55,342 nucleotides of DNA. Origin: Bacteroidales bacterium. GTDB taxonomy: Bacteria; Bacteroidota; Bacteroidia; Bacteroidales; Muribaculaceae. A program made the translations under genes and the position numbers. The notes beneath the pieces were generated by a model. That model saw only the letters and a program-made list of their open reading frames with translations. It did not search any database and was not told the DNA's origin. Of the stretch, positions 1-55,342 are shown one piece after another; position 1 is the stretch's first letter; every line of letters begins with the position of its first letter. The stretch is taken from the NCBI GenBank assembly GCA_020859845.1, contig JAJBVL010000064.1, positions 1-55,342 of the forward strand, in the 5' to 3' direction.

Positions 1-81
1 CTTTTCCAGTAAGAAAATCCAAATGGATGTTCTTTTTTTTCTGTCAGTAGAATCGAGCGGACAAGAACTATAAAGACGATA

Positions 82-112
82 TTGGAAGTATAATAAATTT
101 AAACTAATTTTG
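82..112 (+). promoter_or_regulatory. Bacteroidetes-type promoter for the DUF4143 ATPase gene
   Basis: TTG at 82-84, a 20-nt spacer and TAATTTTG at 105-112 match the Bacteroidetes sigma-70 pattern (TTG, about 20 nt, TAnnTTTG). Transcription would start near 118-119. That leaves only about 7 nt before the ATG at 126 but about 40 nt before the ATG at 159, which favours the later start. Confidence 0.6.
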
Positions 113-158
113 CTATTCGATTTTAATGCGACAAAACCCACTCAAATCGAATAGCTAT

Positions 159-1412
159 ATGAAAATAATACGAAACATTTATCTCCAACGCCTGATAGCT
201 CGTAGGCATAATGGAATGGCTAAAGTAATCACAGGCATTCGCCGTTGCGGCAAATCATATTTGCTTTTTAATTTGTATGTTGACTGGCTAAAAAAGCAAG
301 GCGTTAAGGATTCACAATTGATTTGCCTTAATTTGGAAGACTTTGCCAATAGAAACTTGCGTAACCCAGATATTTTATATGCATACATAAAATCCCATAT
401 AAATGGGGAGGACATGCATTATGTGCTACTGGACGAAGTTCAATTGGTGCCACAATTTGAAGAGGTAATCAATGGTATCCTATCTTTATCTAATACAGAT
501 GTATATGTTACGGGAAGTAATGCGAAGTATCTATCCAAAGATATTATAACCGAATTTCGTGGCCGCGGAGATGAAGTTCAAATCTATCCTCTAAGTTTTT
601 GCGAGTTTATGAGCGTATACGACGGCTCAAGCCAAAAAGGCTTTGATGAGTATATGATTTACGGAGGATTACCCCAAATATTGTTGCAGCCCACTGAAGA
701 GCAAAAAGTTAATTATTTGATCAACTTGATGAAGGAAACTTATTTACGCGACATAAAAGAAAGGCATAAACTACGTACAGATCGTGAAATGGACGACTTG
801 GTAAACATCGTAGCCTCTTCCATAGGGTCTCTTACCAATCCTAGTACTATAGCCAATACCTTTAAGAGTCTTTATAAGTCTTCTCTTACAGCAGATACAG
901 TGAAGATTTATCTTGAGCACCTTACGGACGCCTTTATAATTGAACGCAGCAAACGCTTTGATGTTAAGGGGAGACGGTATGTTGACACTCCATATAAATA
1001 TTATTTTTCTGACACTGGCCTTCGAAACGCTAGATTGGGATTTAGTCAAATTGATGAAGGTCACCTGATGGAAAACATAATCTATAACGAGCTGCGTATT
1101 CGTGGATACAATGTTGATGTGGGATTTGTTGCTGTTGAAAAACGAGATAAGGAAGGTAAGAAAAAACGAAGCCAATATGAAGTTGACTTCGTTTGCCACT
1201 TGGGAAGTCGACGCTATTATATACAAGCGTCCTATGAAATGAATTCCCCAGAAAAAAAACAACAAGAGATGGCCTCTTTATCCCATATAAGAGATTCGTT
1301 CAAGAAAATAGTTATCACTGCCAACGACATACATATACGTCATGACAATCAAGGAATTACTATTATTAGTATTTATGATTTCTTGCTCAACCCCAACTCT
1401 CTTGAATTGTGA
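159..1412 (+). CDS. AAA_14/DUF4143 family ATP-binding protein
   Basis: P-loop ATPase of the AAA_14 plus DUF4143 family, about 417 aa, a normal length for the family. Walker A GIRRCGKS lies at residues 26-33 counted from the ATG at 159, with a Walker B-like YVLLDEVQ near residue 90. The C-terminal half carries the DUF4143 signature EVDFV followed by YYIQAS, the degraded nuclease-like motif usual in Bacteroidales versions. An in-frame ATG at 126 would add 11 residues (MRQNPLKSNSY), but the promoter position and the conserved start MKIIRN favour 159. The gene stands alone and converges on the minus-strand operon. The biological role of this family, which is multicopy in gut Bacteroidales, is not established. 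Its base composition is AT-richer than the operons beyond it, hinting at independent acquisition. Confidence 0.9.
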   Translation: MKIIRNIYLQRLIARRHNGMAKVITGIRRCGKSYLLFNLYVDWLKKQGVKDSQLICLNLEDFANRNLRNPDILYAYIKSHINGEDMHYVLLDEVQLVPQFEEVINGILSLSNTDVYVTGSNAKYLSKDIITEFRGRGDEVQIYPLSFCEFMSVYDGSSQKGFDEYMIYGGLPQILLQPTEEQKVNYLINLMKETYLRDIKERHKLRTDREMDDLVNIVASSIGSLTNPSTIANTFKSLYKSSLTADTVKIYLEHLTDAFIIERSKRFDVKGRRYVDTPYKYYFSDTGLRNARLGFSQIDEGHLMENIIYNELRIRGYNVDVGFVAVEKRDKEGKKKRSQYEVDFVCHLGSRRYYIQASYEMNSPEKKQQEMASLSHIRDSFKKIVITANDIHIRHDNQGITIISIYDFLLNPNSLEL

Positions 1413-1458
1413 AATCACCTATCTTACAAGCTTTGGGTATCGCTGACTGTAAGCCAGT

Positions 1459-3015
1459 TTATCTGAAGTTGCCAGGGGAGAAGAGCCCATAATCGGGGTC
1501 ATCAGCCTGGAGGTTGCCGTTGACGAGCGCTGGGTTGCGTTCGGGTTGCCATGTGCGCACCTTGATTACAGGCTCATCAGGATTGTTGAGGTCAACCATC
1601 AGCATCAAGTAGCCCGTGTCGCCATACGACGATGAATAGTAATCCTGGCGTATCTGTATGGTATAATACTCGCCACCCTTACCCATGCGCACCACGTCGT
1701 TGTTGGCAAAGCGTATGTTGATATATTCATTTGAGTTGAACACACGGTCAAGACGCTCCAGATATTGGCTCTTGGTCAGCGTGGTCTTCTCCACCTGGGC
1801 CCGCGTCATGTAGACACCCATATCGTTGCTCATAGTCTGCGCCGGCTTCACCACGTGGCCCACGACGATAATGGCGTTGTCGTCAAAGATGCTCCTCACG
1901 TAGTCGAGGCGCTTGAGGGCAAATGCCGTCTTGTAGTTTTCGAGGAAGGTGACAATAGCCATCTTCGACTTCTCTTTCCACACCGACCCTCCAAGACTAA
2001 ACACATCGCGCTTGGCCTCAGCACCCAGCCCGAAGGCCAGACATTCAATCAATCCATCGGCATTGAAAGTGAAGGTGACATCCTCGGTAAAGGTCTTCTT
2101 GTTGTTGGGAAACGAAAAGGTCATCCTTAGGCTGCGACACACCACTCTTCCGCCACCAAGATCATAAAATTCATATTCCTGATTTCCCAGCAGTCGAGCC
2201 TGCCCATAGCGAAGCAGTCGTTGCATCATCTCATACCCCTCAGGGGTGAAGAGTGAGGCCAGATGTTGCGAGGCCTTCGACTTGCGGCCTGAGAGCGAAT
2301 CGATGATGGCGTGGATAGAGCGGTCGTAGCGCTTGGTGTCGGTGAGCGGCTCTATGGAGATGTCGGCGGCCTCTTCGGCCAGTTGCTGCTGTAAGCGCCT
2401 CGCGTTTTTGTCGACGGCGCGACGCAGGTCAGCCTCCTTAGAGAGACGTTTTGTAGCCTCGTCGTAGTTGACATCCTCTACTGGCGCCAGTTGCAATGCC
2501 AGCAACGAGTCGATTTTCATCTCGTTGCGATAGCGATACTCCAGCTCCAGTTTTAGCTCACGAGCATCGACGCCGGGTGATACGCGGATAGCCGCCGTGC
2601 CGTCCTTGGCATGGTTAAGCAAGCCCCACTCTGTGCCATCCCAGAGGGCGAAGTCGAGCCCAGTGGCCGGCTTGCCACAATACGTGAAAAAGAGCGTTGC
2701 CTCATCGTCGTTGACCTCCGTCACAGCCACTTTCACGCTGTCCATCAACGCAGATATCTGCTGCGGCAGCCATGAGTTAAGTTCCACCATCGTGCCTTGA
2801 TGGTTGAAGGTCATCGAGTCGGGAGCCTCGGGGGTTTGGAGCAGTAGCGATGCCCAGTAATAGTAGCGCAGGGCATCGTCGACCTTGGCCTTATGGGCAG
2901 CGCGCTGACCTGAGCGCACCATGTCGGCCACCTTAGCCTGAAGAGGGTCAGTTTTAGCACTGATGGCAGCGGCTCCTGCCACTGCCATCAGCAAAAATAA
3001 TAAGATGTGTTTCAA
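1459..3015 (-). CDS. Exported protein of unknown function, last gene of the left operon
   Basis: 518 aa with a clear signal peptide (MKHILLFLLMAVAGAAAISA, cleavage expected near residue 20). The N-terminal half mixes helical segments and a beta region. Residues of about 350-490 (from VTFLENYKTAF through the YYTIQIRQDYY stretch) resemble an NTF2/SnoaL-like fold in pattern, with a tryptophan- and proline-containing end, but I cannot name the family with certainty. It starts 10 nt after the stop of the T9SS-sorted protein gene, so it is very likely the terminal gene of the 13-gene minus-strand operon. Because the same operon carries a cytoplasmic kinase and phosphatase, it may be a periplasmic partner. 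That is inference from context only. Confidence 0.75.
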   Translation of the reverse strand: MKHILLFLLMAVAGAAAISAKTDPLQAKVADMVRSGQRAAHKAKVDDALRYYYWASLLLQTPEAPDSMTFNHQGTMVELNSWLPQQISALMDSVKVAVTEVNDDEATLFFTYCGKPATGLDFALWDGTEWGLLNHAKDGTAAIRVSPGVDARELKLELEYRYRNEMKIDSLLALQLAPVEDVNYDEATKRLSKEADLRRAVDKNARRLQQQLAEEAADISIEPLTDTKRYDRSIHAIIDSLSGRKSKASQHLASLFTPEGYEMMQRLLRYGQARLLGNQEYEFYDLGGGRVVCRSLRMTFSFPNNKKTFTEDVTFTFNADGLIECLAFGLGAEAKRDVFSLGGSVWKEKSKMAIVTFLENYKTAFALKRLDYVRSIFDDNAIIVVGHVVKPAQTMSNDMGVYMTRAQVEKTTLTKSQYLERLDRVFNSNEYINIRFANNDVVRMGKGGEYYTIQIRQDYYSSSYGDTGYLMLMVDLNNPDEPVIKVRTWQPERNPALVNGNLQADDPDYGLFSPGNFR

Positions 3016-3025
3016 AACGATTGAT

Positions 3026-5374
3026 TTATTGCAATAATATTTTGTGGCCAGCTACGATGTAGAGGCCGGGGAGGAAGCCTTCGAGGCGAGTAGTGCCAGT
3101 GGAGATGGTGGCCGTCTTTATGGTCACGCCTTGGACGTTGTAGACGCTCACAGTCATCGGCTCCGAAGAGCGGAGGCAGATGGTCAATCCGTCGGCCCAC
3201 ACCTCAAGCCGCTCATCACCACGAATGTCGGAGATGGCCGATACATCGAGGCCAAGGTCGCGTAGCGAATAATAGCTGAGCGGCGAAAGGGCGTTGGAAG
3301 TAAGGTAAGCCTCAAACGGCTCCACATCGCGCACGTTTGCCTCGAAAAGCGAACCAGCATGCTCTCCAGCCCTGCTTGCCATCGTCTTGTTGATGGTGTA
3401 GACACTGTCGGCCTGAGCCACCGGGAGAGTTGTTGGGACAAAAGTCACGTCAGCGAGAGAATTGTAGACTGATGAAGGTTCGGTAGCATGTATATTGATA
3501 TTTTGTGAGTAGAACGTCACCAATCCTGCTAAATTATAATCGTCCTCATACTCTTCATTGTTGGGCATACTGATAATGTATGGCTTATACTCTTTAATAC
3601 TTCCACTTGAGACAAATCCAGAACTATCCATAGAGAAGAGCCAAAAAGGTTTACTAGCTGAGGACAAACCCGCAGAAAATGGCAAAATATTTCCATTTTC
3701 ACTATGTATTATCTTCTGCACATCAAATGGAAGAGATATTGTCTCCCAACCAGCTGCCTCACCAATTATAGTAGGCATCGTAAATATATGGTCGTAGGTT
3801 ATGGAATAGGCATAAAAGCCATAAGGGCAATAGAAAGGATATCCATCAGTAAGAACTATCTGCCCGGCAGAACTTCCAGGAGGTAATACTACAATATTTT
3901 GGATGTCCATATCCAAGGCGTAGCGGGAATTTGAGCAGTAGAGGAGAAGATTTGGATTATTAATTCCACCCACAACTACTGAAGGCACATCCATAGATGC
4001 CCACCATCTTAAAGCACACAACATTGGATTGTTATCAAAGATGTTTGAGCCATACAAGCCATTCTCTTGGAAGGCTGCGTTGGTGATATCAGAGGGCATT
4101 TCCAACACCATTAGTGTCTGCGAATTGCTCAAAGCCGTCCAGTTGTAAAAAGCGCCATCGGCAACCGTGATCTTCTCCAAGTTGAGGTACTCCAGCGCAG
4201 GAAGATTATCCGGGTTAAAGTAATCAAGGTCAGCCTTGCTTAAAGGGCCTTCTGCTATTACTTTCTTCACCAAGGCCAAACCATCGTAGTCGGCCATCGC
4301 CATCTCCACCTGACCTTCTTCGCTGACGTACAAGTTGAGGCCATCGAAATAGTAAGGTTGTGAAAGTTCAGCAGTAAGGTCATTTATTTCAGCCAAGGAG
4401 TTGTTATGGAGGATCACATAGTAATCATCTGGCGTATCCTGCGTCTTGGCAAGGCGATATTTATCCGATCCTTCTACCTTCTCTATTAACGAGAAATCAT
4501 CGGAATACACTCTCATAGGCAACTCCTGGCTAAGCCGAAGATAATAAACCCCCTCATTGGGAATATTGAGGTGAAGGGCTTCAATTGAGCCTGCGTCTAT
4601 GGCAATATTCGTGTCTTTTTGGCCCACGTTCATTAAACGATAGGGGTGAACACTTTGACGATCCGACACGCTGTCAAGTGATTCCACAGGGCTCCAGTCG
4701 CCAGTAAGGCTCTGATACTGAATAGCGAAGTGGATATTGCCCTGACGGTAATATATCACATCTTCGTTGCCAAATGTCAGAGATGAGGATACAATTGTAC
4801 CCCCCTCAGGGACAGGGATAACCAGCGGTTGCTTCCCGTCATAATTGGCATAGGTAAACGAGGTTGCATCTTCCTCCAAGTCAAAGGTATATCGATATCC
4901 AAGTATCTGATTGTTGCCAGCGCCAAAGCTTGCAACATAGAAAGGATATCTGTTCACCCCAAGGCTGCGGCCGTAACGGTCGCGATGGCACACAGTGAGG
5001 TAATGTATCCCCTCACCTATGTTAGACAAGGGAAGGTTGAATGCCACTTGCGTGGCTGAGCGTGTCACTTCCGAGACCTCATCTATCTGGTCGTCTATCC
5101 AGTATTGGAAAGTAGAGCCAGCAAGGTTTTCGGTCTTTAGGAAAGCATAACGATAAGGTGCGGTAGTCACATCTCCCTTGCCAAGGATGTTGAGAAAATG
5201 CAACCCAGCGGCAACATCTGACACATCGAGTTGCAAATCCACCTCTGAAGTGGTGGTCTGCGTTACTATGGAGTTGGCCGTATCATTGTCAATCCAGCAG
5301 CGCAGAGTGACGGGAGCCGCTATAGTGGCAAGTGCAACTGCCCCAAAAAGACTAAATAAAAATAATCGCTGCAT
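3026..5374 (-). CDS. Large secreted protein with type IX secretion C-terminal sorting domain
   Basis: 782 aa. A signal peptide (MQRLFLFSLFGAVALATIAA) is followed by beta-rich domains of unknown family. Around residues 360-450 there is leucine-rich-repeat-like surface-protein text (LEYLNLEKITV, ALSNSQTLMVLEMPS). The last 65 or so residues fit a type A T9SS sorting domain: VSVYNVQGVTIKT, a turn, FLPGLYIVAG and a final KILLQ. The protein is therefore expected to cross the outer membrane through the Por/T9SS machine and be surface-attached or released; no T9SS machinery gene lies in this window. Part of the coding region, about 3460-4000, is clearly AT-richer than the rest. It sits 12 nt after the beta-helix gene and 10 nt before the last gene of the operon. 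Confidence 0.8.
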   Translation of the reverse strand: MQRLFLFSLFGAVALATIAAPVTLRCWIDNDTANSIVTQTTTSEVDLQLDVSDVAAGLHFLNILGKGDVTTAPYRYAFLKTENLAGSTFQYWIDDQIDEVSEVTRSATQVAFNLPLSNIGEGIHYLTVCHRDRYGRSLGVNRYPFYVASFGAGNNQILGYRYTFDLEEDATSFTYANYDGKQPLVIPVPEGGTIVSSSLTFGNEDVIYYRQGNIHFAIQYQSLTGDWSPVESLDSVSDRQSVHPYRLMNVGQKDTNIAIDAGSIEALHLNIPNEGVYYLRLSQELPMRVYSDDFSLIEKVEGSDKYRLAKTQDTPDDYYVILHNNSLAEINDLTAELSQPYYFDGLNLYVSEEGQVEMAMADYDGLALVKKVIAEGPLSKADLDYFNPDNLPALEYLNLEKITVADGAFYNWTALSNSQTLMVLEMPSDITNAAFQENGLYGSNIFDNNPMLCALRWWASMDVPSVVVGGINNPNLLLYCSNSRYALDMDIQNIVVLPPGSSAGQIVLTDGYPFYCPYGFYAYSITYDHIFTMPTIIGEAAGWETISLPFDVQKIIHSENGNILPFSAGLSSASKPFWLFSMDSSGFVSSGSIKEYKPYIISMPNNEEYEDDYNLAGLVTFYSQNINIHATEPSSVYNSLADVTFVPTTLPVAQADSVYTINKTMASRAGEHAGSLFEANVRDVEPFEAYLTSNALSPLSYYSLRDLGLDVSAISDIRGDERLEVWADGLTICLRSSEPMTVSVYNVQGVTIKTATISTGTTRLEGFLPGLYIVAGHKILLQ

Positions 5375-5386
5375 AACAAGAGAGCG

Positions 5387-6286
5387 TTATTGACCTATGG
5401 ATTCTGAGTCAAAGCTAAGTGTCACCTTTAGTACTTGATTCTCATAATCGATGCTGATGTCTGTGTCTTGGATGACGGGACCCGATGGAATCAAAGAGTA
5501 GGGTAGTCCGCTGGCGGAAACACCATATTCTGTATAATCTGAGCTATTGTCCAAATCATCGTTCAACACCTGGCCGTCTATGCAGCGGCAGTCTAAAAAT
5601 ATATTGGCTGGCAATGGATCAGATTCTCCTATCAAGCATTGATTATAAGTAGCTCCGTCAAGTTTGATTGGAGTCTCAATGATACAATTGTTAAAGACAA
5701 CATAATCAGCGCCCCCAGAGCTGGTAGTCATGTAGGAAATATTGCAGTTTTCAAAAATCCACGAGGTTGCATAGCCCGAACTTGAAGTGTACATATTGTT
5801 AATCTTGCTATTGGTCACCAGTCCACTGCCCGCCATGCTGGCCCGCAATGTCGTAATATGACAATTGATGATTTCTATATTTTCGGGGCTTCCAACATTA
5901 TCATCGCATATAAGTTCTTCTATCTTACAGCTCTCGAAATAACAATTATTACTCAGGTTGCATATTACACTACCTCCAATAAACTGCACTCCAATAAAAG
6001 CACACTCATTATGGAGATTAACATCACTAGAAATTATCGTATTTGGTCCATGGCCCTTCACTGTAAAAGAACCCATAACATAACTATATGGTATACCTGA
6101 AAACACTCCTTCTGTAAGATAAATGGTATCTCCAGGGACAAATACATCGGATTGTGCGGCTTCAATTATTCCGTCAAAGGTGTATATATTATTCTCATGG
6201 ATAATATAAGCCTTGTTTTTCCCAAGAGAAAATGATTGAATGCTGGTCATCAGCAAGACCACTAATAGAAATATTGCTTTTTTCAT
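5387..6286 (-). CDS. Exported parallel beta-helix-like protein
   Basis: 299 aa with signal peptide MKKAIFLLVVLLMTSIQSFS. Residues of about 25-230 show the turn-by-turn pattern of a right-handed parallel beta-helix: repeated short strands with NC and C-rich asparagine ladders (FIGVQFIGG, NCYFESCKI, IEIINCHI, WIFENCNI, VVFNNCIIE). This resembles pectate-lyase-like or DUF1565-like surface proteins, but no catalytic residues can be recognised. A short beta-strand tail (QVLKVTLSFDSESIGQ) ends the protein. The gene is AT-rich relative to the kinase and phosphatase genes of the same operon, as is the adjacent 3' half of the BACON gene. It is cotranscribed by position, 22 nt after the BACON lipoprotein gene and 12 nt before the T9SS-sorted protein gene. 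Confidence 0.75.
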   Translation of the reverse strand: MKKAIFLLVVLLMTSIQSFSLGKNKAYIIHENNIYTFDGIIEAAQSDVFVPGDTIYLTEGVFSGIPYSYVMGSFTVKGHGPNTIISSDVNLHNECAFIGVQFIGGSVICNLSNNCYFESCKIEELICDDNVGSPENIEIINCHITTLRASMAGSGLVTNSKINNMYTSSSGYATSWIFENCNISYMTTSSGGADYVVFNNCIIETPIKLDGATYNQCLIGESDPLPANIFLDCRCIDGQVLNDDLDNSSDYTEYGVSASGLPYSLIPSGPVIQDTDISIDYENQVLKVTLSFDSESIGQ

Positions 6287-6308
6287 ATACTTTTTATTTA
6301 GAATTGGA

Positions 6309-8726
6309 TTAAATTTCAGGGGTTGGGTTATCGCCCTCAGAGGGGATATTGTAGGAGGTAGTGGTCACCTCTATAGTTTCAGAAGTGTCACTAATGGTTT
6401 CATCGTAAATAGGATCTTCATAAAAAAGTGAAGCATATATTCTATACTTAGAGCCAGGAGTGAGACCAGTAATGTTAGAAGTAAGGTAACCATTAGCAAT
6501 GGAACCCTCAAAATATTTAATATCCCCTGTATCACTCGTGACAACATAATCTCCATAGATTTCATCTATAGCAGATATGTTAGTAGTAAAAGCTGTGGTG
6601 ATACTCACGCTCCTGTTGGTAAGGGTACTTTCAACTATTTGAGGTGTGCCTAATGAAACCCAATGGCCAAACTCGGTTGTAGCTATCTCAACATTACTGT
6701 ATCCAGTCACATCATTATGCCTATCCAACGAAGCAGCCACCCTTATATAATAGGTTGTAGTATCTTTCAAATCCGATATAGTATAGGAAAATGTATTGGA
6801 AGAGGAAACTGCTGTATTTGCCCAAAAATCATCTTCGGTAGGGGGATTATTCACATCCGAACACAAAATTCTCACAGAAGACACCTCTTGAGAAGCGGTA
6901 ACAGTACCATTACACGTAATCTTTTTATGGCCTCCGACCGCTGTTAATGTTACCTCAGGGACATCTACCGCTGGTTGACTCACAGCACAAACTGCCCTCT
7001 GTCCTGTGGCAGACTCGAATACAACTTCCCCTGACAATGTTTCTAAGCCAGCAGTATATGCAGGATATATTCTAATGGCTTCTCCTGGTTCGTTGAGGCT
7101 CCCTGAGCCAGAGGTTGGTGTGACAACCAACCAATCACTTGGATATGAAGTTACCGTCCAAGCCGAGGAGGATAGGAGATAAATTGTGGCTGAATCATCA
7201 AAACCAAAAGTGATTTCCTCGGTGCTAAGCTCGAACACTACGAGGGCTTCTTGGTTGACGGTGATGGTCTCGCGGATGGTCTCGTCGCCGACGGTGAAGT
7301 CTACGTAGACGTAGCCGGTGCGGGCTTCGCCAGAAGTATTCTCAGAAACGGATACTTCCACGGTGGTCTTGCCCTCACGCACCTTGATCCAATTGTCGGA
7401 GGGCGTGGCGGTCCAGTCGGTTGAGCTGGCCGTCACCATCACTTCCTGCGCCTCGGTAGAGTTGTAGGCAAAGCTAAGCTCGGTGGGCGACACTGCGAAG
7501 GCGGAGCTCGTCTGCGTCACCTTCACCTCCTGGCTGGCAGAACCATCGAGCAAGGCAACCATTACGACCGCCTCACGCGAAGCGCCCGTGGCGTTGGCCG
7601 TCACCGACACCTCCACGCTGGCACCCGTGGGAGCAGCCTCGCGATCCTGACTGTCAACGCTACACCACTGGCTGGCCTCATCGTTGACCGTAACCCTCCA
7701 TTCGCCCTTGGCCACCACAAATATCTCCTTAGACGCGCTCTCCTGAGTGAAGTCAAGCGAGCGGGTCAGCACTGAGAGCTGCGCGTTAGGATCGGCCTGC
7801 GTGATGGTGATGGTCTTTGCCTCCACCAACGAGTCGTCGGCCTGTATCTTTATATTCTTGGTGCGCACCTCGCCCGTGGTGTTCTTGGCCACGGTAATCT
7901 TCACTTCGCCGTCGCCTGTGCCGCTCGTCGGTTCCAGAGTCACCCATTCGGGATTGGAAACCTCGGTGAGCGACACCGTCCAACCGACGTTGCTCTTGAT
8001 GGAGAGCGTTAGGGTCTCTTCGTTGCCACTGCAGCTGAAGCCATCCTCTGGCTCGATATTGATATATCCGCTCCCTGCCGTCTGCTTCACGAGAAGGATA
8101 CGCTGCTGCGAACCATTGTATTGCAGATACACGTGGCCTTCGCGGTCGTTGGGCGTGGTGTTGGCCGTGGCCGAGATTACCAGAATGTTGTCGTCGTTTG
8201 ACTGCTTGGCAGCGCTGAGCCAACCGACGTCGTTGCCGTCAGTGTCGGTGCATTTCTCCACCGCCCAAGCTACGTTGGTCGTCACTCTGGTAGTGTCGGA
8301 AGTAGCCGAACTTGCCAGGGTGAAGCTATTGCGCCCTGTCTCAAACGTGATGCCCGCAGGGTCTTGCGTCAGGGTGATGGTCTGGCGTATGTCGCCACTG
8401 GTGATGATCAACGTGGCCTCGCGCGAGTCAGAGGCCGATGTGTTGGCGAGGTAAGATATCGCAACTCCTCCATCGGGCGAGCCCGTGCCGCTGGTTGGCG
8501 AAGCCGTTACCCACGTGCTGCTGTTGGTGGATATCGACCATTGGCCTGTGGCCGTAAGCTGGAGGCTGAATGACCCAGCCGAACTACCAACGGTGTTGGA
8601 AGAAGGATAGGTCGAAAGTAGATTCTTTTCTACGAGATAGTCCATCTCGTCGCTGGTGCAGGAGAGCGTGGCAGCTATGAGCACCAGCGAGGAGAGGAGG
8701 GCCGAAAAACCGTGTGAATATTTCAT
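6309..8726 (-). CDS. Multi-BACON-domain lipoprotein
   Basis: 805 aa. The N-terminus has a hydrophobic segment ending in LSC near residue 23, an acceptable lipobox. About six consecutive BACON domains follow, roughly one per 90 residues from 40 to 590. They are recognised by the repeated pattern WxxxxPSxG(TG)...V..N.....R...V...........I.V.Q (for example WVTASPTSGTG, WVTLEPTSGTG, WLVVTPTSGSG and the closing ITITQ or ITVNQ). A fibronectin-III-like region occupies about 595-790 and the end is PTPEI. BACON domains bind glycans or mucin, or serve as spacers, in Bacteroidetes surface proteins. The first part of the gene (minus-strand 8726 to about 7240) is GC-rich and the rest is AT-rich, a mosaic pattern. 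It lies between the PEGA and beta-helix genes with gaps of 12 and 22 nt. Confidence 0.88.
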   Translation of the reverse strand: MKYSHGFSALLSSLVLIAATLSCTSDEMDYLVEKNLLSTYPSSNTVGSSAGSFSLQLTATGQWSISTNSSTWVTASPTSGTGSPDGGVAISYLANTSASDSREATLIITSGDIRQTITLTQDPAGITFETGRNSFTLASSATSDTTRVTTNVAWAVEKCTDTDGNDVGWLSAAKQSNDDNILVISATANTTPNDREGHVYLQYNGSQQRILLVKQTAGSGYINIEPEDGFSCSGNEETLTLSIKSNVGWTVSLTEVSNPEWVTLEPTSGTGDGEVKITVAKNTTGEVRTKNIKIQADDSLVEAKTITITQADPNAQLSVLTRSLDFTQESASKEIFVVAKGEWRVTVNDEASQWCSVDSQDREAAPTGASVEVSVTANATGASREAVVMVALLDGSASQEVKVTQTSSAFAVSPTELSFAYNSTEAQEVMVTASSTDWTATPSDNWIKVREGKTTVEVSVSENTSGEARTGYVYVDFTVGDETIRETITVNQEALVVFELSTEEITFGFDDSATIYLLSSSAWTVTSYPSDWLVVTPTSGSGSLNEPGEAIRIYPAYTAGLETLSGEVVFESATGQRAVCAVSQPAVDVPEVTLTAVGGHKKITCNGTVTASQEVSSVRILCSDVNNPPTEDDFWANTAVSSSNTFSYTISDLKDTTTYYIRVAASLDRHNDVTGYSNVEIATTEFGHWVSLGTPQIVESTLTNRSVSITTAFTTNISAIDEIYGDYVVTSDTGDIKYFEGSIANGYLTSNITGLTPGSKYRIYASLFYEDPIYDETISDTSETIEVTTTSYNIPSEGDNPTPEI

Positions 8727-8738
8727 CGTACAAGAAGA

Positions 8739-10286
8739 TTAAAAGTTAAACACAAGACCCACATGCACTCCGAAACCACCGCGGGTCACCGAGGTGAGAT
8801 CGGACACGCGGTCATAGTCGGCGTCGGATGTCAACGCCACACCATACTCTGGGCACACGTAGAGGCAGAGATGCTCTACGGGGGAGTAAAGCATCTTGGC
8901 ACCGATGGTCAGCGAGTGGCAATACTTGCTGCCGACGTCGCTCAGCGACCCATCCTCAACGCTGGCGCTCAACGTCTGGCAAAGGTAGCCAAGCTGTGGC
9001 GTAAGGGCAGCCTGCGAAGCCAGCACCACTTGATATCCAGCCTTTGCGGCAAAGGCGTTACACTTGTAGGTGGCGCGTCCTTGATAGGTGTTATTGTCGC
9101 CGGAGGTATAGAAATATACGAGATCGGTCTTGCCAAGGCCTAAGGTGTAGCTTAGCTGCAGGTCTACGTTGCAATAAGTGCCACCAATAAGCCCCGTCAC
9201 GCCGCTACCACTCGTATAGGTGTAGTTGACTCCGAAGTAGAAGCTTTCGGCGTGGAACAGACGCTTGCGCACAAGGCTGACGGTGTCGGTGGTCGTGTGG
9301 CGATTCGTCACCGTGTAATCACGTGTGGCCGATTCATATCCCTTATGCTCTATCGTAGCCTGATATCTACCCACGGGGAGTGTCAGCGAGGTGCCGCTTT
9401 CCACTGTAGTGCCCTCCACGCTGATGAGAGAGTTGAAGGGTCGAGAGGTGATGTTAAGAAAGCCCACATGTCCTGTAGGCGCCGTGGCCGCAAGCTGTGT
9501 TGTGGTCTGCGCCACCACCTTAAAGGGTGTTTGTGCCGGGTCGGCATCCTTCATGCGGGTCTCCACGGTGTAGTCGCCTTCGCGCAGCTCTACAGAGGCT
9601 TTGCCTCGTCCCAGCAGATGGTCGTCGAGATAGATATCTGCTTGCGGGGCTGTGGTAATCTCCACGCGGCCAAAGTAAGCACTCTGGTCAATCATCGGTA
9701 TGTCGCATGCAAGGTCGCCAGTCTCGCGTGTCACATCGAGTCGTTGTGTGCCCTCCATACGGCGCTGAGCGTTGAAAGCTTTCAGTTCGTGGGTGCCATA
9801 GGGGATATATTGGCGGTAGATGGGCGAGAGGCCTATGCTATCCCCATCGAGATACACCACGGAGCGAGGCACCATCGATGTGCTGATATTGACAAAGCGC
9901 CCTACCCCAGGGTCGATATACATGGAGTAAGTGCGGCCGCTTTCGATAGGGACAGGGTATACGTAGTCGGAGAGTGTGCCAAACCGTGGATGGACGATGG
10001 TCAATTGTTTAGAGCGTGCTGGGACGTAAACCCAAATAGCACCTGGCTCTACCAAAGGCTCGCCTACAAGCCCGAGAGCGCCACCGTCGAAGTGATAAAG
10101 CGTATCGATGGTCACCACCTTGATCAAAGCTGCTATCTGGCCGTCCTGAGGCGCCACTCGGCTCGTTTCGGGATTGATAGCAGTCTGGTCAAGCGGCTGT
10201 AGCTGAAAGTCGTTGACAGTCATTGACTGCGAGTTGCCGACAAGATAAGCTGTCAGCAGACAGAGAGAAAATAATAATCGGCCCAT
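8739..10286 (-). CDS. PEGA-domain protein with C-terminal beta-barrel-like region
   Basis: 515 aa from the ATG at 10286, where a clean signal peptide begins (MGRLLFSLCLLTAYLVGNSQS). The same frame opens further upstream, but the extra 24 residues (start 10358) would overlap the previous gene and bury the signal peptide. Central residues (about 125-345) contain three PEGA-like beta-sandwich repeats: RSVVYLDGDSIGLSPIY, ADIYLDDHLLGRGKASV and NSLISVEGTTVESGTSL, each followed by GxYxxxx. The last 165 or so residues alternate aromatic and small residues and end in VGLVFNF, a terminal phenylalanine typical of outer-membrane beta-barrels. The protein is probably an outer-membrane component of the envelope arm of this operon. 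There are 64 nt between it and the upstream FISUMP gene. Confidence 0.8.
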   Translation of the reverse strand: MGRLLFSLCLLTAYLVGNSQSMTVNDFQLQPLDQTAINPETSRVAPQDGQIAALIKVVTIDTLYHFDGGALGLVGEPLVEPGAIWVYVPARSKQLTIVHPRFGTLSDYVYPVPIESGRTYSMYIDPGVGRFVNISTSMVPRSVVYLDGDSIGLSPIYRQYIPYGTHELKAFNAQRRMEGTQRLDVTRETGDLACDIPMIDQSAYFGRVEITTAPQADIYLDDHLLGRGKASVELREGDYTVETRMKDADPAQTPFKVVAQTTTQLAATAPTGHVGFLNITSRPFNSLISVEGTTVESGTSLTLPVGRYQATIEHKGYESATRDYTVTNRHTTTDTVSLVRKRLFHAESFYFGVNYTYTSGSGVTGLIGGTYCNVDLQLSYTLGLGKTDLVYFYTSGDNNTYQGRATYKCNAFAAKAGYQVVLASQAALTPQLGYLCQTLSASVEDGSLSDVGSKYCHSLTIGAKMLYSPVEHLCLYVCPEYGVALTSDADYDRVSDLTSVTRGGFGVHVGLVFNF

Positions 10287-10350
10287 ACTTGTTGGTGGGG
10301 TTCTGATAAGATTGGTATTTTTTACGGTTAATCTGATATTAATCACACAT

Positions 10351-11112
10351 TTAATCACATACGGGGCGAAGGGTCATCCCCACCATGCGATTGCCAAGAC
10401 TTTGCTGCCAAGAGTCGCCGTTAAACATCAGGTAGTAAGAGTTCTCATTACCACCATCGTCGGGCGAGGAAGTCCAGTAGCTCCCCGAGGTCCACACTTC
10501 ATTGTCGTCGGGCAGACCCAGCAGATTGCCGGCAGCGGGGAGGAAGATGGAGTTGTGGTTTGGGCCTATCACACGATAGCCCCACACGCCCTCTTCGCGG
10601 GTGAAAATCCACTGGCAGCGTGTGAGCAACTCATCCACCTCCCAGCGCGTAGGGAGTCGCCACGCCCCATGCCACAGAGCTCGAGCAGCGTCGTACTCCT
10701 CATCGCCTGAGAAGTCGGGGCAATCCTCGAGCCACGTCTTGCTGTTCTGAAAGAAAGGCACGGCGCTCACCGTGGTCTCACCCCAAGCATAATATGCCCC
10801 CATATCCTGTGGCTTGGCAGCGCCAACGTTGCTCGTGGCCCATTTGATGCCGAGGCCCAGGTCAACATACTCATGGCCTTCTACCGTGCCAGTAGCCACA
10901 CGATTGTATCTGATTGCAGGAGCAGCTTGGGCGTTTACAGTTGGGGGGACTGATTGAGTAGTAGAGGGTTGGGGGTTATCCTGATGTTTTATAGAATCAA
11001 TGCGATGTTTCACCTCCGAGGGAAGTTTCTTGGTTTGCGCTCCTGCTGTGAAGGTAAATAGCGCTATCACCGCGAGGAGGTATATTAGTCGTAAGCGTTG
11101 CATAGTCGTCAT
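10351..11112 (-). CDS. Exported FISUMP (Fib_succ_major)-like domain protein
   Basis: 253 aa with N-terminal signal peptide (LIYLLAVIALFTFTAGAQ). From residue about 78 to the end it matches the Fib_succ_major/FISUMP pattern: YVDLGLGIKWATSNVGA, YYAWGET, WRLPTRWEVDELL, GNSIFLPAAG-type block, YWTSSPDD and MTLRPVCD. The domain is common on Bacteroidetes surface proteins and its ligand is not known. The start codon abuts the stop of the kinase gene with no gap (11112/11113), implying translational coupling. A proline/glutamine-rich linker of about 40 residues separates the signal peptide from the domain. A FISUMP protein coupled to a kinase suggests the exported product may be a ligand-binding partner for the kinase ectodomain; this is inference. 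Confidence 0.85.
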   Translation of the reverse strand: MTTMQRLRLIYLLAVIALFTFTAGAQTKKLPSEVKHRIDSIKHQDNPQPSTTQSVPPTVNAQAAPAIRYNRVATGTVEGHEYVDLGLGIKWATSNVGAAKPQDMGAYYAWGETTVSAVPFFQNSKTWLEDCPDFSGDEEYDAARALWHGAWRLPTRWEVDELLTRCQWIFTREEGVWGYRVIGPNHNSIFLPAAGNLLGLPDDNEVWTSGSYWTSSPDDGGNENSYYLMFNGDSWQQSLGNRMVGMTLRPVCD

Positions 11113-12630
11113 TTAATCAATGAGGGCACCATGGGAATAGTGGGCTATCTCATGGCCCTCGCTATCGTAGAAGGTGCCGGTATAAAAATTCTCTTCGTTG
11201 TCAAAAGTCCCTTCGTAATATGAGCCATTGGCCTCACTATCTGTCCACGTGAAGCGTCCTTGGCTCATGATGTCGTTGGCAAATGAGCCTTTAAACTCAC
11301 CGTCGGTGGTGGTGTAGTGACACTCTCCTTCGCGAAAGCCATGACTATAACGTCCTTTATAGAGACCTCCTCCATCATATCCCTTCCCTATACCTTCGCC
11401 ATGAGGAATGCTATCCGCCGTACACTCTCCAGAATATACAAACGCTACACCGCGACTGTTGACATACTTCATGTTCTTAACCATGATAGGCCCATTATCG
11501 TCGCCTCCTTCACCAAAGAGGATGAAAGAAATAGCCGCTATGGCTATACACCCTAAAACGGCAACGGCCCATATCCACCACCGGCTGCCTTTGGTCGTGG
11601 AGGCTCCAGAAGTGGCTATCTGATTCTCATCAAAATCTGTGGCCGTGAGCGACACACCAGTCTGTTCGGTAGGCTCTCCAGAAGCAATAGCTTTAGAATG
11701 AGAGCCTTCTACCACCACGGCGTTGACTACCTGCTCCCCGTCAAGAATTGAGAGAAACGACGGGATATCCTGCGGTCGCTCCTCCTTGCGGATATTCATG
11801 GCAGCCTCTATCGCTCTCACCACCGAGGATGAGGTTGCTGCTGGCAGCGGAGGAAGAGGGGTGCCAGAGGCTAAGAGAGTAGACGCTGGAGGAGTGGAGC
11901 CTGTCAGAAGTTTATAAAAAGTTGCGCCCAGAGCATAAATGTCGACCGAGGGACGAAACTGCCCTACGTCGTTGGCCATCTGCTCCAGGGGCGCATAGCC
12001 GGGCGTCTTGCCCATCAGCGTGGAGGTGTTTTCGCCATTCACCTCGTCATACTGCTTCGAGGCGCCGAAGTCGATAAGCACGGCGCGATCAGAGGAGTCT
12101 ACGAGGATATTGCTTGGCTTTACGTCGAGATGAAGGCGATTGTGGGTATGAACATAGTTGAGGGCTTCGGCCACTTGACGTATATAATTGACGGCACGCC
12201 ATTCGGGCAACTGACCTTCATGGGCTACGATATCGCTCAATGACAGGCCTTCGATATAATCCATTACGAAATAGGCCGTTCCGTTTTCCTCAAAGACGTC
12301 GCTCACTCTCACTATCCCTGGATGGGAAAGGCGCGAGAGGGCACGGGCCTCGTCGACAAACTTCTGGCGCAGACGATCCACGAGTTCGCGCTTGCTCAGG
12401 GTGCCTACGGTGACATGGGCTGTAGTCTCATCGCGGTTGCAGAAGTCTTTGACAAAGAATTCCTTGATGGCCACGCGCTTGGCAAGCATTATGTGCTCAG
12501 CCTCGTAAGTGCAGCCAAAGCCTCCACTGTTGATGAAGCGTACTATCCTATACTTCCCACCTTGGAGTATAAGCCCAGCAGGAAGATATGCTTGTCCCTT
12601 TACGGCCACTGGTTTACCTTGAATCGACAT
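11113..12630 (-). CDS. Membrane Ser/Thr protein kinase with C-terminal MORN repeats
   Basis: 505 aa. The kinase domain spans about 26-290: glycine loop NSGGFGCTY, ATP-anchoring K56 in VAIKEF, catalytic loop HLDVKPSN with D169, DFG at 187-189, and APE replaced by APLEQM. The usual HRD is HLD, which removes the arginine that couples to activation-loop phosphorylation, so this kinase may be constitutively active or controlled otherwise. One transmembrane helix lies at about 350-372 (WWIWAVAVLGCIAIAAISF). MORN-type repeats follow at about 400-490 (YKGRYSHGFREGE, FKGSFANDIMSQG, YYEGTFDNEENFYTGTF), predicted to be periplasmic. It overlaps the PP2C gene by 17 nt and abuts the FISUMP gene, giving a tightly coupled phosphatase-kinase-exported protein block. 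Confidence 0.92.
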   Translation of the reverse strand: MSIQGKPVAVKGQAYLPAGLILQGGKYRIVRFINSGGFGCTYEAEHIMLAKRVAIKEFFVKDFCNRDETTAHVTVGTLSKRELVDRLRQKFVDEARALSRLSHPGIVRVSDVFEENGTAYFVMDYIEGLSLSDIVAHEGQLPEWRAVNYIRQVAEALNYVHTHNRLHLDVKPSNILVDSSDRAVLIDFGASKQYDEVNGENTSTLMGKTPGYAPLEQMANDVGQFRPSVDIYALGATFYKLLTGSTPPASTLLASGTPLPPLPAATSSSVVRAIEAAMNIRKEERPQDIPSFLSILDGEQVVNAVVVEGSHSKAIASGEPTEQTGVSLTATDFDENQIATSGASTTKGSRWWIWAVAVLGCIAIAAISFILFGEGGDDNGPIMVKNMKYVNSRGVAFVYSGECTADSIPHGEGIGKGYDGGGLYKGRYSHGFREGECHYTTTDGEFKGSFANDIMSQGRFTWTDSEANGSYYEGTFDNEENFYTGTFYDSEGHEIAHYSHGALID

Positions 12631-13405
12631 CGGTGATAAGTACTAAGATGGCGCTATGGTTGTCGTGGTTGCCTTGGGTGGCGAGCTTGAGTTTTGCGGC
12701 TTTGGCAAGTGGCGACTGGCCAGCGAGGTCGGAGAAATAGAAGCATAGTTGCTGATCATCGATATGCTCCAGCATGCCGTCGCTACAAAGAAAGAAGTAG
12801 TCGCCTGGGACGATATCTCCTGTGTCGTAGACCGTAGGCTCTGGACGGTCGGCACCTAAAGCAGGCTGCAAGGCTTTGGTGATGACATTCTTCATGGGCG
12901 ACTGGCGAGCCTCCTCGGGAGTCATAATACCCTGCGCCACCCAGACACCTACAAGCGAATGATCAGCAGTGACATGGAGCAGGCGTGTAAGAGCCGGAGA
13001 AGGTCCAGGGCGAAAATGATACACCCGGCTGTCGCCGATATGAGCAATCGTGGCTCGATGGCAACCATCGTAGAGGATGAGCAGCGCCAAGGTGGTGCCC
13101 ATGCGCCGGTCAGCGGTAGAGCCACTCCCACGGCAAGCGTCGAGAGCCGTAAAAGCTTTGTCGAGCGCCACCGTAAGCATTCGTGGCTGATAAGCATCGT
13201 CAGCCTCTGAGAGTTGCTTCAGGAGCGACTGGCTCACGGCTTGGCACACCGTCTGGCTTGCCACCTCGCCCGCTTCATGTCCTCCCATGCCATCACACAC
13301 GATGAACACTCGATCGGCAGTCGTGGCGCATCCCGGAGCGGGCCACAGGGCATCTTCCTGCTGGGGGCGCTCCCCTATCTCACTGAAACTTACGGCTTCG
13401 ACCAT
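12614..13405 (-). CDS. PP2C-family Ser/Thr protein phosphatase
   Basis: 263 aa, a minimal soluble PP2C (PPM) phosphatase. Metal-binding motifs are present: QED with D18, DGMGGHEAGEVAS (38-50), GTTLALLIL, HIGDSRVYHF, DHSLVG, LCSDGMLEHI and the last metal ligand in GNHDNHS (D248). It should dephosphorylate targets of the neighbouring kinase, with which its 3' end overlaps by 17 nt. The FHA gene lies only 2 nt upstream. The order FHA, PP2C, kinase is the same logic seen in known Fha/PppA/PpkA modules, but no type VI secretion gene is present here. Unlike the PP2C of the right arm (35863-37485), it has no transmembrane helix or LysM domain. Confidence 0.94.
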   Translation of the reverse strand: MVEAVSFSEIGERPQQEDALWPAPGCATTADRVFIVCDGMGGHEAGEVASQTVCQAVSQSLLKQLSEADDAYQPRMLTVALDKAFTALDACRGSGSTADRRMGTTLALLILYDGCHRATIAHIGDSRVYHFRPGPSPALTRLLHVTADHSLVGVWVAQGIMTPEEARQSPMKNVITKALQPALGADRPEPTVYDTGDIVPGDYFFLCSDGMLEHIDDQQLCFYFSDLAGQSPLAKAAKLKLATQGNHDNHSAILVLITDVDSR

Positions 13406-13407
13406 CG

Positions 13408-13971
13408 TTATACGTCGGTAGCATCGGCATCGGGGATTTCAAAGCGAAGTGTTATCTCTGGCAACTTGATGATGTCGTGAGGACGAAGGATTACACGGTC
13501 GCCAGCCTCCAACTTCATATTATTAATAAACGTGTCGTTGACCTTCTCTTTAAAGAGCGAGGCATAGAAAGTGTGGCTATTGCCTGCCCCTTTTTTCACC
13601 TCGATTGTTAGGTGAGCGCGGCTCATAGCCTTTGTAGAGCAAGGTATCTGGATAGTGGCTTCGGAGCCATTGCCCTTGCGCCCCACGACGTTGCGCCCCG
13701 CCACCAACGAATATACTCTCCCTGAGTGCTGGTCAATCAATTCGCCTACGCTTTCTTGGCTTGAGGAAGGAGAAGAGGAGGAGGAATGTGGGTCCTTTCC
13801 TGGGAGTTGGGTCTCGGCATCGGTAGCGCCTACGCGCTTATAGGCCGAGAAGGGTTGACGCGTGGAGCATACAGGGCAGATGATGCTCATCTTCTCTATC
13901 CCCGGTTGGTCGGGGACAGAGATCATTGCTCCGTCGCGTGGACATATCAGTTTTATTGGTTGGGTAGCCAT
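13408..13971 (-). CDS. Zinc-ribbon plus FHA domain protein
   Basis: 187 aa from the ATG at 13971; a TTG three codons upstream is less likely. An N-terminal zinc-ribbon-like knuckle pair is degenerate in its first half (CPRD at 10-13) and intact in its second (CPVC at 32-35). A serine-rich linker (about 60-75) is followed by an FHA domain at about 85-187 with core residues GRK (98-99), SRAH (117-120) and a later NDTFINN loop, so phosphothreonine binding is expected. It is a close relative of the protein at 30065-30682: both read GRNVVGR, ATIQIPC and MSR.HL in the same order. It lies between the caspase-like gene and the PP2C gene, and is a likely scaffold reading kinase output. Confidence 0.9.
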   Translation of the reverse strand: MATQPIKLICPRDGAMISVPDQPGIEKMSIICPVCSTRQPFSAYKRVGATDAETQLPGKDPHSSSSSPSSSQESVGELIDQHSGRVYSLVAGRNVVGRKGNGSEATIQIPCSTKAMSRAHLTIEVKKGAGNSHTFYASLFKEKVNDTFINNMKLEAGDRVILRPHDIIKLPEITLRFEIPDADATDV

Positions 13972-14004
13972 ATTATGCAAGTTGACACCTTAGGAAAAGG
14001 CTCT

Positions 14005-14763
14005 TTATTGTTTTGTCTTATTTTTCGTTTTCTTCCATTTCATGACGGGCATATCGTCGGCAAAACGTCCCCACATCACTGGATGCTGCGTCTTGCCTGA
14101 GATTTTTATCACTCCCGTCGACACATAGTCGTAGAGTTCGCGAGCCGTGATGACGCGGTCCTTATTGGAGTCGGCGCCACCACGCAGCCCTTTCTGTAGA
14201 TAGCTGGTGAAGAATCCATTCTTCATGTCGCGGCGTTCGCTCGAGGTCTCGTTGCTACGACTCGATAGGAAGAGCATCACGTTGGCTTTCTGTGCCTCTT
14301 CATCTTCGCTCGAGGAGTCGTGGCTCGAACCGGAGGTGGCCGACGTGCGTATCATCCCAGAATAGCATGCATCGGCAAATATCATTTTGTTGGGACATTT
14401 GCTCGAGGCCATGGCACGGCGTATCTGGCGGTAGCTGATTGGCTTGTCGTAGGCCAGAAAACCGCCTTGATAACCATGGCCGCTAAAGAAAAACACCACG
14501 ATGTCGTCAGCGCCAGCCTTCGCATAGACCGAATGCATGGCGTCGATAACGCTTTGAGCAGTTGCCTTCTCGTTGAGGAGCTGGCGATATTCCACCTCAG
14601 TGTTCTTGCGATAGATCCAAGTGATGGTCTTGGCATCGTTTTCGGGCAATAGGAGGTTGCGCGACGGGTCTTGGTAGGTTGACACCCCCACCGACACCAG
14701 ATAGACCTTGGCCATCGCCAACAGCGGTAGCCACACCAATAATAACAAAATGGCCCTTTTCAC
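14005..14763 (-). CDS. Caspase-like (peptidase C14) protein with EF-hand-like loop
   Basis: 252 aa with a GTG start and a signal peptide or anchor (MKRAILLLLVWLPLLAMA), so the enzyme is likely periplasmic. Caspase/metacaspase-fold motifs are complete: FFFSGHG with catalytic H96 and DACYSG with catalytic C133. Substrate-loop text SSRSNETSSE and GFFTSYLQKGL match the family. Near residues 195-215 the segment DSNKDRVITARE has EF-hand loop spacing (D1, N3, D5, E12) but lacks the usual glycine at position 6, typical of this C14 branch, so calcium control is possible. The lysine-rich tail KKTKNKTK is unusual for a secreted enzyme. It is encoded between the acidic membrane protein and the FHA gene. 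The substrate is unknown. Confidence 0.92.
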   Translation of the reverse strand: MKRAILLLLVWLPLLAMAKVYLVSVGVSTYQDPSRNLLLPENDAKTITWIYRKNTEVEYRQLLNEKATAQSVIDAMHSVYAKAGADDIVVFFFSGHGYQGGFLAYDKPISYRQIRRAMASSKCPNKMIFADACYSGMIRTSATSGSSHDSSSEDEEAQKANVMLFLSSRSNETSSERRDMKNGFFTSYLQKGLRGGADSNKDRVITARELYDYVSTGVIKISGKTQHPVMWGRFADDMPVMKWKKTKNKTKQ

Positions 14764-14801
14764 CTTTGCCTCTTGACTTTTGACTCTTGCCTTTTGCCTT
14801 A
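14764..14801 (-). repeat. Heptamer-repeat spacer (AAAAGKC-type)
   Basis: Read on the minus strand, this gap consists of degenerate 7-nt units AAAAGGC, AAGAGTC, AAAAGTC and AAGAGGC. The same type of array occurs at 33210-33243 and 50343-50416, each time directly after a gene and in the same orientation relative to transcription. Confidence 0.7.
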
Positions 14802-14810
14802 ATCAGCGCC

Positions 14811-15806
14811 TCATTCCTCAACAAGATAGTCGGTGTCGTCGCCTTCCACAAAGAAGTCGTCGTTGATCTCCAGCGAGCCGGGAAGATGTATTCGTTCAGG
14901 CTCTGGCTCGATGGTGGGGTCAAAGGAAGGAGCCACTGCCTCAATTTGTCCCGTGACGATGCTTGGATCGACATCAAGGGGGGGCAAATCGAGGGTCGGA
15001 GCCACATCAGGCATTGCTATGGGATCTAACGGTTGAGCTACTACGGTGGCCACAGGTTCGTCAAGTTGAGCCTCTACTACTTCAGCCTCAGGGGCATCTT
15101 CAGCCACAGCCTCTACTTCATTATCAGCTTCTTCTTCCTCGGTTTCAGCCTCTGCAGCTCCTACAGTGGCAGCCTGGAATACTCCGGCTTCATCATCGTC
15201 CACAGCTTCCTCCTCAGCCTCGCCTTCCGTTTCATCTGCAAGAGTGGCCTCTACGGTCATGGCCGCTTCAGCCATAGGCTCATCCTCTATCTGCAGCTCT
15301 TCGTGGAGAGCCGCCCACTCATCGGCGGTATAGGTGGCATAAGCTCCTCCGTGCCATTGGAAAACTCCGCCGGGGCCAAGCTCTTCGCGGGCTGCAGCAA
15401 ATGCTTCCGAGAAAGTCATGTCATCGTTGACGATAGCTTCGTCGTCGAGGAGCTCATCATCGAAGTATTCATCAAAGGCGCCCTCGTCAATAAGAGCCGG
15501 CTGGTCATCGCTGGAGAGCGCACGTAGTGCAGCCGCCGTGCCTCCAAATACGAGGCCTACAATGCCTCCTATCTTTACTTTGCGCCACAACGCACCCTTC
15601 ACTTTCTTGGAAGGCGTAGCTATCGGTGGAAGGCCCGGAGGGAGTGGGGGTTGTGACTGGTTTTGAACCTCGGCGGCCATAGCCTCGAGGTCGAGTTTCT
15701 TGGTGGTTGCGGCCTCTGGAGTCTTCACTTCTACACGAGGCTTCTCATTCTTATGCGATTCGTTGGCCAGCTGAGTGGCATCGTCTTGGATAGGATTGGT
15801 ATTCAT
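14811..15806 (-). CDS. Acidic single-pass membrane protein with GPGGVFxWHG motif
   Basis: 331 aa. A proline-rich cytoplasmic N-terminus is followed by one transmembrane helix (about 79-97, IGGIVGLVFGGTAAALRAL), then a strongly acidic region. Residues 130-160 carry the motif MTFSEAFAAAR..LGPGGVF.WHG.AY.TY...EW, shared with the right-arm protein at 28897-30078 (103-138). The rest (170-331) is a low-complexity Glu/Asp/Ala region, likely disordered and periplasmic. The start overlaps the preceding gene by 4 nt (ATGA). In the right arm the GPGG motif and EF-hand loops are in one protein. Here the loops are in the preceding gene product (15803-16291), so the two genes look like a split version. No enzymatic function is apparent. 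Confidence 0.85.
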   Translation of the reverse strand: MNTNPIQDDATQLANESHKNEKPRVEVKTPEAATTKKLDLEAMAAEVQNQSQPPLPPGLPPIATPSKKVKGALWRKVKIGGIVGLVFGGTAAALRALSSDDQPALIDEGAFDEYFDDELLDDEAIVNDDMTFSEAFAAAREELGPGGVFQWHGGAYATYTADEWAALHEELQIEDEPMAEAAMTVEATLADETEGEAEEEAVDDDEAGVFQAATVGAAEAETEEEEADNEVEAVAEDAPEAEVVEAQLDEPVATVVAQPLDPIAMPDVAPTLDLPPLDVDPSIVTGQIEAVAPSFDPTIEPEPERIHLPGSLEINDDFFVEGDDTDYLVEE

Positions 15807-16291
15807 GCTAAAAAGTCGTCTACGTTAGCGTCGTTGGTATAATCTGGTTGTTCATAAGCCTGCATCTCCTGCGCGTGCTGGGAGATGTAGAGGCTCTCAT
15901 ATTGTTGCATCTCTATATGCTGAGTGAGGCGCATATGGTCGGTGTCCTTTATCACGCCATCGCCATCGAGGTCGGCAGCAATGACATCGGCCACACCATC
16001 GCCGTTCTCGTCGATTATCATTGTGGTGGTGCCGTTGACCGATAGCACTGCCACATCACGCACTGTGCCATCGTCAGCCGTCTCAGAGGCATAACTCAGC
16101 ACCTCCATGGCCTTCTGAGTAATGTCCTCGGGAGGACCTACTATGGTAGCCACTACGGCATCTACCGTGGCAGCTCCGGCGAGAGTGCCTACTATTACAC
16201 CTGCCCCTGTGGCCAGTGTCTCTTGGCTTGGAGCAGAGTTCGGAGAGCGTTTGACTTCTCTCTCCTTTTCGGGTAATTTATCGGTTTTCAT
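15803..16291 (-). CDS. Small membrane-associated protein with two EF-hand-like loops
   Basis: 162 aa. A charged N-terminus precedes a glycine/alanine-rich hydrophobic segment (about 28-52, GVIVGTLAGAATVDAVVATIV), probably a membrane span. Two loops with EF-hand or dockerin-type spacing follow: D94-E-N-G-D-G and D107-L-D-G-D-G, the second ending in D118 at position 12. These suggest calcium binding. Their context, VLSVNGTTTMIIDENGDGVADV, parallels the two repeats in the right-arm protein at 28897-30078 (FDVDNDKTFDVMWHDKNHDG). The tail is Gln/Tyr/Asp-rich. The 3' end overlaps the next gene by 4 nt. Second gene of the left operon, 29 nt after the FHA-like gene. Confidence 0.82.
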   Translation of the reverse strand: MKTDKLPEKEREVKRSPNSAPSQETLATGAGVIVGTLAGAATVDAVVATIVGPPEDITQKAMEVLSYASETADDGTVRDVAVLSVNGTTTMIIDENGDGVADVIAADLDGDGVIKDTDHMRLTQHIEMQQYESLYISQHAQEMQAYEQPDYTNDANVDDFLA

Positions 16292-16320
16292 TAAGAAATG
16301 GTATTAAGAGAGTTTGTTGT

Positions 16321-17091
16321 TCACGATTTGAAGGCGGCTCCGCAATATGGGCATTTCTTCACTTGGCGCAGGAGCTTATAGGGTTGTTTGCCCAAGAAGC
16401 GTTTGCAGTCGGGGTTAGGGCATACATAGGTGTCGTAAAGCTCGTTGTCCAAGCGCTTGCGGTCCTCGATGCTGGTGTCCTTCTCCCGATAATTGCGCAG
16501 ATAGATTAGCAGCGAACCAACGGCGAAAGGAACTGTGGCATAAAGCGTGGCGGATGCCACAAGGAGAGCCAGCAAAGGAGCAGCCACGGAGGAAAGTCCT
16601 GAGATTATGATGGGCAACATTCGGCGCTTGGCCAACGCTTGCTGGCGACGTTGGATGGTTTCCTGGCCTGTTTCGTAGGCCTCATAGACAGTTTGCAGAT
16701 GGCTTATAGAATAGACCTTAGGAAGAGCAGCCTGTATCTCAGCATACATTTTATCGGCCTGTTGCAATAGCGCTGCCATATCAAGGGGGTAATTATCGAG
16801 GCCAAGGGTGATATGGCTTTGAGGATTGATATGTTTCTTATCCACGGGTAGACCATCTACGGCCGTCACGTTGCCCTCACGCAATTGGCTGATGGTCATT
16901 TCTCCATTGTCGTCAAAGGCTATCTGGCAGTGGGCCTTGGACTGCTTAGGTATGCAACGGCTCACTGTCTGTGGCACACCATCGTTAGCCACTACGGCCA
17001 ATCGTTGTTGCCCATCAGCCGTCAGCCAAGCCAAAAGCCGCGAGGGCGATTCAGGATCGCGCCCGATATATAATTGTGCATTGCGCATCAT
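16321..17091 (-). CDS. FHA-like, two-TM, C-terminal zinc-ribbon protein; first gene of the left operon
   Basis: 256 aa. The N-terminal 110 residues look like a divergent FHA domain (IGRD at 9-12, VSRC at 43-46, AHCQI at 53-57, then TISQL...TAVDG and LGLDNYPLD). A helical segment (125-155) and two hydrophobic spans (about 158-180 and 184-198) follow. The C-terminus is a zinc ribbon, CPNPDC (224-229) and CPYC (247-250). It is homologous along its length to the first right-arm gene product (27922-28872), which has the same VSRC, YPL, CPNP.C and CPYCG landmarks. ATG-ATG start; the second Met is equally possible. It is preceded by the AT-rich inverted-repeat region that probably controls the operon. 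Confidence 0.85.
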   Translation of the reverse strand: MMRNAQLYIGRDPESPSRLLAWLTADGQQRLAVVANDGVPQTVSRCIPKQSKAHCQIAFDDNGEMTISQLREGNVTAVDGLPVDKKHINPQSHITLGLDNYPLDMAALLQQADKMYAEIQAALPKVYSISHLQTVYEAYETGQETIQRRQQALAKRRMLPIIISGLSSVAAPLLALLVASATLYATVPFAVGSLLIYLRNYREKDTSIEDRKRLDNELYDTYVCPNPDCKRFLGKQPYKLLRQVKKCPYCGAAFKS

Positions 17092-17128
17092 ACGAGATTA
17101 TGTAAGCGTATAGACAATACAACTAATC

Positions 17129-17155
17129 CTGCCAAAACGCATAACATTTTGGCAG
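17129..17155. promoter_or_regulatory. Palindrome in the leader of the left operon
   Basis: CTGCCAAAA at 17129-17137 and TTTTGGCAG at 17147-17155 form a perfect 9-bp inverted repeat with a 9-nt loop. It is 38 nt upstream of the first start codon. It could be an operator or an RNA stem in the 5' leader. No T-run follows on either strand, so it is not a standard terminator. Confidence 0.45.
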
Positions 17156-17204
17156 ACAATATTTTATAAAAGTCAGGGACGGATGATTGGTTATTATCTG
17201 CTCC

Positions 17205-17402
17205 CACTAAAAAATCTACTACTTAATAAATTTAAGCTAAGATTCACTAAGAGCTTAAAATTTAATTTGTTACATAGTGAAATAGATGGAAGTAGGTTAA
17301 ATCCATGAATAAAAATTACTTTATCCCCAATTTTCAATTTGCTGATTTCAAAACAATTATTAACTTTGCTGAAAAATTTATTAAGTAGTTAATTTTTTAG
17401 TG
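17205..17402. repeat. 198-bp segment bounded by 28-nt inverted repeats (candidate invertible promoter element)
   Basis: The left arm (17205-17232, beginning CACTAAAAAAT and ending CTTAATAAATT) and the right arm (17375-17402) are inverted copies identical at 26 of 28 positions; the mismatches fall at arm positions 12 and 13. The arms stop abruptly on the outside (C versus A at the next base), and no target-site duplication is visible. The interior is AT-rich, non-coding, and carries a full Bacteroidetes promoter reading rightward (17338-17368). Smaller inverted repeats are nested inside: TTAAGCT/AGCTTAA at 17232-17238 and 17252-17258, and TTCACTA/TAGTGAA at 17243-17249 and 17275-17281. It lies 113 nt upstream of the left operon's first start codon. 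The alternative is a MITE-like element. The rest of the 17092-17471 gap holds no recognisable gene. Confidence 0.65.
17338..17368 (+). promoter_or_regulatory. Consensus promoter inside the inverted-repeat segment, pointing away from the left operon
   Basis: TTTG at 17338-17341, a 19-nt spacer and TAACTTTG at 17361-17368 match the Bacteroidetes promoter pattern exactly. Transcription would start near 17375 and run rightward, antisense to the pseudogene. Inversion of the segment would place the -7 box at 17239-17246 on the minus strand, about 140 nt from the left operon's start codon. No TAnnTTTG occurs on the minus strand between 17092 and 17402. Confidence 0.6.
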
Positions 17403-17471
17403 ACAAAAGGCTTAAAGTATTGAATATTGGCAGCTTTCGCAGTGCAACGGCCCTCCGCCGTACTGCAAAAG

Positions 17472-18271
17472 TTATCTCTCGATTGCCCACCCGGTAAGGG
17501 TGCGGGAGGTGGTGGAGAAGTTGAGTCCTACCTTCATTTTAGAAGAGGGGCATCCTAATGATTCTGTACATAATTTGGAAGGAGAGTTTCCATTAGACCT
17601 GTTCTCACTTCCTGATTGGGTACGCCCAGTGTATAAATTTGCAGTGTAGAGTCATAGCCTTTGATAGTCATACAACCACTTTGGTACAATAAAGGAAGAA
17701 TGTTTGTTACTTCGTCAGTGGCACTATAAAAGTATGAAGAATGCGCTTCTATATCCTCAAATTGGGAGGGAATGAAAGGATACTTTCGCATCATTTCTAT
17801 CAGATAGGTAGGGGTGCCAGTGGAGAACCAGTAAGGCTTAAATTCTTGGTCGTCAAGACAGTTGAGCACACTAAAGGGATTGAATATCTCTGGAGAATTG
17901 CGACTAAAAGCATACCCATCGTAGTAGAAGCGCAATTTCTCCACGGTTGCCTCATAAGAAAGCCCACAAGCATCAGCCAACATCTTGATATCTAACCTTA
18001 GTTGCTCAAGCATCTCCTCAAGCGTGATGCCGCAGAGGCTTGCAAAACGTGGCAACATGCTGACATCTTTGAGATTGTTGAGGGCGCTGAAGATGCTCAT
18101 CTGCGAAAACTTGGTGACGCCCGTGATAAAAACGAAGCGGAGCCACGGGTCGCAATCCTTCAACGGTGAATATACCTCGGCCAACACCGAGCGTATGGCC
18201 TTCACCTTCTCATCGTCAAGATGGATGACGTTGAGCAAAGATAACTCTTTTCGCGCAAAGAAGCAACGCAA
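17472..18271 (-). pseudogene. Doubly truncated AAA-ATPase_like / PD-(D/E)XK nuclease gene remnant
   Basis: The reading frame 18271-17555 matches only the middle of the AAA-ATPase_like (PF09820-type) family: LRFVFITGVTKFSQ, ICGI-type LCGITLEEM, YDGYAFS, IFNPFSVLNCL and YWFSTGTPTYLIEM, up to VPNQEVR.GL...LLP. The N-terminal Walker region is missing and the frame begins at a TTG. After the stop at 17555 the family's C-terminal nuclease domain is absent. Its very last piece reappears at 17537-17472 (KVGLNFS, then LTGWAIER and a stop), matching the conserved 'GvnFs...r.l..W' ending. So the gene lost both its 5' end and an internal block. It lies between the inverted-repeat element and the antiporter promoter and is not expected to be functional. 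Confidence 0.8.
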
Positions 18272-18307
18272 TATTTCGGTATTGAACCAAAGGGCGTGGG
18301 GGCTGTG

Positions 18308-18338
18308 TTGTAGATATGGGAAAGATTTATTAAATTTG
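18308..18338 (+). promoter_or_regulatory. Promoter for the antiporter gene
   Basis: TTG at 18308-18310, a 20-nt spacer and TAAATTTG at 18331-18338 match the consensus. The predicted transcription start falls at or next to the ATG at 18344, so the mRNA may be leaderless or have a very short leader. Confidence 0.55.
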
Positions 18339-18343
18339 TGGGC

Positions 18344-19849
18344 ATGAACGTCATCACTTCTGAAAATATACTTTTGATAGGATCTGCCTTGCTAATGGCA
18401 GGCGTGTTGATAGGCAAGACGAGCTACAGGATAGGCCTTCCGGTCCTGTTGGTGTTCTTGCTTGTGGGTATGGGGTTTGGCACCGACGGGCTGGGCATTC
18501 AGTTTAGCGACATGCATACCGCCCAGTTTATCGGCATGATAGCCTTGTGTATCATCCTCTTCTCTGGCGGCTTCGACACCAAGCTCTCTGCCATTAAGCC
18601 AGTACTGGGACCGGGACTTGTGCTGTCGACCGTGGGAGTCCTGCTCACGGCGCTATTTACTGGCCTCTTCGTATGGTGGCTCTCCGGCATGTCGTGGACC
18701 AACATCCACTTTGCCTTCCTCCCCTCGCTGCTGCTGGCGGCCACGATGTCGTCGACCGACTCGGCCTCGGTGTTTGGCATCCTCGGCTCGCAGAAGATGG
18801 GCCTCAAACAAAACCTCCGTCCCATGCTTGAACTGGAGAGCGGTTCCAACGACCCTATGGCCTACATGCTCACCATTATCTTGATAGAGACCATCCAGCT
18901 CGGAGGCTCCCTATCTGTGGGCACCGTGCTGTGGCAACTCGTATTGCAATTTGGCATCGGCACAGCCGTGGGCCTCGGCATGGGACGCCTCACGCTGTGG
19001 CTCATCCAGCGCTATCGCCGAATGGGTGCCGACAGCAAGGCGCAGGAGGACTCCGACCAAGCAGCCTCGATGATCTCCATCCTGACCCTCGGCGCCGTAT
19101 TCTTGACCTTTGCCATCTCCACGCAGCTCCAGGGCAACGGCTACCTCTCGGTATACCTCTGCGGCATCGTGCTGGGCAACATCAATGTGCCTTCGCGCCG
19201 CGGCATCTCCAAGTTTATGAGCGGCATGAGTTGGCTGAGCCAGATAGTGATGTTCCTTATGCTCGGATTGCTGGTCAATCCCCGCGAGATGCTCGATGTG
19301 GCAGTGGTTTCAGTGCTGATAGGCGTGTTTATGATAGTCCTAGGGCGCCCGCTGAGCGTCTTGGCCTGTCTGCTCCCCTTCCGCAAGATCTCGATGCGCT
19401 CGCGCTACTTCGTGTCGTGGGTGGGCCTTCGCGGCGCTGTGCCCATCATCTTTGCCACCTATCCAGTGATAGCCCATGTGGAGGGTGCCGGCCAGATATT
19501 TAATATCGTCTTCTTCGTGACCCTACTGTCATTGATGATTCAGGGCACCACGGTGATTAGCGCCGCCAAGCGTCTGCGCCTCACCCAAGCTCCCGAAACC
19601 GACACCAGCGACTTTGGCGTAGAACTCGCCGACGACCTCCCCACCTCGCTCTCAGCCATAGTGCTCACCCCGAGCCATCTGGCCAACGGCAACACGCTGC
19701 GCGACATGCACCTGCCTGCTGGCCAGCTGGTGATGATGATCAAGCGCGGCAATCAGCATATAGTCCCCAACGGCACTGTGGAGCTCCTCCCCGGCGACGC
19801 CCTGCTCGTGATTAGCGAAGAAAAGCTTGGCCAAGTCGACCAGAAGTAG
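18344..19849 (+). CDS. nhaP2: NhaP2/CvrA-type K+(Na+)/H+ antiporter with RCK_C domain
   Basis: About 501 aa from the ATG at 18344; an in-frame GTG two codons earlier is part of the -7 box region. A CPA1-type antiporter with about 12 hydrophobic spans to residue 395. Family signatures are LFSGGFDTKL, the conserved ATMSSTDSASVFGIL segment with the ion-binding aspartate, ELESGSNDPMAYMLT with the essential ND pair, and WVGLRGAVPIIFATYP. The C-terminal 80 residues form an RCK_C/TrkA-C domain (LANGNTLRDMHLPAGQLVMMIKR and PGDALLVIS), which senses nucleotides or ions. The assigned role is export of K+ (or Na+) in exchange for protons at the inner membrane. The ftsY promoter overlaps its 3' end. Confidence 0.92.
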   Translation: MNVITSENILLIGSALLMAGVLIGKTSYRIGLPVLLVFLLVGMGFGTDGLGIQFSDMHTAQFIGMIALCIILFSGGFDTKLSAIKPVLGPGLVLSTVGVLLTALFTGLFVWWLSGMSWTNIHFAFLPSLLLAATMSSTDSASVFGILGSQKMGLKQNLRPMLELESGSNDPMAYMLTIILIETIQLGGSLSVGTVLWQLVLQFGIGTAVGLGMGRLTLWLIQRYRRMGADSKAQEDSDQAASMISILTLGAVFLTFAISTQLQGNGYLSVYLCGIVLGNINVPSRRGISKFMSGMSWLSQIVMFLMLGLLVNPREMLDVAVVSVLIGVFMIVLGRPLSVLACLLPFRKISMRSRYFVSWVGLRGAVPIIFATYPVIAHVEGAGQIFNIVFFVTLLSLMIQGTTVISAAKRLRLTQAPETDTSDFGVELADDLPTSLSAIVLTPSHLANGNTLRDMHLPAGQLVMMIKRGNQHIVPNGTVELLPGDALLVISEEKLGQVDQK

Positions 19850-19857
19850 TAATTTTG
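19827..19857 (+). promoter_or_regulatory. Promoter for ftsY
   Basis: TTG at 19827-19829, a 20-nt spacer and TAATTTTG at 19850-19857 lie over the end of the antiporter gene. The predicted start near 19864 leaves a leader of about 23 nt before the ftsY ATG. Confidence 0.6.
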
Positions 19858-19886
19858 CAGATTGAAACCTACTTAAACTCATTTTT

Positions 19887-20849
19887 ATGGGCTTTTTCAA
19901 CTTCTTCTCCAAGGAGAAAAAAAAGACACTCGACAAGGGGCTTGAGCGCACCAAAGAGGGTGTGTTCAGCAAGATTACCCGCGCCTTGGCGGGCAAGAAG
20001 ACTATCGACGACGATTTTCTTGACAATCTCGAAGAAATATTCATCACCTCCGACGTGGGGGTAGATACTACGCTAAAAATCATTGAGCGCCTGCAGCAAC
20101 GCGTGGCGCGCGACAAGTATGTCAGCACCTCCGAGCTCAACGACCTGCTATGCCAGGAGATTACCGACCTGCTGGTGGGCGACGAGGACGAGGAAGCTGC
20201 CCCCGACTTCACCCTCCCCAAGCATACAGATGGCCCCCACGTGATAATGGTGGTGGGCGTCAACGGTGTGGGCAAGACCACCACTATCGGCAAACTCGCC
20301 TCGCAATTCAAGAAGGCTGGCTATAGCGTGATGCTCGGTGCCGCCGACACCTTCCGCGCTGCCGCCGTGGAGCAGCTCGACGTGTGGGCCGAGCGCGCCG
20401 GTGTGCCTATCGTGAAGCAGAAGCTCGGCGCCGACCCGGCTGCCGTGGCCTTTGACACCCTCCAGAGTGCAAAAGCCAACGGAGTGGATGTGGCTATCAT
20501 CGACACCGCCGGACGTCTCCACAACAAGAAGGGCCTCATGGACGAGCTCACCAAGATACGCAACGTGATGCAGAAGGTGGTGCCCGACGCTCCCCACGAA
20601 GTGCTCCTCGTGCTCGACGGCTCCACGGGCCAAAACGCCTTTGAGCAGGCACGCCAGTTTGTGGCTGCCACCAAGGTCAACCAACTGGCCATCACCAAGC
20701 TCGACGGGACAGCCAAGGGAGGTGTGGTGATAGGCATCAGCGACCAATTCCAGATACCGGTGAAATATATAGGGCTGGGCGAAGGCATCGACGACCTGCA
20801 GGTGTTTCACAAGCGCGAATTTGTCGATTCGCTCTTTGGCAACAAATGA
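19887..20849 (+). CDS. ftsY: Signal recognition particle receptor FtsY
   Basis: 320 aa SRP-receptor GTPase. The helical N domain spans about 20-85 (KITRALAGKKTIDDDFLDNLEEIF) and the NG GTPase domain about 100-318. The G motifs are GVNGVGKTTT (G1), DTFRAAAVEQL (G2), DTAGRLHNKKGLMDEL (G3) and TKLDGTAKGG (G4), with the closing GLGEGIDDLQVF. The short N-terminal A region (GFFNFFSKEKKKTLDKGLERTK) is typical of Bacteroidetes FtsY. It docks the ribosome-SRP complex at the inner membrane for cotranslational insertion. The stop overlaps the rimO start by 4 nt, an ftsY-rimO pairing consistent with Bacteroidales gene order. Confidence 0.98.
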   Translation: MGFFNFFSKEKKKTLDKGLERTKEGVFSKITRALAGKKTIDDDFLDNLEEIFITSDVGVDTTLKIIERLQQRVARDKYVSTSELNDLLCQEITDLLVGDEDEEAAPDFTLPKHTDGPHVIMVVGVNGVGKTTTIGKLASQFKKAGYSVMLGAADTFRAAAVEQLDVWAERAGVPIVKQKLGADPAAVAFDTLQSAKANGVDVAIIDTAGRLHNKKGLMDELTKIRNVMQKVVPDAPHEVLLVLDGSTGQNAFEQARQFVAATKVNQLAITKLDGTAKGGVVIGISDQFQIPVKYIGLGEGIDDLQVFHKREFVDSLFGNK

Positions 20850-22165
20850 TGGAGCCATCGCGACGCACTGTCAACGTCATCTCGCTCGGCTGCTCTAAAA
20901 ACCTTGTCGACTCGGAGCGCCTAATGAAAATGCTTGCCGACGCTGGGCTAAAGGTGGTCCACGAGGCTGAGCGCCCAGGTCGCCACTCAATAGTGGTGAT
21001 CAACACCTGCGGATTTATTGGCGATGCCAAGGAGGAGTCAATCAACACTATCCTCGAATGGGTAGAAGCAAAGCGCCATGGCAAGATTGATGAGCTATAC
21101 GTAATGGGCTGCCTGTCAGAACGCTATGCCAAGGAGCTACCAGCGGAGATACCCGAGGTTGATGGATGGTATGGCAAGACGTCGTGGACAGGCCTTGTGA
21201 GCCATCTGGCACACAAATATCCCGCCACGGCTCCCTACGACCGCGTCATCACCACGCCGCGCCACCATGCCTACCTGAAGATATCGGAGGGCTGCAACCG
21301 CTTCTGCGCTTTCTGCGCCATCCCTCTCATCACTGGCCGTTATCGCTCTCGGCCTATCGAGGAGATAGTGGAGGAGGTGAAGATGCTCGTGAGCCGCGGA
21401 GTGAAAGAGCTCAACGTCATTGCCCAGGACCTCACGGGCTATGGCCTCGACCTTTACGGTCGCCCCGCGATAGCCGAGCTTGTCGACAAGATGGCTCAGG
21501 TGGAGGGCGTGGAGTGGATTCGCCTCCATTATGCCTACCCTACAGGCTTTCCGCTCGACCTGCTCGACGTGATGGCCCGCCACCCCAACGTGTGTCGCTA
21601 TCTCGACATAGCCCTTCAGCACATCTCCGACCCAGTGCTTGAGCGTATGCGCCGGCATATCACCGCCGACGAGACGCGTCAGCTGCTCAGCGAGATACGT
21701 CGCCGGGTGCCAGGCATCCATCTGCGCACCACCCTCATGGTAGGCTTCCCCGGCGAGACCGAGGCCGACTTCCAGCAGCTCCTCGACTTCGTGGCCGAGC
21801 AACGCTTTGAGCGCATGGGAGCCTTTGCCTACTCGGAGGAGGAAGACACGTATGCCGCCAAGCATTTCCCCGACGATGTAGCGCCGGAGGTGAAGCAGGA
21901 GCGCCTCGACCGCTTGATGGCTCTCCAAGAGGAGATAGCCCTCGAGCTGCAGCAGCAGAAGGTAGGCACCCAGCAGCGCGTCATCATCGACCGCGAGGAG
22001 GCGGAGCATTACGTTGGGCGCACCCAGTACGACTCGCCAGAGGTTGACCCCGAGGTGCTTATAAAGAAAACCCAGCCCCTGAAGAAGGGCCACTTTTACG
22101 ATATCCACATCACGGCTGCCTATCCCTTCGAGCTCGAAGGCGAAGTGGTGGCCGACCTTTCTTGA
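20846..22165 (+). CDS. rimO: Ribosomal protein S12 methylthiotransferase RimO
   Basis: 439 aa radical-SAM methylthiotransferase. The N-terminal UPF0004 domain carries cluster cysteines in LGCSKN, TCGFIG and VMGCLSERY. The radical SAM core has SEGCNRFCAFCAIP (CxxxCxxC), followed by GRYRSRPIEEI, AQDLTGYGLDLYG and MVGFPGETEADF. A TRAM domain closes the protein. It adds a methylthio group to an aspartate of ribosomal protein S12. It starts at ATG-ATG, the first overlapping the ftsY stop by 4 nt, so the pair is translationally coupled. Confidence 0.97.
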   Translation: MMEPSRRTVNVISLGCSKNLVDSERLMKMLADAGLKVVHEAERPGRHSIVVINTCGFIGDAKEESINTILEWVEAKRHGKIDELYVMGCLSERYAKELPAEIPEVDGWYGKTSWTGLVSHLAHKYPATAPYDRVITTPRHHAYLKISEGCNRFCAFCAIPLITGRYRSRPIEEIVEEVKMLVSRGVKELNVIAQDLTGYGLDLYGRPAIAELVDKMAQVEGVEWIRLHYAYPTGFPLDLLDVMARHPNVCRYLDIALQHISDPVLERMRRHITADETRQLLSEIRRRVPGIHLRTTLMVGFPGETEADFQQLLDFVAEQRFERMGAFAYSEEEDTYAAKHFPDDVAPEVKQERLDRLMALQEEIALELQQQKVGTQQRVIIDREEAEHYVGRTQYDSPEVDPEVLIKKTQPLKKGHFYDIHITAAYPFELEGEVVADLS

Positions 22166-22181
22166 CCTACTCTCATCCACG

Positions 22182-23348
22182 ATGACCTATACCCTTGATA
22201 TTGACCCCACAGTGACAGCAGCTATCGACCGTTGCTGCTCGCTCAACATACCCTTTGCGGCCTTAGTGGCTCCTGGCGAACGCCACATGACCTTCTTCGC
22301 CTCGCTACCCGACCCCGACAATCCCATCAATAAGATAGACGTAGAGACCAATCCCGATTGGGAAGGATTGGCTATCACCAATTTTGACCAGTTTGACCCT
22401 CCTTATATGGTGGGGATAGAGGCATCGCTCTCGGCTCGCGAGATCCTCGACCTCCCAAGCTCCACCAAGCCTTTTCCAGAGGCCGACCTCGGGCCACAAG
22501 AATATTCTACGCCTTATCCGGCCTACTATGTGCAGGTGCATGAAATCACTACGGCCAACAAGCGTGAGGGCGCCAAGACCGTCCTGTCGCGTGTCGTAGC
22601 CGGCCACACGTCGCGCCCTCTGAGCGCTATCATCCAAGAGTGTTTCACCACCTTTCCCTCCACCTTTCGCTTTGTCTACTTCACCCAAGAGACTGGCCTT
22701 TGGATAGGAGCCACTCCTGAGGTGCTACTTGACTACAACTATTCTACCTCGGAGCTCACCACCATGTCGCTGGCTGGCACACGTCCCGCCAGCGACAGCG
22801 GAGCATCGTGGGACGAGAAAAACCTCGTAGAACACGATGTGGTGACGGGCCACATTATGGCTACCCTCCTCCGCGCCAATCTTAATCCAGAGGTTTACGA
22901 CGCTACGCCCCTACGCTACGGCGACGTGGAACATCTATGCGAGCGGATACGCGCCAAGGGGAAGGTCGACGTGTTTAACCTCATCCACAACTTGGCTCCT
23001 ACGCCGGCAGTGAATGGTTTCCCCTACTTCAACGCCCAAGAGCAGATACTGGCCTACGAGCTCCACGAACGTTATTGCTATGGAGGCACTCTGGCCTACA
23101 AGCATGGCCAAGAAGTGAATGCCTACGTCAATCTGCGTAGCGCTCTGCTGGCCTTCGAAGGGCAGCAAGATATCCTCTACAACATCTACTGCGGCGGAGG
23201 CATAATGCCCACAAGCGTGGCTGCCGACGAATGGCGCGAAGCCGCTATGAAGATAGGGCCTCTCTACCAGGCCTTCAACCGCGACAACACCTTTGAGCAT
23301 CCCTCCCTGAAGGAAATCTCCACAGGCCAATTTGTCTCTGATAAATGA
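22182..23348 (+). CDS. menF: Isochorismate synthase (chorismate-binding family, MenF-like)
   Basis: 388 aa, the compact form usual in Bacteroidetes. The chorismate-binding fold is recognised from GATPEVLLDYN, TMSLAGTRPASD, WDEKNLVEHDVV, LAPTPAVNGFP, ERYCYGGTLAYK, YVNLRSALL and YCGGGIMPTSVAADEWREAAMKI. It converts chorismate to isochorismate, the first step toward menaquinone. It follows rimO by 16 nt. The next menaquinone gene, menD, is not next to it, and the following gene is an SGNH protein whose start overlaps the stop by 4 nt. Anthranilate or aminodeoxychorismate synthase is less likely because the N-terminal tryptophan-binding type region is missing. Confidence 0.85.
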   Translation: MTYTLDIDPTVTAAIDRCCSLNIPFAALVAPGERHMTFFASLPDPDNPINKIDVETNPDWEGLAITNFDQFDPPYMVGIEASLSAREILDLPSSTKPFPEADLGPQEYSTPYPAYYVQVHEITTANKREGAKTVLSRVVAGHTSRPLSAIIQECFTTFPSTFRFVYFTQETGLWIGATPEVLLDYNYSTSELTTMSLAGTRPASDSGASWDEKNLVEHDVVTGHIMATLLRANLNPEVYDATPLRYGDVEHLCERIRAKGKVDVFNLIHNLAPTPAVNGFPYFNAQEQILAYELHERYCYGGTLAYKHGQEVNAYVNLRSALLAFEGQQDILYNIYCGGGIMPTSVAADEWREAAMKIGPLYQAFNRDNTFEHPSLKEISTGQFVSDK

Positions 23349-24847
23349 GTCAATCCCCTCGGCCCGACGACCCAGGGCGTGCCTTTCTCGTGGTCTTCGT
23401 AGCGGTAGTGGTGGTAGGGCTGCTCTCGCTGCTGCCACTCGAAGAGATGTCGGGGGGCCGGCTCACCAACTTTAATCTTCTCGCCGACATTATGGAGCGC
23501 TCCACGTCCTCGCGTGTCAATCAAGAGGCCGAGCTGCTCGACCCCGCCTTGCTCGACGACGACAGCGACTCCATAGCCGTTGACACCAGCCAATGGACCC
23601 CCGACTCGCTCTCAGCCCCTTCCAGCAACGACAGCATTGAGCGATCGCAGTATCCCTACACGGCTCTACGCGTAAAGTCGACCACCTACCCCGACAGCCT
23701 TCTGCCTCCGCGCCAAGCCCCCCGCGATGAGGCCACGGGCCTCGTGGTCATCGAGGACTATACCGATGGCCGTGGACTCGCCTATACAGCTGCCTCGCTC
23801 TCTGGCTCGGGCTTGACCCGCATAGCCGTGATTGGCGATAGCTATATCGAGGGCGACATCTTCTGTCAAGACCTCCGAGCCCTTCTTCAAAAGACGTATG
23901 GAGGCCACGGCGTGGGGTATGTCAATATGCACTCCGACTTCCCGGGCTTTCGGCGCTCGGTGAAGCAAGGGGGCGAAGGGTGGCAAGAATTCACCGTGCA
24001 GTCGGCCGGCCGCAACGCTGCCTATATCGACCTTGCCGAACACTATTATAAGCCCGAGGGCACAGCCACCGCCACCTACCAAGGCGTGAAGTCGCCAGCG
24101 CGCCTCGACCGTTGGGACGTGTCGCAGGTGCTGTTCATAGCTCCCAATGGCGCCGACCTCCAGCTGACGCTTGGCGCCGCTGGCACACGACAGCGCCAGG
24201 TGAGCAAGAGCGTTGCGGCCTCCGTAGGTCCTCAAGCGCTGACCTTCAAGGCCGACAGCGTGGGCTGGAACTCGTTTGGCGTGGAGTGTAGCGACCCCTC
24301 CTTGGTGGCCTTCGGGGTGTGGCTCAACGATTCTACGGGCGTAGCGCTCGACTGCATGTCGTCGCGCGGCTACTCGGGAGTCACTCTCACCCAAGTCAAT
24401 CCGCGGCTCTGTCAAGACATGGCCCAGTGGGTCGACTATCAGCTTATCATCCTGGAGTTTGGCATCAACGCCATGTCGCCCGGCCAGCGCAACTTCTCCT
24501 CCTATGGCAAGCGCATCGTCAAGGTCATTGACCACGTAAGGGAATGTTATCCCCGTGCCGACATCCTGCTGATGGGTATTGGCGACCGCGGCGAGAAGCG
24601 CGACGGCGAAGTCCACTCCATGGAGGGCGTAGCCTATATGATTGAAGAGCAGCGCACAGCCGCTCGCCGCGCCCATTGTCTCTTCTGGGACACCCGCGAG
24701 GCTCAGGGAGGGCAAGACGCCATTGTCGACTGGGTAAGCCGCGGCCTCGCCAACAAAGACTATATCCACATGACCCACAAAGGTGGCCAAGAGCTTGCCC
24801 AAGCCTTCTATGAAGCTCTCCGCCACGCTCTTACTAATTATGAATAA
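23345..24847 (+). CDS. Membrane-anchored SGNH-hydrolase-fold protein (acyltransferase partner)
   Basis: 500 aa. One N-terminal membrane anchor (about 13-32, AFLVVFVAVVVVGLLSLLPL) precedes a disordered Ser/Asp-rich region and a periplasmic SGNH domain from about 160. Block I is IGDSYIEG, block III EFGINAM and block V DYIHMT with the catalytic Asp-His. An inserted beta domain (about 200-350) is typical of Bacteroidetes SGNH proteins that pair with an MBOAT. Together with the next two genes it forms an O-acylation cassette acting on a cell-wall or exopolysaccharide substrate that cannot be named from sequence. It overlaps menF by 4 nt at its start and the next gene by 8 nt at its end. Confidence 0.85.
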   Translation: MSQSPRPDDPGRAFLVVFVAVVVVGLLSLLPLEEMSGGRLTNFNLLADIMERSTSSRVNQEAELLDPALLDDDSDSIAVDTSQWTPDSLSAPSSNDSIERSQYPYTALRVKSTTYPDSLLPPRQAPRDEATGLVVIEDYTDGRGLAYTAASLSGSGLTRIAVIGDSYIEGDIFCQDLRALLQKTYGGHGVGYVNMHSDFPGFRRSVKQGGEGWQEFTVQSAGRNAAYIDLAEHYYKPEGTATATYQGVKSPARLDRWDVSQVLFIAPNGADLQLTLGAAGTRQRQVSKSVAASVGPQALTFKADSVGWNSFGVECSDPSLVAFGVWLNDSTGVALDCMSSRGYSGVTLTQVNPRLCQDMAQWVDYQLIILEFGINAMSPGQRNFSSYGKRIVKVIDHVRECYPRADILLMGIGDRGEKRDGEVHSMEGVAYMIEEQRTAARRAHCLFWDTREAQGGQDAIVDWVSRGLANKDYIHMTHKGGQELAQAFYEALRHALTNYE

Positions 24848-26255
24848 ACACACCTTCCTACACCGTCTCTTATACTCGTCAGCGCTCCTTCTCCTCATGA
24901 CGCTGATAGGCGTCCTCACCAGCGCCTTCACCCCGCCAAGCGTCCTCAGCCTGCCACTGTGCGAGGCTGCTGAGCAACCTCGACAACAGCCCCAACAACT
25001 GGACGACGAAGCCACCGAGGACGAGCAAGAGCTGCGTGAGAATCCCGACATTGAGATTTCCGACCTCATCGATGCAGACGATATGGTCAACATCCCTACC
25101 TTTATCCACTCGGCGAAAAACGAGATTACTCTCAATGGCGCCGACTGGAGCCAGCTCATCAGCAAGCTCTATCGCTCCACTACCAATCCGGTGTCGATAC
25201 TTCACATCGGCGACAGCCATCTACAGGCCGACGTGGCTACTGGCCACGTGCGTCAACGCCTGCAGTTGCTTTACGGCAACGCCGGCCGTGGCCTAATAGC
25301 GCCCCTCAAACTCAGCTCCACCAATGAGCCTCACGACTATCTCTTCCGCTCGCCAGCCAATTGGGAGTCCATCAAGCTCATCAAGCAGCCATGGAAGGGT
25401 GAAATGGGACTGACAGGCGTGGCCATCTCCCCTTTTAAGACCACCTCCGAGATAACCGTGGCTACCGTCGCGGTCGACGACTACAACCCCTTCTCCTCCG
25501 TAGTGCTTTACCATAAGGGAGATCTTAAGGTGACCAATGTCAAGAACATAGCAGGAGTGGCGATGCCATTCACCACCCATGACCTCGACGCCAATCGTCT
25601 GCGAGTCGATATCTATGATCCGCAAGAGAGCGTCACCCTTTCCCTCTCCCACCCCACGTCGCTATGGCTCTATGGGGCACTATTGAGCGGCGACCGTCCA
25701 GGGCTGTTCTACCACGTGGTGGGCAACAATGGCGCCACATTCTCCCATTATAATAAGGTGGCCTCGCTACCTCAGCAAGCTGCTACCCTCGACCCCTCGC
25801 TTATCATCATCTCGCTGGGCACCAACGAAGCCTTTGGGCGCCTCGACGTGGAGGGGTTTCTGCGCGAGGTGGATCGCCTCGTCAAGGGTCTCCAGCAAGA
25901 ATGTCCCGATGCTCAGATACTGCTCACCACCCCCATGGAGTGTCAACGGCCCACATATCGCACTGTAGGAAAGCGTCGCCGCAAGACTGGCAAATATTCT
26001 GTAAATCAGAATATTCTCCCCCTACGCAACGCCCTGCTGCGCTATGGCAAGCAGCATGGGGTGGCGGTCTACGACTGGTATGAGGTGGCAGGCGGTAGCG
26101 GCGCTTCACAGCGGTGGCTCGACAAGAAGCTCCTCTCCACCGACCGTGTCCATCTCACCCAGCAAGGTTATCTCGTGATGGGCGAACTCCTTTTTCAGGC
26201 TCTTACTAATCTTTTCACCACCCCACCTCCCGACTCCTCCACTGAGCGACAATGA
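24840..26255 (+). CDS. Second exported SGNH-hydrolase-fold protein
   Basis: 471 aa from the ATG at 24840. The frame is open upstream into the previous gene, but MNKHTFLHRLLYSSALLLLMTLIG is a clear membrane signal. SGNH blocks: ILHIGDSHLQAD with the nucleophile serine, ISLGTNEAFG and DRVHLTQQGY with catalytic Asp-His. As with the preceding gene, it belongs to the SGNH proteins linked to MBOAT acyltransferases (AlgX/AlgJ/PatB-like logic), taking an acyl group from the MBOAT and placing it on, or removing it from, a glycan in the periplasm. It overlaps the MBOAT gene by 4 nt. Having two SGNH genes in tandem suggests division of labour between transfer and removal, which is inference. Confidence 0.88.
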   Translation: MNKHTFLHRLLYSSALLLLMTLIGVLTSAFTPPSVLSLPLCEAAEQPRQQPQQLDDEATEDEQELRENPDIEISDLIDADDMVNIPTFIHSAKNEITLNGADWSQLISKLYRSTTNPVSILHIGDSHLQADVATGHVRQRLQLLYGNAGRGLIAPLKLSSTNEPHDYLFRSPANWESIKLIKQPWKGEMGLTGVAISPFKTTSEITVATVAVDDYNPFSSVVLYHKGDLKVTNVKNIAGVAMPFTTHDLDANRLRVDIYDPQESVTLSLSHPTSLWLYGALLSGDRPGLFYHVVGNNGATFSHYNKVASLPQQAATLDPSLIIISLGTNEAFGRLDVEGFLREVDRLVKGLQQECPDAQILLTTPMECQRPTYRTVGKRRRKTGKYSVNQNILPLRNALLRYGKQHGVAVYDWYEVAGGSGASQRWLDKKLLSTDRVHLTQQGYLVMGELLFQALTNLFTTPPPDSSTERQ

Positions 26256-27754
26256 TCCCGGCCTTTCTACATACCATCATTTTGACCATCTTCTCCCACG
26301 ATAAGTTGCAGCATGTGCTGGCTTACGACGCGGCCAATCCCTTGCTTTTCAACACGGGGTTGTTTCTCGTGCTGTTTGTAGGCCTGTTGCTGGTCTATCA
26401 TCTGCTGCGCGAGCATCGTGTGCTCAAGATGCTCTTCATCATCCTCTTTTCGCTCTATTTCTACTATAAATCCTCGGCTCAGTATTGCTTTATCCTGCTG
26501 GGGGTATGTGTGAGCGATTATGTGCTGGGCATACTGCTGGGACGAGCGCAAAGGGGATGGCTGAGGCGCTCGTTGGTGGCACTTAATGTGGTAATCAATG
26601 TAGGGATGCTCGTTTGGTTTAAGTATGTCAATCTGCTGCTGACCACCCTGGCCAACATAGCCAACCGCCCCTTTGACCCCTTGGATATCATCCTGCCTGC
26701 CGGTATTTCATTTTTCACCTTCAGGTCTATCAGCTATATGGTCGACATCTATCGCGGCCGCATTGAGCCCTGCACCGACTTCCTTGCCTACACCTTCTAT
26801 CTCACCTTCTTTCCGCCTCTGCTGGCTGGTCCTGTGGTGAGAGCTCGCGATATGTTGCCACAGGTGAAAGCCAATCCCGTGGCCACTCGCCCTATGGTGG
26901 CCGAGGGACTGTTTCTCATCATTTGCGGCTTGGTGAAAAAGGTGGTAGTGGCCGATTATATCGGGCAAAACTTCGTCGACCGCGTTTTTGACAACCCCAC
27001 TCTTTATAGCGGATTTGAGAATCTGATGGGGGTGTATGGTTTCACCCTGCAACTCTATTGCGATTTTTCGGGCTACAGCGACATGGCCATCGGTATTGCT
27101 CTGCTACTGGGGTATGAGTTTGCCGACAATTTCCGTTCCCCATTCAAGTCGCAAAACCCCACGGAGTTTTGGCGTCGCTGGCATATATCGCTGTCATCGT
27201 GGCTTCGCGATTATCTTTATATCCCTCTGGGAGGCAACCGCTGCTCCAAGACACGCAAGAATGCCAATCTGATGACCACGATGGTGCTCGGTGGGCTATG
27301 GCATGGGGCTTCGTGGATGTATGTCATCTGGGGTGCCCTCCAAGGAGTCTTCCTTATCGGGCATAAAGAGTTGAAAGCCAGAGTGAAGCCTCGGAGCGCC
27401 ACGTGGTGGCGTGTGGTGGCCAACGTGTTTATCACGTTCAATCTTATTGCGCTCAGCTTCATGTTTTTCCGTGCGCGTTCTATGGAGGTGGTGGGTGGCA
27501 TGGTGCATCAGATAGTCCACGATTTTCATCTCTCGGTGGCGCCGCAGTTCATTGAGGGATATCTGCTTATCGTCGTAGCCATCCTCGGGGGTTATGCCAT
27601 GCATTTTGCCCCTACGCGATGGACGCGCCATTTGCAGCAGCGCTATGCAGCGTTGCCTCTCATCCTCCAAGCCATAGTGTTGGCCCTGGTCATCTTCTTC
27701 ATCATTCAGGTGCGCAGCGCCGACATCGTCCCCTTCATCTATCTCCAATACTAA
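26252..27754 (+). CDS. MBOAT family O-acyltransferase (AlgI/DltB-like)
   Basis: 500 aa polytopic membrane protein with about 11 spans. MBOAT signatures: FFTFRSISYMVDIYRG, FFPPLLAGPVVRARDMLPQ, YCDFSGYSDMAIGIALLLGY, NFRSPF, NPTEFWRRWHISLSSWLRDYLYIPLGGN and VLGGLWHGASWMYVIWGALQG with the catalytic histidine. It carries an acyl group, usually acetyl, across the inner membrane for polymer O-acylation, working with the two SGNH proteins encoded just upstream. It is the last gene of the central + strand block and is followed by two strong hairpins (27761-27798). Confidence 0.95.
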   Translation: MIPAFLHTIILTIFSHDKLQHVLAYDAANPLLFNTGLFLVLFVGLLLVYHLLREHRVLKMLFIILFSLYFYYKSSAQYCFILLGVCVSDYVLGILLGRAQRGWLRRSLVALNVVINVGMLVWFKYVNLLLTTLANIANRPFDPLDIILPAGISFFTFRSISYMVDIYRGRIEPCTDFLAYTFYLTFFPPLLAGPVVRARDMLPQVKANPVATRPMVAEGLFLIICGLVKKVVVADYIGQNFVDRVFDNPTLYSGFENLMGVYGFTLQLYCDFSGYSDMAIGIALLLGYEFADNFRSPFKSQNPTEFWRRWHISLSSWLRDYLYIPLGGNRCSKTRKNANLMTTMVLGGLWHGASWMYVIWGALQGVFLIGHKELKARVKPRSATWWRVVANVFITFNLIALSFMFFRARSMEVVGGMVHQIVHDFHLSVAPQFIEGYLLIVVAILGGYAMHFAPTRWTRHLQQRYAALPLILQAIVLALVIFFIIQVRSADIVPFIYLQY

Positions 27755-27760
27755 CTGGAA

Positions 27761-27798
27761 CAACCCCGATGGGGTTGCGAGAGGAGCCCCGCAGGGGC
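27761..27798 (+). terminator. Two tandem hairpins after the MBOAT gene
   Basis: CAACCCC-gat-GGGGTTG (27761-27777) and GCCCC-gca-GGGGC (27786-27798) directly follow the stop codon. They lack a T-run, so they may end transcription inefficiently or protect the 3' end. Such paired CCCC/GGGG hairpins also resemble dispersed intergenic repeats. Confidence 0.5.
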
Positions 27799-27818
27799 GA
27801 TATTGAATCAAAACCGCC

Positions 27819-27871
27819 ATGTTAAAAATGGTTGCATAAAATCTTACATTTTAAATGTGGATGTTAAAAAT
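27819..27871 (+). promoter_or_regulatory. Direct repeat upstream of the right-arm promoter (possible operator)
   Basis: The 11-mer ATGTTAAAAAT occurs at 27819-27829 and again at 27861-27871, 42 nt apart (about four helical turns on one face). The second copy abuts the -33 box. Between them is the palindrome ACATTTTAAATGT. Confidence 0.35.
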
Positions 27872-27902
27872 TTGGCTGAATGGTGAAAGATTACTACTTT
27901 TG
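27871..27902 (+). promoter_or_regulatory. Promoter of the right-arm operon
   Basis: TTTG at 27871-27874, a 20-nt spacer and TACTTTTG at 27895-27902 match the consensus. The predicted start near 27909 gives a short leader before the ATG at 27922. Confidence 0.65.
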
Positions 27903-27921
27903 GGGGCATAAAAATAGTAAA

Positions 27922-28872
27922 ATGACATCTCAACTAATAGGAAATTCGATTTTTATAGGACGCGATGACCAGGGACAAGGTCTTTTATGTGTGGCCGTCA
28001 ACCTTAATGGTCATATCCGACGCGGGATGATTGGCGGTGGTCAGCCAGTGCCTGAGAATGTCAGCCGTTGCCTCCCGGAACAAAACACAGCCCATTGTCG
28101 CATTGATGTTGGGCCCAATTTTCGTCTTACTATTACCAACCTAAAGCCTCAGAATCAGACATTTGTCAACAATCAACAGATATTGAGCAGCGTCGTTGAC
28201 ACATCGGCGCGTGTGGCTCTTGGTCCTACCCGCTACCCTCTCAACCTCAGCATGGTGCTCAACGCTGCCACCAAACTCGTAGCGGCCCCCCAACCTCAAC
28301 GTCAACCCCAACAGCCTCAATACGCTCCGCAGCGTCCTCAGCAGCAAGCCCCTTACGGCCCCCAATACGCCTATCAACAACAATATCAACAACAATATCA
28401 GCAATCACAATATCAACAACAACTCCAACAACCCCAACAACCCCAACAACCCCAACAAAAGCCCTCGTTCTCGATAGAACACCTGCAATACGTGTGGGAA
28501 GACTATCACCATAAGAACATGGAGCTCAAGATAAAGCAGCGACGCATCAACCTGATTCGCGGCCTGTCGCCCATCTTCACCCTCGGCTCGGGGTCGCTCG
28601 CGGCCATCTCGCGCCTCCAAGAGTGGCCCGAGAGCATCACCTACATCACCACTGCCTTGACCGTAATAGGCGTGATTATCTCGGTGTATGGCTTCGTGCT
28701 GGGCGCGTTAGACAAGTCGATAGAGGAAGGCGACCGCCTGACCAACAACTTCTTGATGCGCTACCAGTGTCCCAATCCAGAGTGCCACAAGTCGCTCCCC
28801 AACCAACCATTCTCCATTCTCAAGAAAAATTACACTAAGTGCCCCTACTGCGGGTGCACCTACACCACATAA
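27922..28872 (+). CDS. FHA-like, Q/P-rich, two-TM, zinc-ribbon protein; first gene of the right arm
   Basis: 316 aa from the ATG at 27922; an upstream in-frame start at 27880 lies before the promoter's -7 box and is rejected. The divergent FHA-like domain is at 1-110 (IGRD, VSRC at 47-50, AHCRI at 57-61, NLKPQNQTFVNN, LGPTRYPLN). Residues of about 122-180 are almost only Gln, Pro and Tyr, a disordered prion-like linker. A helical region (183-212) and two hydrophobic spans (about 213-230 and 238-262) follow, then a zinc ribbon CPNPEC (283-288) and CPYC (307-310). It is the right-arm counterpart of the protein at 16321-17091, which lacks the Q/P linker. Probably an inner-membrane phosphopeptide-binding scaffold. 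Confidence 0.85.
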   Translation: MTSQLIGNSIFIGRDDQGQGLLCVAVNLNGHIRRGMIGGGQPVPENVSRCLPEQNTAHCRIDVGPNFRLTITNLKPQNQTFVNNQQILSSVVDTSARVALGPTRYPLNLSMVLNAATKLVAAPQPQRQPQQPQYAPQRPQQQAPYGPQYAYQQQYQQQYQQSQYQQQLQQPQQPQQPQQKPSFSIEHLQYVWEDYHHKNMELKIKQRRINLIRGLSPIFTLGSGSLAAISRLQEWPESITYITTALTVIGVIISVYGFVLGALDKSIEEGDRLTNNFLMRYQCPNPECHKSLPNQPFSILKKNYTKCPYCGCTYTT

Positions 28873-28896
28873 ATCACATTTTTATCCCCTCTCACC

Positions 28897-30078
28897 ATGA
28901 ACCCTACAGCCAATCCCAACCAGCCCTTCGCGCGTGAAGCTGCTGTAAATCCCTACCTACGTCATCGCACAGCCGAGAGCAACCCACAGCCTGGCATGTG
29001 GCTCCCGGTCACTGTCAGCGGAGTGTCGGCTCTCGTATTTGGCGCTGCCGGCGCTTATATCACCCATAAGGTAATCCAGGGCCTTGAAGAAACCCCTGCC
29101 GACGAAGTAGAGGTAGTAGAGGCTGAAGAACCAGTCGCCAACCAAAGCTCATTGGCTTATCTCACCGATGGCACCGTCCCCTTTGCCACGGGGGTCAACG
29201 ATAGCATGTCGTTCTCGCAAGCCTTTGCCACCGCGCGCGCCGAGGTGGGGCCTGGGGGCGTCTTTGAATGGCACGGCCAACTCTACGGCACCTACTACGC
29301 TACGGAGTGGAACTCCATGTCGGCCGAAGAGAAAGCCGCCTATAACGACCACTTCGCATGGTCGCACCACCATCACTCGACAACCCACCACGACGGAGGC
29401 TCGGCTCACACCACCGGCCATCATGAGACACCCTCGCAAGAAGTGGAGGTGGTAGACCAGCGGTCTGCTCAACACCAAGAGCAACCTCACGCCACCAATA
29501 CTCCCACGGGCCAGACCGGCACCACTGGCGGTGGAGGCTCCACCCCTGCGGCTACCGACGATGGCGAGGTGGAGATAGTAGGCGCTTATCACGATGACAG
29601 CCTCGGCATGAACGTTGGCGTGGCCCGAATAGAAGGTGAGGACGTCATCCTCTTCGACGTCGACAACGATAAGACCTTCGACGTGATGTGGCACGACAAG
29701 AACCACGATGGCCAAATGGATGACAACGAGATAACGAATATTCAAGGCGAACACATCACTACCGACCATTTCGGCGGACTGCAAAACGATCATGCTGCAA
29801 CCGGAGGCGGTGGCGAAGCCCCAGCATCGACTGGCGACGACGAGATAGAAATCATAGGCGCCTACCACGACGATGCCACCAACACCAACGTAGGTGTAAT
29901 AGAGTCGGACGGCGAAAGAGCCTACCTCATCGACCGCGACAACGACCAGACCTTCGACGTGATGTGGCACGACAAGAACCACAACGGCGAAGTGGACACC
30001 GGCGAAGTGACCGACATCAGTGGCGCTGGCATCACTACCGACGACCTTGGAGGCCTACAGGACTATGGCGACGCTTGA
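28897..30078 (+). CDS. Single-pass membrane protein with GPGGVFxWHG motif, His cluster and two EF-hand-like repeats
   Basis: 393 aa. One transmembrane helix (about 35-58, WLPVTVSGVSALVFGAAGAYI) is followed by a periplasmic part. Residues 103-138 hold the motif MSFSQAFATARAEVGPGGVF.WHG.LYGTY...EW, shared with the left-arm protein at 14811-15806. A histidine cluster (157-176) could bind metal. Two repeats (223-297 and 314-388) each contain EIVGAYHDD, a FDVMWHDKN segment and a canonical 12-residue EF-hand loop (D267 to E278, D359 to E370), separated by Gly-rich linkers. The protein therefore combines features of two consecutive left-arm proteins. It overlaps the following FHA gene by 14 nt. A calcium- or metal-responsive envelope sensor is a plausible but untested role. 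Confidence 0.85.
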   Translation: MNPTANPNQPFAREAAVNPYLRHRTAESNPQPGMWLPVTVSGVSALVFGAAGAYITHKVIQGLEETPADEVEVVEAEEPVANQSSLAYLTDGTVPFATGVNDSMSFSQAFATARAEVGPGGVFEWHGQLYGTYYATEWNSMSAEEKAAYNDHFAWSHHHHSTTHHDGGSAHTTGHHETPSQEVEVVDQRSAQHQEQPHATNTPTGQTGTTGGGGSTPAATDDGEVEIVGAYHDDSLGMNVGVARIEGEDVILFDVDNDKTFDVMWHDKNHDGQMDDNEITNIQGEHITTDHFGGLQNDHAATGGGGEAPASTGDDEIEIIGAYHDDATNTNVGVIESDGERAYLIDRDNDQTFDVMWHDKNHNGEVDTGEVTDISGAGITTDDLGGLQDYGDA

Positions 30079-30682
30079 TATATGCTGCCCAACGTGTGGC
30101 GCCACGATTACCGTGCGCGCCACACCTGATATGGCCACCAAGAATCTCACCTGCCCCTTCTGCCGCAACAAGCGCCCCTTTTCCCACTACCTCAACAAGG
30201 CTCAGACCGGAGGCCAGATGCAGCCACGCGTAGCGGTGAGCAACGACCAACGCCAGCAGCTGTTTCAGGCAGCTAAAAAGGCTCAGCCTGCTGCCCGCCC
30301 TCAGCGTCAGGCCACTCAATATGTGGCGCCAAGCGCCAATGGCGTTGTCTCAGGCAGGGCCTCACAGCCGTGGACCATCTCCGTGCCAAGCCTCGGAGCC
30401 TCCTACCCTCTGGCTCAGGGGCGCAACGTCGTTGGGCGCCAAGCCCCCGACTCGCAGGCCACTATCCAGATACCTTGCACCACGACCCACATGAGCCGTG
30501 AGCATCTCAACGTGGATGTGGAGCCAGGCCCAGGAGGAATGATGGTCCATAGCGTGTCGCTGACCAAGGCCACGGTCAACCCCACTACTCTCAATGGCCA
30601 ACCGCTGGCTTATGGAGCGCGTGTGGTGGTCAATCCTGGCGATGTGGTGCGCCTCTCCGATGTGGATATTGTATTTATGTAG
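30065..30682 (+). CDS. Zinc-ribbon plus FHA domain protein
   Basis: 205 aa from the ATG at 30065, which overlaps the previous gene by 14 nt; the frame extends farther upstream but within that gene. An intact zinc ribbon (CPTC at 8-11, CPFC at 30-33) is followed by a Gln/Arg/Pro linker and an FHA domain at 115-204 with GR (124-125), SREH (144-147) and NPTTLNG. It is a close homologue of the left-arm protein at 13408-13971: GRNVVGR, ATIQIPC, MSR.HL and a similar Zn-ribbon spacing. Expected to bind phosphothreonine peptides made by the nearby kinases. It is the last gene before an internal promoter. Confidence 0.9.
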   Translation: MATLDICCPTCGATITVRATPDMATKNLTCPFCRNKRPFSHYLNKAQTGGQMQPRVAVSNDQRQQLFQAAKKAQPAARPQRQATQYVAPSANGVVSGRASQPWTISVPSLGASYPLAQGRNVVGRQAPDSQATIQIPCTTTHMSREHLNVDVEPGPGGMMVHSVSLTKATVNPTTLNGQPLAYGARVVVNPGDVVRLSDVDIVFM

Positions 30683-30710
30683 CCGACAGGCCGTATTTTT
30701 ATGTCTTTTG

Positions 30711-30742
30711 CTTGGCCTATTTGTTACTATTTATTAATTTTG
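30711..30742 (+). promoter_or_regulatory. Internal promoter of the right arm
   Basis: CTTG at 30711-30714, a 20-nt spacer and TAATTTTG at 30735-30742 match the consensus. The start near 30749 leaves an unusually long leader of about 150 nt before the ATG at 30902, which includes a GAGAG/CTCTC stem. The operon thus has a second entry point. Confidence 0.55.
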
Positions 30743-30901
30743 CGAAAGACACCCATATTCCTCCCTCCCGTTGCATAAACATGCATTAGTGGATTAGTGC
30801 TTACATGTGACGATTCCTGTGTGACACGGAGGTCGAGAGAAGACTCTCTTTCATTTCATCATCATCGAGGCATCGGAATCTGCCTGCAAAATATAGTAAT
30901 T

Positions 30902-31825
30902 ATGCGTTGCCCTAACTGCGGATGGCCCAACAAGCCGGGCGCTACCAACTGCTCTAAATGTCAATCGCCCTTGGTGGCCGATACCAACAGCGACATCAAC
31001 TCTACCCGCCAAGAGATGCCTCTACCCCCTGGCTCCAATGGCCAAGGCATTCCCCCCATACCCTCTTCGCAAGAGCCTGAAAATCTGAAGAAGACCGTGC
31101 GCGAAGCCGACATCTTCGGCCCTGCTCAGCCCACCCCCCAAGTACCTCCTACGCCTCAGATGCCCCCTGTGCCTCCCACGGGTGATCAAGAGCCTCAAGG
31201 CTCGCAATGTCCTCGTTGCGGCTACATGCTGCGTCCCGGCATCGAGAAGTGTCCCAACTGCAACTTCGTGCTGCGTCAGCAAGCTCCCAACCCCTATATG
31301 ACCACCCCGGCCACCGCCCCCGCAAGCAATCCCTCGGCCTTCCGCCGCCCAACACGCGTCACCGGGGCTCCCGACATCGAGGAACCCACACCCGAGGCTC
31401 CGCAACGCCAATACTTTGACCCTCACCAGCAAGCTCAAAACCCCTACACCGCCCCACAAAATCCCTGGACGGCTCCGCAGAAGAAGAATCGCGGCACTAT
31501 CAACCCCTACATGATGCAGATGGAGGAGGAAGGCCCCGTATTCAGCCTCACGGCCGTGAAACGTATGGGCGAACGCCACACCCCCGGCGAACGCGAATAC
31601 GATGGTACAGAGGTGGTGCTCAACCGCGCCAACACCGAGCCCGACAATGGCTCCATCACCTCGCGCGAGCAGGCTGTAATCACCAACGTCGATGGCCGCT
31701 GGTTTATCGAGGATCGCAGCGAGCAGAAGACCACCTTCGTTCAGGCCGGTCATAAGGTAGAGCTCCACGATGGCGACATCATCCTCATTGGCAATCGTCT
31801 CTTTACTTTCAAGAGTATATCATAG
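30902..31825 (+). CDS. Double zinc-ribbon plus FHA domain protein
   Basis: 307 aa from ATGCGTTGC at 30902; in-frame codons upstream give no recognisable protein. Two zinc ribbons (CPNC...CSKC at 3-20 and CPRC...CPNC at 103-120) are separated by a Pro-rich linker with the threonine motif KKTVRE near 63-68. In related double-ribbon proteins such KKTV sites look like kinase targets, which is my inference. A Pro/Gln-rich stretch (125-210) precedes a C-terminal FHA domain (about 225-307; VVLNRANTEPDNGSITSREQAVI, TTFVQAG, HDGDIILIGNRLFTF). Soluble adaptor directly upstream of the kinase-FHA fusion gene. Confidence 0.88.
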   Translation: MRCPNCGWPNKPGATNCSKCQSPLVADTNSDINSTRQEMPLPPGSNGQGIPPIPSSQEPENLKKTVREADIFGPAQPTPQVPPTPQMPPVPPTGDQEPQGSQCPRCGYMLRPGIEKCPNCNFVLRQQAPNPYMTTPATAPASNPSAFRRPTRVTGAPDIEEPTPEAPQRQYFDPHQQAQNPYTAPQNPWTAPQKKNRGTINPYMMQMEEEGPVFSLTAVKRMGERHTPGEREYDGTEVVLNRANTEPDNGSITSREQAVITNVDGRWFIEDRSEQKTTFVQAGHKVELHDGDIILIGNRLFTFKSIS

Positions 31826-31897
31826 AGAGATAGAGTGATAGAGTGATAGAGAGATAGAGAGATAGAGTGACTGAGTCACAGAGAGATAGAGAAATAG
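31826..31897 (+). repeat. Octamer tandem repeat (GATAGAGW type)
   Basis: About nine degenerate copies of the 8-mer GATAGAGA/GATAGAGT fill the gap between the FHA gene's stop and the kinase gene. Copy number could change by slippage. The array is transcribed as purine-rich leader just before the kinase ribosome-binding region. Confidence 0.7.
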
Positions 31898-31913
31898 AAA
31901 TAAAGACAAAAGA

Positions 31914-33209
31914 ATGATAGCTCAGCGCTGTAGCTTTCAGCCCGGACACCGTATCGACTCCCAATACACTGTGAAGAAAGTGTTGGGCGAGGGCTCCTTT
32001 GGCATCGTCTACGCTGTGGCCGACGACTCGGGTGCCACCTACGCTCTCAAGCTACTGAAGCTCTGGGAGGTGCCCAGCGAGATTCGCAGCTCGCTGATGG
32101 CGAGGTTTGAGATGGAGTTTGAGACCGGGCGTATCCCCAGTCACTACCTCGTAAGTTCCCTTCGGCATGGCATGGTCGAGGGGAACCCTTATATACTTAT
32201 GGAGTTTTGCCCCGGTGGCGACGTCACGTCGCTGATGGAGAAGCAGACTCTCGACGTGTCGATGATGGCTATCCACGTGCTCCACGGCCTGAAGGCGCTC
32301 CATAGCTGTGGCAAGGTGCACCGCGACCTCAAGCCCGAAAACGTCCTCATCAAGCAGGATGGCACCTTTGCCCTCACCGACTTTGGCATCTCGGGCGACC
32401 GCAACAAGCGTATGACCGAGCTCAACATCCTCGGCAAGCCCAAGCAGATATTTGGCACGTATGCCTACATGCCTCCCGAGCAACTCAAGCCCAAGAAGGA
32501 TGCTACGGTGCTTCCCACCACCGACATCTTCTCCTTTGGTGTGATGATATATCAAGCGCTCACCATGGAGCTCCCCTTCGGGCCGCTCGAAGGCGAAGGC
32601 CAGCTGGTGAGCTACCTGCGCAATGGCCGTAATGGCGCTTGGGACCGCAACCTGCTGCGCCAGGTGCCAAACGGCGTGAAGTGGACAGCGATGCTCGAAG
32701 GCACACTCCAGCCCGACTTCCATCAACGTCTGCAAAACGTCGACGCCGTGCTTGAACTGGTGCCACCCCCTGCCGTGCCCATGCATAAAGTGATGCCCAA
32801 GGAGCCAGAGCGTCCAGCCTTTGAGACGCGCGTGCGCAATGGTGTGTTGCTCCGCGTGATGCAAGGCGAGGAGTATGGCAAGGTGTATCGTCTCGACGAC
32901 ATGCTGCGTGGCGACAACGCCATCCTGCGCATGGGGCGCCGCGACCCGAGCGTCAACAATGAGCTGGCCATCACCGAAAACAACTCATCCTACATCTCGC
33001 GCCGCCACTGCACCCTGGAGCTCGACTACGACATCGGCCAGTGGGTGATACGCGACGGCCAGTGGGATCGCGAAGCCTCGGGCGGCTGGCGCCGCTCCAC
33101 CAACGGCACCTACGTCAACTCCCACGAGGTCTCCATCTACGGCATGCCTTTCAATCCCGGCGACATCATCTCCATCGGCGACACCAAGCTCCGCGCCGAA
33201 GCCTATTAA
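31914..33209 (+). CDS. Soluble Ser/Thr kinase fused to a C-terminal FHA domain
   Basis: 431 aa without a transmembrane span. Kinase domain about 15-285: glycine loop GEGSFGIVYA, K46 in YALKLL, canonical HRDLKPEN with D138, DFG at 156-158, YMPPEQ in place of APE. The FHA domain is at about 330-425: ILRMGRRDP, SRRHCTLEL, RSTNGTYVN and FNPGDIISIGD, so the key GR, S-R-x-H and N residues are present. The HRD arginine makes it the only canonical RD kinase of the five in this window, a candidate upstream kinase. A kinase that carries its own phospho-reader can bind activated partners or itself. The gene follows the octamer repeats and is followed by heptamer repeats. Confidence 0.93.
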   Translation: MIAQRCSFQPGHRIDSQYTVKKVLGEGSFGIVYAVADDSGATYALKLLKLWEVPSEIRSSLMARFEMEFETGRIPSHYLVSSLRHGMVEGNPYILMEFCPGGDVTSLMEKQTLDVSMMAIHVLHGLKALHSCGKVHRDLKPENVLIKQDGTFALTDFGISGDRNKRMTELNILGKPKQIFGTYAYMPPEQLKPKKDATVLPTTDIFSFGVMIYQALTMELPFGPLEGEGQLVSYLRNGRNGAWDRNLLRQVPNGVKWTAMLEGTLQPDFHQRLQNVDAVLELVPPPAVPMHKVMPKEPERPAFETRVRNGVLLRVMQGEEYGKVYRLDDMLRGDNAILRMGRRDPSVNNELAITENNSSYISRRHCTLELDYDIGQWVIRDGQWDREASGGWRRSTNGTYVNSHEVSIYGMPFNPGDIISIGDTKLRAEAY

Positions 33210-33243
33210 GTCAAAAGTCAAAAGTCAAAAGTCAAAAGTCAAG
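33210..33243 (+). repeat. AAAAGTC heptamer array
   Basis: Five near-perfect AAAAGTC units begin directly after the kinase stop codon. The same unit type is found at 14764-14801 (minus strand) and 50343-50416. Confidence 0.75.
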
Positions 33244-33254
33244 AGAGCCCAGGC

Positions 33255-33297
33255 GTTAGCCAGGGTACAGTGCTCGGCGGTTTTGCCGCCGAGTCCC
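33255..33297 (+). repeat. Repeated hairpin element, copy 1
   Basis: GTTAGCCAGGGTACAGTG followed by a perfect stem CTCGGCGG/CCGCCGAG (33273-33293) with loop TTTTG. Copy 2 is at 50433-50475: the stem and loop are identical and the 18-nt lead differs at two positions. Both copies lie downstream of a heptamer array. Probably a dispersed REP-like element and possibly a terminator. A CAA trinucleotide run (33299-33322) follows before the next gene. Confidence 0.65.
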
Positions 33298-33336
33298 CAA
33301 CAACAACAACAACAACAACAAGAATAACAACCCCCA

Positions 33337-34863
33337 ATGTCAACCCCAACCAAAAACTTCCGTCAGACCCTCTCAGGCTCCATCGGCGCCGGCATGTCGT
33401 CGGTCTTCTCGCCTGGAGGTCGTAAATACTATATCCTTGAGCACAAAGTATCCTCGCGCTACCATCGCGCAGGCGAGGAGCAAGAAATCATCGTAGACAA
33501 CATCGAGCTTGGCCGCGACTCGCGCTGCCAGGTGCGCTTCGACGAGAGTTTCTCCACCGTCTCGCGTCGCCACGCAGCCATCGTCAAGGATGGCGACATG
33601 TGGAAGCTGGTGCAGCTCTCCCAGACCAACACCACCTTCCTCAACGGTCGCCCCGTGCAAGGAGAGTGGTATCTCCAGAACGGCGATGAAATCCAGCTCT
33701 CGGTCAACGGTCCCAAGCTCGGCTTTATCATCCCCACAGGCAAAAAGGCCACCGTGGGCTCCATAGGCCTTACACGCCGTATGAGCCTCTTCCGCAAGCA
33801 GGCCCTCCTCCCCTACAAACGCGCCATCTGGGGCATGGCTGCCGTGCTCGTGGTGGCCGTGGGCGCTCTGGGCGTGTGGAACTTCTCCATGCGCAACCAG
33901 CTCAATGCCCAGAGCGAGATGCTTGCCCAGCAGATCCTCGAAGCCAAAGGCAACAAGGAGGTGATCGACTCGCTCACCATGCAACTCGGCGCCGCCAACA
34001 CCAAGATTGCCCAAAACGAAGCTACCATCCAAGAGCTCGAAAAGCGCCCACCACGCACCGTGGTTGTAGAGAAGCCCGTCAACGTAGGTGGCGGTGGAGC
34101 AGGCGAAGGGGGCCAAGCCCTCGAGGCTCTCTACCCCTATATCTACCACATCACCACCAGCGCTTACATCAACGACAAGTGTCTGCTGGCGTGGACCGGC
34201 ACCGGCTTCCTGCTTGACAATGGCCACTTCGTGACAGCCCAACATTGTGTGCATATCGACGACGTAGCCTTCGACGGCGACGACCTCGACCCCGAAAACC
34301 CCATCAACCTTGTCAACGCCTTCTATTATACAGGCCGCATCAACATGGTGATGGATGCCATATCGCCCACCGACAAGTTTTCCATCAAATACACCTACGA
34401 CAAGATGCCCTTCAGCCTTGGCCCTGTAGAGGAGCTAAGTGGCTCGTTTATGGACGACGAAGGCCAGTCGTGGGTAGTGCGCGCCCACGTTTACGCCTCG
34501 GGCCACGACTGGGCACACCTCAAGGTTGACCGTCCCGGCGGCATCCCCTACGACAGCCAATTCTCAAAGAATATGCCTGTGCAGACCCCGCTCTCCATTG
34601 TGGGCTTCCCTGCCGGTCAGGGCGAAACCCAAGGCGGACGCATCTCTCCCGTGGTGTCGACGGCAGTCACTTCGCGCTCGGGTGTAGAGGATGAAGGCTA
34701 CATCAAGACCTCCAACGACAACTCTGACCACGGCAACTCAGGCGGTCCTGTCCTGACATGGAAGGATGGCCGCTACGTGGTGGTAGGCGTCCTCTCAGGT
34801 GTCACCCCCGGCGATGCCACCAACAAGGGCCGTATAGTGCCTATCGGCAACGCGTTCAACTAA
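33337..34863 (+). CDS. FHA-TM-coiled-coil-trypsin-like serine protease
   Basis: 508 aa. The cytoplasmic FHA domain is at about 45-132 (ELGRDSRCQV, SRRHA at 76-80, TTFLNGRPV). A transmembrane helix (about 164-183) is followed by a coiled coil (184-236), a Gly-rich hinge (250-259) and a periplasmic S1/HtrA-like protease domain (265-508). The catalytic triad is visible: H303 in FVTAQHCV, D391 in HDWAHLKV and S468 in DHGNSGGPV. The protein can therefore connect phosphopeptide binding inside the cell with proteolysis outside the inner membrane. It has no PDZ domain, unlike HtrA/DegP. It is encoded just after the kinase-FHA gene, and the left arm has a caspase-like protease in the comparable neighbourhood. 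Confidence 0.92.
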   Translation: MSTPTKNFRQTLSGSIGAGMSSVFSPGGRKYYILEHKVSSRYHRAGEEQEIIVDNIELGRDSRCQVRFDESFSTVSRRHAAIVKDGDMWKLVQLSQTNTTFLNGRPVQGEWYLQNGDEIQLSVNGPKLGFIIPTGKKATVGSIGLTRRMSLFRKQALLPYKRAIWGMAAVLVVAVGALGVWNFSMRNQLNAQSEMLAQQILEAKGNKEVIDSLTMQLGAANTKIAQNEATIQELEKRPPRTVVVEKPVNVGGGGAGEGGQALEALYPYIYHITTSAYINDKCLLAWTGTGFLLDNGHFVTAQHCVHIDDVAFDGDDLDPENPINLVNAFYYTGRINMVMDAISPTDKFSIKYTYDKMPFSLGPVEELSGSFMDDEGQSWVVRAHVYASGHDWAHLKVDRPGGIPYDSQFSKNMPVQTPLSIVGFPAGQGETQGGRISPVVSTAVTSRSGVEDEGYIKTSNDNSDHGNSGGPVLTWKDGRYVVVGVLSGVTPGDATNKGRIVPIGNAFN

Positions 34864-34893
34864 TCAACGACCATTACCCCCATTCCCACCTCA

Positions 34894-35832
34894 ATGAAAA
34901 TAACACCCCACCATGGACTTAGCTTGGCCATCGCAGCGCTGGTAGGCGCTTCGGCAGCCACTATTGATGCTCAAAGCCAGCTCGTCAACAACCTCCAGGG
35001 CATGATGAGTTCGCGCCAAGAGCTGCTCGCCGATGCCGTAGAGAATGCCTACTTCCTGACGTGTCAAGACTTTCTCGTGGCCGACAAGCAGACAGGCGAG
35101 CTGTATGGCTACGAGAATGGCGACATCTTTGGTCGCGTCTACTCGATAGGCGTGAAGATCAAGGACGGATTTGTGCTCACAGCGCAGACTCAGGAGCCCT
35201 GGGATTACGATGCCAAGTATCCCAACTATAAAGACGACTTCTTTGGCGATATGGCCAGCTCCACTTGGACTGCCGTCGGGTCCTCAACCCCCTCCTACAC
35301 TTCTCTCAGCGAGGAGATCGACCTCCCGTGGGAGAAGACCGACTCGCTCATCATCCCCTACACCAACAAGAATCTCTTTGCTGGCGAAGGCCTCTCAGTC
35401 GATCTCACCCCGGGCGAAAAGAACGGCTGGATAGTGTGGGTCACCACAGCCAATATCGACGCTCTACAGACCACCCTCGACCTCTCGCTCATCCCCATCC
35501 GCAAGAGCCTTGTGGCTGGCGCGCAGCCTTCGGAGGTGGAGACCCCGATGATTGACCGCCAAGTGGTGGGTGGATTTTATATCGTGCCTGTCACCGATGG
35601 CATGGGCACTATCACCATCAAGCTCTGTGGCCTTGTAGTGCCACCATCCAACGACCGCCAGTCCTATCTTGTGGGCTGGCTCTGCCCCCTCGACGAGGCC
35701 CAGGCTGCTGCCGTTGCTCCAGCACAGGCTGCTCCGGCCGCTGAAGCCACCCCCGCCGACGCCAAGGGAGGCAACAAGAAGGATGCCCTGACGCCCGTCA
35801 AGCCAGCCAAAGGCAAAGGCAAGAAGAAATGA
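34894..35832 (+). CDS. Exported protein of unknown function with Ala/Pro/Lys-rich tail
   Basis: 312 aa with a signal peptide (HHGLSLAIAALVGASAATIDAQS). The mature part (about 30-265) is beta-rich with no family I can name (GRVYSIGVKIKDGFVLTAQ, GLSVDLTPGEKNGWIVWV, VVGGFYIVPVTDGMGTITIKL, SYLVGWLCPLDE). The last 45 residues are low complexity, APAQAAPAAEATPADAK then KPAKGKGKKK. It lies 30 nt after the FHA-trypsin gene and 30 nt before the PP2C-LysM gene. It may be a substrate or inhibitor of the periplasmic protease, a guess from neighbourhood only. Confidence 0.75.
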   Translation: MKITPHHGLSLAIAALVGASAATIDAQSQLVNNLQGMMSSRQELLADAVENAYFLTCQDFLVADKQTGELYGYENGDIFGRVYSIGVKIKDGFVLTAQTQEPWDYDAKYPNYKDDFFGDMASSTWTAVGSSTPSYTSLSEEIDLPWEKTDSLIIPYTNKNLFAGEGLSVDLTPGEKNGWIVWVTTANIDALQTTLDLSLIPIRKSLVAGAQPSEVETPMIDRQVVGGFYIVPVTDGMGTITIKLCGLVVPPSNDRQSYLVGWLCPLDEAQAAAVAPAQAAPAAEATPADAKGGNKKDALTPVKPAKGKGKKK

Positions 35833-35862
35833 CATTAACTCACCCACAAAACCATCCTATAG

Positions 35863-37485
35863 ATGAAGATAATATTTGCGGCTAAGACCGACATGGGGCT
35901 TGTGCGCACCAACAACGAAGACAACTTCCAGCTTGCCAGCGACCTCACCCAGCCCCGTATGATGTGGGTCAACAACCAAGTGGTTGACCTCGGAGCCAAC
36001 GGCGCTCTGCTCGTAGTGGCCGATGGCATGGGCGGCATGAACGCCGGCGAGGTGGCCTCCGAGATTGCTGTCACCACCATGCGCCAATGGTTTGCGCCCG
36101 AGCGCTTGACTGCCGAGGTGAAGCGCACGCGCTTCTCCATTGAGAAGTTTATGAACGAGGCCATCGTCCAAGCCGATGCCAATATCAAGCGCGAGGCGCA
36201 GGTCCATCCCGAGTCGAAAGGCATGGGCACCACCATCGTCGTGGCGTGGATCCTCGAGGGCAAACTCTACATCTCGTGGTGTGGCGACTCGAGGGCCTAC
36301 ATCTACAATCCCGCTGCCGGACTCCATCAGATTACCAAGGACCACAGCTACGTGCAGTCGCTCGTCGACAAGGGGTCGATCACCCGCGAGGATGCCTTCG
36401 ACTTCCCCGATAGCAACATCATCACACGCTCGCTCTGCGACGGCGGTCCTAAGGCCAAGCCCGAATGTCTCTTCCAGCCCTACGACCTCTGCAACGGCGA
36501 CATCGTGCTGCTCTGCACCGACGGATTGTCGGGCATGATACGCGACCACGAGATGGAGAGCATCATCGCTGCCAACCATACCGACATGGCGCTGCTCGTT
36601 GACCAGCTCATCCAAGCCGCTTGCGCCGCCGAGGGCTCCGACAATATCACCATCGCCCTGGCCCTCGTGGTGGATGGCGGTGGGGTGTCAAATCCCCAGA
36701 TGTTCAACGCCACCGAGCTATGGCTTAGCGGCACCAAGCGCCAAGATGCCCTCGCCAGCCAGACACCGCAGAAGGGAGGCATGACCTCCACGGTGATAAA
36801 TGGGGGCAATGGCCCATTGCCTGGCCCCGACAACGGCGACGGTGGCGGCAAGAAGCCAGGGTGGGTGACGCCACTGATATGTCTGCTTTGCGCCGTCATC
36901 ATCGTGCTGGTGGCGTGGATAGTCTATCCCCTTATCTTCGGCGACAAGACCGGCGAGGAGGAGGAGAAGGACCAAGAGCAGCAAGAGATGGTCGACACTC
37001 CAGAGACCACCACTCAGCCTGAAGGCGACAACACATTCACCGACACTCCCCCCGCCGAACCCGCTGAAGGCTCCACAGCCAAAGCCATCCGCGACGCCGC
37101 TCAAGGCTCTGCTGGAATAGTTCCCTCGGGAGCCGCTCCCGCTGCCAACACTCAGGAGGAGGGCACTAACAAGGTGCCTCAAGGTCTGGTGAAGACTGGC
37201 AAGAAAGTAGGGGCCGACGCCACCGATGCAGAAAAGGAAGCTCAGGAAAGCCCAGAGCAAGACAAGGACTCCCAGACCACTGTCAGCTCCGAGGAAGACA
37301 AGACCGCTACCGACCAAGCCAAGGAAGAGCCAGCCAAGGATCCAAAGAAGCATTTGGTAAAGAAGGGAGAAACCCTCTACTCTATTGCTCAAAAATACAA
37401 CATCACAGTAGACGCGATAAAGAAGGCCAATCCAAACATCGACCCTGATCATCTACAGGAAAATCAAGTACTCAATTTACCTTAA
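35863..37485 (+). CDS. Membrane PP2C phosphatase with periplasmic LysM domain
   Basis: 540 aa. PP2C domain about 1-270: RTNNEDNF, VVADGMGGMNAGEVASE, GMGTTIVVAW, WCGDSRAYIY, DHSYVQ, LCTDGLSGMI and the final metal motif EGSDNITIAL. A Gly/Pro linker, a transmembrane helix (about 333-358, WVTPLICLLCAVIIVLVAWIVYPLIF) and a long acidic disordered stretch follow. The last 48 residues are a LysM domain (HLVKKGETLYSIAQKYNITV...IKKANPNI...LQENQVLNLP). LysM binds peptidoglycan or N-acetylglucosamine polymers, so phosphatase activity may be tied to cell-wall state. This reverses the better-known design in which a kinase carries wall-binding PASTA domains. It lies 29 nt upstream of an FHA gene and is the only phosphatase of the right arm. 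Confidence 0.93.
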   Translation: MKIIFAAKTDMGLVRTNNEDNFQLASDLTQPRMMWVNNQVVDLGANGALLVVADGMGGMNAGEVASEIAVTTMRQWFAPERLTAEVKRTRFSIEKFMNEAIVQADANIKREAQVHPESKGMGTTIVVAWILEGKLYISWCGDSRAYIYNPAAGLHQITKDHSYVQSLVDKGSITREDAFDFPDSNIITRSLCDGGPKAKPECLFQPYDLCNGDIVLLCTDGLSGMIRDHEMESIIAANHTDMALLVDQLIQAACAAEGSDNITIALALVVDGGGVSNPQMFNATELWLSGTKRQDALASQTPQKGGMTSTVINGGNGPLPGPDNGDGGGKKPGWVTPLICLLCAVIIVLVAWIVYPLIFGDKTGEEEEKDQEQQEMVDTPETTTQPEGDNTFTDTPPAEPAEGSTAKAIRDAAQGSAGIVPSGAAPAANTQEEGTNKVPQGLVKTGKKVGADATDAEKEAQESPEQDKDSQTTVSSEEDKTATDQAKEEPAKDPKKHLVKKGETLYSIAQKYNITVDAIKKANPNIDPDHLQENQVLNLP

Positions 37486-37514
37486 CCTCTCACATTCCCC
37501 CTCTCTCTAAGCTT

Positions 37515-38435
37515 ATGGCTACCAATCTTATCACAATAGGACGCGCCACCGACTCTCTGATTTGCGTCCCCGACAGTAAAGAGTTTGAGACTGTCAGCAA
37601 CAACCACGCCACCCTCTCGCTCGTAGGCGACAAGATGCTCTACCGCGACCACAGCACCAATGGCACCATCATCAACGGCCAGAAAATCCACAATCGCGAA
37701 GTGGAGGTGCATCCCGGCGACCACGTAATCCTCGCCGCCGTCTACCCTCTGGAGTGGAACGACGTAAGACAACACTTCGGCACGATGCCCCATCGCCCAA
37801 CGGTGGAGCGCAACATCCGCGCCGATGTGCAGCAAGGACCCGTAGTGCCTCCCGTAGCTCCTAATCCCCACATAGGAGGTCGCAAGACCGAGAACTTTGC
37901 CAACCGCGCCGCCATGAATGGTCCTCAACCCCAATCGGCAGCCAACTCCAATACAGGAGGCAGCCACAGCCGCGCCACCGAGAACTTCAACCGCATGGAT
38001 ATCCAAGGAGGCGGGGCTGCTGCCATCTCTTACCCTGGGTCCAACCAGCAAGCTCAACGCCCATACACCCCCCCACAAAACGCCGCCGGCCAGGCCAACC
38101 AATGGACCCAGGCCGAGATTGACAGGAAACTCGACGGATGGTGTTGGGGAGCCTTCTTCTGCAACTGGATATGGGGCGTATGCCACAAGGTATACTGGCC
38201 TCTGGTGCTTATCCTCCTCAGCTGCATCCCCTATGTGGGCATCGTGGCTTGGCTCGTGATAAGCGTCATGCTTGGCTTGAAGGGCAATCGGCTGGCCTGG
38301 GACGCCTCGGGGCGCTCCGACTTTGACGCCTTTGTCAAGAGTCAACGCAAATGGACCATCGCTGGCGCCATCTACTTCGTGGTGTGCATCGGCCTCATGG
38401 GTTGGTCAATGAAAATCTTCCTCGACTACCTCTAA
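37515..38435 (+). CDS. FHA protein with C-terminal DUF2628-like membrane region
   Basis: 306 aa. FHA domain about 1-85: ITIGRATDSLICV, SNNHATLSL (SR..H replaced by SNNH), RDHSTNGTIINGQ and HPGDHVILAAV. A Pro/Asn/Gln-rich linker (90-195) follows. The C-terminus (about 196-306) has the pattern LDGWCWGAFFCNWIWGVCHK, a span WPLVLILLSCIPYVGIVAWLVISVMLGLKGNRLAW and a final span AGAIYFVVCIGLMGWSMKIF, which resembles small DUF2628-type membrane domains. The FHA core has the GR and N residues, so phosphopeptide binding is likely. It would recruit phosphorylated proteins to the inner membrane. It is followed 11 nt later by the first large kinase gene. Confidence 0.85.
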   Translation: MATNLITIGRATDSLICVPDSKEFETVSNNHATLSLVGDKMLYRDHSTNGTIINGQKIHNREVEVHPGDHVILAAVYPLEWNDVRQHFGTMPHRPTVERNIRADVQQGPVVPPVAPNPHIGGRKTENFANRAAMNGPQPQSAANSNTGGSHSRATENFNRMDIQGGGAAAISYPGSNQQAQRPYTPPQNAAGQANQWTQAEIDRKLDGWCWGAFFCNWIWGVCHKVYWPLVLILLSCIPYVGIVAWLVISVMLGLKGNRLAWDASGRSDFDAFVKSQRKWTIAGAIYFVVCIGLMGWSMKIFLDYL

Positions 38436-38446
38436 TACCAAGCATT

Positions 38447-41400
38447 ATGACTCTCAACCCCGGCACTCTCTTCAACGGCCGCTACCTCCTGCGCAAGCGC
38501 CTCGGCGCTGGCGCCTATGGCGAGGTGTGGCTTGCCACCGACACCAAGGCCGACAATCTCGTGGTGGCTATCAAGATCCTGAGCCAAGGCGACGCCCTCG
38601 ACACGCAAGGCATTCAGGACTTCCAGCGCGAGTTTACCCAGGTGTTCAACCTCAAGCACTCCAACCTCCTCACCCCCTCGGGCTACGATATCGCCGACGG
38701 GGTGCCATTTCTCGTGATGCAATATTGCGAGAACGGCTCCTGTAGCTCCATGACTAAGCTCATGGAGGAGGCAGACGTCATCAAGTTTATCCACGATGTA
38801 GCAGCCGGCTTGGAGTATCTCCACGACCACAACATTGTCCACCAAGACATCAAGCCCGACAATATCCTCGTTGACGACAATCTCAACTTCATGGTGACCG
38901 ACTTTGGCATCAGTGTGCGCGAGGAGAACATCGGCTCAACGGGTGGTTTTGGAGGTACGCGTGCCTATATGGGTCCGGAGCGCTTTGACCATCAGACACT
39001 ACCAGCCAGCGATATATGGGCTCTTGGCGCCACCATCACCGAGTTGCTGACGGGCGACGCGCCCTATGGCGACCACGGAGGCCTTCTCCAAGCCCAAGGC
39101 GAGCCACTCCCCGAGTTGCCGGCCAATCTGCAGCCCGAGGTGCGCGGGATGATACTCGACATGCTCAACGCTGACCCTGCCAAGCGCCCCACGGCCCACG
39201 AGCTGCGCCAGAAGACCGAGCTGTATCAGGAGACCGGCAAGTGGAAGCGCGAGTCGCGCAAGCCAGTGTATATCACCCTCGCTGCCGTGATTGGCGCCCT
39301 CATCATCGGCGCTGCCATCTGGATCTGGGACTACAACCGCACCAAGGTGAAGTATTACAAGGACATCACCGAGGTCTACGGTGTGCCGCAGGGTATTGGT
39401 CGCCTCTCAGCGAGCGAGCAGCGCCACCGCGACCGCACGTATCGCCTAGAATACTCCAAGGGCAAACTCCGCTCCATGAAGCTTGTCAACTCGAAGGGCA
39501 ACGTCGACGCCTCGCATATCCAGAATAGCAAAGTGGCCGAAACGCGCTATTACTACACCGACAAAGGCGACCTTGACTATAAGGCTCTCTACAATCGCGC
39601 AGGCCACCTGATGTATAAGGAAGACTACGACGACGCCCTCAAGACCGCCACCATACGTCAGGCCGACGAGTTTAGCACCGAGATGTGTCTGCCCCTCGAT
39701 GAGAACAACAATCTCGGGGCAGCCCAGCAGCGTTCGCTCATCTCGCGCTATCTGATGACCTACGACGATAACGGCTATCTCGTAGAGAAACGCTTTGCGG
39801 GTATCAGCAACACTCCCGCTTGCGACGGAGAAAATATCTATGGCTATCGCTACAGCTACGACGACCATGGCAATATGGTGGAGCAGGTGTTCTTGGGCGC
39901 CGACTATCAGCCCACCACCACCAAGCCTGGCTTTTCATCAATCCGCATAGTGTATGACGACGCCGACAATCGTGTGGAGCAGACCTACTACAACCTCGAT
40001 GGCTCGCGTGGTGCCGACGAGAACAATGTGTCGCGCATGGCCATCACCTACGACGACTATGGCAACATCCTCACCGAGACCTACTTCAACGTCAACGACG
40101 AACCCACTATAAGCCACGCTCACGGCGCTCATGGCATCATCCTCAGCTACAATTCAGATGGTATGACCGAACGACTGGGCTTCATCGACGAGAATGGCAA
40201 CCCCACAGTGGCCAACGTGGGTATTTCGGCCCAGACCTATGAATATGACGATAACGGCTATCTCACGCGCCAGACCTATGTAGACGAGACTGGCAAACCT
40301 ATGACCGCCGTATGGGAGGGCAATGTTCCTATGGCCTATATCGTATGGGAAAACGACGATCTTGGCCAGCAGGTGTCGCAAGCCATGTATGATGCTCTCG
40401 ATCAGCCCGTGGCAACCCAGGGTTACGATGTGATGAAGACCGAGTACAACGACCGTGGCCTCCCCACCGACATGTATTATTTTGATGCCGATGGCAGCAA
40501 AGCTCTCTCAGGAGGCACCGTCCATCATGTGCATCGCGAATATGATGAGTTTGACAACCCCACCCTGACAGCCTTCTTCGACGCCGACGAAAAGCCAGCG
40601 TCGCCCAACGGCATAGCCTCCTCAGTGAAGCACGAATACAACCGCCAAGGCGCCCTCATCAAGGAGACCTACTACGACCTTGAGGGCAATCCTCTGAAGG
40701 GTCCCAACTTCTCGGCCTCGATGAGCTACGAATACGACGAGATAGGCAACCTCAAGAAGCAGACCTACCTCAACGAGAATGGCGAGCCGATGATGATCAA
40801 CGGCTTCTCGGCGCAGGTGCATGAATACGACCCCAAGACCAATCTTGAGATAACCATGACGGCAGTCGACGACAAAGGCAATCCTATCAATAGCCGCCAC
40901 ACCGCCTATGACGCCCATGGCAACGTAGTGAAACTCTACTTTACCGACAAGAACGGCCGTATGGCGCCCAACACCGTGGTTGACAATACCGTCTACGACG
41001 CCAACAACCGTGCTGTAGAAATCTACGCCACCGACCTCTCAGGCAAGCGCATCAACCTCCCCCATCGCTCCTATAGCAGCGTGAAGAAAGCCTACGACAA
41101 GGCCGGCAACAATGTGGAGCAGACCGTATGGGGCGCGGATGGCAAGGCAGCCGTGGATGAAAACGGTTTTCATCGCCTCGTGCAGGAATATGACTCGCGA
41201 GGCAACGTGGTGCGTCAGCTCAACTACGACACGTCGGGCCAGCTCATCGCTCCCTCCAAGTCGGTGGCCGACGTGCGCGTAAGCTACGACCAGTGGAACA
41301 ACAAGGTGGAAGAGCGCCACTACAACGACAAGGGGGAGCCGATGCTTGCCCCCGACGGCACTTTCACCTCGCGCTACGCCTATGATAAGCGCAATCGCCC

Positions 41401-42133
41401 ATTCAAGGAAGAGTATTTTGACACCGACATGAAGCCTGTGGCCAAGAAGCCTGCCGGCTATTCATCGCTGGAACGCACCTACGACGACCGTGGCCTGCAG
41501 ACCGAAGTGAAATTCTATACCCCCTCGGGCCTTGCCTGCCGATGGGTGCCCACCTACACTCCCAACGGCTTCCTGACCGAGGAGCACTTTGAGGACAGCA
41601 ACGGCAAGCTCACCAGCGGCCTCGCCACCACTTTCTCCAAGATAGTCTACACCTACAGCGACGATGGTGGATCGGTGACCGACATAGCAATCTACGATGC
41701 ACGCGGCCAGCGCCTCCCCAACAAAGTCAACAAGGCTCTTGGTCCACAGCGCGAGAGCATGCTGCTCGACTTCAATGGTGCCAAGGGAAGCTCGTCGGAG
41801 CAGCAACAGGCCAACCCCACAGCTTCAGCCGCCAGCTCATCGTTTGGCGACTGGCGCGACGCCATCCAGCAGATGGCCGACGCTTGTCCCGCCACCCAGG
41901 GCGATGGTTGCACCATGACCAAGGTGACATTCACCTCCTCGTCGGTCGACATCTTCATGAAGTTTGACCAGCTGAGCATCTATGAGATGGACGAAGCCAC
42001 CAAGGACAATATCCGCACTACGCTCGTCGAGCAGTTTAAGCCCCAGATACGAGGAATGCTCCCCATCCCCTCCTCCGTAAGGCTCACCATCCATATCCTC
42101 GACAAGGGCGGACGCCAGCTCTTCACCTTCTAA
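38447..42133 (+). CDS. Giant membrane Ser/Thr kinase with periplasmic YD/RHS-like repeats (paralog 1)
   Basis: 1228 aa from ATG 38447; the open frame upstream overlaps the FHA gene and is not homologous to the paralog. Kinase domain about 10-265: GAGAYGEVWLA, K43, VHQDIKPDN with D134 (HQD, not HRD), DFG 152-154, GPERF. One transmembrane helix lies at about 274-294. Outside the membrane a conserved collar follows (YYKDITEVYGVPQGIGRLSASEQ). About 800 residues of YD/RHS-like repeats follow, each near 20-45 residues with YDDxGNxxxQTYxD (YDDHGNMVEQVF, YDDYGNILTETYF, YDEIGNLKKQTYL). The C-terminal 85 residues (WRDAIQQMADACP...) form a separate domain shared with paralog 43635-47315. A very large repeat ectodomain suggests glycan or protein binding. 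Followed by a small exported partner gene. Confidence 0.92.
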   Translation: MTLNPGTLFNGRYLLRKRLGAGAYGEVWLATDTKADNLVVAIKILSQGDALDTQGIQDFQREFTQVFNLKHSNLLTPSGYDIADGVPFLVMQYCENGSCSSMTKLMEEADVIKFIHDVAAGLEYLHDHNIVHQDIKPDNILVDDNLNFMVTDFGISVREENIGSTGGFGGTRAYMGPERFDHQTLPASDIWALGATITELLTGDAPYGDHGGLLQAQGEPLPELPANLQPEVRGMILDMLNADPAKRPTAHELRQKTELYQETGKWKRESRKPVYITLAAVIGALIIGAAIWIWDYNRTKVKYYKDITEVYGVPQGIGRLSASEQRHRDRTYRLEYSKGKLRSMKLVNSKGNVDASHIQNSKVAETRYYYTDKGDLDYKALYNRAGHLMYKEDYDDALKTATIRQADEFSTEMCLPLDENNNLGAAQQRSLISRYLMTYDDNGYLVEKRFAGISNTPACDGENIYGYRYSYDDHGNMVEQVFLGADYQPTTTKPGFSSIRIVYDDADNRVEQTYYNLDGSRGADENNVSRMAITYDDYGNILTETYFNVNDEPTISHAHGAHGIILSYNSDGMTERLGFIDENGNPTVANVGISAQTYEYDDNGYLTRQTYVDETGKPMTAVWEGNVPMAYIVWENDDLGQQVSQAMYDALDQPVATQGYDVMKTEYNDRGLPTDMYYFDADGSKALSGGTVHHVHREYDEFDNPTLTAFFDADEKPASPNGIASSVKHEYNRQGALIKETYYDLEGNPLKGPNFSASMSYEYDEIGNLKKQTYLNENGEPMMINGFSAQVHEYDPKTNLEITMTAVDDKGNPINSRHTAYDAHGNVVKLYFTDKNGRMAPNTVVDNTVYDANNRAVEIYATDLSGKRINLPHRSYSSVKKAYDKAGNNVEQTVWGADGKAAVDENGFHRLVQEYDSRGNVVRQLNYDTSGQLIAPSKSVADVRVSYDQWNNKVEERHYNDKGEPMLAPDGTFTSRYAYDKRNRPFKEEYFDTDMKPVAKKPAGYSSLERTYDDRGLQTEVKFYTPSGLACRWVPTYTPNGFLTEEHFEDSNGKLTSGLATTFSKIVYTYSDDGGSVTDIAIYDARGQRLPNKVNKALGPQRESMLLDFNGAKGSSSEQQQANPTASAASSSFGDWRDAIQQMADACPATQGDGCTMTKVTFTSSSVDIFMKFDQLSIYEMDEATKDNIRTTLVEQFKPQIRGMLPIPSSVRLTIHILDKGGRQLFTF

Positions 42134-42155
42134 TCCCCCCTTTTTTTCTTACCCT

Positions 42156-42179
42156 TTTTTAGCTTTTACCCTTTTAATC
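42156..42179 (+). repeat. 24-nt spacer repeat, copy 1
   Basis: TTTTTAGCTTTTACCC followed by TTTTAATC lies between the kinase gene and its exported partner gene. An identical copy is at 47329-47352, after the second kinase gene, in the same relative place. It supports duplication of the whole kinase-partner unit. Confidence 0.75.
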
Positions 42180-42197
42180 ACTAACCCCAATCACAAT

Positions 42198-43619
42198 ATG
42201 CTCCGCAAATCCCTCCCCCTCCTGATAGCGCTGCTGCTATTTCCTCTCATGGCTCTTGAGGCCGTGGAGCTCTCGAGCGAAGCCGTGCGCTTTCGCAACA
42301 ACCTCTTATCCTTCCTGCGCGAAGAAGGTTATACCCCCGACACCAACTCGGATGGCAACCTCGTAGTGTTTGAGAAAGGCGGCGAGACCTACTACGTGTT
42401 CATTAAAGGCTCCACGCCTCTCTACATCAGTGTGTCAATGGATGAGATAAAGTATCCCGGCGAGCCCAACATGACAGCCATGATGTTTGCAGTGGAGACA
42501 GCCAACCGTCTCACCGATTATGTCAAGAGCACCATCTACATGCCTGATGAGGGCACCGTCCAGGTCGACTTCGCCATTGAGATGCCATGCCACTCCGCCG
42601 AGGAGTTTCGCTACGTGCTCAACACCTGCCTCAACGCGCTTAAGGAGACCCGAGCCACCTACCTCGAGAACTACAACGAGCTTAGTGGCCAGCTTCCCGA
42701 CGTCATCACAGCCCTCTCCAACGGCGAATTTGGAGATATGAGTTCTGTAGGGAGCAGCTCGCCCATAAAAATCACAGAGGTAAAGGTGGCCAATGTCAAT
42801 AATGACAGCAGCGTATTCATGGCCGATTATGGAGAACCAATCTACGCCAGCAACTCTCGATATCTTAAGCCAAAACTTATCGTCAACTGCTCAAGTCCGG
42901 GAGAATATACCATTGCATATCGACTCTATGACTCGGCTGGCAACCTCAAGCGCAACACCTCCACATCGCCCGAGGGCTATACCTACCAGCAGAAAATTAA
43001 TCTCACTCAAGGCACCAACACTGTCACCATGGGTGGTTGGGGATCAAATACAGATGGTTTCTGGAAGGAAGGCACCTGTCGCTTTGAGTTTTTCTACGAC
43101 GGCGACCTACTTTATACCCAAAATGTACCCGTCCTCGGCGCATCGGCAAGTGCCTCGGCAGCAAGTAGTTCATCAAGCTCCAAGCCTACCTCAATAAAGA
43201 AGCGTGGCTCCAACTCGGCATCCAGCTCGTCGCTGCCCTTCACCTACAATCGATGCGACATCATCAACAGCCCAGCCGGTGGCGGCGACCTGACCCATCA
43301 GTCGGAGGGCGCAAAGTTTACCACCAGCAACACTGGCTTTATCTCGCCATGGCTCTACCTCACGGCCTTGAAAGATGGGAAGTATCCCCTCGAGTATAAG
43401 CTGATAGGCCCCGATGGCGACATGATGCGCCAGATCTACTCCACCGACAATTATACGTGGGAAGGCGAGGTTGACCTCAATAAAAACACCTCTATCTACG
43501 TCATCATGGGCCTCTACGGACCCTACAACTACGACCGTCAATGGCGCAAGGGCGAATACACCTTTGAGTTCTACCTCAACCACAAGCTCTTTGACAAGCA
43601 TTCCTTCACCATCAAATAA
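42198..43619 (+). CDS. Exported partner of kinase paralog 1, two copies of a beta domain
   Basis: 473 aa with signal peptide MLRKSLPLLIALLLFPLMALEA. The N-terminal domain (about 25-165; FRNNLLSFLREEGYTPDTNSDG, EMPCHSAEEFRYVLN) is also present in the exported protein at 47379-48317 and resembles small alpha/beta chaperone-like folds, but no family name is certain. Two copies of a beta-sandwich domain follow (about 195-315 and 345-473), each with PGEYTIAYRLYD..G or GKYPLEYKLIGPDG and an ending like CRFEFFYDGDLLYT or YTFEFYLNHKLFD. A Ser-rich linker separates them. Directly between two giant kinase genes, 64 nt after one and 15 nt before the next. Probably a periplasmic ligand or regulator of the kinase ectodomain. 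Confidence 0.82.
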   Translation: MLRKSLPLLIALLLFPLMALEAVELSSEAVRFRNNLLSFLREEGYTPDTNSDGNLVVFEKGGETYYVFIKGSTPLYISVSMDEIKYPGEPNMTAMMFAVETANRLTDYVKSTIYMPDEGTVQVDFAIEMPCHSAEEFRYVLNTCLNALKETRATYLENYNELSGQLPDVITALSNGEFGDMSSVGSSSPIKITEVKVANVNNDSSVFMADYGEPIYASNSRYLKPKLIVNCSSPGEYTIAYRLYDSAGNLKRNTSTSPEGYTYQQKINLTQGTNTVTMGGWGSNTDGFWKEGTCRFEFFYDGDLLYTQNVPVLGASASASAASSSSSSKPTSIKKRGSNSASSSSLPFTYNRCDIINSPAGGGDLTHQSEGAKFTTSNTGFISPWLYLTALKDGKYPLEYKLIGPDGDMMRQIYSTDNYTWEGEVDLNKNTSIYVIMGLYGPYNYDRQWRKGEYTFEFYLNHKLFDKHSFTIK

Positions 43620-43634
43620 CCTTCTTTTTCTATT

Positions 43635-46600
43635 ATGACTCTCAACCAAGGCTCCCTGTTTCATGGCCGCTACCTGCTGCTCAAGCGTCTCGGCGCCGGA
43701 GCATCGGGCGAGGTGTGGCTCGCACGCGACACCCGCGCCGACAACCTCCTGGTGGCCATCAAAATCTTCAACGAAACCCAAGAGCTCGACACGATAGGCC
43801 TGCAAAACTTCCGCCGCGAGTTTACCCAGGTGTTCAACCTCAAGCACTCCAACCTCCTGCCGCCATCGGCCTACGACGTCTGCGATGGCTGTCCCTATCT
43901 CGTGATGTCGTATTGCGAGAACGGCTCCTGCAGCACTATGGCCGAGCATATGGAGGAGGGTGACATCATCAAGTTTCTCCACGACGTAGCTGCGGGTCTG
44001 GAATATCTCCACGACCACAACATTGTCCACCAAGACATTAAGCCCGACAATATCCTCGTTGACGACAACCTCAACTTCATGGTGACCGACTTTGGCATCA
44101 GTGCTCAGGAGGGCAATATCAACTCCACGGGAGGATACTCGGGCGGCACGCGCGCCTATATGGGTCCGGAACGATTTGAGGGTCAGACCACAACGGCCAG
44201 CGATATGTGGGCTCTCGGTGCCACAGCCGTAGAGCTAATCACTGGCACACCCCCCTATGGCGACCACGGCGGCCTTGTGCAAGCGCAGGGCGAGGCTCTC
44301 CCCGAGCTTCCCGCCAACCTGCAGCCCGAGGTGAAGGGCATGATACTCGACTGTCTCAACCCCGACCCCTCCAAGCGCCCCACGGCCCACTACATCCGCC
44401 AGAAGACCGAGCTGTATCAAGACACCGGTAAGTGGCATCGCGAGTCGAAGAAAAATCTCTACGCCATCATCGCCACGGCTGTGGCCTGCATCGTGCTTTG
44501 CGGCGCCTTCTTCATCTGGGACTTCACCCGCACCAAGGTGCGCTACTATAAAGACTATACCGAGGTCTACGGCGTGCCTCAGGGTATCGGGCGCGTCTCG
44601 GCGAGCGATCAGAGCCATCGCCGCGAGACCTTCCGCATGGAGTATAAGCGCGGCAAGCTGCGCCGCGTGGCAGTAGTCAATGCCCAAGGCAAGGTGATTG
44701 ACTTCAGCGACACCGAGAGCAAGGTGAGCCGCTATCCCGACGTGTACTATTACTACACCGACGGCGGCAAGTTGGACTACACCCAGGTGTACGACGCCAA
44801 CGGACGCCTGCTCTTCAAGATGGACTACGACGACGCCCTGCGCACCGCCACCTTCCGTCAGCCCGACGAGTATGGCACGGAGATGAACCTCGTGACCAAC
44901 GCCAACCAGCTCCACGCCGACAACTCCGACAACCTCCGCGACCGCAGCTCCATATCGCGCTACCTCTTGACCTACGACGACGATGGCCACCTCATAGAGC
45001 GCCGCTATGCCGGATTCCAGAACGTACCCGCCAGCGACAAAAATAACATCTTCGGACAGCGCTACACCTACGACGACCGTGGCCGTAAGATAGAGGAAAT
45101 CTACATCGACAAGGACGGCCAGCCTACGAGCGACGACAATGGCCTCTCCAAGAAGGTCTTTGGCTACGACGATGATGACAACTGGATCACCGTCAGCTAC
45201 CTCAACATCGAGGGAGGCCCCGCACACGACGGCAACAACTGCACCCTCGTCAAGATAGAGCCCGACAAGTATGGCAACCGCGTGACCGAAAAGTATTTCA
45301 CCGCCGACGAGACCCCAGCTCTGCGTTCGGACAACAACGTGTTTGGCTACGAATACCACTACAACGACCGTGGCCAGCTGGAGCGCTTGATGTTTCTCGA
45401 CGAGAAGGGTGGCTACATGGCCAGCAACCAAGGCAACTCTGGATTGACGTTTAAGTACAACGACGATGGCTTCCAGATAGAGCAGACCTGGATCAACGAC
45501 GAGCTGAAGCCCATGATGGCTCAGGTGGATGACGACTCCTATGCCATCCAGCAGTTTACTGTCAACGAGCATGGCCAGCCCCTCACGCTCCGCATCCTCG
45601 ATGCCGACGGCTATCGTCTCAACAGCGTGGATGGCTACAATGAGTTTCGCGTCACCTATACTCCCGATGGTCTTATCGAAGATATCACCTACTGGGACGA
45701 GGACGACAAGCCAGTGGCTGTGGGCGGTCTCTACCACCGTATGCATCGCGGCTACGATGAGCTAAACAACCTCATCGAAGAGTCGTACTACGACATCGAC
45801 GACAAGCCCACCACCTGCGATGGCATCGTGGCCAAAAACGCCTTTGAGCGCAATCGTCAAGGCTCGGTGGTCAAGGCTTCCAACTACGACGCCGCTGGCA
45901 ACCTCGTCAACGGCACCGACCTCGTGGCCACCACAGAGCGCACCTACGACGAGCTTGGCAACGTGAAGACAATCTCCTTCTACGACAGCAAGCATCAGCT
46001 CACCAACAGCACCGAAGGCATAGCCGAGAAGGTGTATGAATACGACCCCAAGACCAACTTCGAGACCCGCGAGGTGCACTACGACAACCAGAAGCGCGTA
46101 AAAGGCGACTACCGCTACTTCTACGATGCTCGTGGCAACGTAGTGAAGAATTATACCCTCAACGGCTCGGGAGCCCTGCTTCCAGGGACGGTGGTCGACA
46201 ACTATGTCTACGACAAAAACAACCGTCAGGTGGAATACTACGCCACCGACCTCAAGGGCAACCGTGTCAGCATGAACGGCATGACGGCAAGCACCATCAA
46301 GTTTGTCTACGACCGTATGGGCAACATCGTGGAGCGCACCTTCTGGGGTCCTGATGGCAAAGCCGCCGAGGACAATATGAAGACCCACCGCCGTGTGCAG
46401 GAGTTTGACAACATGAGCCGCGTCGTCCACGAGATGAGCTATGGTGCCGATGGCAAGCCTGCAAAAGGCACAGGCGCCAATCCTGAGGGCCGCGTGAAGT
46501 ATGACCAGTGGGGCAACATCACCGAACTGACGGCCTACGACGGCTATGGTCGTCCAGCTGTTGGAGCCGCTGGCTTCTTCATGCAGCGCACCACCTACGA

Positions 46601-47315
46601 CAGCCATCGCCGTCCGCAGCGCATAGAGTTTCTCGACACGCAGATGAAGCCCGTCATCAACAAGGAGGAAGAGTATGCCACGAAGGAAAACGTCTACGAC
46701 GAGCGTGGCAACGTCACCGAGAGCCGCTTCTATGGCACCGGCAACAAGCTTCTCTATAAATATCGCGCCACCTACAACCCCAAGGGACGAGTGACCGAAG
46801 AGCGCTTCCTCGACGCCAACGACAAGCTCTCCAACGAGATAAGCGGCGTGGTGGCTCGCCTGGTGGTCGACTACGACGACACTGGCATCACCCCCACCAA
46901 GCGCACATTCTATGGCGCCGATGGCACATCAGTGGCCACCCAGACCTGGAACACCAAGACCAACGAATGGAACGACCTCGTATTCTCTGGCTCCTACTCT
47001 GGCTCCAACGCCAACGTAGCGGCCTCCACCACCGACTGGCGCCAGAGCGTCAACGCTGCTGCTCGCGAGTGTCCAGTAGAGTTGGCCGACGGTCTGCAGT
47101 GCCAGAGCATCACCTCCACATCTACGTCGGTGACGATGACGCTCAAGTTTACGGGCGTGAGCATCTACGAGATGAATGAGGCGCAGAAGGAAGAGCTCCG
47201 CAGCCTCATCCGTGGCGAGAAGAATACCTTCCGCAAGAACCTGAATCTCCCCTCCTCGGTGAGCTTCACCATCCGCTATGTCGACAAGGCAGGCCGCGAG
47301 ATTGGCTCCGTATAA
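43635..47315 (+). CDS. Giant membrane Ser/Thr kinase with periplasmic YD/RHS-like repeats (paralog 2)
   Basis: 1226 aa, the same architecture and nearly the same length as paralog 1: kinase about 10-265 (GAGASGEVWLA, K43, HQDIKPDN with D134, DFG 152-154), TM about 275-295, collar YYKDYTEVYGVPQGIGRVSASDQ, YD-like repeats (YDDRGRKIEEIYID, YDRMGNIVERTFW, YDERGNVTESRFY) and a terminal domain (WRQSVNAAARECP...FTIRYVDKAGREIGSV). The kinase core is almost identical to paralog 1 at the DNA level: 98 of 100 nt over the catalytic loop to DFG (44004-44103 versus 38816-38915). The ectodomains differ at many positions. The pattern suggests a shared intracellular output with different external recognition. 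Confidence 0.92.
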   Translation: MTLNQGSLFHGRYLLLKRLGAGASGEVWLARDTRADNLLVAIKIFNETQELDTIGLQNFRREFTQVFNLKHSNLLPPSAYDVCDGCPYLVMSYCENGSCSTMAEHMEEGDIIKFLHDVAAGLEYLHDHNIVHQDIKPDNILVDDNLNFMVTDFGISAQEGNINSTGGYSGGTRAYMGPERFEGQTTTASDMWALGATAVELITGTPPYGDHGGLVQAQGEALPELPANLQPEVKGMILDCLNPDPSKRPTAHYIRQKTELYQDTGKWHRESKKNLYAIIATAVACIVLCGAFFIWDFTRTKVRYYKDYTEVYGVPQGIGRVSASDQSHRRETFRMEYKRGKLRRVAVVNAQGKVIDFSDTESKVSRYPDVYYYYTDGGKLDYTQVYDANGRLLFKMDYDDALRTATFRQPDEYGTEMNLVTNANQLHADNSDNLRDRSSISRYLLTYDDDGHLIERRYAGFQNVPASDKNNIFGQRYTYDDRGRKIEEIYIDKDGQPTSDDNGLSKKVFGYDDDDNWITVSYLNIEGGPAHDGNNCTLVKIEPDKYGNRVTEKYFTADETPALRSDNNVFGYEYHYNDRGQLERLMFLDEKGGYMASNQGNSGLTFKYNDDGFQIEQTWINDELKPMMAQVDDDSYAIQQFTVNEHGQPLTLRILDADGYRLNSVDGYNEFRVTYTPDGLIEDITYWDEDDKPVAVGGLYHRMHRGYDELNNLIEESYYDIDDKPTTCDGIVAKNAFERNRQGSVVKASNYDAAGNLVNGTDLVATTERTYDELGNVKTISFYDSKHQLTNSTEGIAEKVYEYDPKTNFETREVHYDNQKRVKGDYRYFYDARGNVVKNYTLNGSGALLPGTVVDNYVYDKNNRQVEYYATDLKGNRVSMNGMTASTIKFVYDRMGNIVERTFWGPDGKAAEDNMKTHRRVQEFDNMSRVVHEMSYGADGKPAKGTGANPEGRVKYDQWGNITELTAYDGYGRPAVGAAGFFMQRTTYDSHRRPQRIEFLDTQMKPVINKEEEYATKENVYDERGNVTESRFYGTGNKLLYKYRATYNPKGRVTEERFLDANDKLSNEISGVVARLVVDYDDTGITPTKRTFYGADGTSVATQTWNTKTNEWNDLVFSGSYSGSNANVAASTTDWRQSVNAAARECPVELADGLQCQSITSTSTSVTMTLKFTGVSIYEMNEAQKEELRSLIRGEKNTFRKNLNLPSSVSFTIRYVDKAGREIGSV

Positions 47316-47328
47316 TGTCTTCTTATAC

Positions 47329-47352
47329 TTTTTAGCTTTTACCCTTTTAATC
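47329..47352 (+). repeat. 24-nt spacer repeat, copy 2
   Basis: Identical to the 24 nt at 42156-42179 and located in the equivalent kinase-partner gap. Read on the opposite strand, it has a 7-nt periodicity like the AAAAGTC arrays. Confidence 0.75.
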
Positions 47353-47378
47353 CCCCAACTCAACAATCCCCTATCAAT

Positions 47379-48317
47379 ATGAAAAGATCCCTGCTCCTCC
47401 TCTCTCTCATCATGCTTCTCCTCCCCTGCTCTATGCCAGCAGGCGCCGAGCTATCGACAGAAGTAAAGACGTTTCGCACCAACCTCACCAAGTTTCTGCG
47501 CGAAGAGGGCTACTCCCCCACCAGCAACAGCGATGGCTCGCGCATCGACTTTGAGCATGGAGGCCTCGACTACTTCATCTACCTCTCAGGCTCGATGCCT
47601 GTGCAGGTGACGATGCGCGTAGAGGGTCTGAGCAACGAGGACACCAACCCGGTAGCCCTCTTGATGGCCTGCAACGACATCAACAAGGATGCCTACTACG
47701 TCAAGACCTACATCACCGAACTTGGCGACGAAGGCTCCACGATGATTGTCATCGAGATGCCGTGTCACACGGCCGAGGAGTATCGCTACGTGTTCTACGA
47801 CTGCGTGAAGGCTCTGTCGAAGGCACGTCAGGACATCATTGATAAGTACACCGAGTATGAGGAGCAGCTTGGCGACACCTCCGCGTCATCCTCTTCTTCA
47901 TCTTCATCCTCTTCATCGGCATCGCGCTCCACGGCGGGCGTCACCTTTGTGGGTTGCACCGCTGAGGATATAGACCACAACGAAAACCATATCAAGGAGA
48001 GCGAAGGAGCCAAGATACGCGCCACGACAGCCGAGTATGTGTTCCCCAACGTCAAGATCAAGTGTACCAATCCTGGCACCTACAAGATTAAGTACAAGCT
48101 GTTTGGTCCCAACGGTCAGTTGATCCGCCGTATCAACGCCGAGCAGGGTTTCTCATCCGAGGAAGAAGATATAGAGCTCAGGTCAGGCACCGAAGTCTAC
48201 AACCTCAAGGGTTGTCTTGGGCCAAAGAACAACAACTACTTTGACGCTGGCAACTACAAGTTTGAGATCTACCTCAACGGCAAGCTCTTCGGCACATACA
48301 ATTTCCGCATCTATTAA
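47379..48317 (+). CDS. Exported partner of kinase paralog 2, one copy of the beta domain
   Basis: 312 aa with signal peptide MKRSLLLLSLIMLLLPCSMPAGA. The N-terminal domain matches the partner at 42198-43619 (FRTNLTKFLREEGYSPTSNSDG, EMPCHTAEEYRYVF). A poly-Ser linker (about 168-185) leads to one beta-sandwich domain (about 190-312; PGTYKIKYKLFGPNGQLIRRI, YKFEIYLNGKLFGTYNFRIY). The paralog has two such domains. Its position after the second giant kinase and 15 nt before the third kinase repeats the kinase-partner alternation. The poly-Ser codons form a run of TCx repeats that could slip. Confidence 0.82.
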   Translation: MKRSLLLLSLIMLLLPCSMPAGAELSTEVKTFRTNLTKFLREEGYSPTSNSDGSRIDFEHGGLDYFIYLSGSMPVQVTMRVEGLSNEDTNPVALLMACNDINKDAYYVKTYITELGDEGSTMIVIEMPCHTAEEYRYVFYDCVKALSKARQDIIDKYTEYEEQLGDTSASSSSSSSSSSSASRSTAGVTFVGCTAEDIDHNENHIKESEGAKIRATTAEYVFPNVKIKCTNPGTYKIKYKLFGPNGQLIRRINAEQGFSSEEEDIELRSGTEVYNLKGCLGPKNNNYFDAGNYKFEIYLNGKLFGTYNFRIY

Positions 48318-48332
48318 TCGTTCATAAATATT

Positions 48333-49667
48333 ATGGAATCTAATAGTCTTTTCCACGATAGATACTTCCTGGAGCGCCTGCTGGGCCGCGGCAACTTTGC
48401 CGAGGTGTGGCTCGCCAAGGACACCAAGACCGACATCATGGTGGCCCTGAAGATTTACGCTCCCGCCACCGGCCTCGACGATGCCGGCCTTAACGTCTTT
48501 GCCCGCGAGTTTGCCCTCGTGGTGGACGCCAACCACAAAAACCTCCTGCGCCCGCTCTACTACGACACCTGCGACCGCAAGCCCTACCTCGTGCTGCCCT
48601 ACTGCCAGAACGGCAGCGTGATGCGCCGCGTGGGCAACTTCACCGAGGAGGACGCCTGGCGCATGCTGCGCGACGTGGCCTCGGGCCTCGCGTGGCTCCA
48701 CGCCATGAATCCCCCGGTAATCCACCAGGACATCAAGCCGGACAATATCATGCTCAGCGACTCAGGCAACTATCTCATCACCGACTTCGGTGTTAGCACC
48801 CACCTCAAGTCGACGCTCCGCAAGAGCATGAGCGCCGCCTTCTCGTCGGCCGGCACCATTGCCTATATGGCTCCCGAGCGCTTCAGCGCCAACAACACCC
48901 CCATCATGGCCAACGACATCTACTCGCTGGGCGCCACCGTCTACGAGATGCTGACGGGCGACACCCCCTTTGGCGACGATGGCGGCCTGCGCCAGCACAA
49001 GGGTGCCGAGGTGCCTGTGCTTCAAGGCCCCTACTCCGACCAGCTCAAGAAGGTGATCGACAAGTGTCTCAAGACCAATCCCTGGGAGCGTCCCACCGCC
49101 GAGCAGCTTGAGAAGTATGCCGAGACGGGTCTCGAGGGTGGCCAGATCCACTTCGTCGACGAGAAGACCTTCTTCCAGAAGTATAAATGGATTATCATAG
49201 CCGGCATCGTAGTGGTGCTATGCGGCATTGCCTTAGGCATCGTGGCCATCGTGCGCCACCACAAGGCCGAGGAGGAGCGCAAGGCCCTTGAGGCTATCGA
49301 GGCCGCCGACCTCGACGTGCAGAGTGCGGCGATGGCTCTCGTGGCTCGCGGCGATAGCCTGATGGCCGTGGGCGATGTGCATGAAGAAGGCTATGAGACA
49401 TCCTACGTTGAGGCCTATCAACTGATGCAAGAGGCCATCGACTCCAAGAGCCAACTCCAAGGCGAGGGTGCCACGCTGAGCGTAGAGCCAAAGGCTCAGA
49501 GCCAGAAGCAACTCCTCGAGGGCAAACTCATCGAAGCATACGGAGCCATAGCCAAGAAGGCCGCGCTCTTCAGCGACGAACCAGAGGTGGCAGCCGACTT
49601 CTACGACCGCGCCTCCAAGATTGAAGCCGTCATTGCCATCCCCGACAGCCTCAAAATCTCACGATAA
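48333..49667 (+). CDS. Membrane Ser/Thr kinase with short helical ectodomain
   Basis: 444 aa. Kinase domain about 8-265: GRGNFAEVWLA, K40 in VALKIY, VIHQDIKPDN with D133, DFG 151-153, APERF. It shares with the two giant kinases the HQD loop, the segment GD.GGL.Q..G...P.L and the RPTAEQLEKYAETG end, so the three form one subfamily. The TM helix is at about 285-307. The ectodomain (308-444) is about 135 residues, predicted helical and TPR-like in character, with no YD repeats. A shorter, perhaps ancestral or simplified member of the series. It lies 15 nt after the partner gene and 21 nt before the BACON-type exported protein gene. Confidence 0.93.
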   Translation: MESNSLFHDRYFLERLLGRGNFAEVWLAKDTKTDIMVALKIYAPATGLDDAGLNVFAREFALVVDANHKNLLRPLYYDTCDRKPYLVLPYCQNGSVMRRVGNFTEEDAWRMLRDVASGLAWLHAMNPPVIHQDIKPDNIMLSDSGNYLITDFGVSTHLKSTLRKSMSAAFSSAGTIAYMAPERFSANNTPIMANDIYSLGATVYEMLTGDTPFGDDGGLRQHKGAEVPVLQGPYSDQLKKVIDKCLKTNPWERPTAEQLEKYAETGLEGGQIHFVDEKTFFQKYKWIIIAGIVVVLCGIALGIVAIVRHHKAEEERKALEAIEAADLDVQSAAMALVARGDSLMAVGDVHEEGYETSYVEAYQLMQEAIDSKSQLQGEGATLSVEPKAQSQKQLLEGKLIEAYGAIAKKAALFSDEPEVAADFYDRASKIEAVIAIPDSLKISR

Positions 49668-49688
49668 CCTACATAACACCTTACTATA

Positions 49689-50324
49689 ATGATCAACCGT
49701 ATACGCATCATCATTATCCTCACCATCGCCTCTGTGGCCTTGGCGCTCAGCGCCGAGGCCCAGCAGAGCGCTTGCGACAAACTCTTCAACGACGGTGTGC
49801 GCTACCATCAGACGATGACTATCGCCTCGCAGCGCAAGGCCATCCAGAGCTTTGAGAAGGCCAAGGCCTGCTACGACTCCGAGGCCAAGAAGACGCAGTG
49901 TGACGACCAGATAAAGGCCTGCCGCAGCATCATCGCCACCCTCACCGAGCGCGAGGAGAAGACCCCTACCCCCGCGCCATCCACCGTTGACTCAGTAGCT
50001 GCCCAGCCTGCCAAGCAGGTGGCCGAGGTGCCGGCCGCTCCCATCCCCACCCAGATACTGGAGGCCGACAACACCTACCTGAAGTTTAAGGCCAAGGGCG
50101 GCGAGTTTAAGAAGGTCAACATCACCTGCGACTCCAACGACTGGTATGTCGAGCAGAAGCCATCGTGGATAGAGTGTACCCGCTCAGCGGATCAGCTCGT
50201 GATCGAAGCCTCGCAAAACCAGGCCAAGGAAGAGCGTGGTGGCACCATCGTCATCCGCTGCGGCGACAAGACCGTCTCCATCACGGTCATCCAAGAGAAG
50301 GCCAAGAAATTTGGCATCATCTAA
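49689..50324 (+). CDS. Exported protein with helical repeat and BACON-like C-terminal domain
   Basis: 211 aa with signal peptide (RIIIILTIASVALALSAEAQ). Residues of about 28-80 are helical and cysteine-containing (ACDKLFNDGVRYHQ, AIQSFEKAKACYDSEAKKTQCDDQIKACRSI), TPR-like in spacing. After a Pro/Ala linker the C-terminal domain (about 125-207) fits BACON: LKFKAKGGEFKKVNITCD, WYVEQKPSWIECTR, LVIEASQNQAKEERGGTIVIRCG and VSITVIQEK. Third exported partner of the alternating kinase-partner series. It also parallels the BACON lipoprotein of the left arm. The last gene of the right arm; a hairpin overlaps its stop codon. Confidence 0.82.
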   Translation: MINRIRIIIILTIASVALALSAEAQQSACDKLFNDGVRYHQTMTIASQRKAIQSFEKAKACYDSEAKKTQCDDQIKACRSIIATLTEREEKTPTPAPSTVDSVAAQPAKQVAEVPAAPIPTQILEADNTYLKFKAKGGEFKKVNITCDSNDWYVEQKPSWIECTRSADQLVIEASQNQAKEERGGTIVIRCGDKTVSITVIQEKAKKFGII

Positions 50325-50342
50325 GGGCCCTGCGGGCCCTTA
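50322..50342 (+). terminator. Hairpin at the end of the right-arm operon
   Basis: TAAGGGCCC-tgc-GGGCCCTTA, a perfect 9-bp stem beginning at the stop codon. No T-run follows, so termination is likely completed by the downstream element at 50484-50511. Confidence 0.5.
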
Positions 50343-50416
50343 AGGCAAAAGTCAAAAGGCAAAAGGCAAAAGGACCCGCCCTTTAGGCAAAAGGCAAAAG
50401 GCAAAAGTCAAAAGGG
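50343..50416 (+). repeat. AAAAGGC/AAAAGTC heptamer arrays
   Basis: Two short arrays of 7-nt units (GGCAAAA, GTCAAAA) separated by GGACCCGCCCTTTA, placed after the right-arm stop. Same unit and orientation as the arrays after the genes ending at 33209 and, on the minus strand, 14811. Confidence 0.75.
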
Positions 50417-50432
50417 CCAGGGCTGCGGGTCC

Positions 50433-50475
50433 GTTAGGCAGGTTACAGTGCTCGGCGGTTTTGCCGCCGAGGCCC
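50433..50475 (+). repeat. Repeated hairpin element, copy 2
   Basis: GTTAGGCAGGTTACAGTG followed by the stem CTCGGCGG/CCGCCGAG (50451-50471), matching copy 1 at 33255-33297 except for two bases in the 18-nt lead and one base just after the stem. Confidence 0.65.
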
Positions 50476-50483
50476 CCATATAC

Positions 50484-50511
50484 AAGGCGCTCCACGCGGA
50501 GCGCCTTTTTT
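50484..50511 (+). terminator. Rho-independent terminator of the right arm
   Basis: AAGGCGCTCC-acgc-GGAGCGCCTT, a 10-bp perfect stem with a run of six or more T, ends the right-arm transcription unit. The remaining gap (50512-50889) has no gene that I recognise. It is AT-rich from about 50560 and contains the -7-like box at 50752. Confidence 0.85.
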
Positions 50512-50751
50512 ATTGCCCTCGCGGCCATCGAGGGCGGGGGCCGCAAGGCCCCCGCATCCTCAAAAAGGTTAAAATCCTCTCAACCCGCCTCTTCAAAAAT
50601 ACGTCAACAACGATTTTTGTCCACCAACAGTCAACAACCCATTTTTACCACCCCCCCATTAACTCCCTGTATATCAGCCACTTGAAATTTTGAAAATTTA
50701 CTCTAATTTTCATTTGACGATTTTTCGACCCCCAAGGCACCTACTTCATAC

Positions 50752-50759
50752 TAATTTTG
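50752..50759 (+). promoter_or_regulatory. -7 box candidate for the fimbrial locus
   Basis: TAATTTTG matches the -7 consensus, but no TTG lies at the right distance upstream, so an activator or another sigma factor may be needed. The leader to the ATG at 50890 would be about 125 nt. Confidence 0.4.
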
Positions 50760-50889
50760 CAATGTCAACTTCGGGACCTAAACCATGACACCAATCTGCA
50801 CAGTGTTAGACTTAGACGATTTGACGGGTAATATTTCGAGATAAGTCAATTTCCACAATAATTTTCGTAGCAAAAATCATCAATAAAAA

Positions 50890-51474
50890 ATGAGACGCAC
50901 AACCTTAATGCTCCTCATGACACTACTAGCCTCCCTCCTTGGCATCGACGCTCAAGAAGTTGCCATCAAGACCAATGTGGCTAGCGACGCCCTCCTTAAT
51001 GTTAACGGAGGGATTGAGGTGGGGCTCGCACCCCGATGGAGCCTCGACGTGACCGGCGACCTCAACGCCTGGACACTCTCCCACCAGCGCCGCTGGAAAC
51101 ACTGGATGGTGCAGCCAGAAGCGCGCTACTGGTTTTGCGACCGTTTCAACGGTCACTTTCTGGCAGCGCATCTTCTGGGCGGGCAGTACAACCTTGGCTA
51201 CACTTATGGCCTCCACGACCTCCTCGGCACAGAGTTCTCCGACCTGGCCCACAACCGCTATCAGGGATGGTTTGTCGGCGCTGGCATCGGTTATGGCTAC
51301 ACCTGGATCCTTGGCACCCATTGGAGCTTCGAGGCAGAGATAGCAGTAGGCTGGGCCTACTCGCGCTACGACAAGTATCAGTGTGCCGGCTGCGGCAAGA
51401 AGATCGACAGCCGCCATCCCCACAATTATGTAGGCCCCACGAAGGCCGCTCTCAACATCGTCTACGTCTTCTAA
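50890..51474 (+). CDS. DUF3575 family exported protein of the fimbrial locus
   Basis: 194 aa with signal peptide (MLLMTLLASLLGIDAQ). Matches DUF3575: EVAIKTNVASDALLNVNGGIEVGL, WSLDVTGDLNAWTLS..RRWKHWMVQPEARYWFCD, GHFLAAHLLGGQYN, YQGWFVGAGIGYGYTW, WSFEAEIAVGWAYSRYDKY and LNIVYVF. A small outer-membrane beta-barrel is expected from the alternating pattern and final F. DUF3575 genes are regularly found with DUF3868 and Mfa1/FimA-type fimbrillin genes in Bacteroidales. The next gene follows after 20 nt. Confidence 0.92.
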   Translation: MRRTTLMLLMTLLASLLGIDAQEVAIKTNVASDALLNVNGGIEVGLAPRWSLDVTGDLNAWTLSHQRRWKHWMVQPEARYWFCDRFNGHFLAAHLLGGQYNLGYTYGLHDLLGTEFSDLAHNRYQGWFVGAGIGYGYTWILGTHWSFEAEIAVGWAYSRYDKYQCAGCGKKIDSRHPHNYVGPTKAALNIVYVF

Positions 51475-51494
51475 ACATCCCCTTTCCGCGAGAT

Positions 51495-52910
51495 ATGAGA
51501 ACAATTATATTAGCCGCCACACTTAGCATAGTAGGGACTATGATGACGGCAAAAGCGTCGGTTAATTCAGCAGTTGTGTCAGCTGCACAGCTCACCCACG
51601 ACGGCCGCCTTATGACGGCCGACGTGGAGCTGGCGCTGACGCAGGTCCATGCCCCCGCCAACGGCGCTATCCTCCTGACGCCCGCCATCGCCGGCCAGAC
51701 CGACACCGTGCGCCTCGCTCCTGTGGGCATCTACGGCCGCACCCGTTGGTACCACTACCAGCGCGATGGCCACATGCTTGGCGGCACCGACGAGAAGTAT
51801 TATCGCCAGGGCGAGCAACCCGCCACTCTCTCCTATCGCCAGAGCGTCGACTACGAGCCCTGGATGGACTCCGCCGAGCTGCTGCTCATCGAGGACACCT
51901 ACGGCTGCTGCCGTCGCTTAGAGACCACCGACCTCCTCGCCATCGGCTCTTGGCAAGAGCCAGCCGTGGAGCCCTACGTAGCCCAGATGGCTTTCGTAGT
52001 GCCCGAAGCTGAGACCATCAAGACACGATCCATCAAAGCCAGTGCATTCATAACTTTTAAGGTAAATCAGATTGTTTTAGAGCCAGCCTACATGAACAAC
52101 CCCGTAGAGCTTGGCAAGATTCAGGCGAGCATCGACTCCGTGAAGGAGCAGCCCGACCTCACCATTAAGCACGTGGCCATACAGGGCTTCGCCTCCCCCG
52201 AGGGCGGCTACCAAAACAACGTACGCCTCTCGATAGGCCGCACCGAGGCCCTCTGCAGCTATGTGGAGAAGCTCTATTCCTTCGCCCCTGGTATGATAGA
52301 GCGCGGCAACACGCCGGTCAACTGGCCGGGCCTCGAGGAGTGGCTTGAGACCAATACCATCAACGATGGCAAGGCCATCCTCGAGCTTGTGCGCGACCAG
52401 TCGATAGCCGACGAGCAGCGCAACACCCTGCTGCGCCAGCGCTATCCCAGCCAGTATCAGTATCTGCTCCAGAACGTCTACCCCTGGCTGCGCCGCAGCG
52501 ACTATCGCATCGACTACGTGGTGCGCTCCTACACCGACGTCAACGAGATCGCCGCTGTCTACGCCACCGCCCCCGGCAACCTCTCGCTCAACGAGATGTA
52601 TCTCCTGAGCCGCTCGGTAGAACCCGGTTCGCAACAGTTTATCGACATCATGGAGACCGCCGTGCGCATCTATCCTGAGAGCGAAGTGGCCAACCTCAAC
52701 GCTGCCTTCGCAGCCATCCAGGAAGGCAACTACACCCGCGCCGAGCAGCGCCTCCAGAAGGCCGGCACCTCACCCCAAGCCACCTACGCTCGCGCCCTCG
52801 TAGCCTATCAGAAAGGCTATGCCGAGGATGCCCGCGCCCTCCTTGAGCAAGCCGCCGCTGCAGGCGTAGCCGAAGCCACCGCCGCCCTCGAGGGTCTCAC
52901 ATGGGAATAA
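51495..52910 (+). CDS. DUF3868 / OmpA-like fimbrial-locus protein
   Basis: 471 aa from the ATG at 51495; the frame is open far upstream into the DUF3575 gene but only here does a signal peptide start (MRTIILAATLSIVGTMMTAKAS). The N-terminal DUF3868 domain (about 25-125) is followed by an OmpA-type region (about 185-300; KVNQIVLEP, VAIQGFASPEGGYQNNVRLSIGRTEALCSYV) in which GFASPEG..N..LS..R is the peptidoglycan-binding signature. The C-terminal 110 residues are TPR/Sel1-like. Typical companion of DUF3575 and Mfa1. It probably anchors or organises fimbrial assembly at the outer membrane. Confidence 0.9.
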   Translation: MRTIILAATLSIVGTMMTAKASVNSAVVSAAQLTHDGRLMTADVELALTQVHAPANGAILLTPAIAGQTDTVRLAPVGIYGRTRWYHYQRDGHMLGGTDEKYYRQGEQPATLSYRQSVDYEPWMDSAELLLIEDTYGCCRRLETTDLLAIGSWQEPAVEPYVAQMAFVVPEAETIKTRSIKASAFITFKVNQIVLEPAYMNNPVELGKIQASIDSVKEQPDLTIKHVAIQGFASPEGGYQNNVRLSIGRTEALCSYVEKLYSFAPGMIERGNTPVNWPGLEEWLETNTINDGKAILELVRDQSIADEQRNTLLRQRYPSQYQYLLQNVYPWLRRSDYRIDYVVRSYTDVNEIAAVYATAPGNLSLNEMYLLSRSVEPGSQQFIDIMETAVRIYPESEVANLNAAFAAIQEGNYTRAEQRLQKAGTSPQATYARALVAYQKGYAEDARALLEQAAAAGVAEATAALEGLTWE

Positions 52911-52966
52911 TCACAACGAATAAAAAACTAAATCAACAATAACAAACTCTAAAAACTTAAACAGCA

Positions 52967-54943
52967 ATGAGAAAAAGTTTATCATTACTCGCTCTCGGAG
53001 CCCTCATTCTGACAGGCTGCTCCAGCGACGATGCACCCAATGCTCAGGTGGATCCCACGGATCAGACCACCGGCAACAACACCTACATGACCGTCAACCT
53101 CAAGGATGCAGCTTCCCTCTCCCGCGCCACCGATGGCGGCTACGAAGAAGGTACAGGCGATGAAACTATCCCAACAGCCAACGATATCACTACAGCCAAC
53201 TTTTACTTCTACGATGCCAACGGTCTTTTCGTAACACAGGCCAGTGTTTGGGATGGTGGCACAGCAGATGCAGCGAATAAGGATAACATTGAATTCAATG
53301 GTAGTACTGTAATTGTGCTTCGCAATCTAACCGACAAGAATTTCCCAAAATATCTTGTAACTGTGCTAAACGCTCCATCAGGGATTAAACCTGCAGGGAC
53401 ATTAGATGACATGAAGAAGGTTCTCACAAACACTTCTACTCCTTACAAGAATGGTGATCAATTCATCATGTCAACAACCAGTTTCCCTGGCCAAACAGAT
53501 GTAAATAGCGCATCTCTTCCTTATTTTGTAACGGAGATTAAAGAAAGTGATTTCTTTACACAAGCTCAAATGGATGCAAGTCCTTCAACAGCACCTACTC
53601 CCGTATCAGTTTATATCGAACGTCTCGCTTCTCGCGTAAAGCCTGAGGTTAGCAGCACATTTAGTGGGGATGCCACGAAGGTTGGTGAATTTGCTAAAAT
53701 ATCTGATAATACCTTCAAGGTAAAGATGACTGTAGCTGGCGCCGATAACGCAGCCTCAACTGACATGACAACTGTGGGTGCAGAGTATGTATACGTAAAA
53801 TTCAACGGATATGCTCTTAATGCTACTGCAAAGAACTCATACGTTATGAAACTTATTGATGAGGGATGGACGACCAATGGAATAGGTACCTCTATGTCTA
53901 CTTGGGCAGGAGCATCTACAGGTTCTGAGAATACAGCTTGGTACAACGGCACAGATCATCGTAGCTTCTGGGCAAAATCTTGGAGCTATGGCCAGACAGG
54001 GTCTGACTACTTCAACTATGTAACCTACGGCCAACTTTTGGGCACTAATACAACCGCAGGGACAACGACTGCTGTAGGTAGCAATTCATATTGCGCTGAG
54101 AACACCCAAGATGAGTCAACGATGAACAGTAACTTTACTGAGACTGTAACATCAGTTCTAATCCGCGCAACTGTTTATAGCGATGAATCATGCACCCAAC
54201 CATTGGATGGCATCCTTTACAACGGCCTTTACTTCAAGAAAGAACACTTCATCAACTATGTGCTCAGCATTCTTAACAAGGATAACAAACTGAATTATTA
54301 TACAGAAGTAGAAGTAACTACGAACACTCCTTCAAGTGGAGATACAGGAGAAGTTGTTATTGATGGTGTCACCTACAAAGTCATAAAAAAGGATGAGAAA
54401 TGGTATCGTTACCTGCAACTCACTGCCGATGCCTTCAAGATTACCCCTACTGCGGCTACAAACGATGCTCAGAATGTCGTAGAAGTAACCTTTACCCCTG
54501 CTGAAGATGTAACTTACTACAAGAAAGAAGGAGAATCGTTCTCAGCAATAGAAGACGCCGACTTCCCAACGGCTCTCAACACAGCCCTCGCTGCTATTAC
54601 TACCAGCGTGCCTGCTGAGGCATACACCAACGGTGAAATGTACTACAACATTCCTATCCAGCACCTCAACAACCCTGTATTAGCTGGAACAACCACCTAT
54701 AATCCCGCTGCTAAGGTTGAAGGTCAGTATGGCGTAGTGCGCAATCACTCCTACAACCTCTCTATCACCAGCATCAAGAACTTCGGTACCGGTATCTACA
54801 TCCCCGACGGTGGCTTCACCAACGAGAACGACGAGGAAATCATCCCCGTTGACGACCCCACCGAGGAGAACAACCGCTACCAGGTAGCAGCCACGATCAA
54901 GGTGCTGTCATGGAAGATTGTTAGCCAGAGCGTAAATCTCTAA
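52967..54943 (+). CDS. Mfa1-family fimbrial major subunit (lipoprotein precursor)
   Basis: 658 aa. A lipoprotein signal (MRKSLSLLALGALILTGC, lipobox LTGC with C18) is followed by an N-terminal segment with the fimbrillin maturation zone (SLSRATDGG near residues 48-56, a possible Arg cleavage site). Mfa1-type landmarks are ANFYFYDANGLFV, YLVTVLNAPSGI, VYIERLASRVKPEV, GILYNGLYFKKEHFINYVLS, VRNHSYNLSITSIKNFGTGIYIPDGG and the final VAATIKVLSWKIVSQSVNL donor strand. It is longer than the P. gingivalis Mfa1. The centre of the gene (about 53200-54650) is AT-rich, while both ends are GC-rich, so the exposed part may have been exchanged. A strong terminator-like hairpin follows. Confidence 0.88.
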   Translation: MRKSLSLLALGALILTGCSSDDAPNAQVDPTDQTTGNNTYMTVNLKDAASLSRATDGGYEEGTGDETIPTANDITTANFYFYDANGLFVTQASVWDGGTADAANKDNIEFNGSTVIVLRNLTDKNFPKYLVTVLNAPSGIKPAGTLDDMKKVLTNTSTPYKNGDQFIMSTTSFPGQTDVNSASLPYFVTEIKESDFFTQAQMDASPSTAPTPVSVYIERLASRVKPEVSSTFSGDATKVGEFAKISDNTFKVKMTVAGADNAASTDMTTVGAEYVYVKFNGYALNATAKNSYVMKLIDEGWTTNGIGTSMSTWAGASTGSENTAWYNGTDHRSFWAKSWSYGQTGSDYFNYVTYGQLLGTNTTAGTTTAVGSNSYCAENTQDESTMNSNFTETVTSVLIRATVYSDESCTQPLDGILYNGLYFKKEHFINYVLSILNKDNKLNYYTEVEVTTNTPSSGDTGEVVIDGVTYKVIKKDEKWYRYLQLTADAFKITPTAATNDAQNVVEVTFTPAEDVTYYKKEGESFSAIEDADFPTALNTALAAITTSVPAEAYTNGEMYYNIPIQHLNNPVLAGTTTYNPAAKVEGQYGVVRNHSYNLSITSIKNFGTGIYIPDGGFTNENDEEIIPVDDPTEENNRYQVAATIKVLSWKIVSQSVNL

Positions 54944-54997
54944 TCCCTCCACGAATCTTACACATTTTTCTCTCACCATACAAGTCTTTCTCATAAC

Positions 54998-55047
54998 AAA
55001 TGCTGGTGGCCGCGAAGGCCACACCACCCGCGGCCACCAGCATTTTT
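54998..55047 (+). terminator. Terminator/attenuator between the Mfa1 and Mfa2 genes
   Basis: AAATGCTGGTGGCCGCG (54998-55014) pairs perfectly with 55029-55045, a 17-bp stem followed by T residues. It lies between the major subunit gene and the next fimbrial gene, which has no visible promoter of its own. Partial read-through would give more Mfa1 than Mfa2. Confidence 0.8.
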
Positions 55048-55061
55048 AATCTTAAAGAAGC

Positions 55062-55342
55062 GTGAAACCACTCAAATCCATCATATTACCCCTTCTGGCC
55101 CTTCTCCTCTCGAGCTGCAACGGCATGATCTACGACCACGAAGGCGACTGCTCCTACAAGGTGCGCTTCAAGTATGACTACAACCTGAAGTGGGCCGACG
55201 CTTTCCCCGCCGAGGTGACAGGCGTCACTCTCTACATCCTCGACAGCAACGGCTCCATCGTGAAGCAAATCCACGAGCAGGGCGACGCCCTGAAGGCCGA
55301 CGGCTACGAGATGACGATCGACGCCCTCAATCCTGGCACCTA
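55062..55342 (+). CDS. Mfa2/FimB-family fimbrial anchor protein (partial, runs off the window)
   Basis: The first 93 codons, GTG start at 55062. Lipoprotein signal KPLKSIILPLLALLLSSC with the lipobox cysteine, then YDHEGDCSYKVRFKYDYNLKWADAFPAEV, VTLYILDSNGSIVKQ and GYEMTIDAL, the N-terminal pattern of FimB/Mfa2 anchor subunits (family PF08842-like), which end fimbrial growth and fix the fibre in the outer membrane. The 3' end is beyond the window. Confidence 0.88.
   Translation, partial: MKPLKSIILPLLALLLSSCNGMIYDHEGDCSYKVRFKYDYNLKWADAFPAEVTGVTLYILDSNGSIVKQIHEQGDALKADGYEMTIDALNPGT

Follow-up and report, generated by a model that had tools for sequence, protein, structure and literature searches.

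In actinobacteria, the targets of PknB/PstP signalling are cytosolic and metabolic. In the T6SS of Agrobacterium, TssL is reported to be phosphorylated on Thr14 and then bound by Fha (PMC3953482; PMC5995506). On the side of Bacteroidota, Ser/Thr phosphosignalling seems little explored, since nothing on this subject was found in the literature searched.

The window, a 55,342-nucleotide stretch of a Muribaculaceae genome, holds five of the six Pkinase matches of this genome at E 1e-10 or better, so the clustering of kinases in it exceeds chance. An earlier note had described the region as two arms of one phosphosignalling system. Translation and Pfam scanning of 38 window proteins confirmed that the genes it named are real, including a caspase-like protease on the left (PF00656), a trypsin-like one on the right (PF13365) and BACON proteins in both arms. 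On balance, and taken jointly with the mechanism proposed below for system A, we lean towards a region composed of two separate trans-envelope phosphosignalling systems, A in the complete left arm and B in most of the right arm. System A, patchily spread and apparently undescribed, would couple phosphorylation in the cytosol to two components on the outer side, a calcium-binding membrane protein and an enzyme resembling caspases; in system B, phosphorylation seems to go together with a different outer protease and a phosphatase that binds the wall. The left arm carries a complete A cassette, running from the FTZ protein through the EF-hand, GPGG, exported caspase, Zn-ribbon-FHA and PP2C proteins to the kinase:

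16321..17091, minus strand: FTZ protein (N-terminal FHA, TM, C-terminal Zn-ribbon); PF00498 at 20.8 bits against a cut-off of 20.7
15803..16291, minus strand: short TM protein; a single canonical EF-hand loop, DYTNDANVDDFLA at the C-terminus; family in 19/72 loci
14811..15806, minus strand: GPGG protein with a cytosolic tail bearing QDDATQL, a TM and a GPGGVFQWHG domain, without canonical EF loop
14005..14763, minus strand: caspase-like protease (PF00656, 3e-20) with a signal-like N-terminus and SGHG and DACYSG, which we take to be the catalytic motifs
13408..13980, minus strand: Zn-ribbon FHA protein with SRAH signature; PF00498 at 29.8 bits
12614..13405, minus strand: PP2C phosphatase (Pfam) of the A family; at best 254 bits against A members and 94 against B members
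11113..12630, minus strand: Ser/Thr kinase (Pfam) with TM and a C-terminus that looks MORN-like to us by eye, without Pfam match; at best 442 bits against A members and 99 against B members
10351..11112, minus strand: accessory exported protein, for which we assume the label FISUMP; PF07603 below cut-off, relatives in 15/72 A loci
6309-8726, minus strand: BACON protein (Pfam)
Middle block between the arms: NhaP-type antiporter, FtsY, RimO, chorismate-binding enzyme, two GDSL proteins and MBOAT protein (Pfam; FtsY and RimO named by reading of their sequences)

The genes at 1459-10358 encode three exported proteins, the BACON protein and a PEGA protein. They have no labelled relatives in A loci and are therefore not claimed as part of A: BACON occurs in 0/72 loci, while the genes at 1459, 3026 and 5387 and the PEGA gene found one match each among the A loci, taken as the window itself. 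No RNA element reached the gathering score.

The right arm opens with three A-type genes, the first of them lying by a promoter-like site at 27871-27902:

27880-28872, start probably ATG 27922, plus strand: A-type FTZ protein, FHA-like, homologous to the left FTZ
28897..30078, plus strand: A-type GPGG protein with two canonical EF loops and a tail without the threonine motif
30020..30682, plus strand: A-type Zn-ribbon FHA protein with SREH; homologous to the left copy, no Pfam FHA match at 0.01

These are followed by the B module, composed of Zn-ribbon-FHA, kinase-FHA, FHA-TM-trypsin and PP2C-TM-LysM proteins and further kinases, with three other exported proteins (at 42198, 47379 and 49689) interspersed or at the end:

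30797..31825, start probably ATG 30902, plus strand: double Zn-ribbon FHA protein (PF13248 and PF00498); relatives in 8/9 B loci
31914..33209, plus strand: Ser/Thr kinase with C-terminal FHA (Pfam); best B score 447, best A 104 bits
33337..34863, plus strand: FHA-TM-trypsin-like protease with TAQHC and GNSGGP motifs and TM at 162; PF00498 4e-15, PF13365 8e-11
34894..35832, plus strand: exported protein without Pfam match; relatives in 6/9 B loci, signal-like in 6/6
35863..37485, plus strand: PP2C-TM-LysM phosphatase (Pfam); best B score 298, best A 108 bits
37515..38435, plus strand: FHA protein (Pfam), two hydrophobic segments at its C-terminus; in 1/9 B loci
38351..42133, plus strand: kinase-TM-YD-like repeats, the earlier one of a pair; 546 bits for B, 152 for A
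42198..43619, plus strand: exported protein; only PF16403, below cut-off
43635..47315, plus strand: kinase-TM-YD-like repeats, second of the pair; B 617, A 144 bits
47379..48317, plus strand: exported YbjN-domain protein; PF10722 2e-6
48333..49667, plus strand: kinase with TM; B 317, A 173 bits
49689..50324, plus strand: exported BACON-domain protein closing the arm (PF13004); BACON-like protein in 3/9 B loci

The repeats of the second paired kinase match YD_repeat_2x at 23.5 bits for a cut-off of 15.8. The FHA-TM-trypsin family is present in 9/295 genomes of the order, and the protein at 34894-35832 has no solved structural relative at 0.5. Judged by eye, the exported proteins at 42198..43619 and 47379-48317 are alike.

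The earlier note had explained both arms by an old duplication of a single ancestral operon, which then diverged. Three gene families are indeed common to both arms in the same order, each arm has a PP2C, a kinase and a protease, and the shared proteins are related, with E-values, each referring to a single pairwise comparison, of 4e-19 for FTZ, 2e-17 for GPGG, 6e-31 for Zn-ribbon FHA (the landmark strings GRNVVGR and ATIQIPC being identical) and 9e-20 for PP2C. However, grouping of the left and right FTZ as sisters was rejected (AU p 0.008), and the left-right pairing appeared in 0/200 bootstrap trees of FTZ and likewise of Zn-ribbon-FHA, though in the latter tree the starred branches by themselves leave such a pair possible. 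The left PP2C and kinase find their best matches among A members, whereas the right PP2C and kinases score best against B-module members. Moreover, B is free-standing, without any A gene, in all nine other B loci examined, and the four B marker families occur in 0/72 A loci. An A gene is held by 3/9 B genomes including the window's own, and by 2/8 without it (p 0.05, a rough value as the draws differ in size). Only three right-arm genes belong to left-arm families, the rest forming a second module, and a single duplicated operon, rejected on the tree, best-match and linkage tests, appears to us highly improbable. The two-system split guards against misreading the locus as a duplication.

System A recurs in other genomes as a linked gene set. 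Among the 38 loci with over 5 kb on each side of GPGG, a same-strand copy was found each time for PP2C (37), Zn-ribbon-FHA (32), kinase (32), FTZ (27) and caspase (27); all five families were present jointly in 20 loci, four in 9, three in 6 and two in 3, caspase and FTZ each being missing in 11/38. As background, 31 whole genomes (the window's own and 30 relatives) gave 77 matches to kinase and 17 to PP2C. Across loci, the distances in any one of the five families are correlated with those in each of the others (Spearman 0.51-0.73, 10/10 pairs), with 0/500 Mantel shuffles as high. FTZ, present in 46/72 GPGG loci, also occurs without GPGG, the latter being found in 4/8 loci examined around FTZ matches and absent at L015. 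The earlier proposal of an unnamed conserved system joining Ser/Thr phosphorylation genes to the envelope is borne out by this co-occurrence of GPGG with kinase, PP2C, FHA and protease genes in most of the 38 loci; its description as a conserved Bacteroidales system needs qualifying, as system A is also found in other orders of the class. The families occur in few genomes: with the window's own genome included, FTZ is present in 4/61 relatives and 13/393 genomes of the order, and GPGG in 14/393. System A is, therefore, conserved but patchy. At one locus outside the order (L145), PP2C, a TM and the caspase are fused in one protein. A Runella plasmid, the one plasmid record with a GPGG relative, carries FHA, GPGG, FHA, PP2C and caspase genes. 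An unverified, unannotated 5-kb record named 'Bacteriophage sp.' also has a GPGG relative and was not counted as phage.

The GPGG/EF proteins have a hydrophobic segment in 89/92 cases, with 3.4 K+R before and 0.5 after it, a bias that would place the GPGG domain and the calcium-binding loops beyond the inner membrane; EF loops are found in 66/92. Their cytosolic tails are rich in the motif [DEN]xTx[LIVFYM]: 94 copies in 68 tails versus 14.1 after shuffling (max 28 in 2000 shuffles), shuffles being a less than ideal null where tails are related. The motif is present in 57/68 tails, twice or more in 28/68, and in its strict form absent in 11/68; motifs beyond the first number 36 versus 6.3 (max 16), Asp occupies +3 in 36, and the serine version remains at chance level (9 versus 8.2). 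By eye, the strict motif is absent in 2/6 GPGG tails outside the order. The same pattern is also in excess in folded families, namely Zn-ribbon-FHA (123 versus 38), LytTR (42 versus 11), FTZ (62 versus 30) and kinases (294 versus 188), an excess put down to conserved columns. Five tests of what accompanies the motif gave an association with PP2C (p 0.012, uncorrected) and none with the kinase, the FHA proteins or the caspase. In our reading, the repeated tail threonines could be kinase sites where the FHA proteins dock. Of the partner families, the Zn-ribbon-FHA proteins bear SRxH in 59/65 cases, in favour of the system as proposed here. Counting against it, the FTZ proteins have a strict SRxH in only 27/61 and a looser form in 52/61, and the kinases have HxDxKPxN in 86/124 and DFG in 106/124. 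The FTZ family profile matches solved FHA domains, including GarA, OdhI and TB39.8, and Pfam assigns FTZ to FHA.

The mechanism that we propose for A is built on what can be read in the sequences, namely its families, their conserved linkage, the topology bias, the repetition of the threonine motif and the EF-hand loops, together with the export signal on the caspase and the PP2C-TM-caspase fusion. The membrane Ser/Thr kinase would phosphorylate the short tail that GPGG extends into the cytosol, on its threonines; the soluble Zn-ribbon-FHA and the membrane FTZ proteins would dock on these phosphothreonines and PP2C would remove them. This phospho-switch could set the state of a complex including the exported caspase-like protease, with calcium or the GPGG domain as putative external input and the caspase as candidate output. 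More tentatively, and with somewhat less than even confidence, GPGG may be a calcium-binding type II membrane protein, a rod on which FHA proteins dock at several phosphothreonines, and may together with PP2C gate the exported caspase directly. A would then be a new kind of trans-envelope switch of Bacteroidota, leading from phosphorylation to the caspase through the inner membrane, in a cassette able to pass from genome to genome. For B, we propose a parallel logic with other parts, where kinases would carry long exported repeats, PP2C an external LysM and FHA-TM-trypsin a protease domain outside.

The caspase family itself (Cys motif strict in 25/49, loose in 49/49) has a signal-like N-terminus in 46/49 proteins, so it is probably not cytosolic. 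This weighs against system A as an anti-phage or abortive-infection device, with a lethal caspase set free by phosphosignalling, a role that its patchy distribution, the plasmid copy and the matches of caspase and kinase to PADLOC models would otherwise suit. Moreover, the kinase matches in PADLOC seem to reflect the kinase fold in general, and the right FTZ, the right GPGG, the left Zn-ribbon-FHA and both PP2C proteins are without PADLOC match; among the ten proteins scanned, no complete known defence system was found, only kinase, caspase and trypsin-type matches. We consider this role quite improbable. The exported nature of the caspase also agrees with a role of system A in how surface proteins are exported, assembled or processed, where the enzyme would trim the conserved acidic C-terminal DYxND tail of GPGG/EF proteins or mature neighbouring exported proteins at a time set by phosphorylation. 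C-terminal DYx[ND] is found in 58/92 GPGG/EF proteins versus 7.6 in shuffles. Two exported-looking proteins also occur as a pair, one of about 350 residues in 23 and one of about 128 residues in 20 of the 81 clustered loci (near-copies included). However, the C-terminal motif is absent in 34/92 and the cleavage site is only putative, which makes this role unlikely, if a little less so than defence. The phospho-switch acting on a caspase-containing complex remains our preferred reading of A.

Neither system is described by title or abstract in the open-access literature searched, and our searches found neither a model nor a paper for GPGG. GPGG and FTZ have no NCBIfam match over cut-off. In PHROGs, three GPGG proteins gave nothing below 0.03 and the right FTZ nothing, while the EF-hand protein reached 0.005 at best, with all matches of unknown function. 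Against solved structures, GPGG gave weak matches at best (E 0.21 or worse), some of them to EF-hand proteins. System A represents a compact recurrent set in which the GPGG tail is predicted as substrate, with FHA as its reader, the kinase as writer, PP2C as eraser and the exported caspase as candidate output; it makes the role of bacterial caspases and the kinase targets in gut bacteria directly testable.

The logic of kinase, PP2C and FHA protein in A is that of the actinobacterial PknB/PstP and GarA/OdhI, the FTZ profile matching GarA, OdhI and TB39.8. The five window kinases have no PASTA domain by Pfam, and the one kinase tested with NCBIfam (43635-47315) scored 137 bits against the PknB_PASTA cut-off of 450. 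With EACC1-associated prokaryotic caspases the left caspase has the caspase fold in common, at 79.8 bits for caspase_w_EACC1 (NF047832), below the cut-off of 140; unlike them, the A caspase has a signal-like N-terminus and kinase, PP2C, FHA and GPGG as partners. As for the T6SS, the earlier note had set it aside, and this holds: the window has no tss genes, no T6SS family was found by Pfam among the 38 proteins scanned, and the sheath gene VipB (PF05943) was found in 0/18 genomes, with E. coli as the one positive control and none from a divergent sheath of Bacteroidota; on this we rejected the T6SS reading. The threonine phosphorylation pathway of the T6SS (PpkA, PppA, Fha) nevertheless resembles A in that kinase, PP2C and FHA protein are encoded together. 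The threonine on which this pathway acts is reported to lie in the N-terminal tail of the inner-membrane protein TssL, of which the GPGG tail would be a putative counterpart in A. Unlike in the T6SS, the tail of A is that of the GPGG family and frequently has more than one copy of the motif, and an exported caspase, EF-hands and LytTR stand in place of a secretion machine.

The window, one contig (C33) of a 2.9-Mb genome, encodes the genes listed in the earlier note, as the window proteins and the homologies between its left and right arms confirm. The inter-arm block holds an antiporter, FtsY, RimO, a chorismate-binding enzyme, two GDSL proteins and an MBOAT protein. The left arm adjoins an open frame at 17555-18271, which matches PF09820 (AAA-ATPase_like) only at the family end (159-201 of 201) and is probably a truncated gene. 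The genes at 50890-54943, downstream of the right arm, probably form a fimbrial set: they encode DUF3575, a protein that weakly matches DUF3868/OmpA, and a fimbrillin. A further kinase and PP2C lie near each other on another contig of this genome (G000:C24:46724-49582).

To test whether the genes of the left-arm cassette (system A) co-occur in other genomes, as the earlier note had proposed, we built a profile (A1) from five GPGG proteins, the transmembrane proteins with a GPGGVFxWHG-type domain, and scanned genome contigs with it. It matched 114 stretches, 97 of which encode relatives; the best 80 of these 97 gave 78 loci, in which ORFs were called, labelled from phmmer seeds at E 1e-4 and drawn as gene maps. 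Removal of six near-copies left 72 loci, four of them without an ORF labelled GPGG. These loci, many on short contigs, contain PP2C (59), Zn-ribbon-FHA (57), kinase (53), the FHA-TM-Zn-ribbon protein FTZ (46), caspase (44), LytTR (31) and EF-hand (19) genes. Since the scan picked loci by the GPGG protein alone, the partner genes played no part in the choice. Among the 38 loci with more than 5 kb on each side of GPGG, PP2C is found in 37, Zn-ribbon-FHA and kinase in 32 each, FTZ and caspase in 27 each and LytTR in 18, and every partner present has a copy on the same strand as GPGG. As background, 31 whole genomes (the window's own and 30 relatives) yield 77 kinase and 17 PP2C matches in total. 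A common arrangement is LytTR, FTZ, kinase, EF-hand, GPGG, caspase, Zn-ribbon-FHA, PP2C, kinase, and pairwise distances of five A families are correlated across loci.

The eight loci around FTZ matches from an order-wide search include GPGG in 4, PP2C in 5 and kinase in 5. LytTR is the sole neighbour of FTZ in L127 and L128, the contig end being close in L128 and L122, and in G002 FTZ stands beside a kinase with GPGG absent. Therefore, FTZ and LytTR form a smaller unit that is also found alone, and FTZ loci devoid of GPGG speak against tight coupling of all A parts. The stand-alone protein adjoining FTZ in many A loci (e.g. L013:14671-15057, L016:3880-4257), which we take to be of LytTR type, is absent from both window arms.

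Several other genes accompany system A. Two exported-looking proteins, one of about 350 residues that is LRR-like by eye and one of about 128, recur as a pair in 23 and 20 of 81 clustered loci, near-copies included, typically immediately upstream of GPGG (e.g. L017:8324-9767). In a genome of the same genus, the cassette is followed (L016:5077-11329) by genes named by eye: a TatC-like gene, genes for three short RRxALKRIG-type proteins with many Tyr-Ser repeats, and two for radical-SAM-like proteins; together they resemble a modified-peptide locus linked to system A. A relative of this TatC-like gene also adjoins A genes in L050. Four A loci (L019, L027, L030, L052) carry towards one end a NusG/UpxY-like antiterminator (by eye), a feature of surface polysaccharide operons. 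The Bacteroidales-like A cassette of L025, a record titled Clostridium sp., probably comes from a mislabelled bin.

The right arm was examined against the claim that both arms are duplicated copies of one system. Relatives of its FHA-trypsin, second Zn-ribbon-FHA, 34894-type and FHA-TM proteins occur in none of the 72 A loci, and those of its YbjN protein in 3. FHA-trypsin is found in 9/295 genomes of the order and 3/61 relatives (own genome counted in both). Nine loci of this second system (system B) in other genomes, all with FHA-trypsin by construction, contain PP2C (9/9), kinase (9/9), second Zn-ribbon-FHA (8/9), 34894-type (6/9), BACON (3/9), FHA-TM (1/9) and YbjN (1/9) genes, and GPGG, FTZ, A-type Zn-ribbon-FHA and caspase in 0/9. 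The left PP2C and kinase reach BLASTP scores of 254 and 442 bits with members of A versus 94 and 99 with those of B, whereas the right PP2C scores 298 against B versus 108 against A, and the four right kinases 447, 546, 617 and 317 versus 104, 152, 144 and 173. The two window copies never pair as sisters in the bootstrap trees built from 61 FTZ and from 66 Zn-ribbon-FHA proteins (0/200 each). An AU test rejects their sisterhood for FTZ (p 0.008); in the Zn-ribbon-FHA tree, where several terminal branches are long, the strongly supported branches alone are compatible with the pairing. The best matches, the trees and the B-only loci thus speak against duplication of one system: the right arm is system B with a trio of A-type genes in front of it. 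Trio and B are separated by 30683-30901, provided that the second Zn-ribbon-FHA begins at 30902. A promoter-like site (27871-27902) lies just upstream of the trio; the promoter consensus matches twice in the window versus 0.32 expected (6/100 shuffles reach two), and the second match (17338-17368, plus strand) has no A gene behind it. Within B, two successive kinase and exported-protein pairs (38351/42198 and 43635/47379), whose kinases match the same B relatives, look by eye like a local duplication (38351-48317).

The A proteins carry recurrent motifs. SRxH is present in 59/65 Zn-ribbon-FHA proteins; FTZ proteins match GarA-type FHA domains and have strict SRxH in 27/61 and a looser form in 52/61. 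Of the 49 caspases, 46 begin with a signal-like N-terminus, all 49 have GHG, and the Cys motif is present in 25 (strict) or 49 (loose). Among the 92 non-redundant GPGG/EF proteins, 66 contain a canonical EF loop (total in shuffles 3.8, max 9) and 58 a C-terminal DYx[ND] (7.6, max 16). A hydrophobic segment is found in 89/92 at a lenient threshold; at a stricter one, a segment past residue 30 is seen in 40/78 GPGG proteins. Since Lys+Arg per 15 residues falls from 3.4 before the segment to 0.5 after it, the data fit an N-terminus inside the cell.

Across 68 GPGG tails, a set that omits three whose ORF starts were overlong, [DEN]xTx[LIVFYM] occurs 94 times versus 14.1 in shuffles (max 28), in 57 tails versus 12.8 (max 23), and at least twice in 28 versus 1.2 (max 5). 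Motifs beyond the first number 36 versus 6.3 (max 16), an excess that shared descent of a single site does not account for. Typical motifs are NDETIFD, NEATQFE and EDTVYD, with Asp at +3 in 36. With serine in place of threonine, the count matches chance (9 versus 8.2), and this Thr-only excess suits FHA domains, since these read phosphothreonine. Two controls speak against this reading. The Thr pattern is in excess in folded families too, and motif presence is weakly associated with PP2C (p 0.012, uncorrected) and with no other A partner. The left GPGG of the window keeps QDDATQL and lacks a canonical EF loop; in the right one, two EF loops are present and the tail motif is missing. System A may place tail threonines and their FHA readers inside, and EF loops and the caspase outside.

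Own genome included each time, right-arm FTZ occurs in 4/61 relatives, the FTZ profile matches 13/393 genomes (12/207 genera) of the order and the GPGG profile 14/393 (13/207). Phylum-wide, GPGG is found in 4/345 genomes, the three beyond the window's own belonging to other orders of the same class. Their four loci all contain FTZ, GPGG, an FHA protein, PP2C and kinase, and two a caspase; kinases are on the opposite strand in L146, and in L145 PP2C and caspase are fused (521 residues, a hydrophobic stretch between domains). The middle FHA protein of L145 and L147 was labelled 'STK' by script (6e-7 and 8e-6); that of L147, the one scanned, is FHA by Pfam. On the Runella rosea HYN0085 plasmid NZ_CP030851.1, genes for FHA, a hypothetical protein, FHA, PP2C and caspase are consecutive, the hypothetical being the protein hit by tblastn, in which VGPGG and a WHG-like sequence are found. 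Outside the order, the tail pattern is seen by eye in 4/6 tails, Runella among them. These occurrences make system A an old but patchily distributed system of the class that is plasmid-borne at least once. A GPGG relative is also encoded by L149 (MT838606.1); this 5-kb human faecal record, titled 'Bacteriophage sp.', is unverified and unannotated and is probably bacterial DNA.

In the papers listed by our literature searches, neither titles nor abstracts describe system A or B. Passages of PMC7159879 deal with conflict systems that include kinase, PP2C or FHA components, but in a gene set other than that of system A. A search for the T6SS sheath gene matched 0/18 genomes (no divergent Bacteroidota sheath among the controls), which places system A outside the T6SS pathway, as the earlier note had claimed. 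Its likeness to T6SS threonine phosphorylation is one of logic, and that pathway is its closest working model: in Agrobacterium, Thr14 of TssL, a protein of the inner membrane, is phosphorylated by PpkA and bound by Fha (PMC3953482; PMC5995506).
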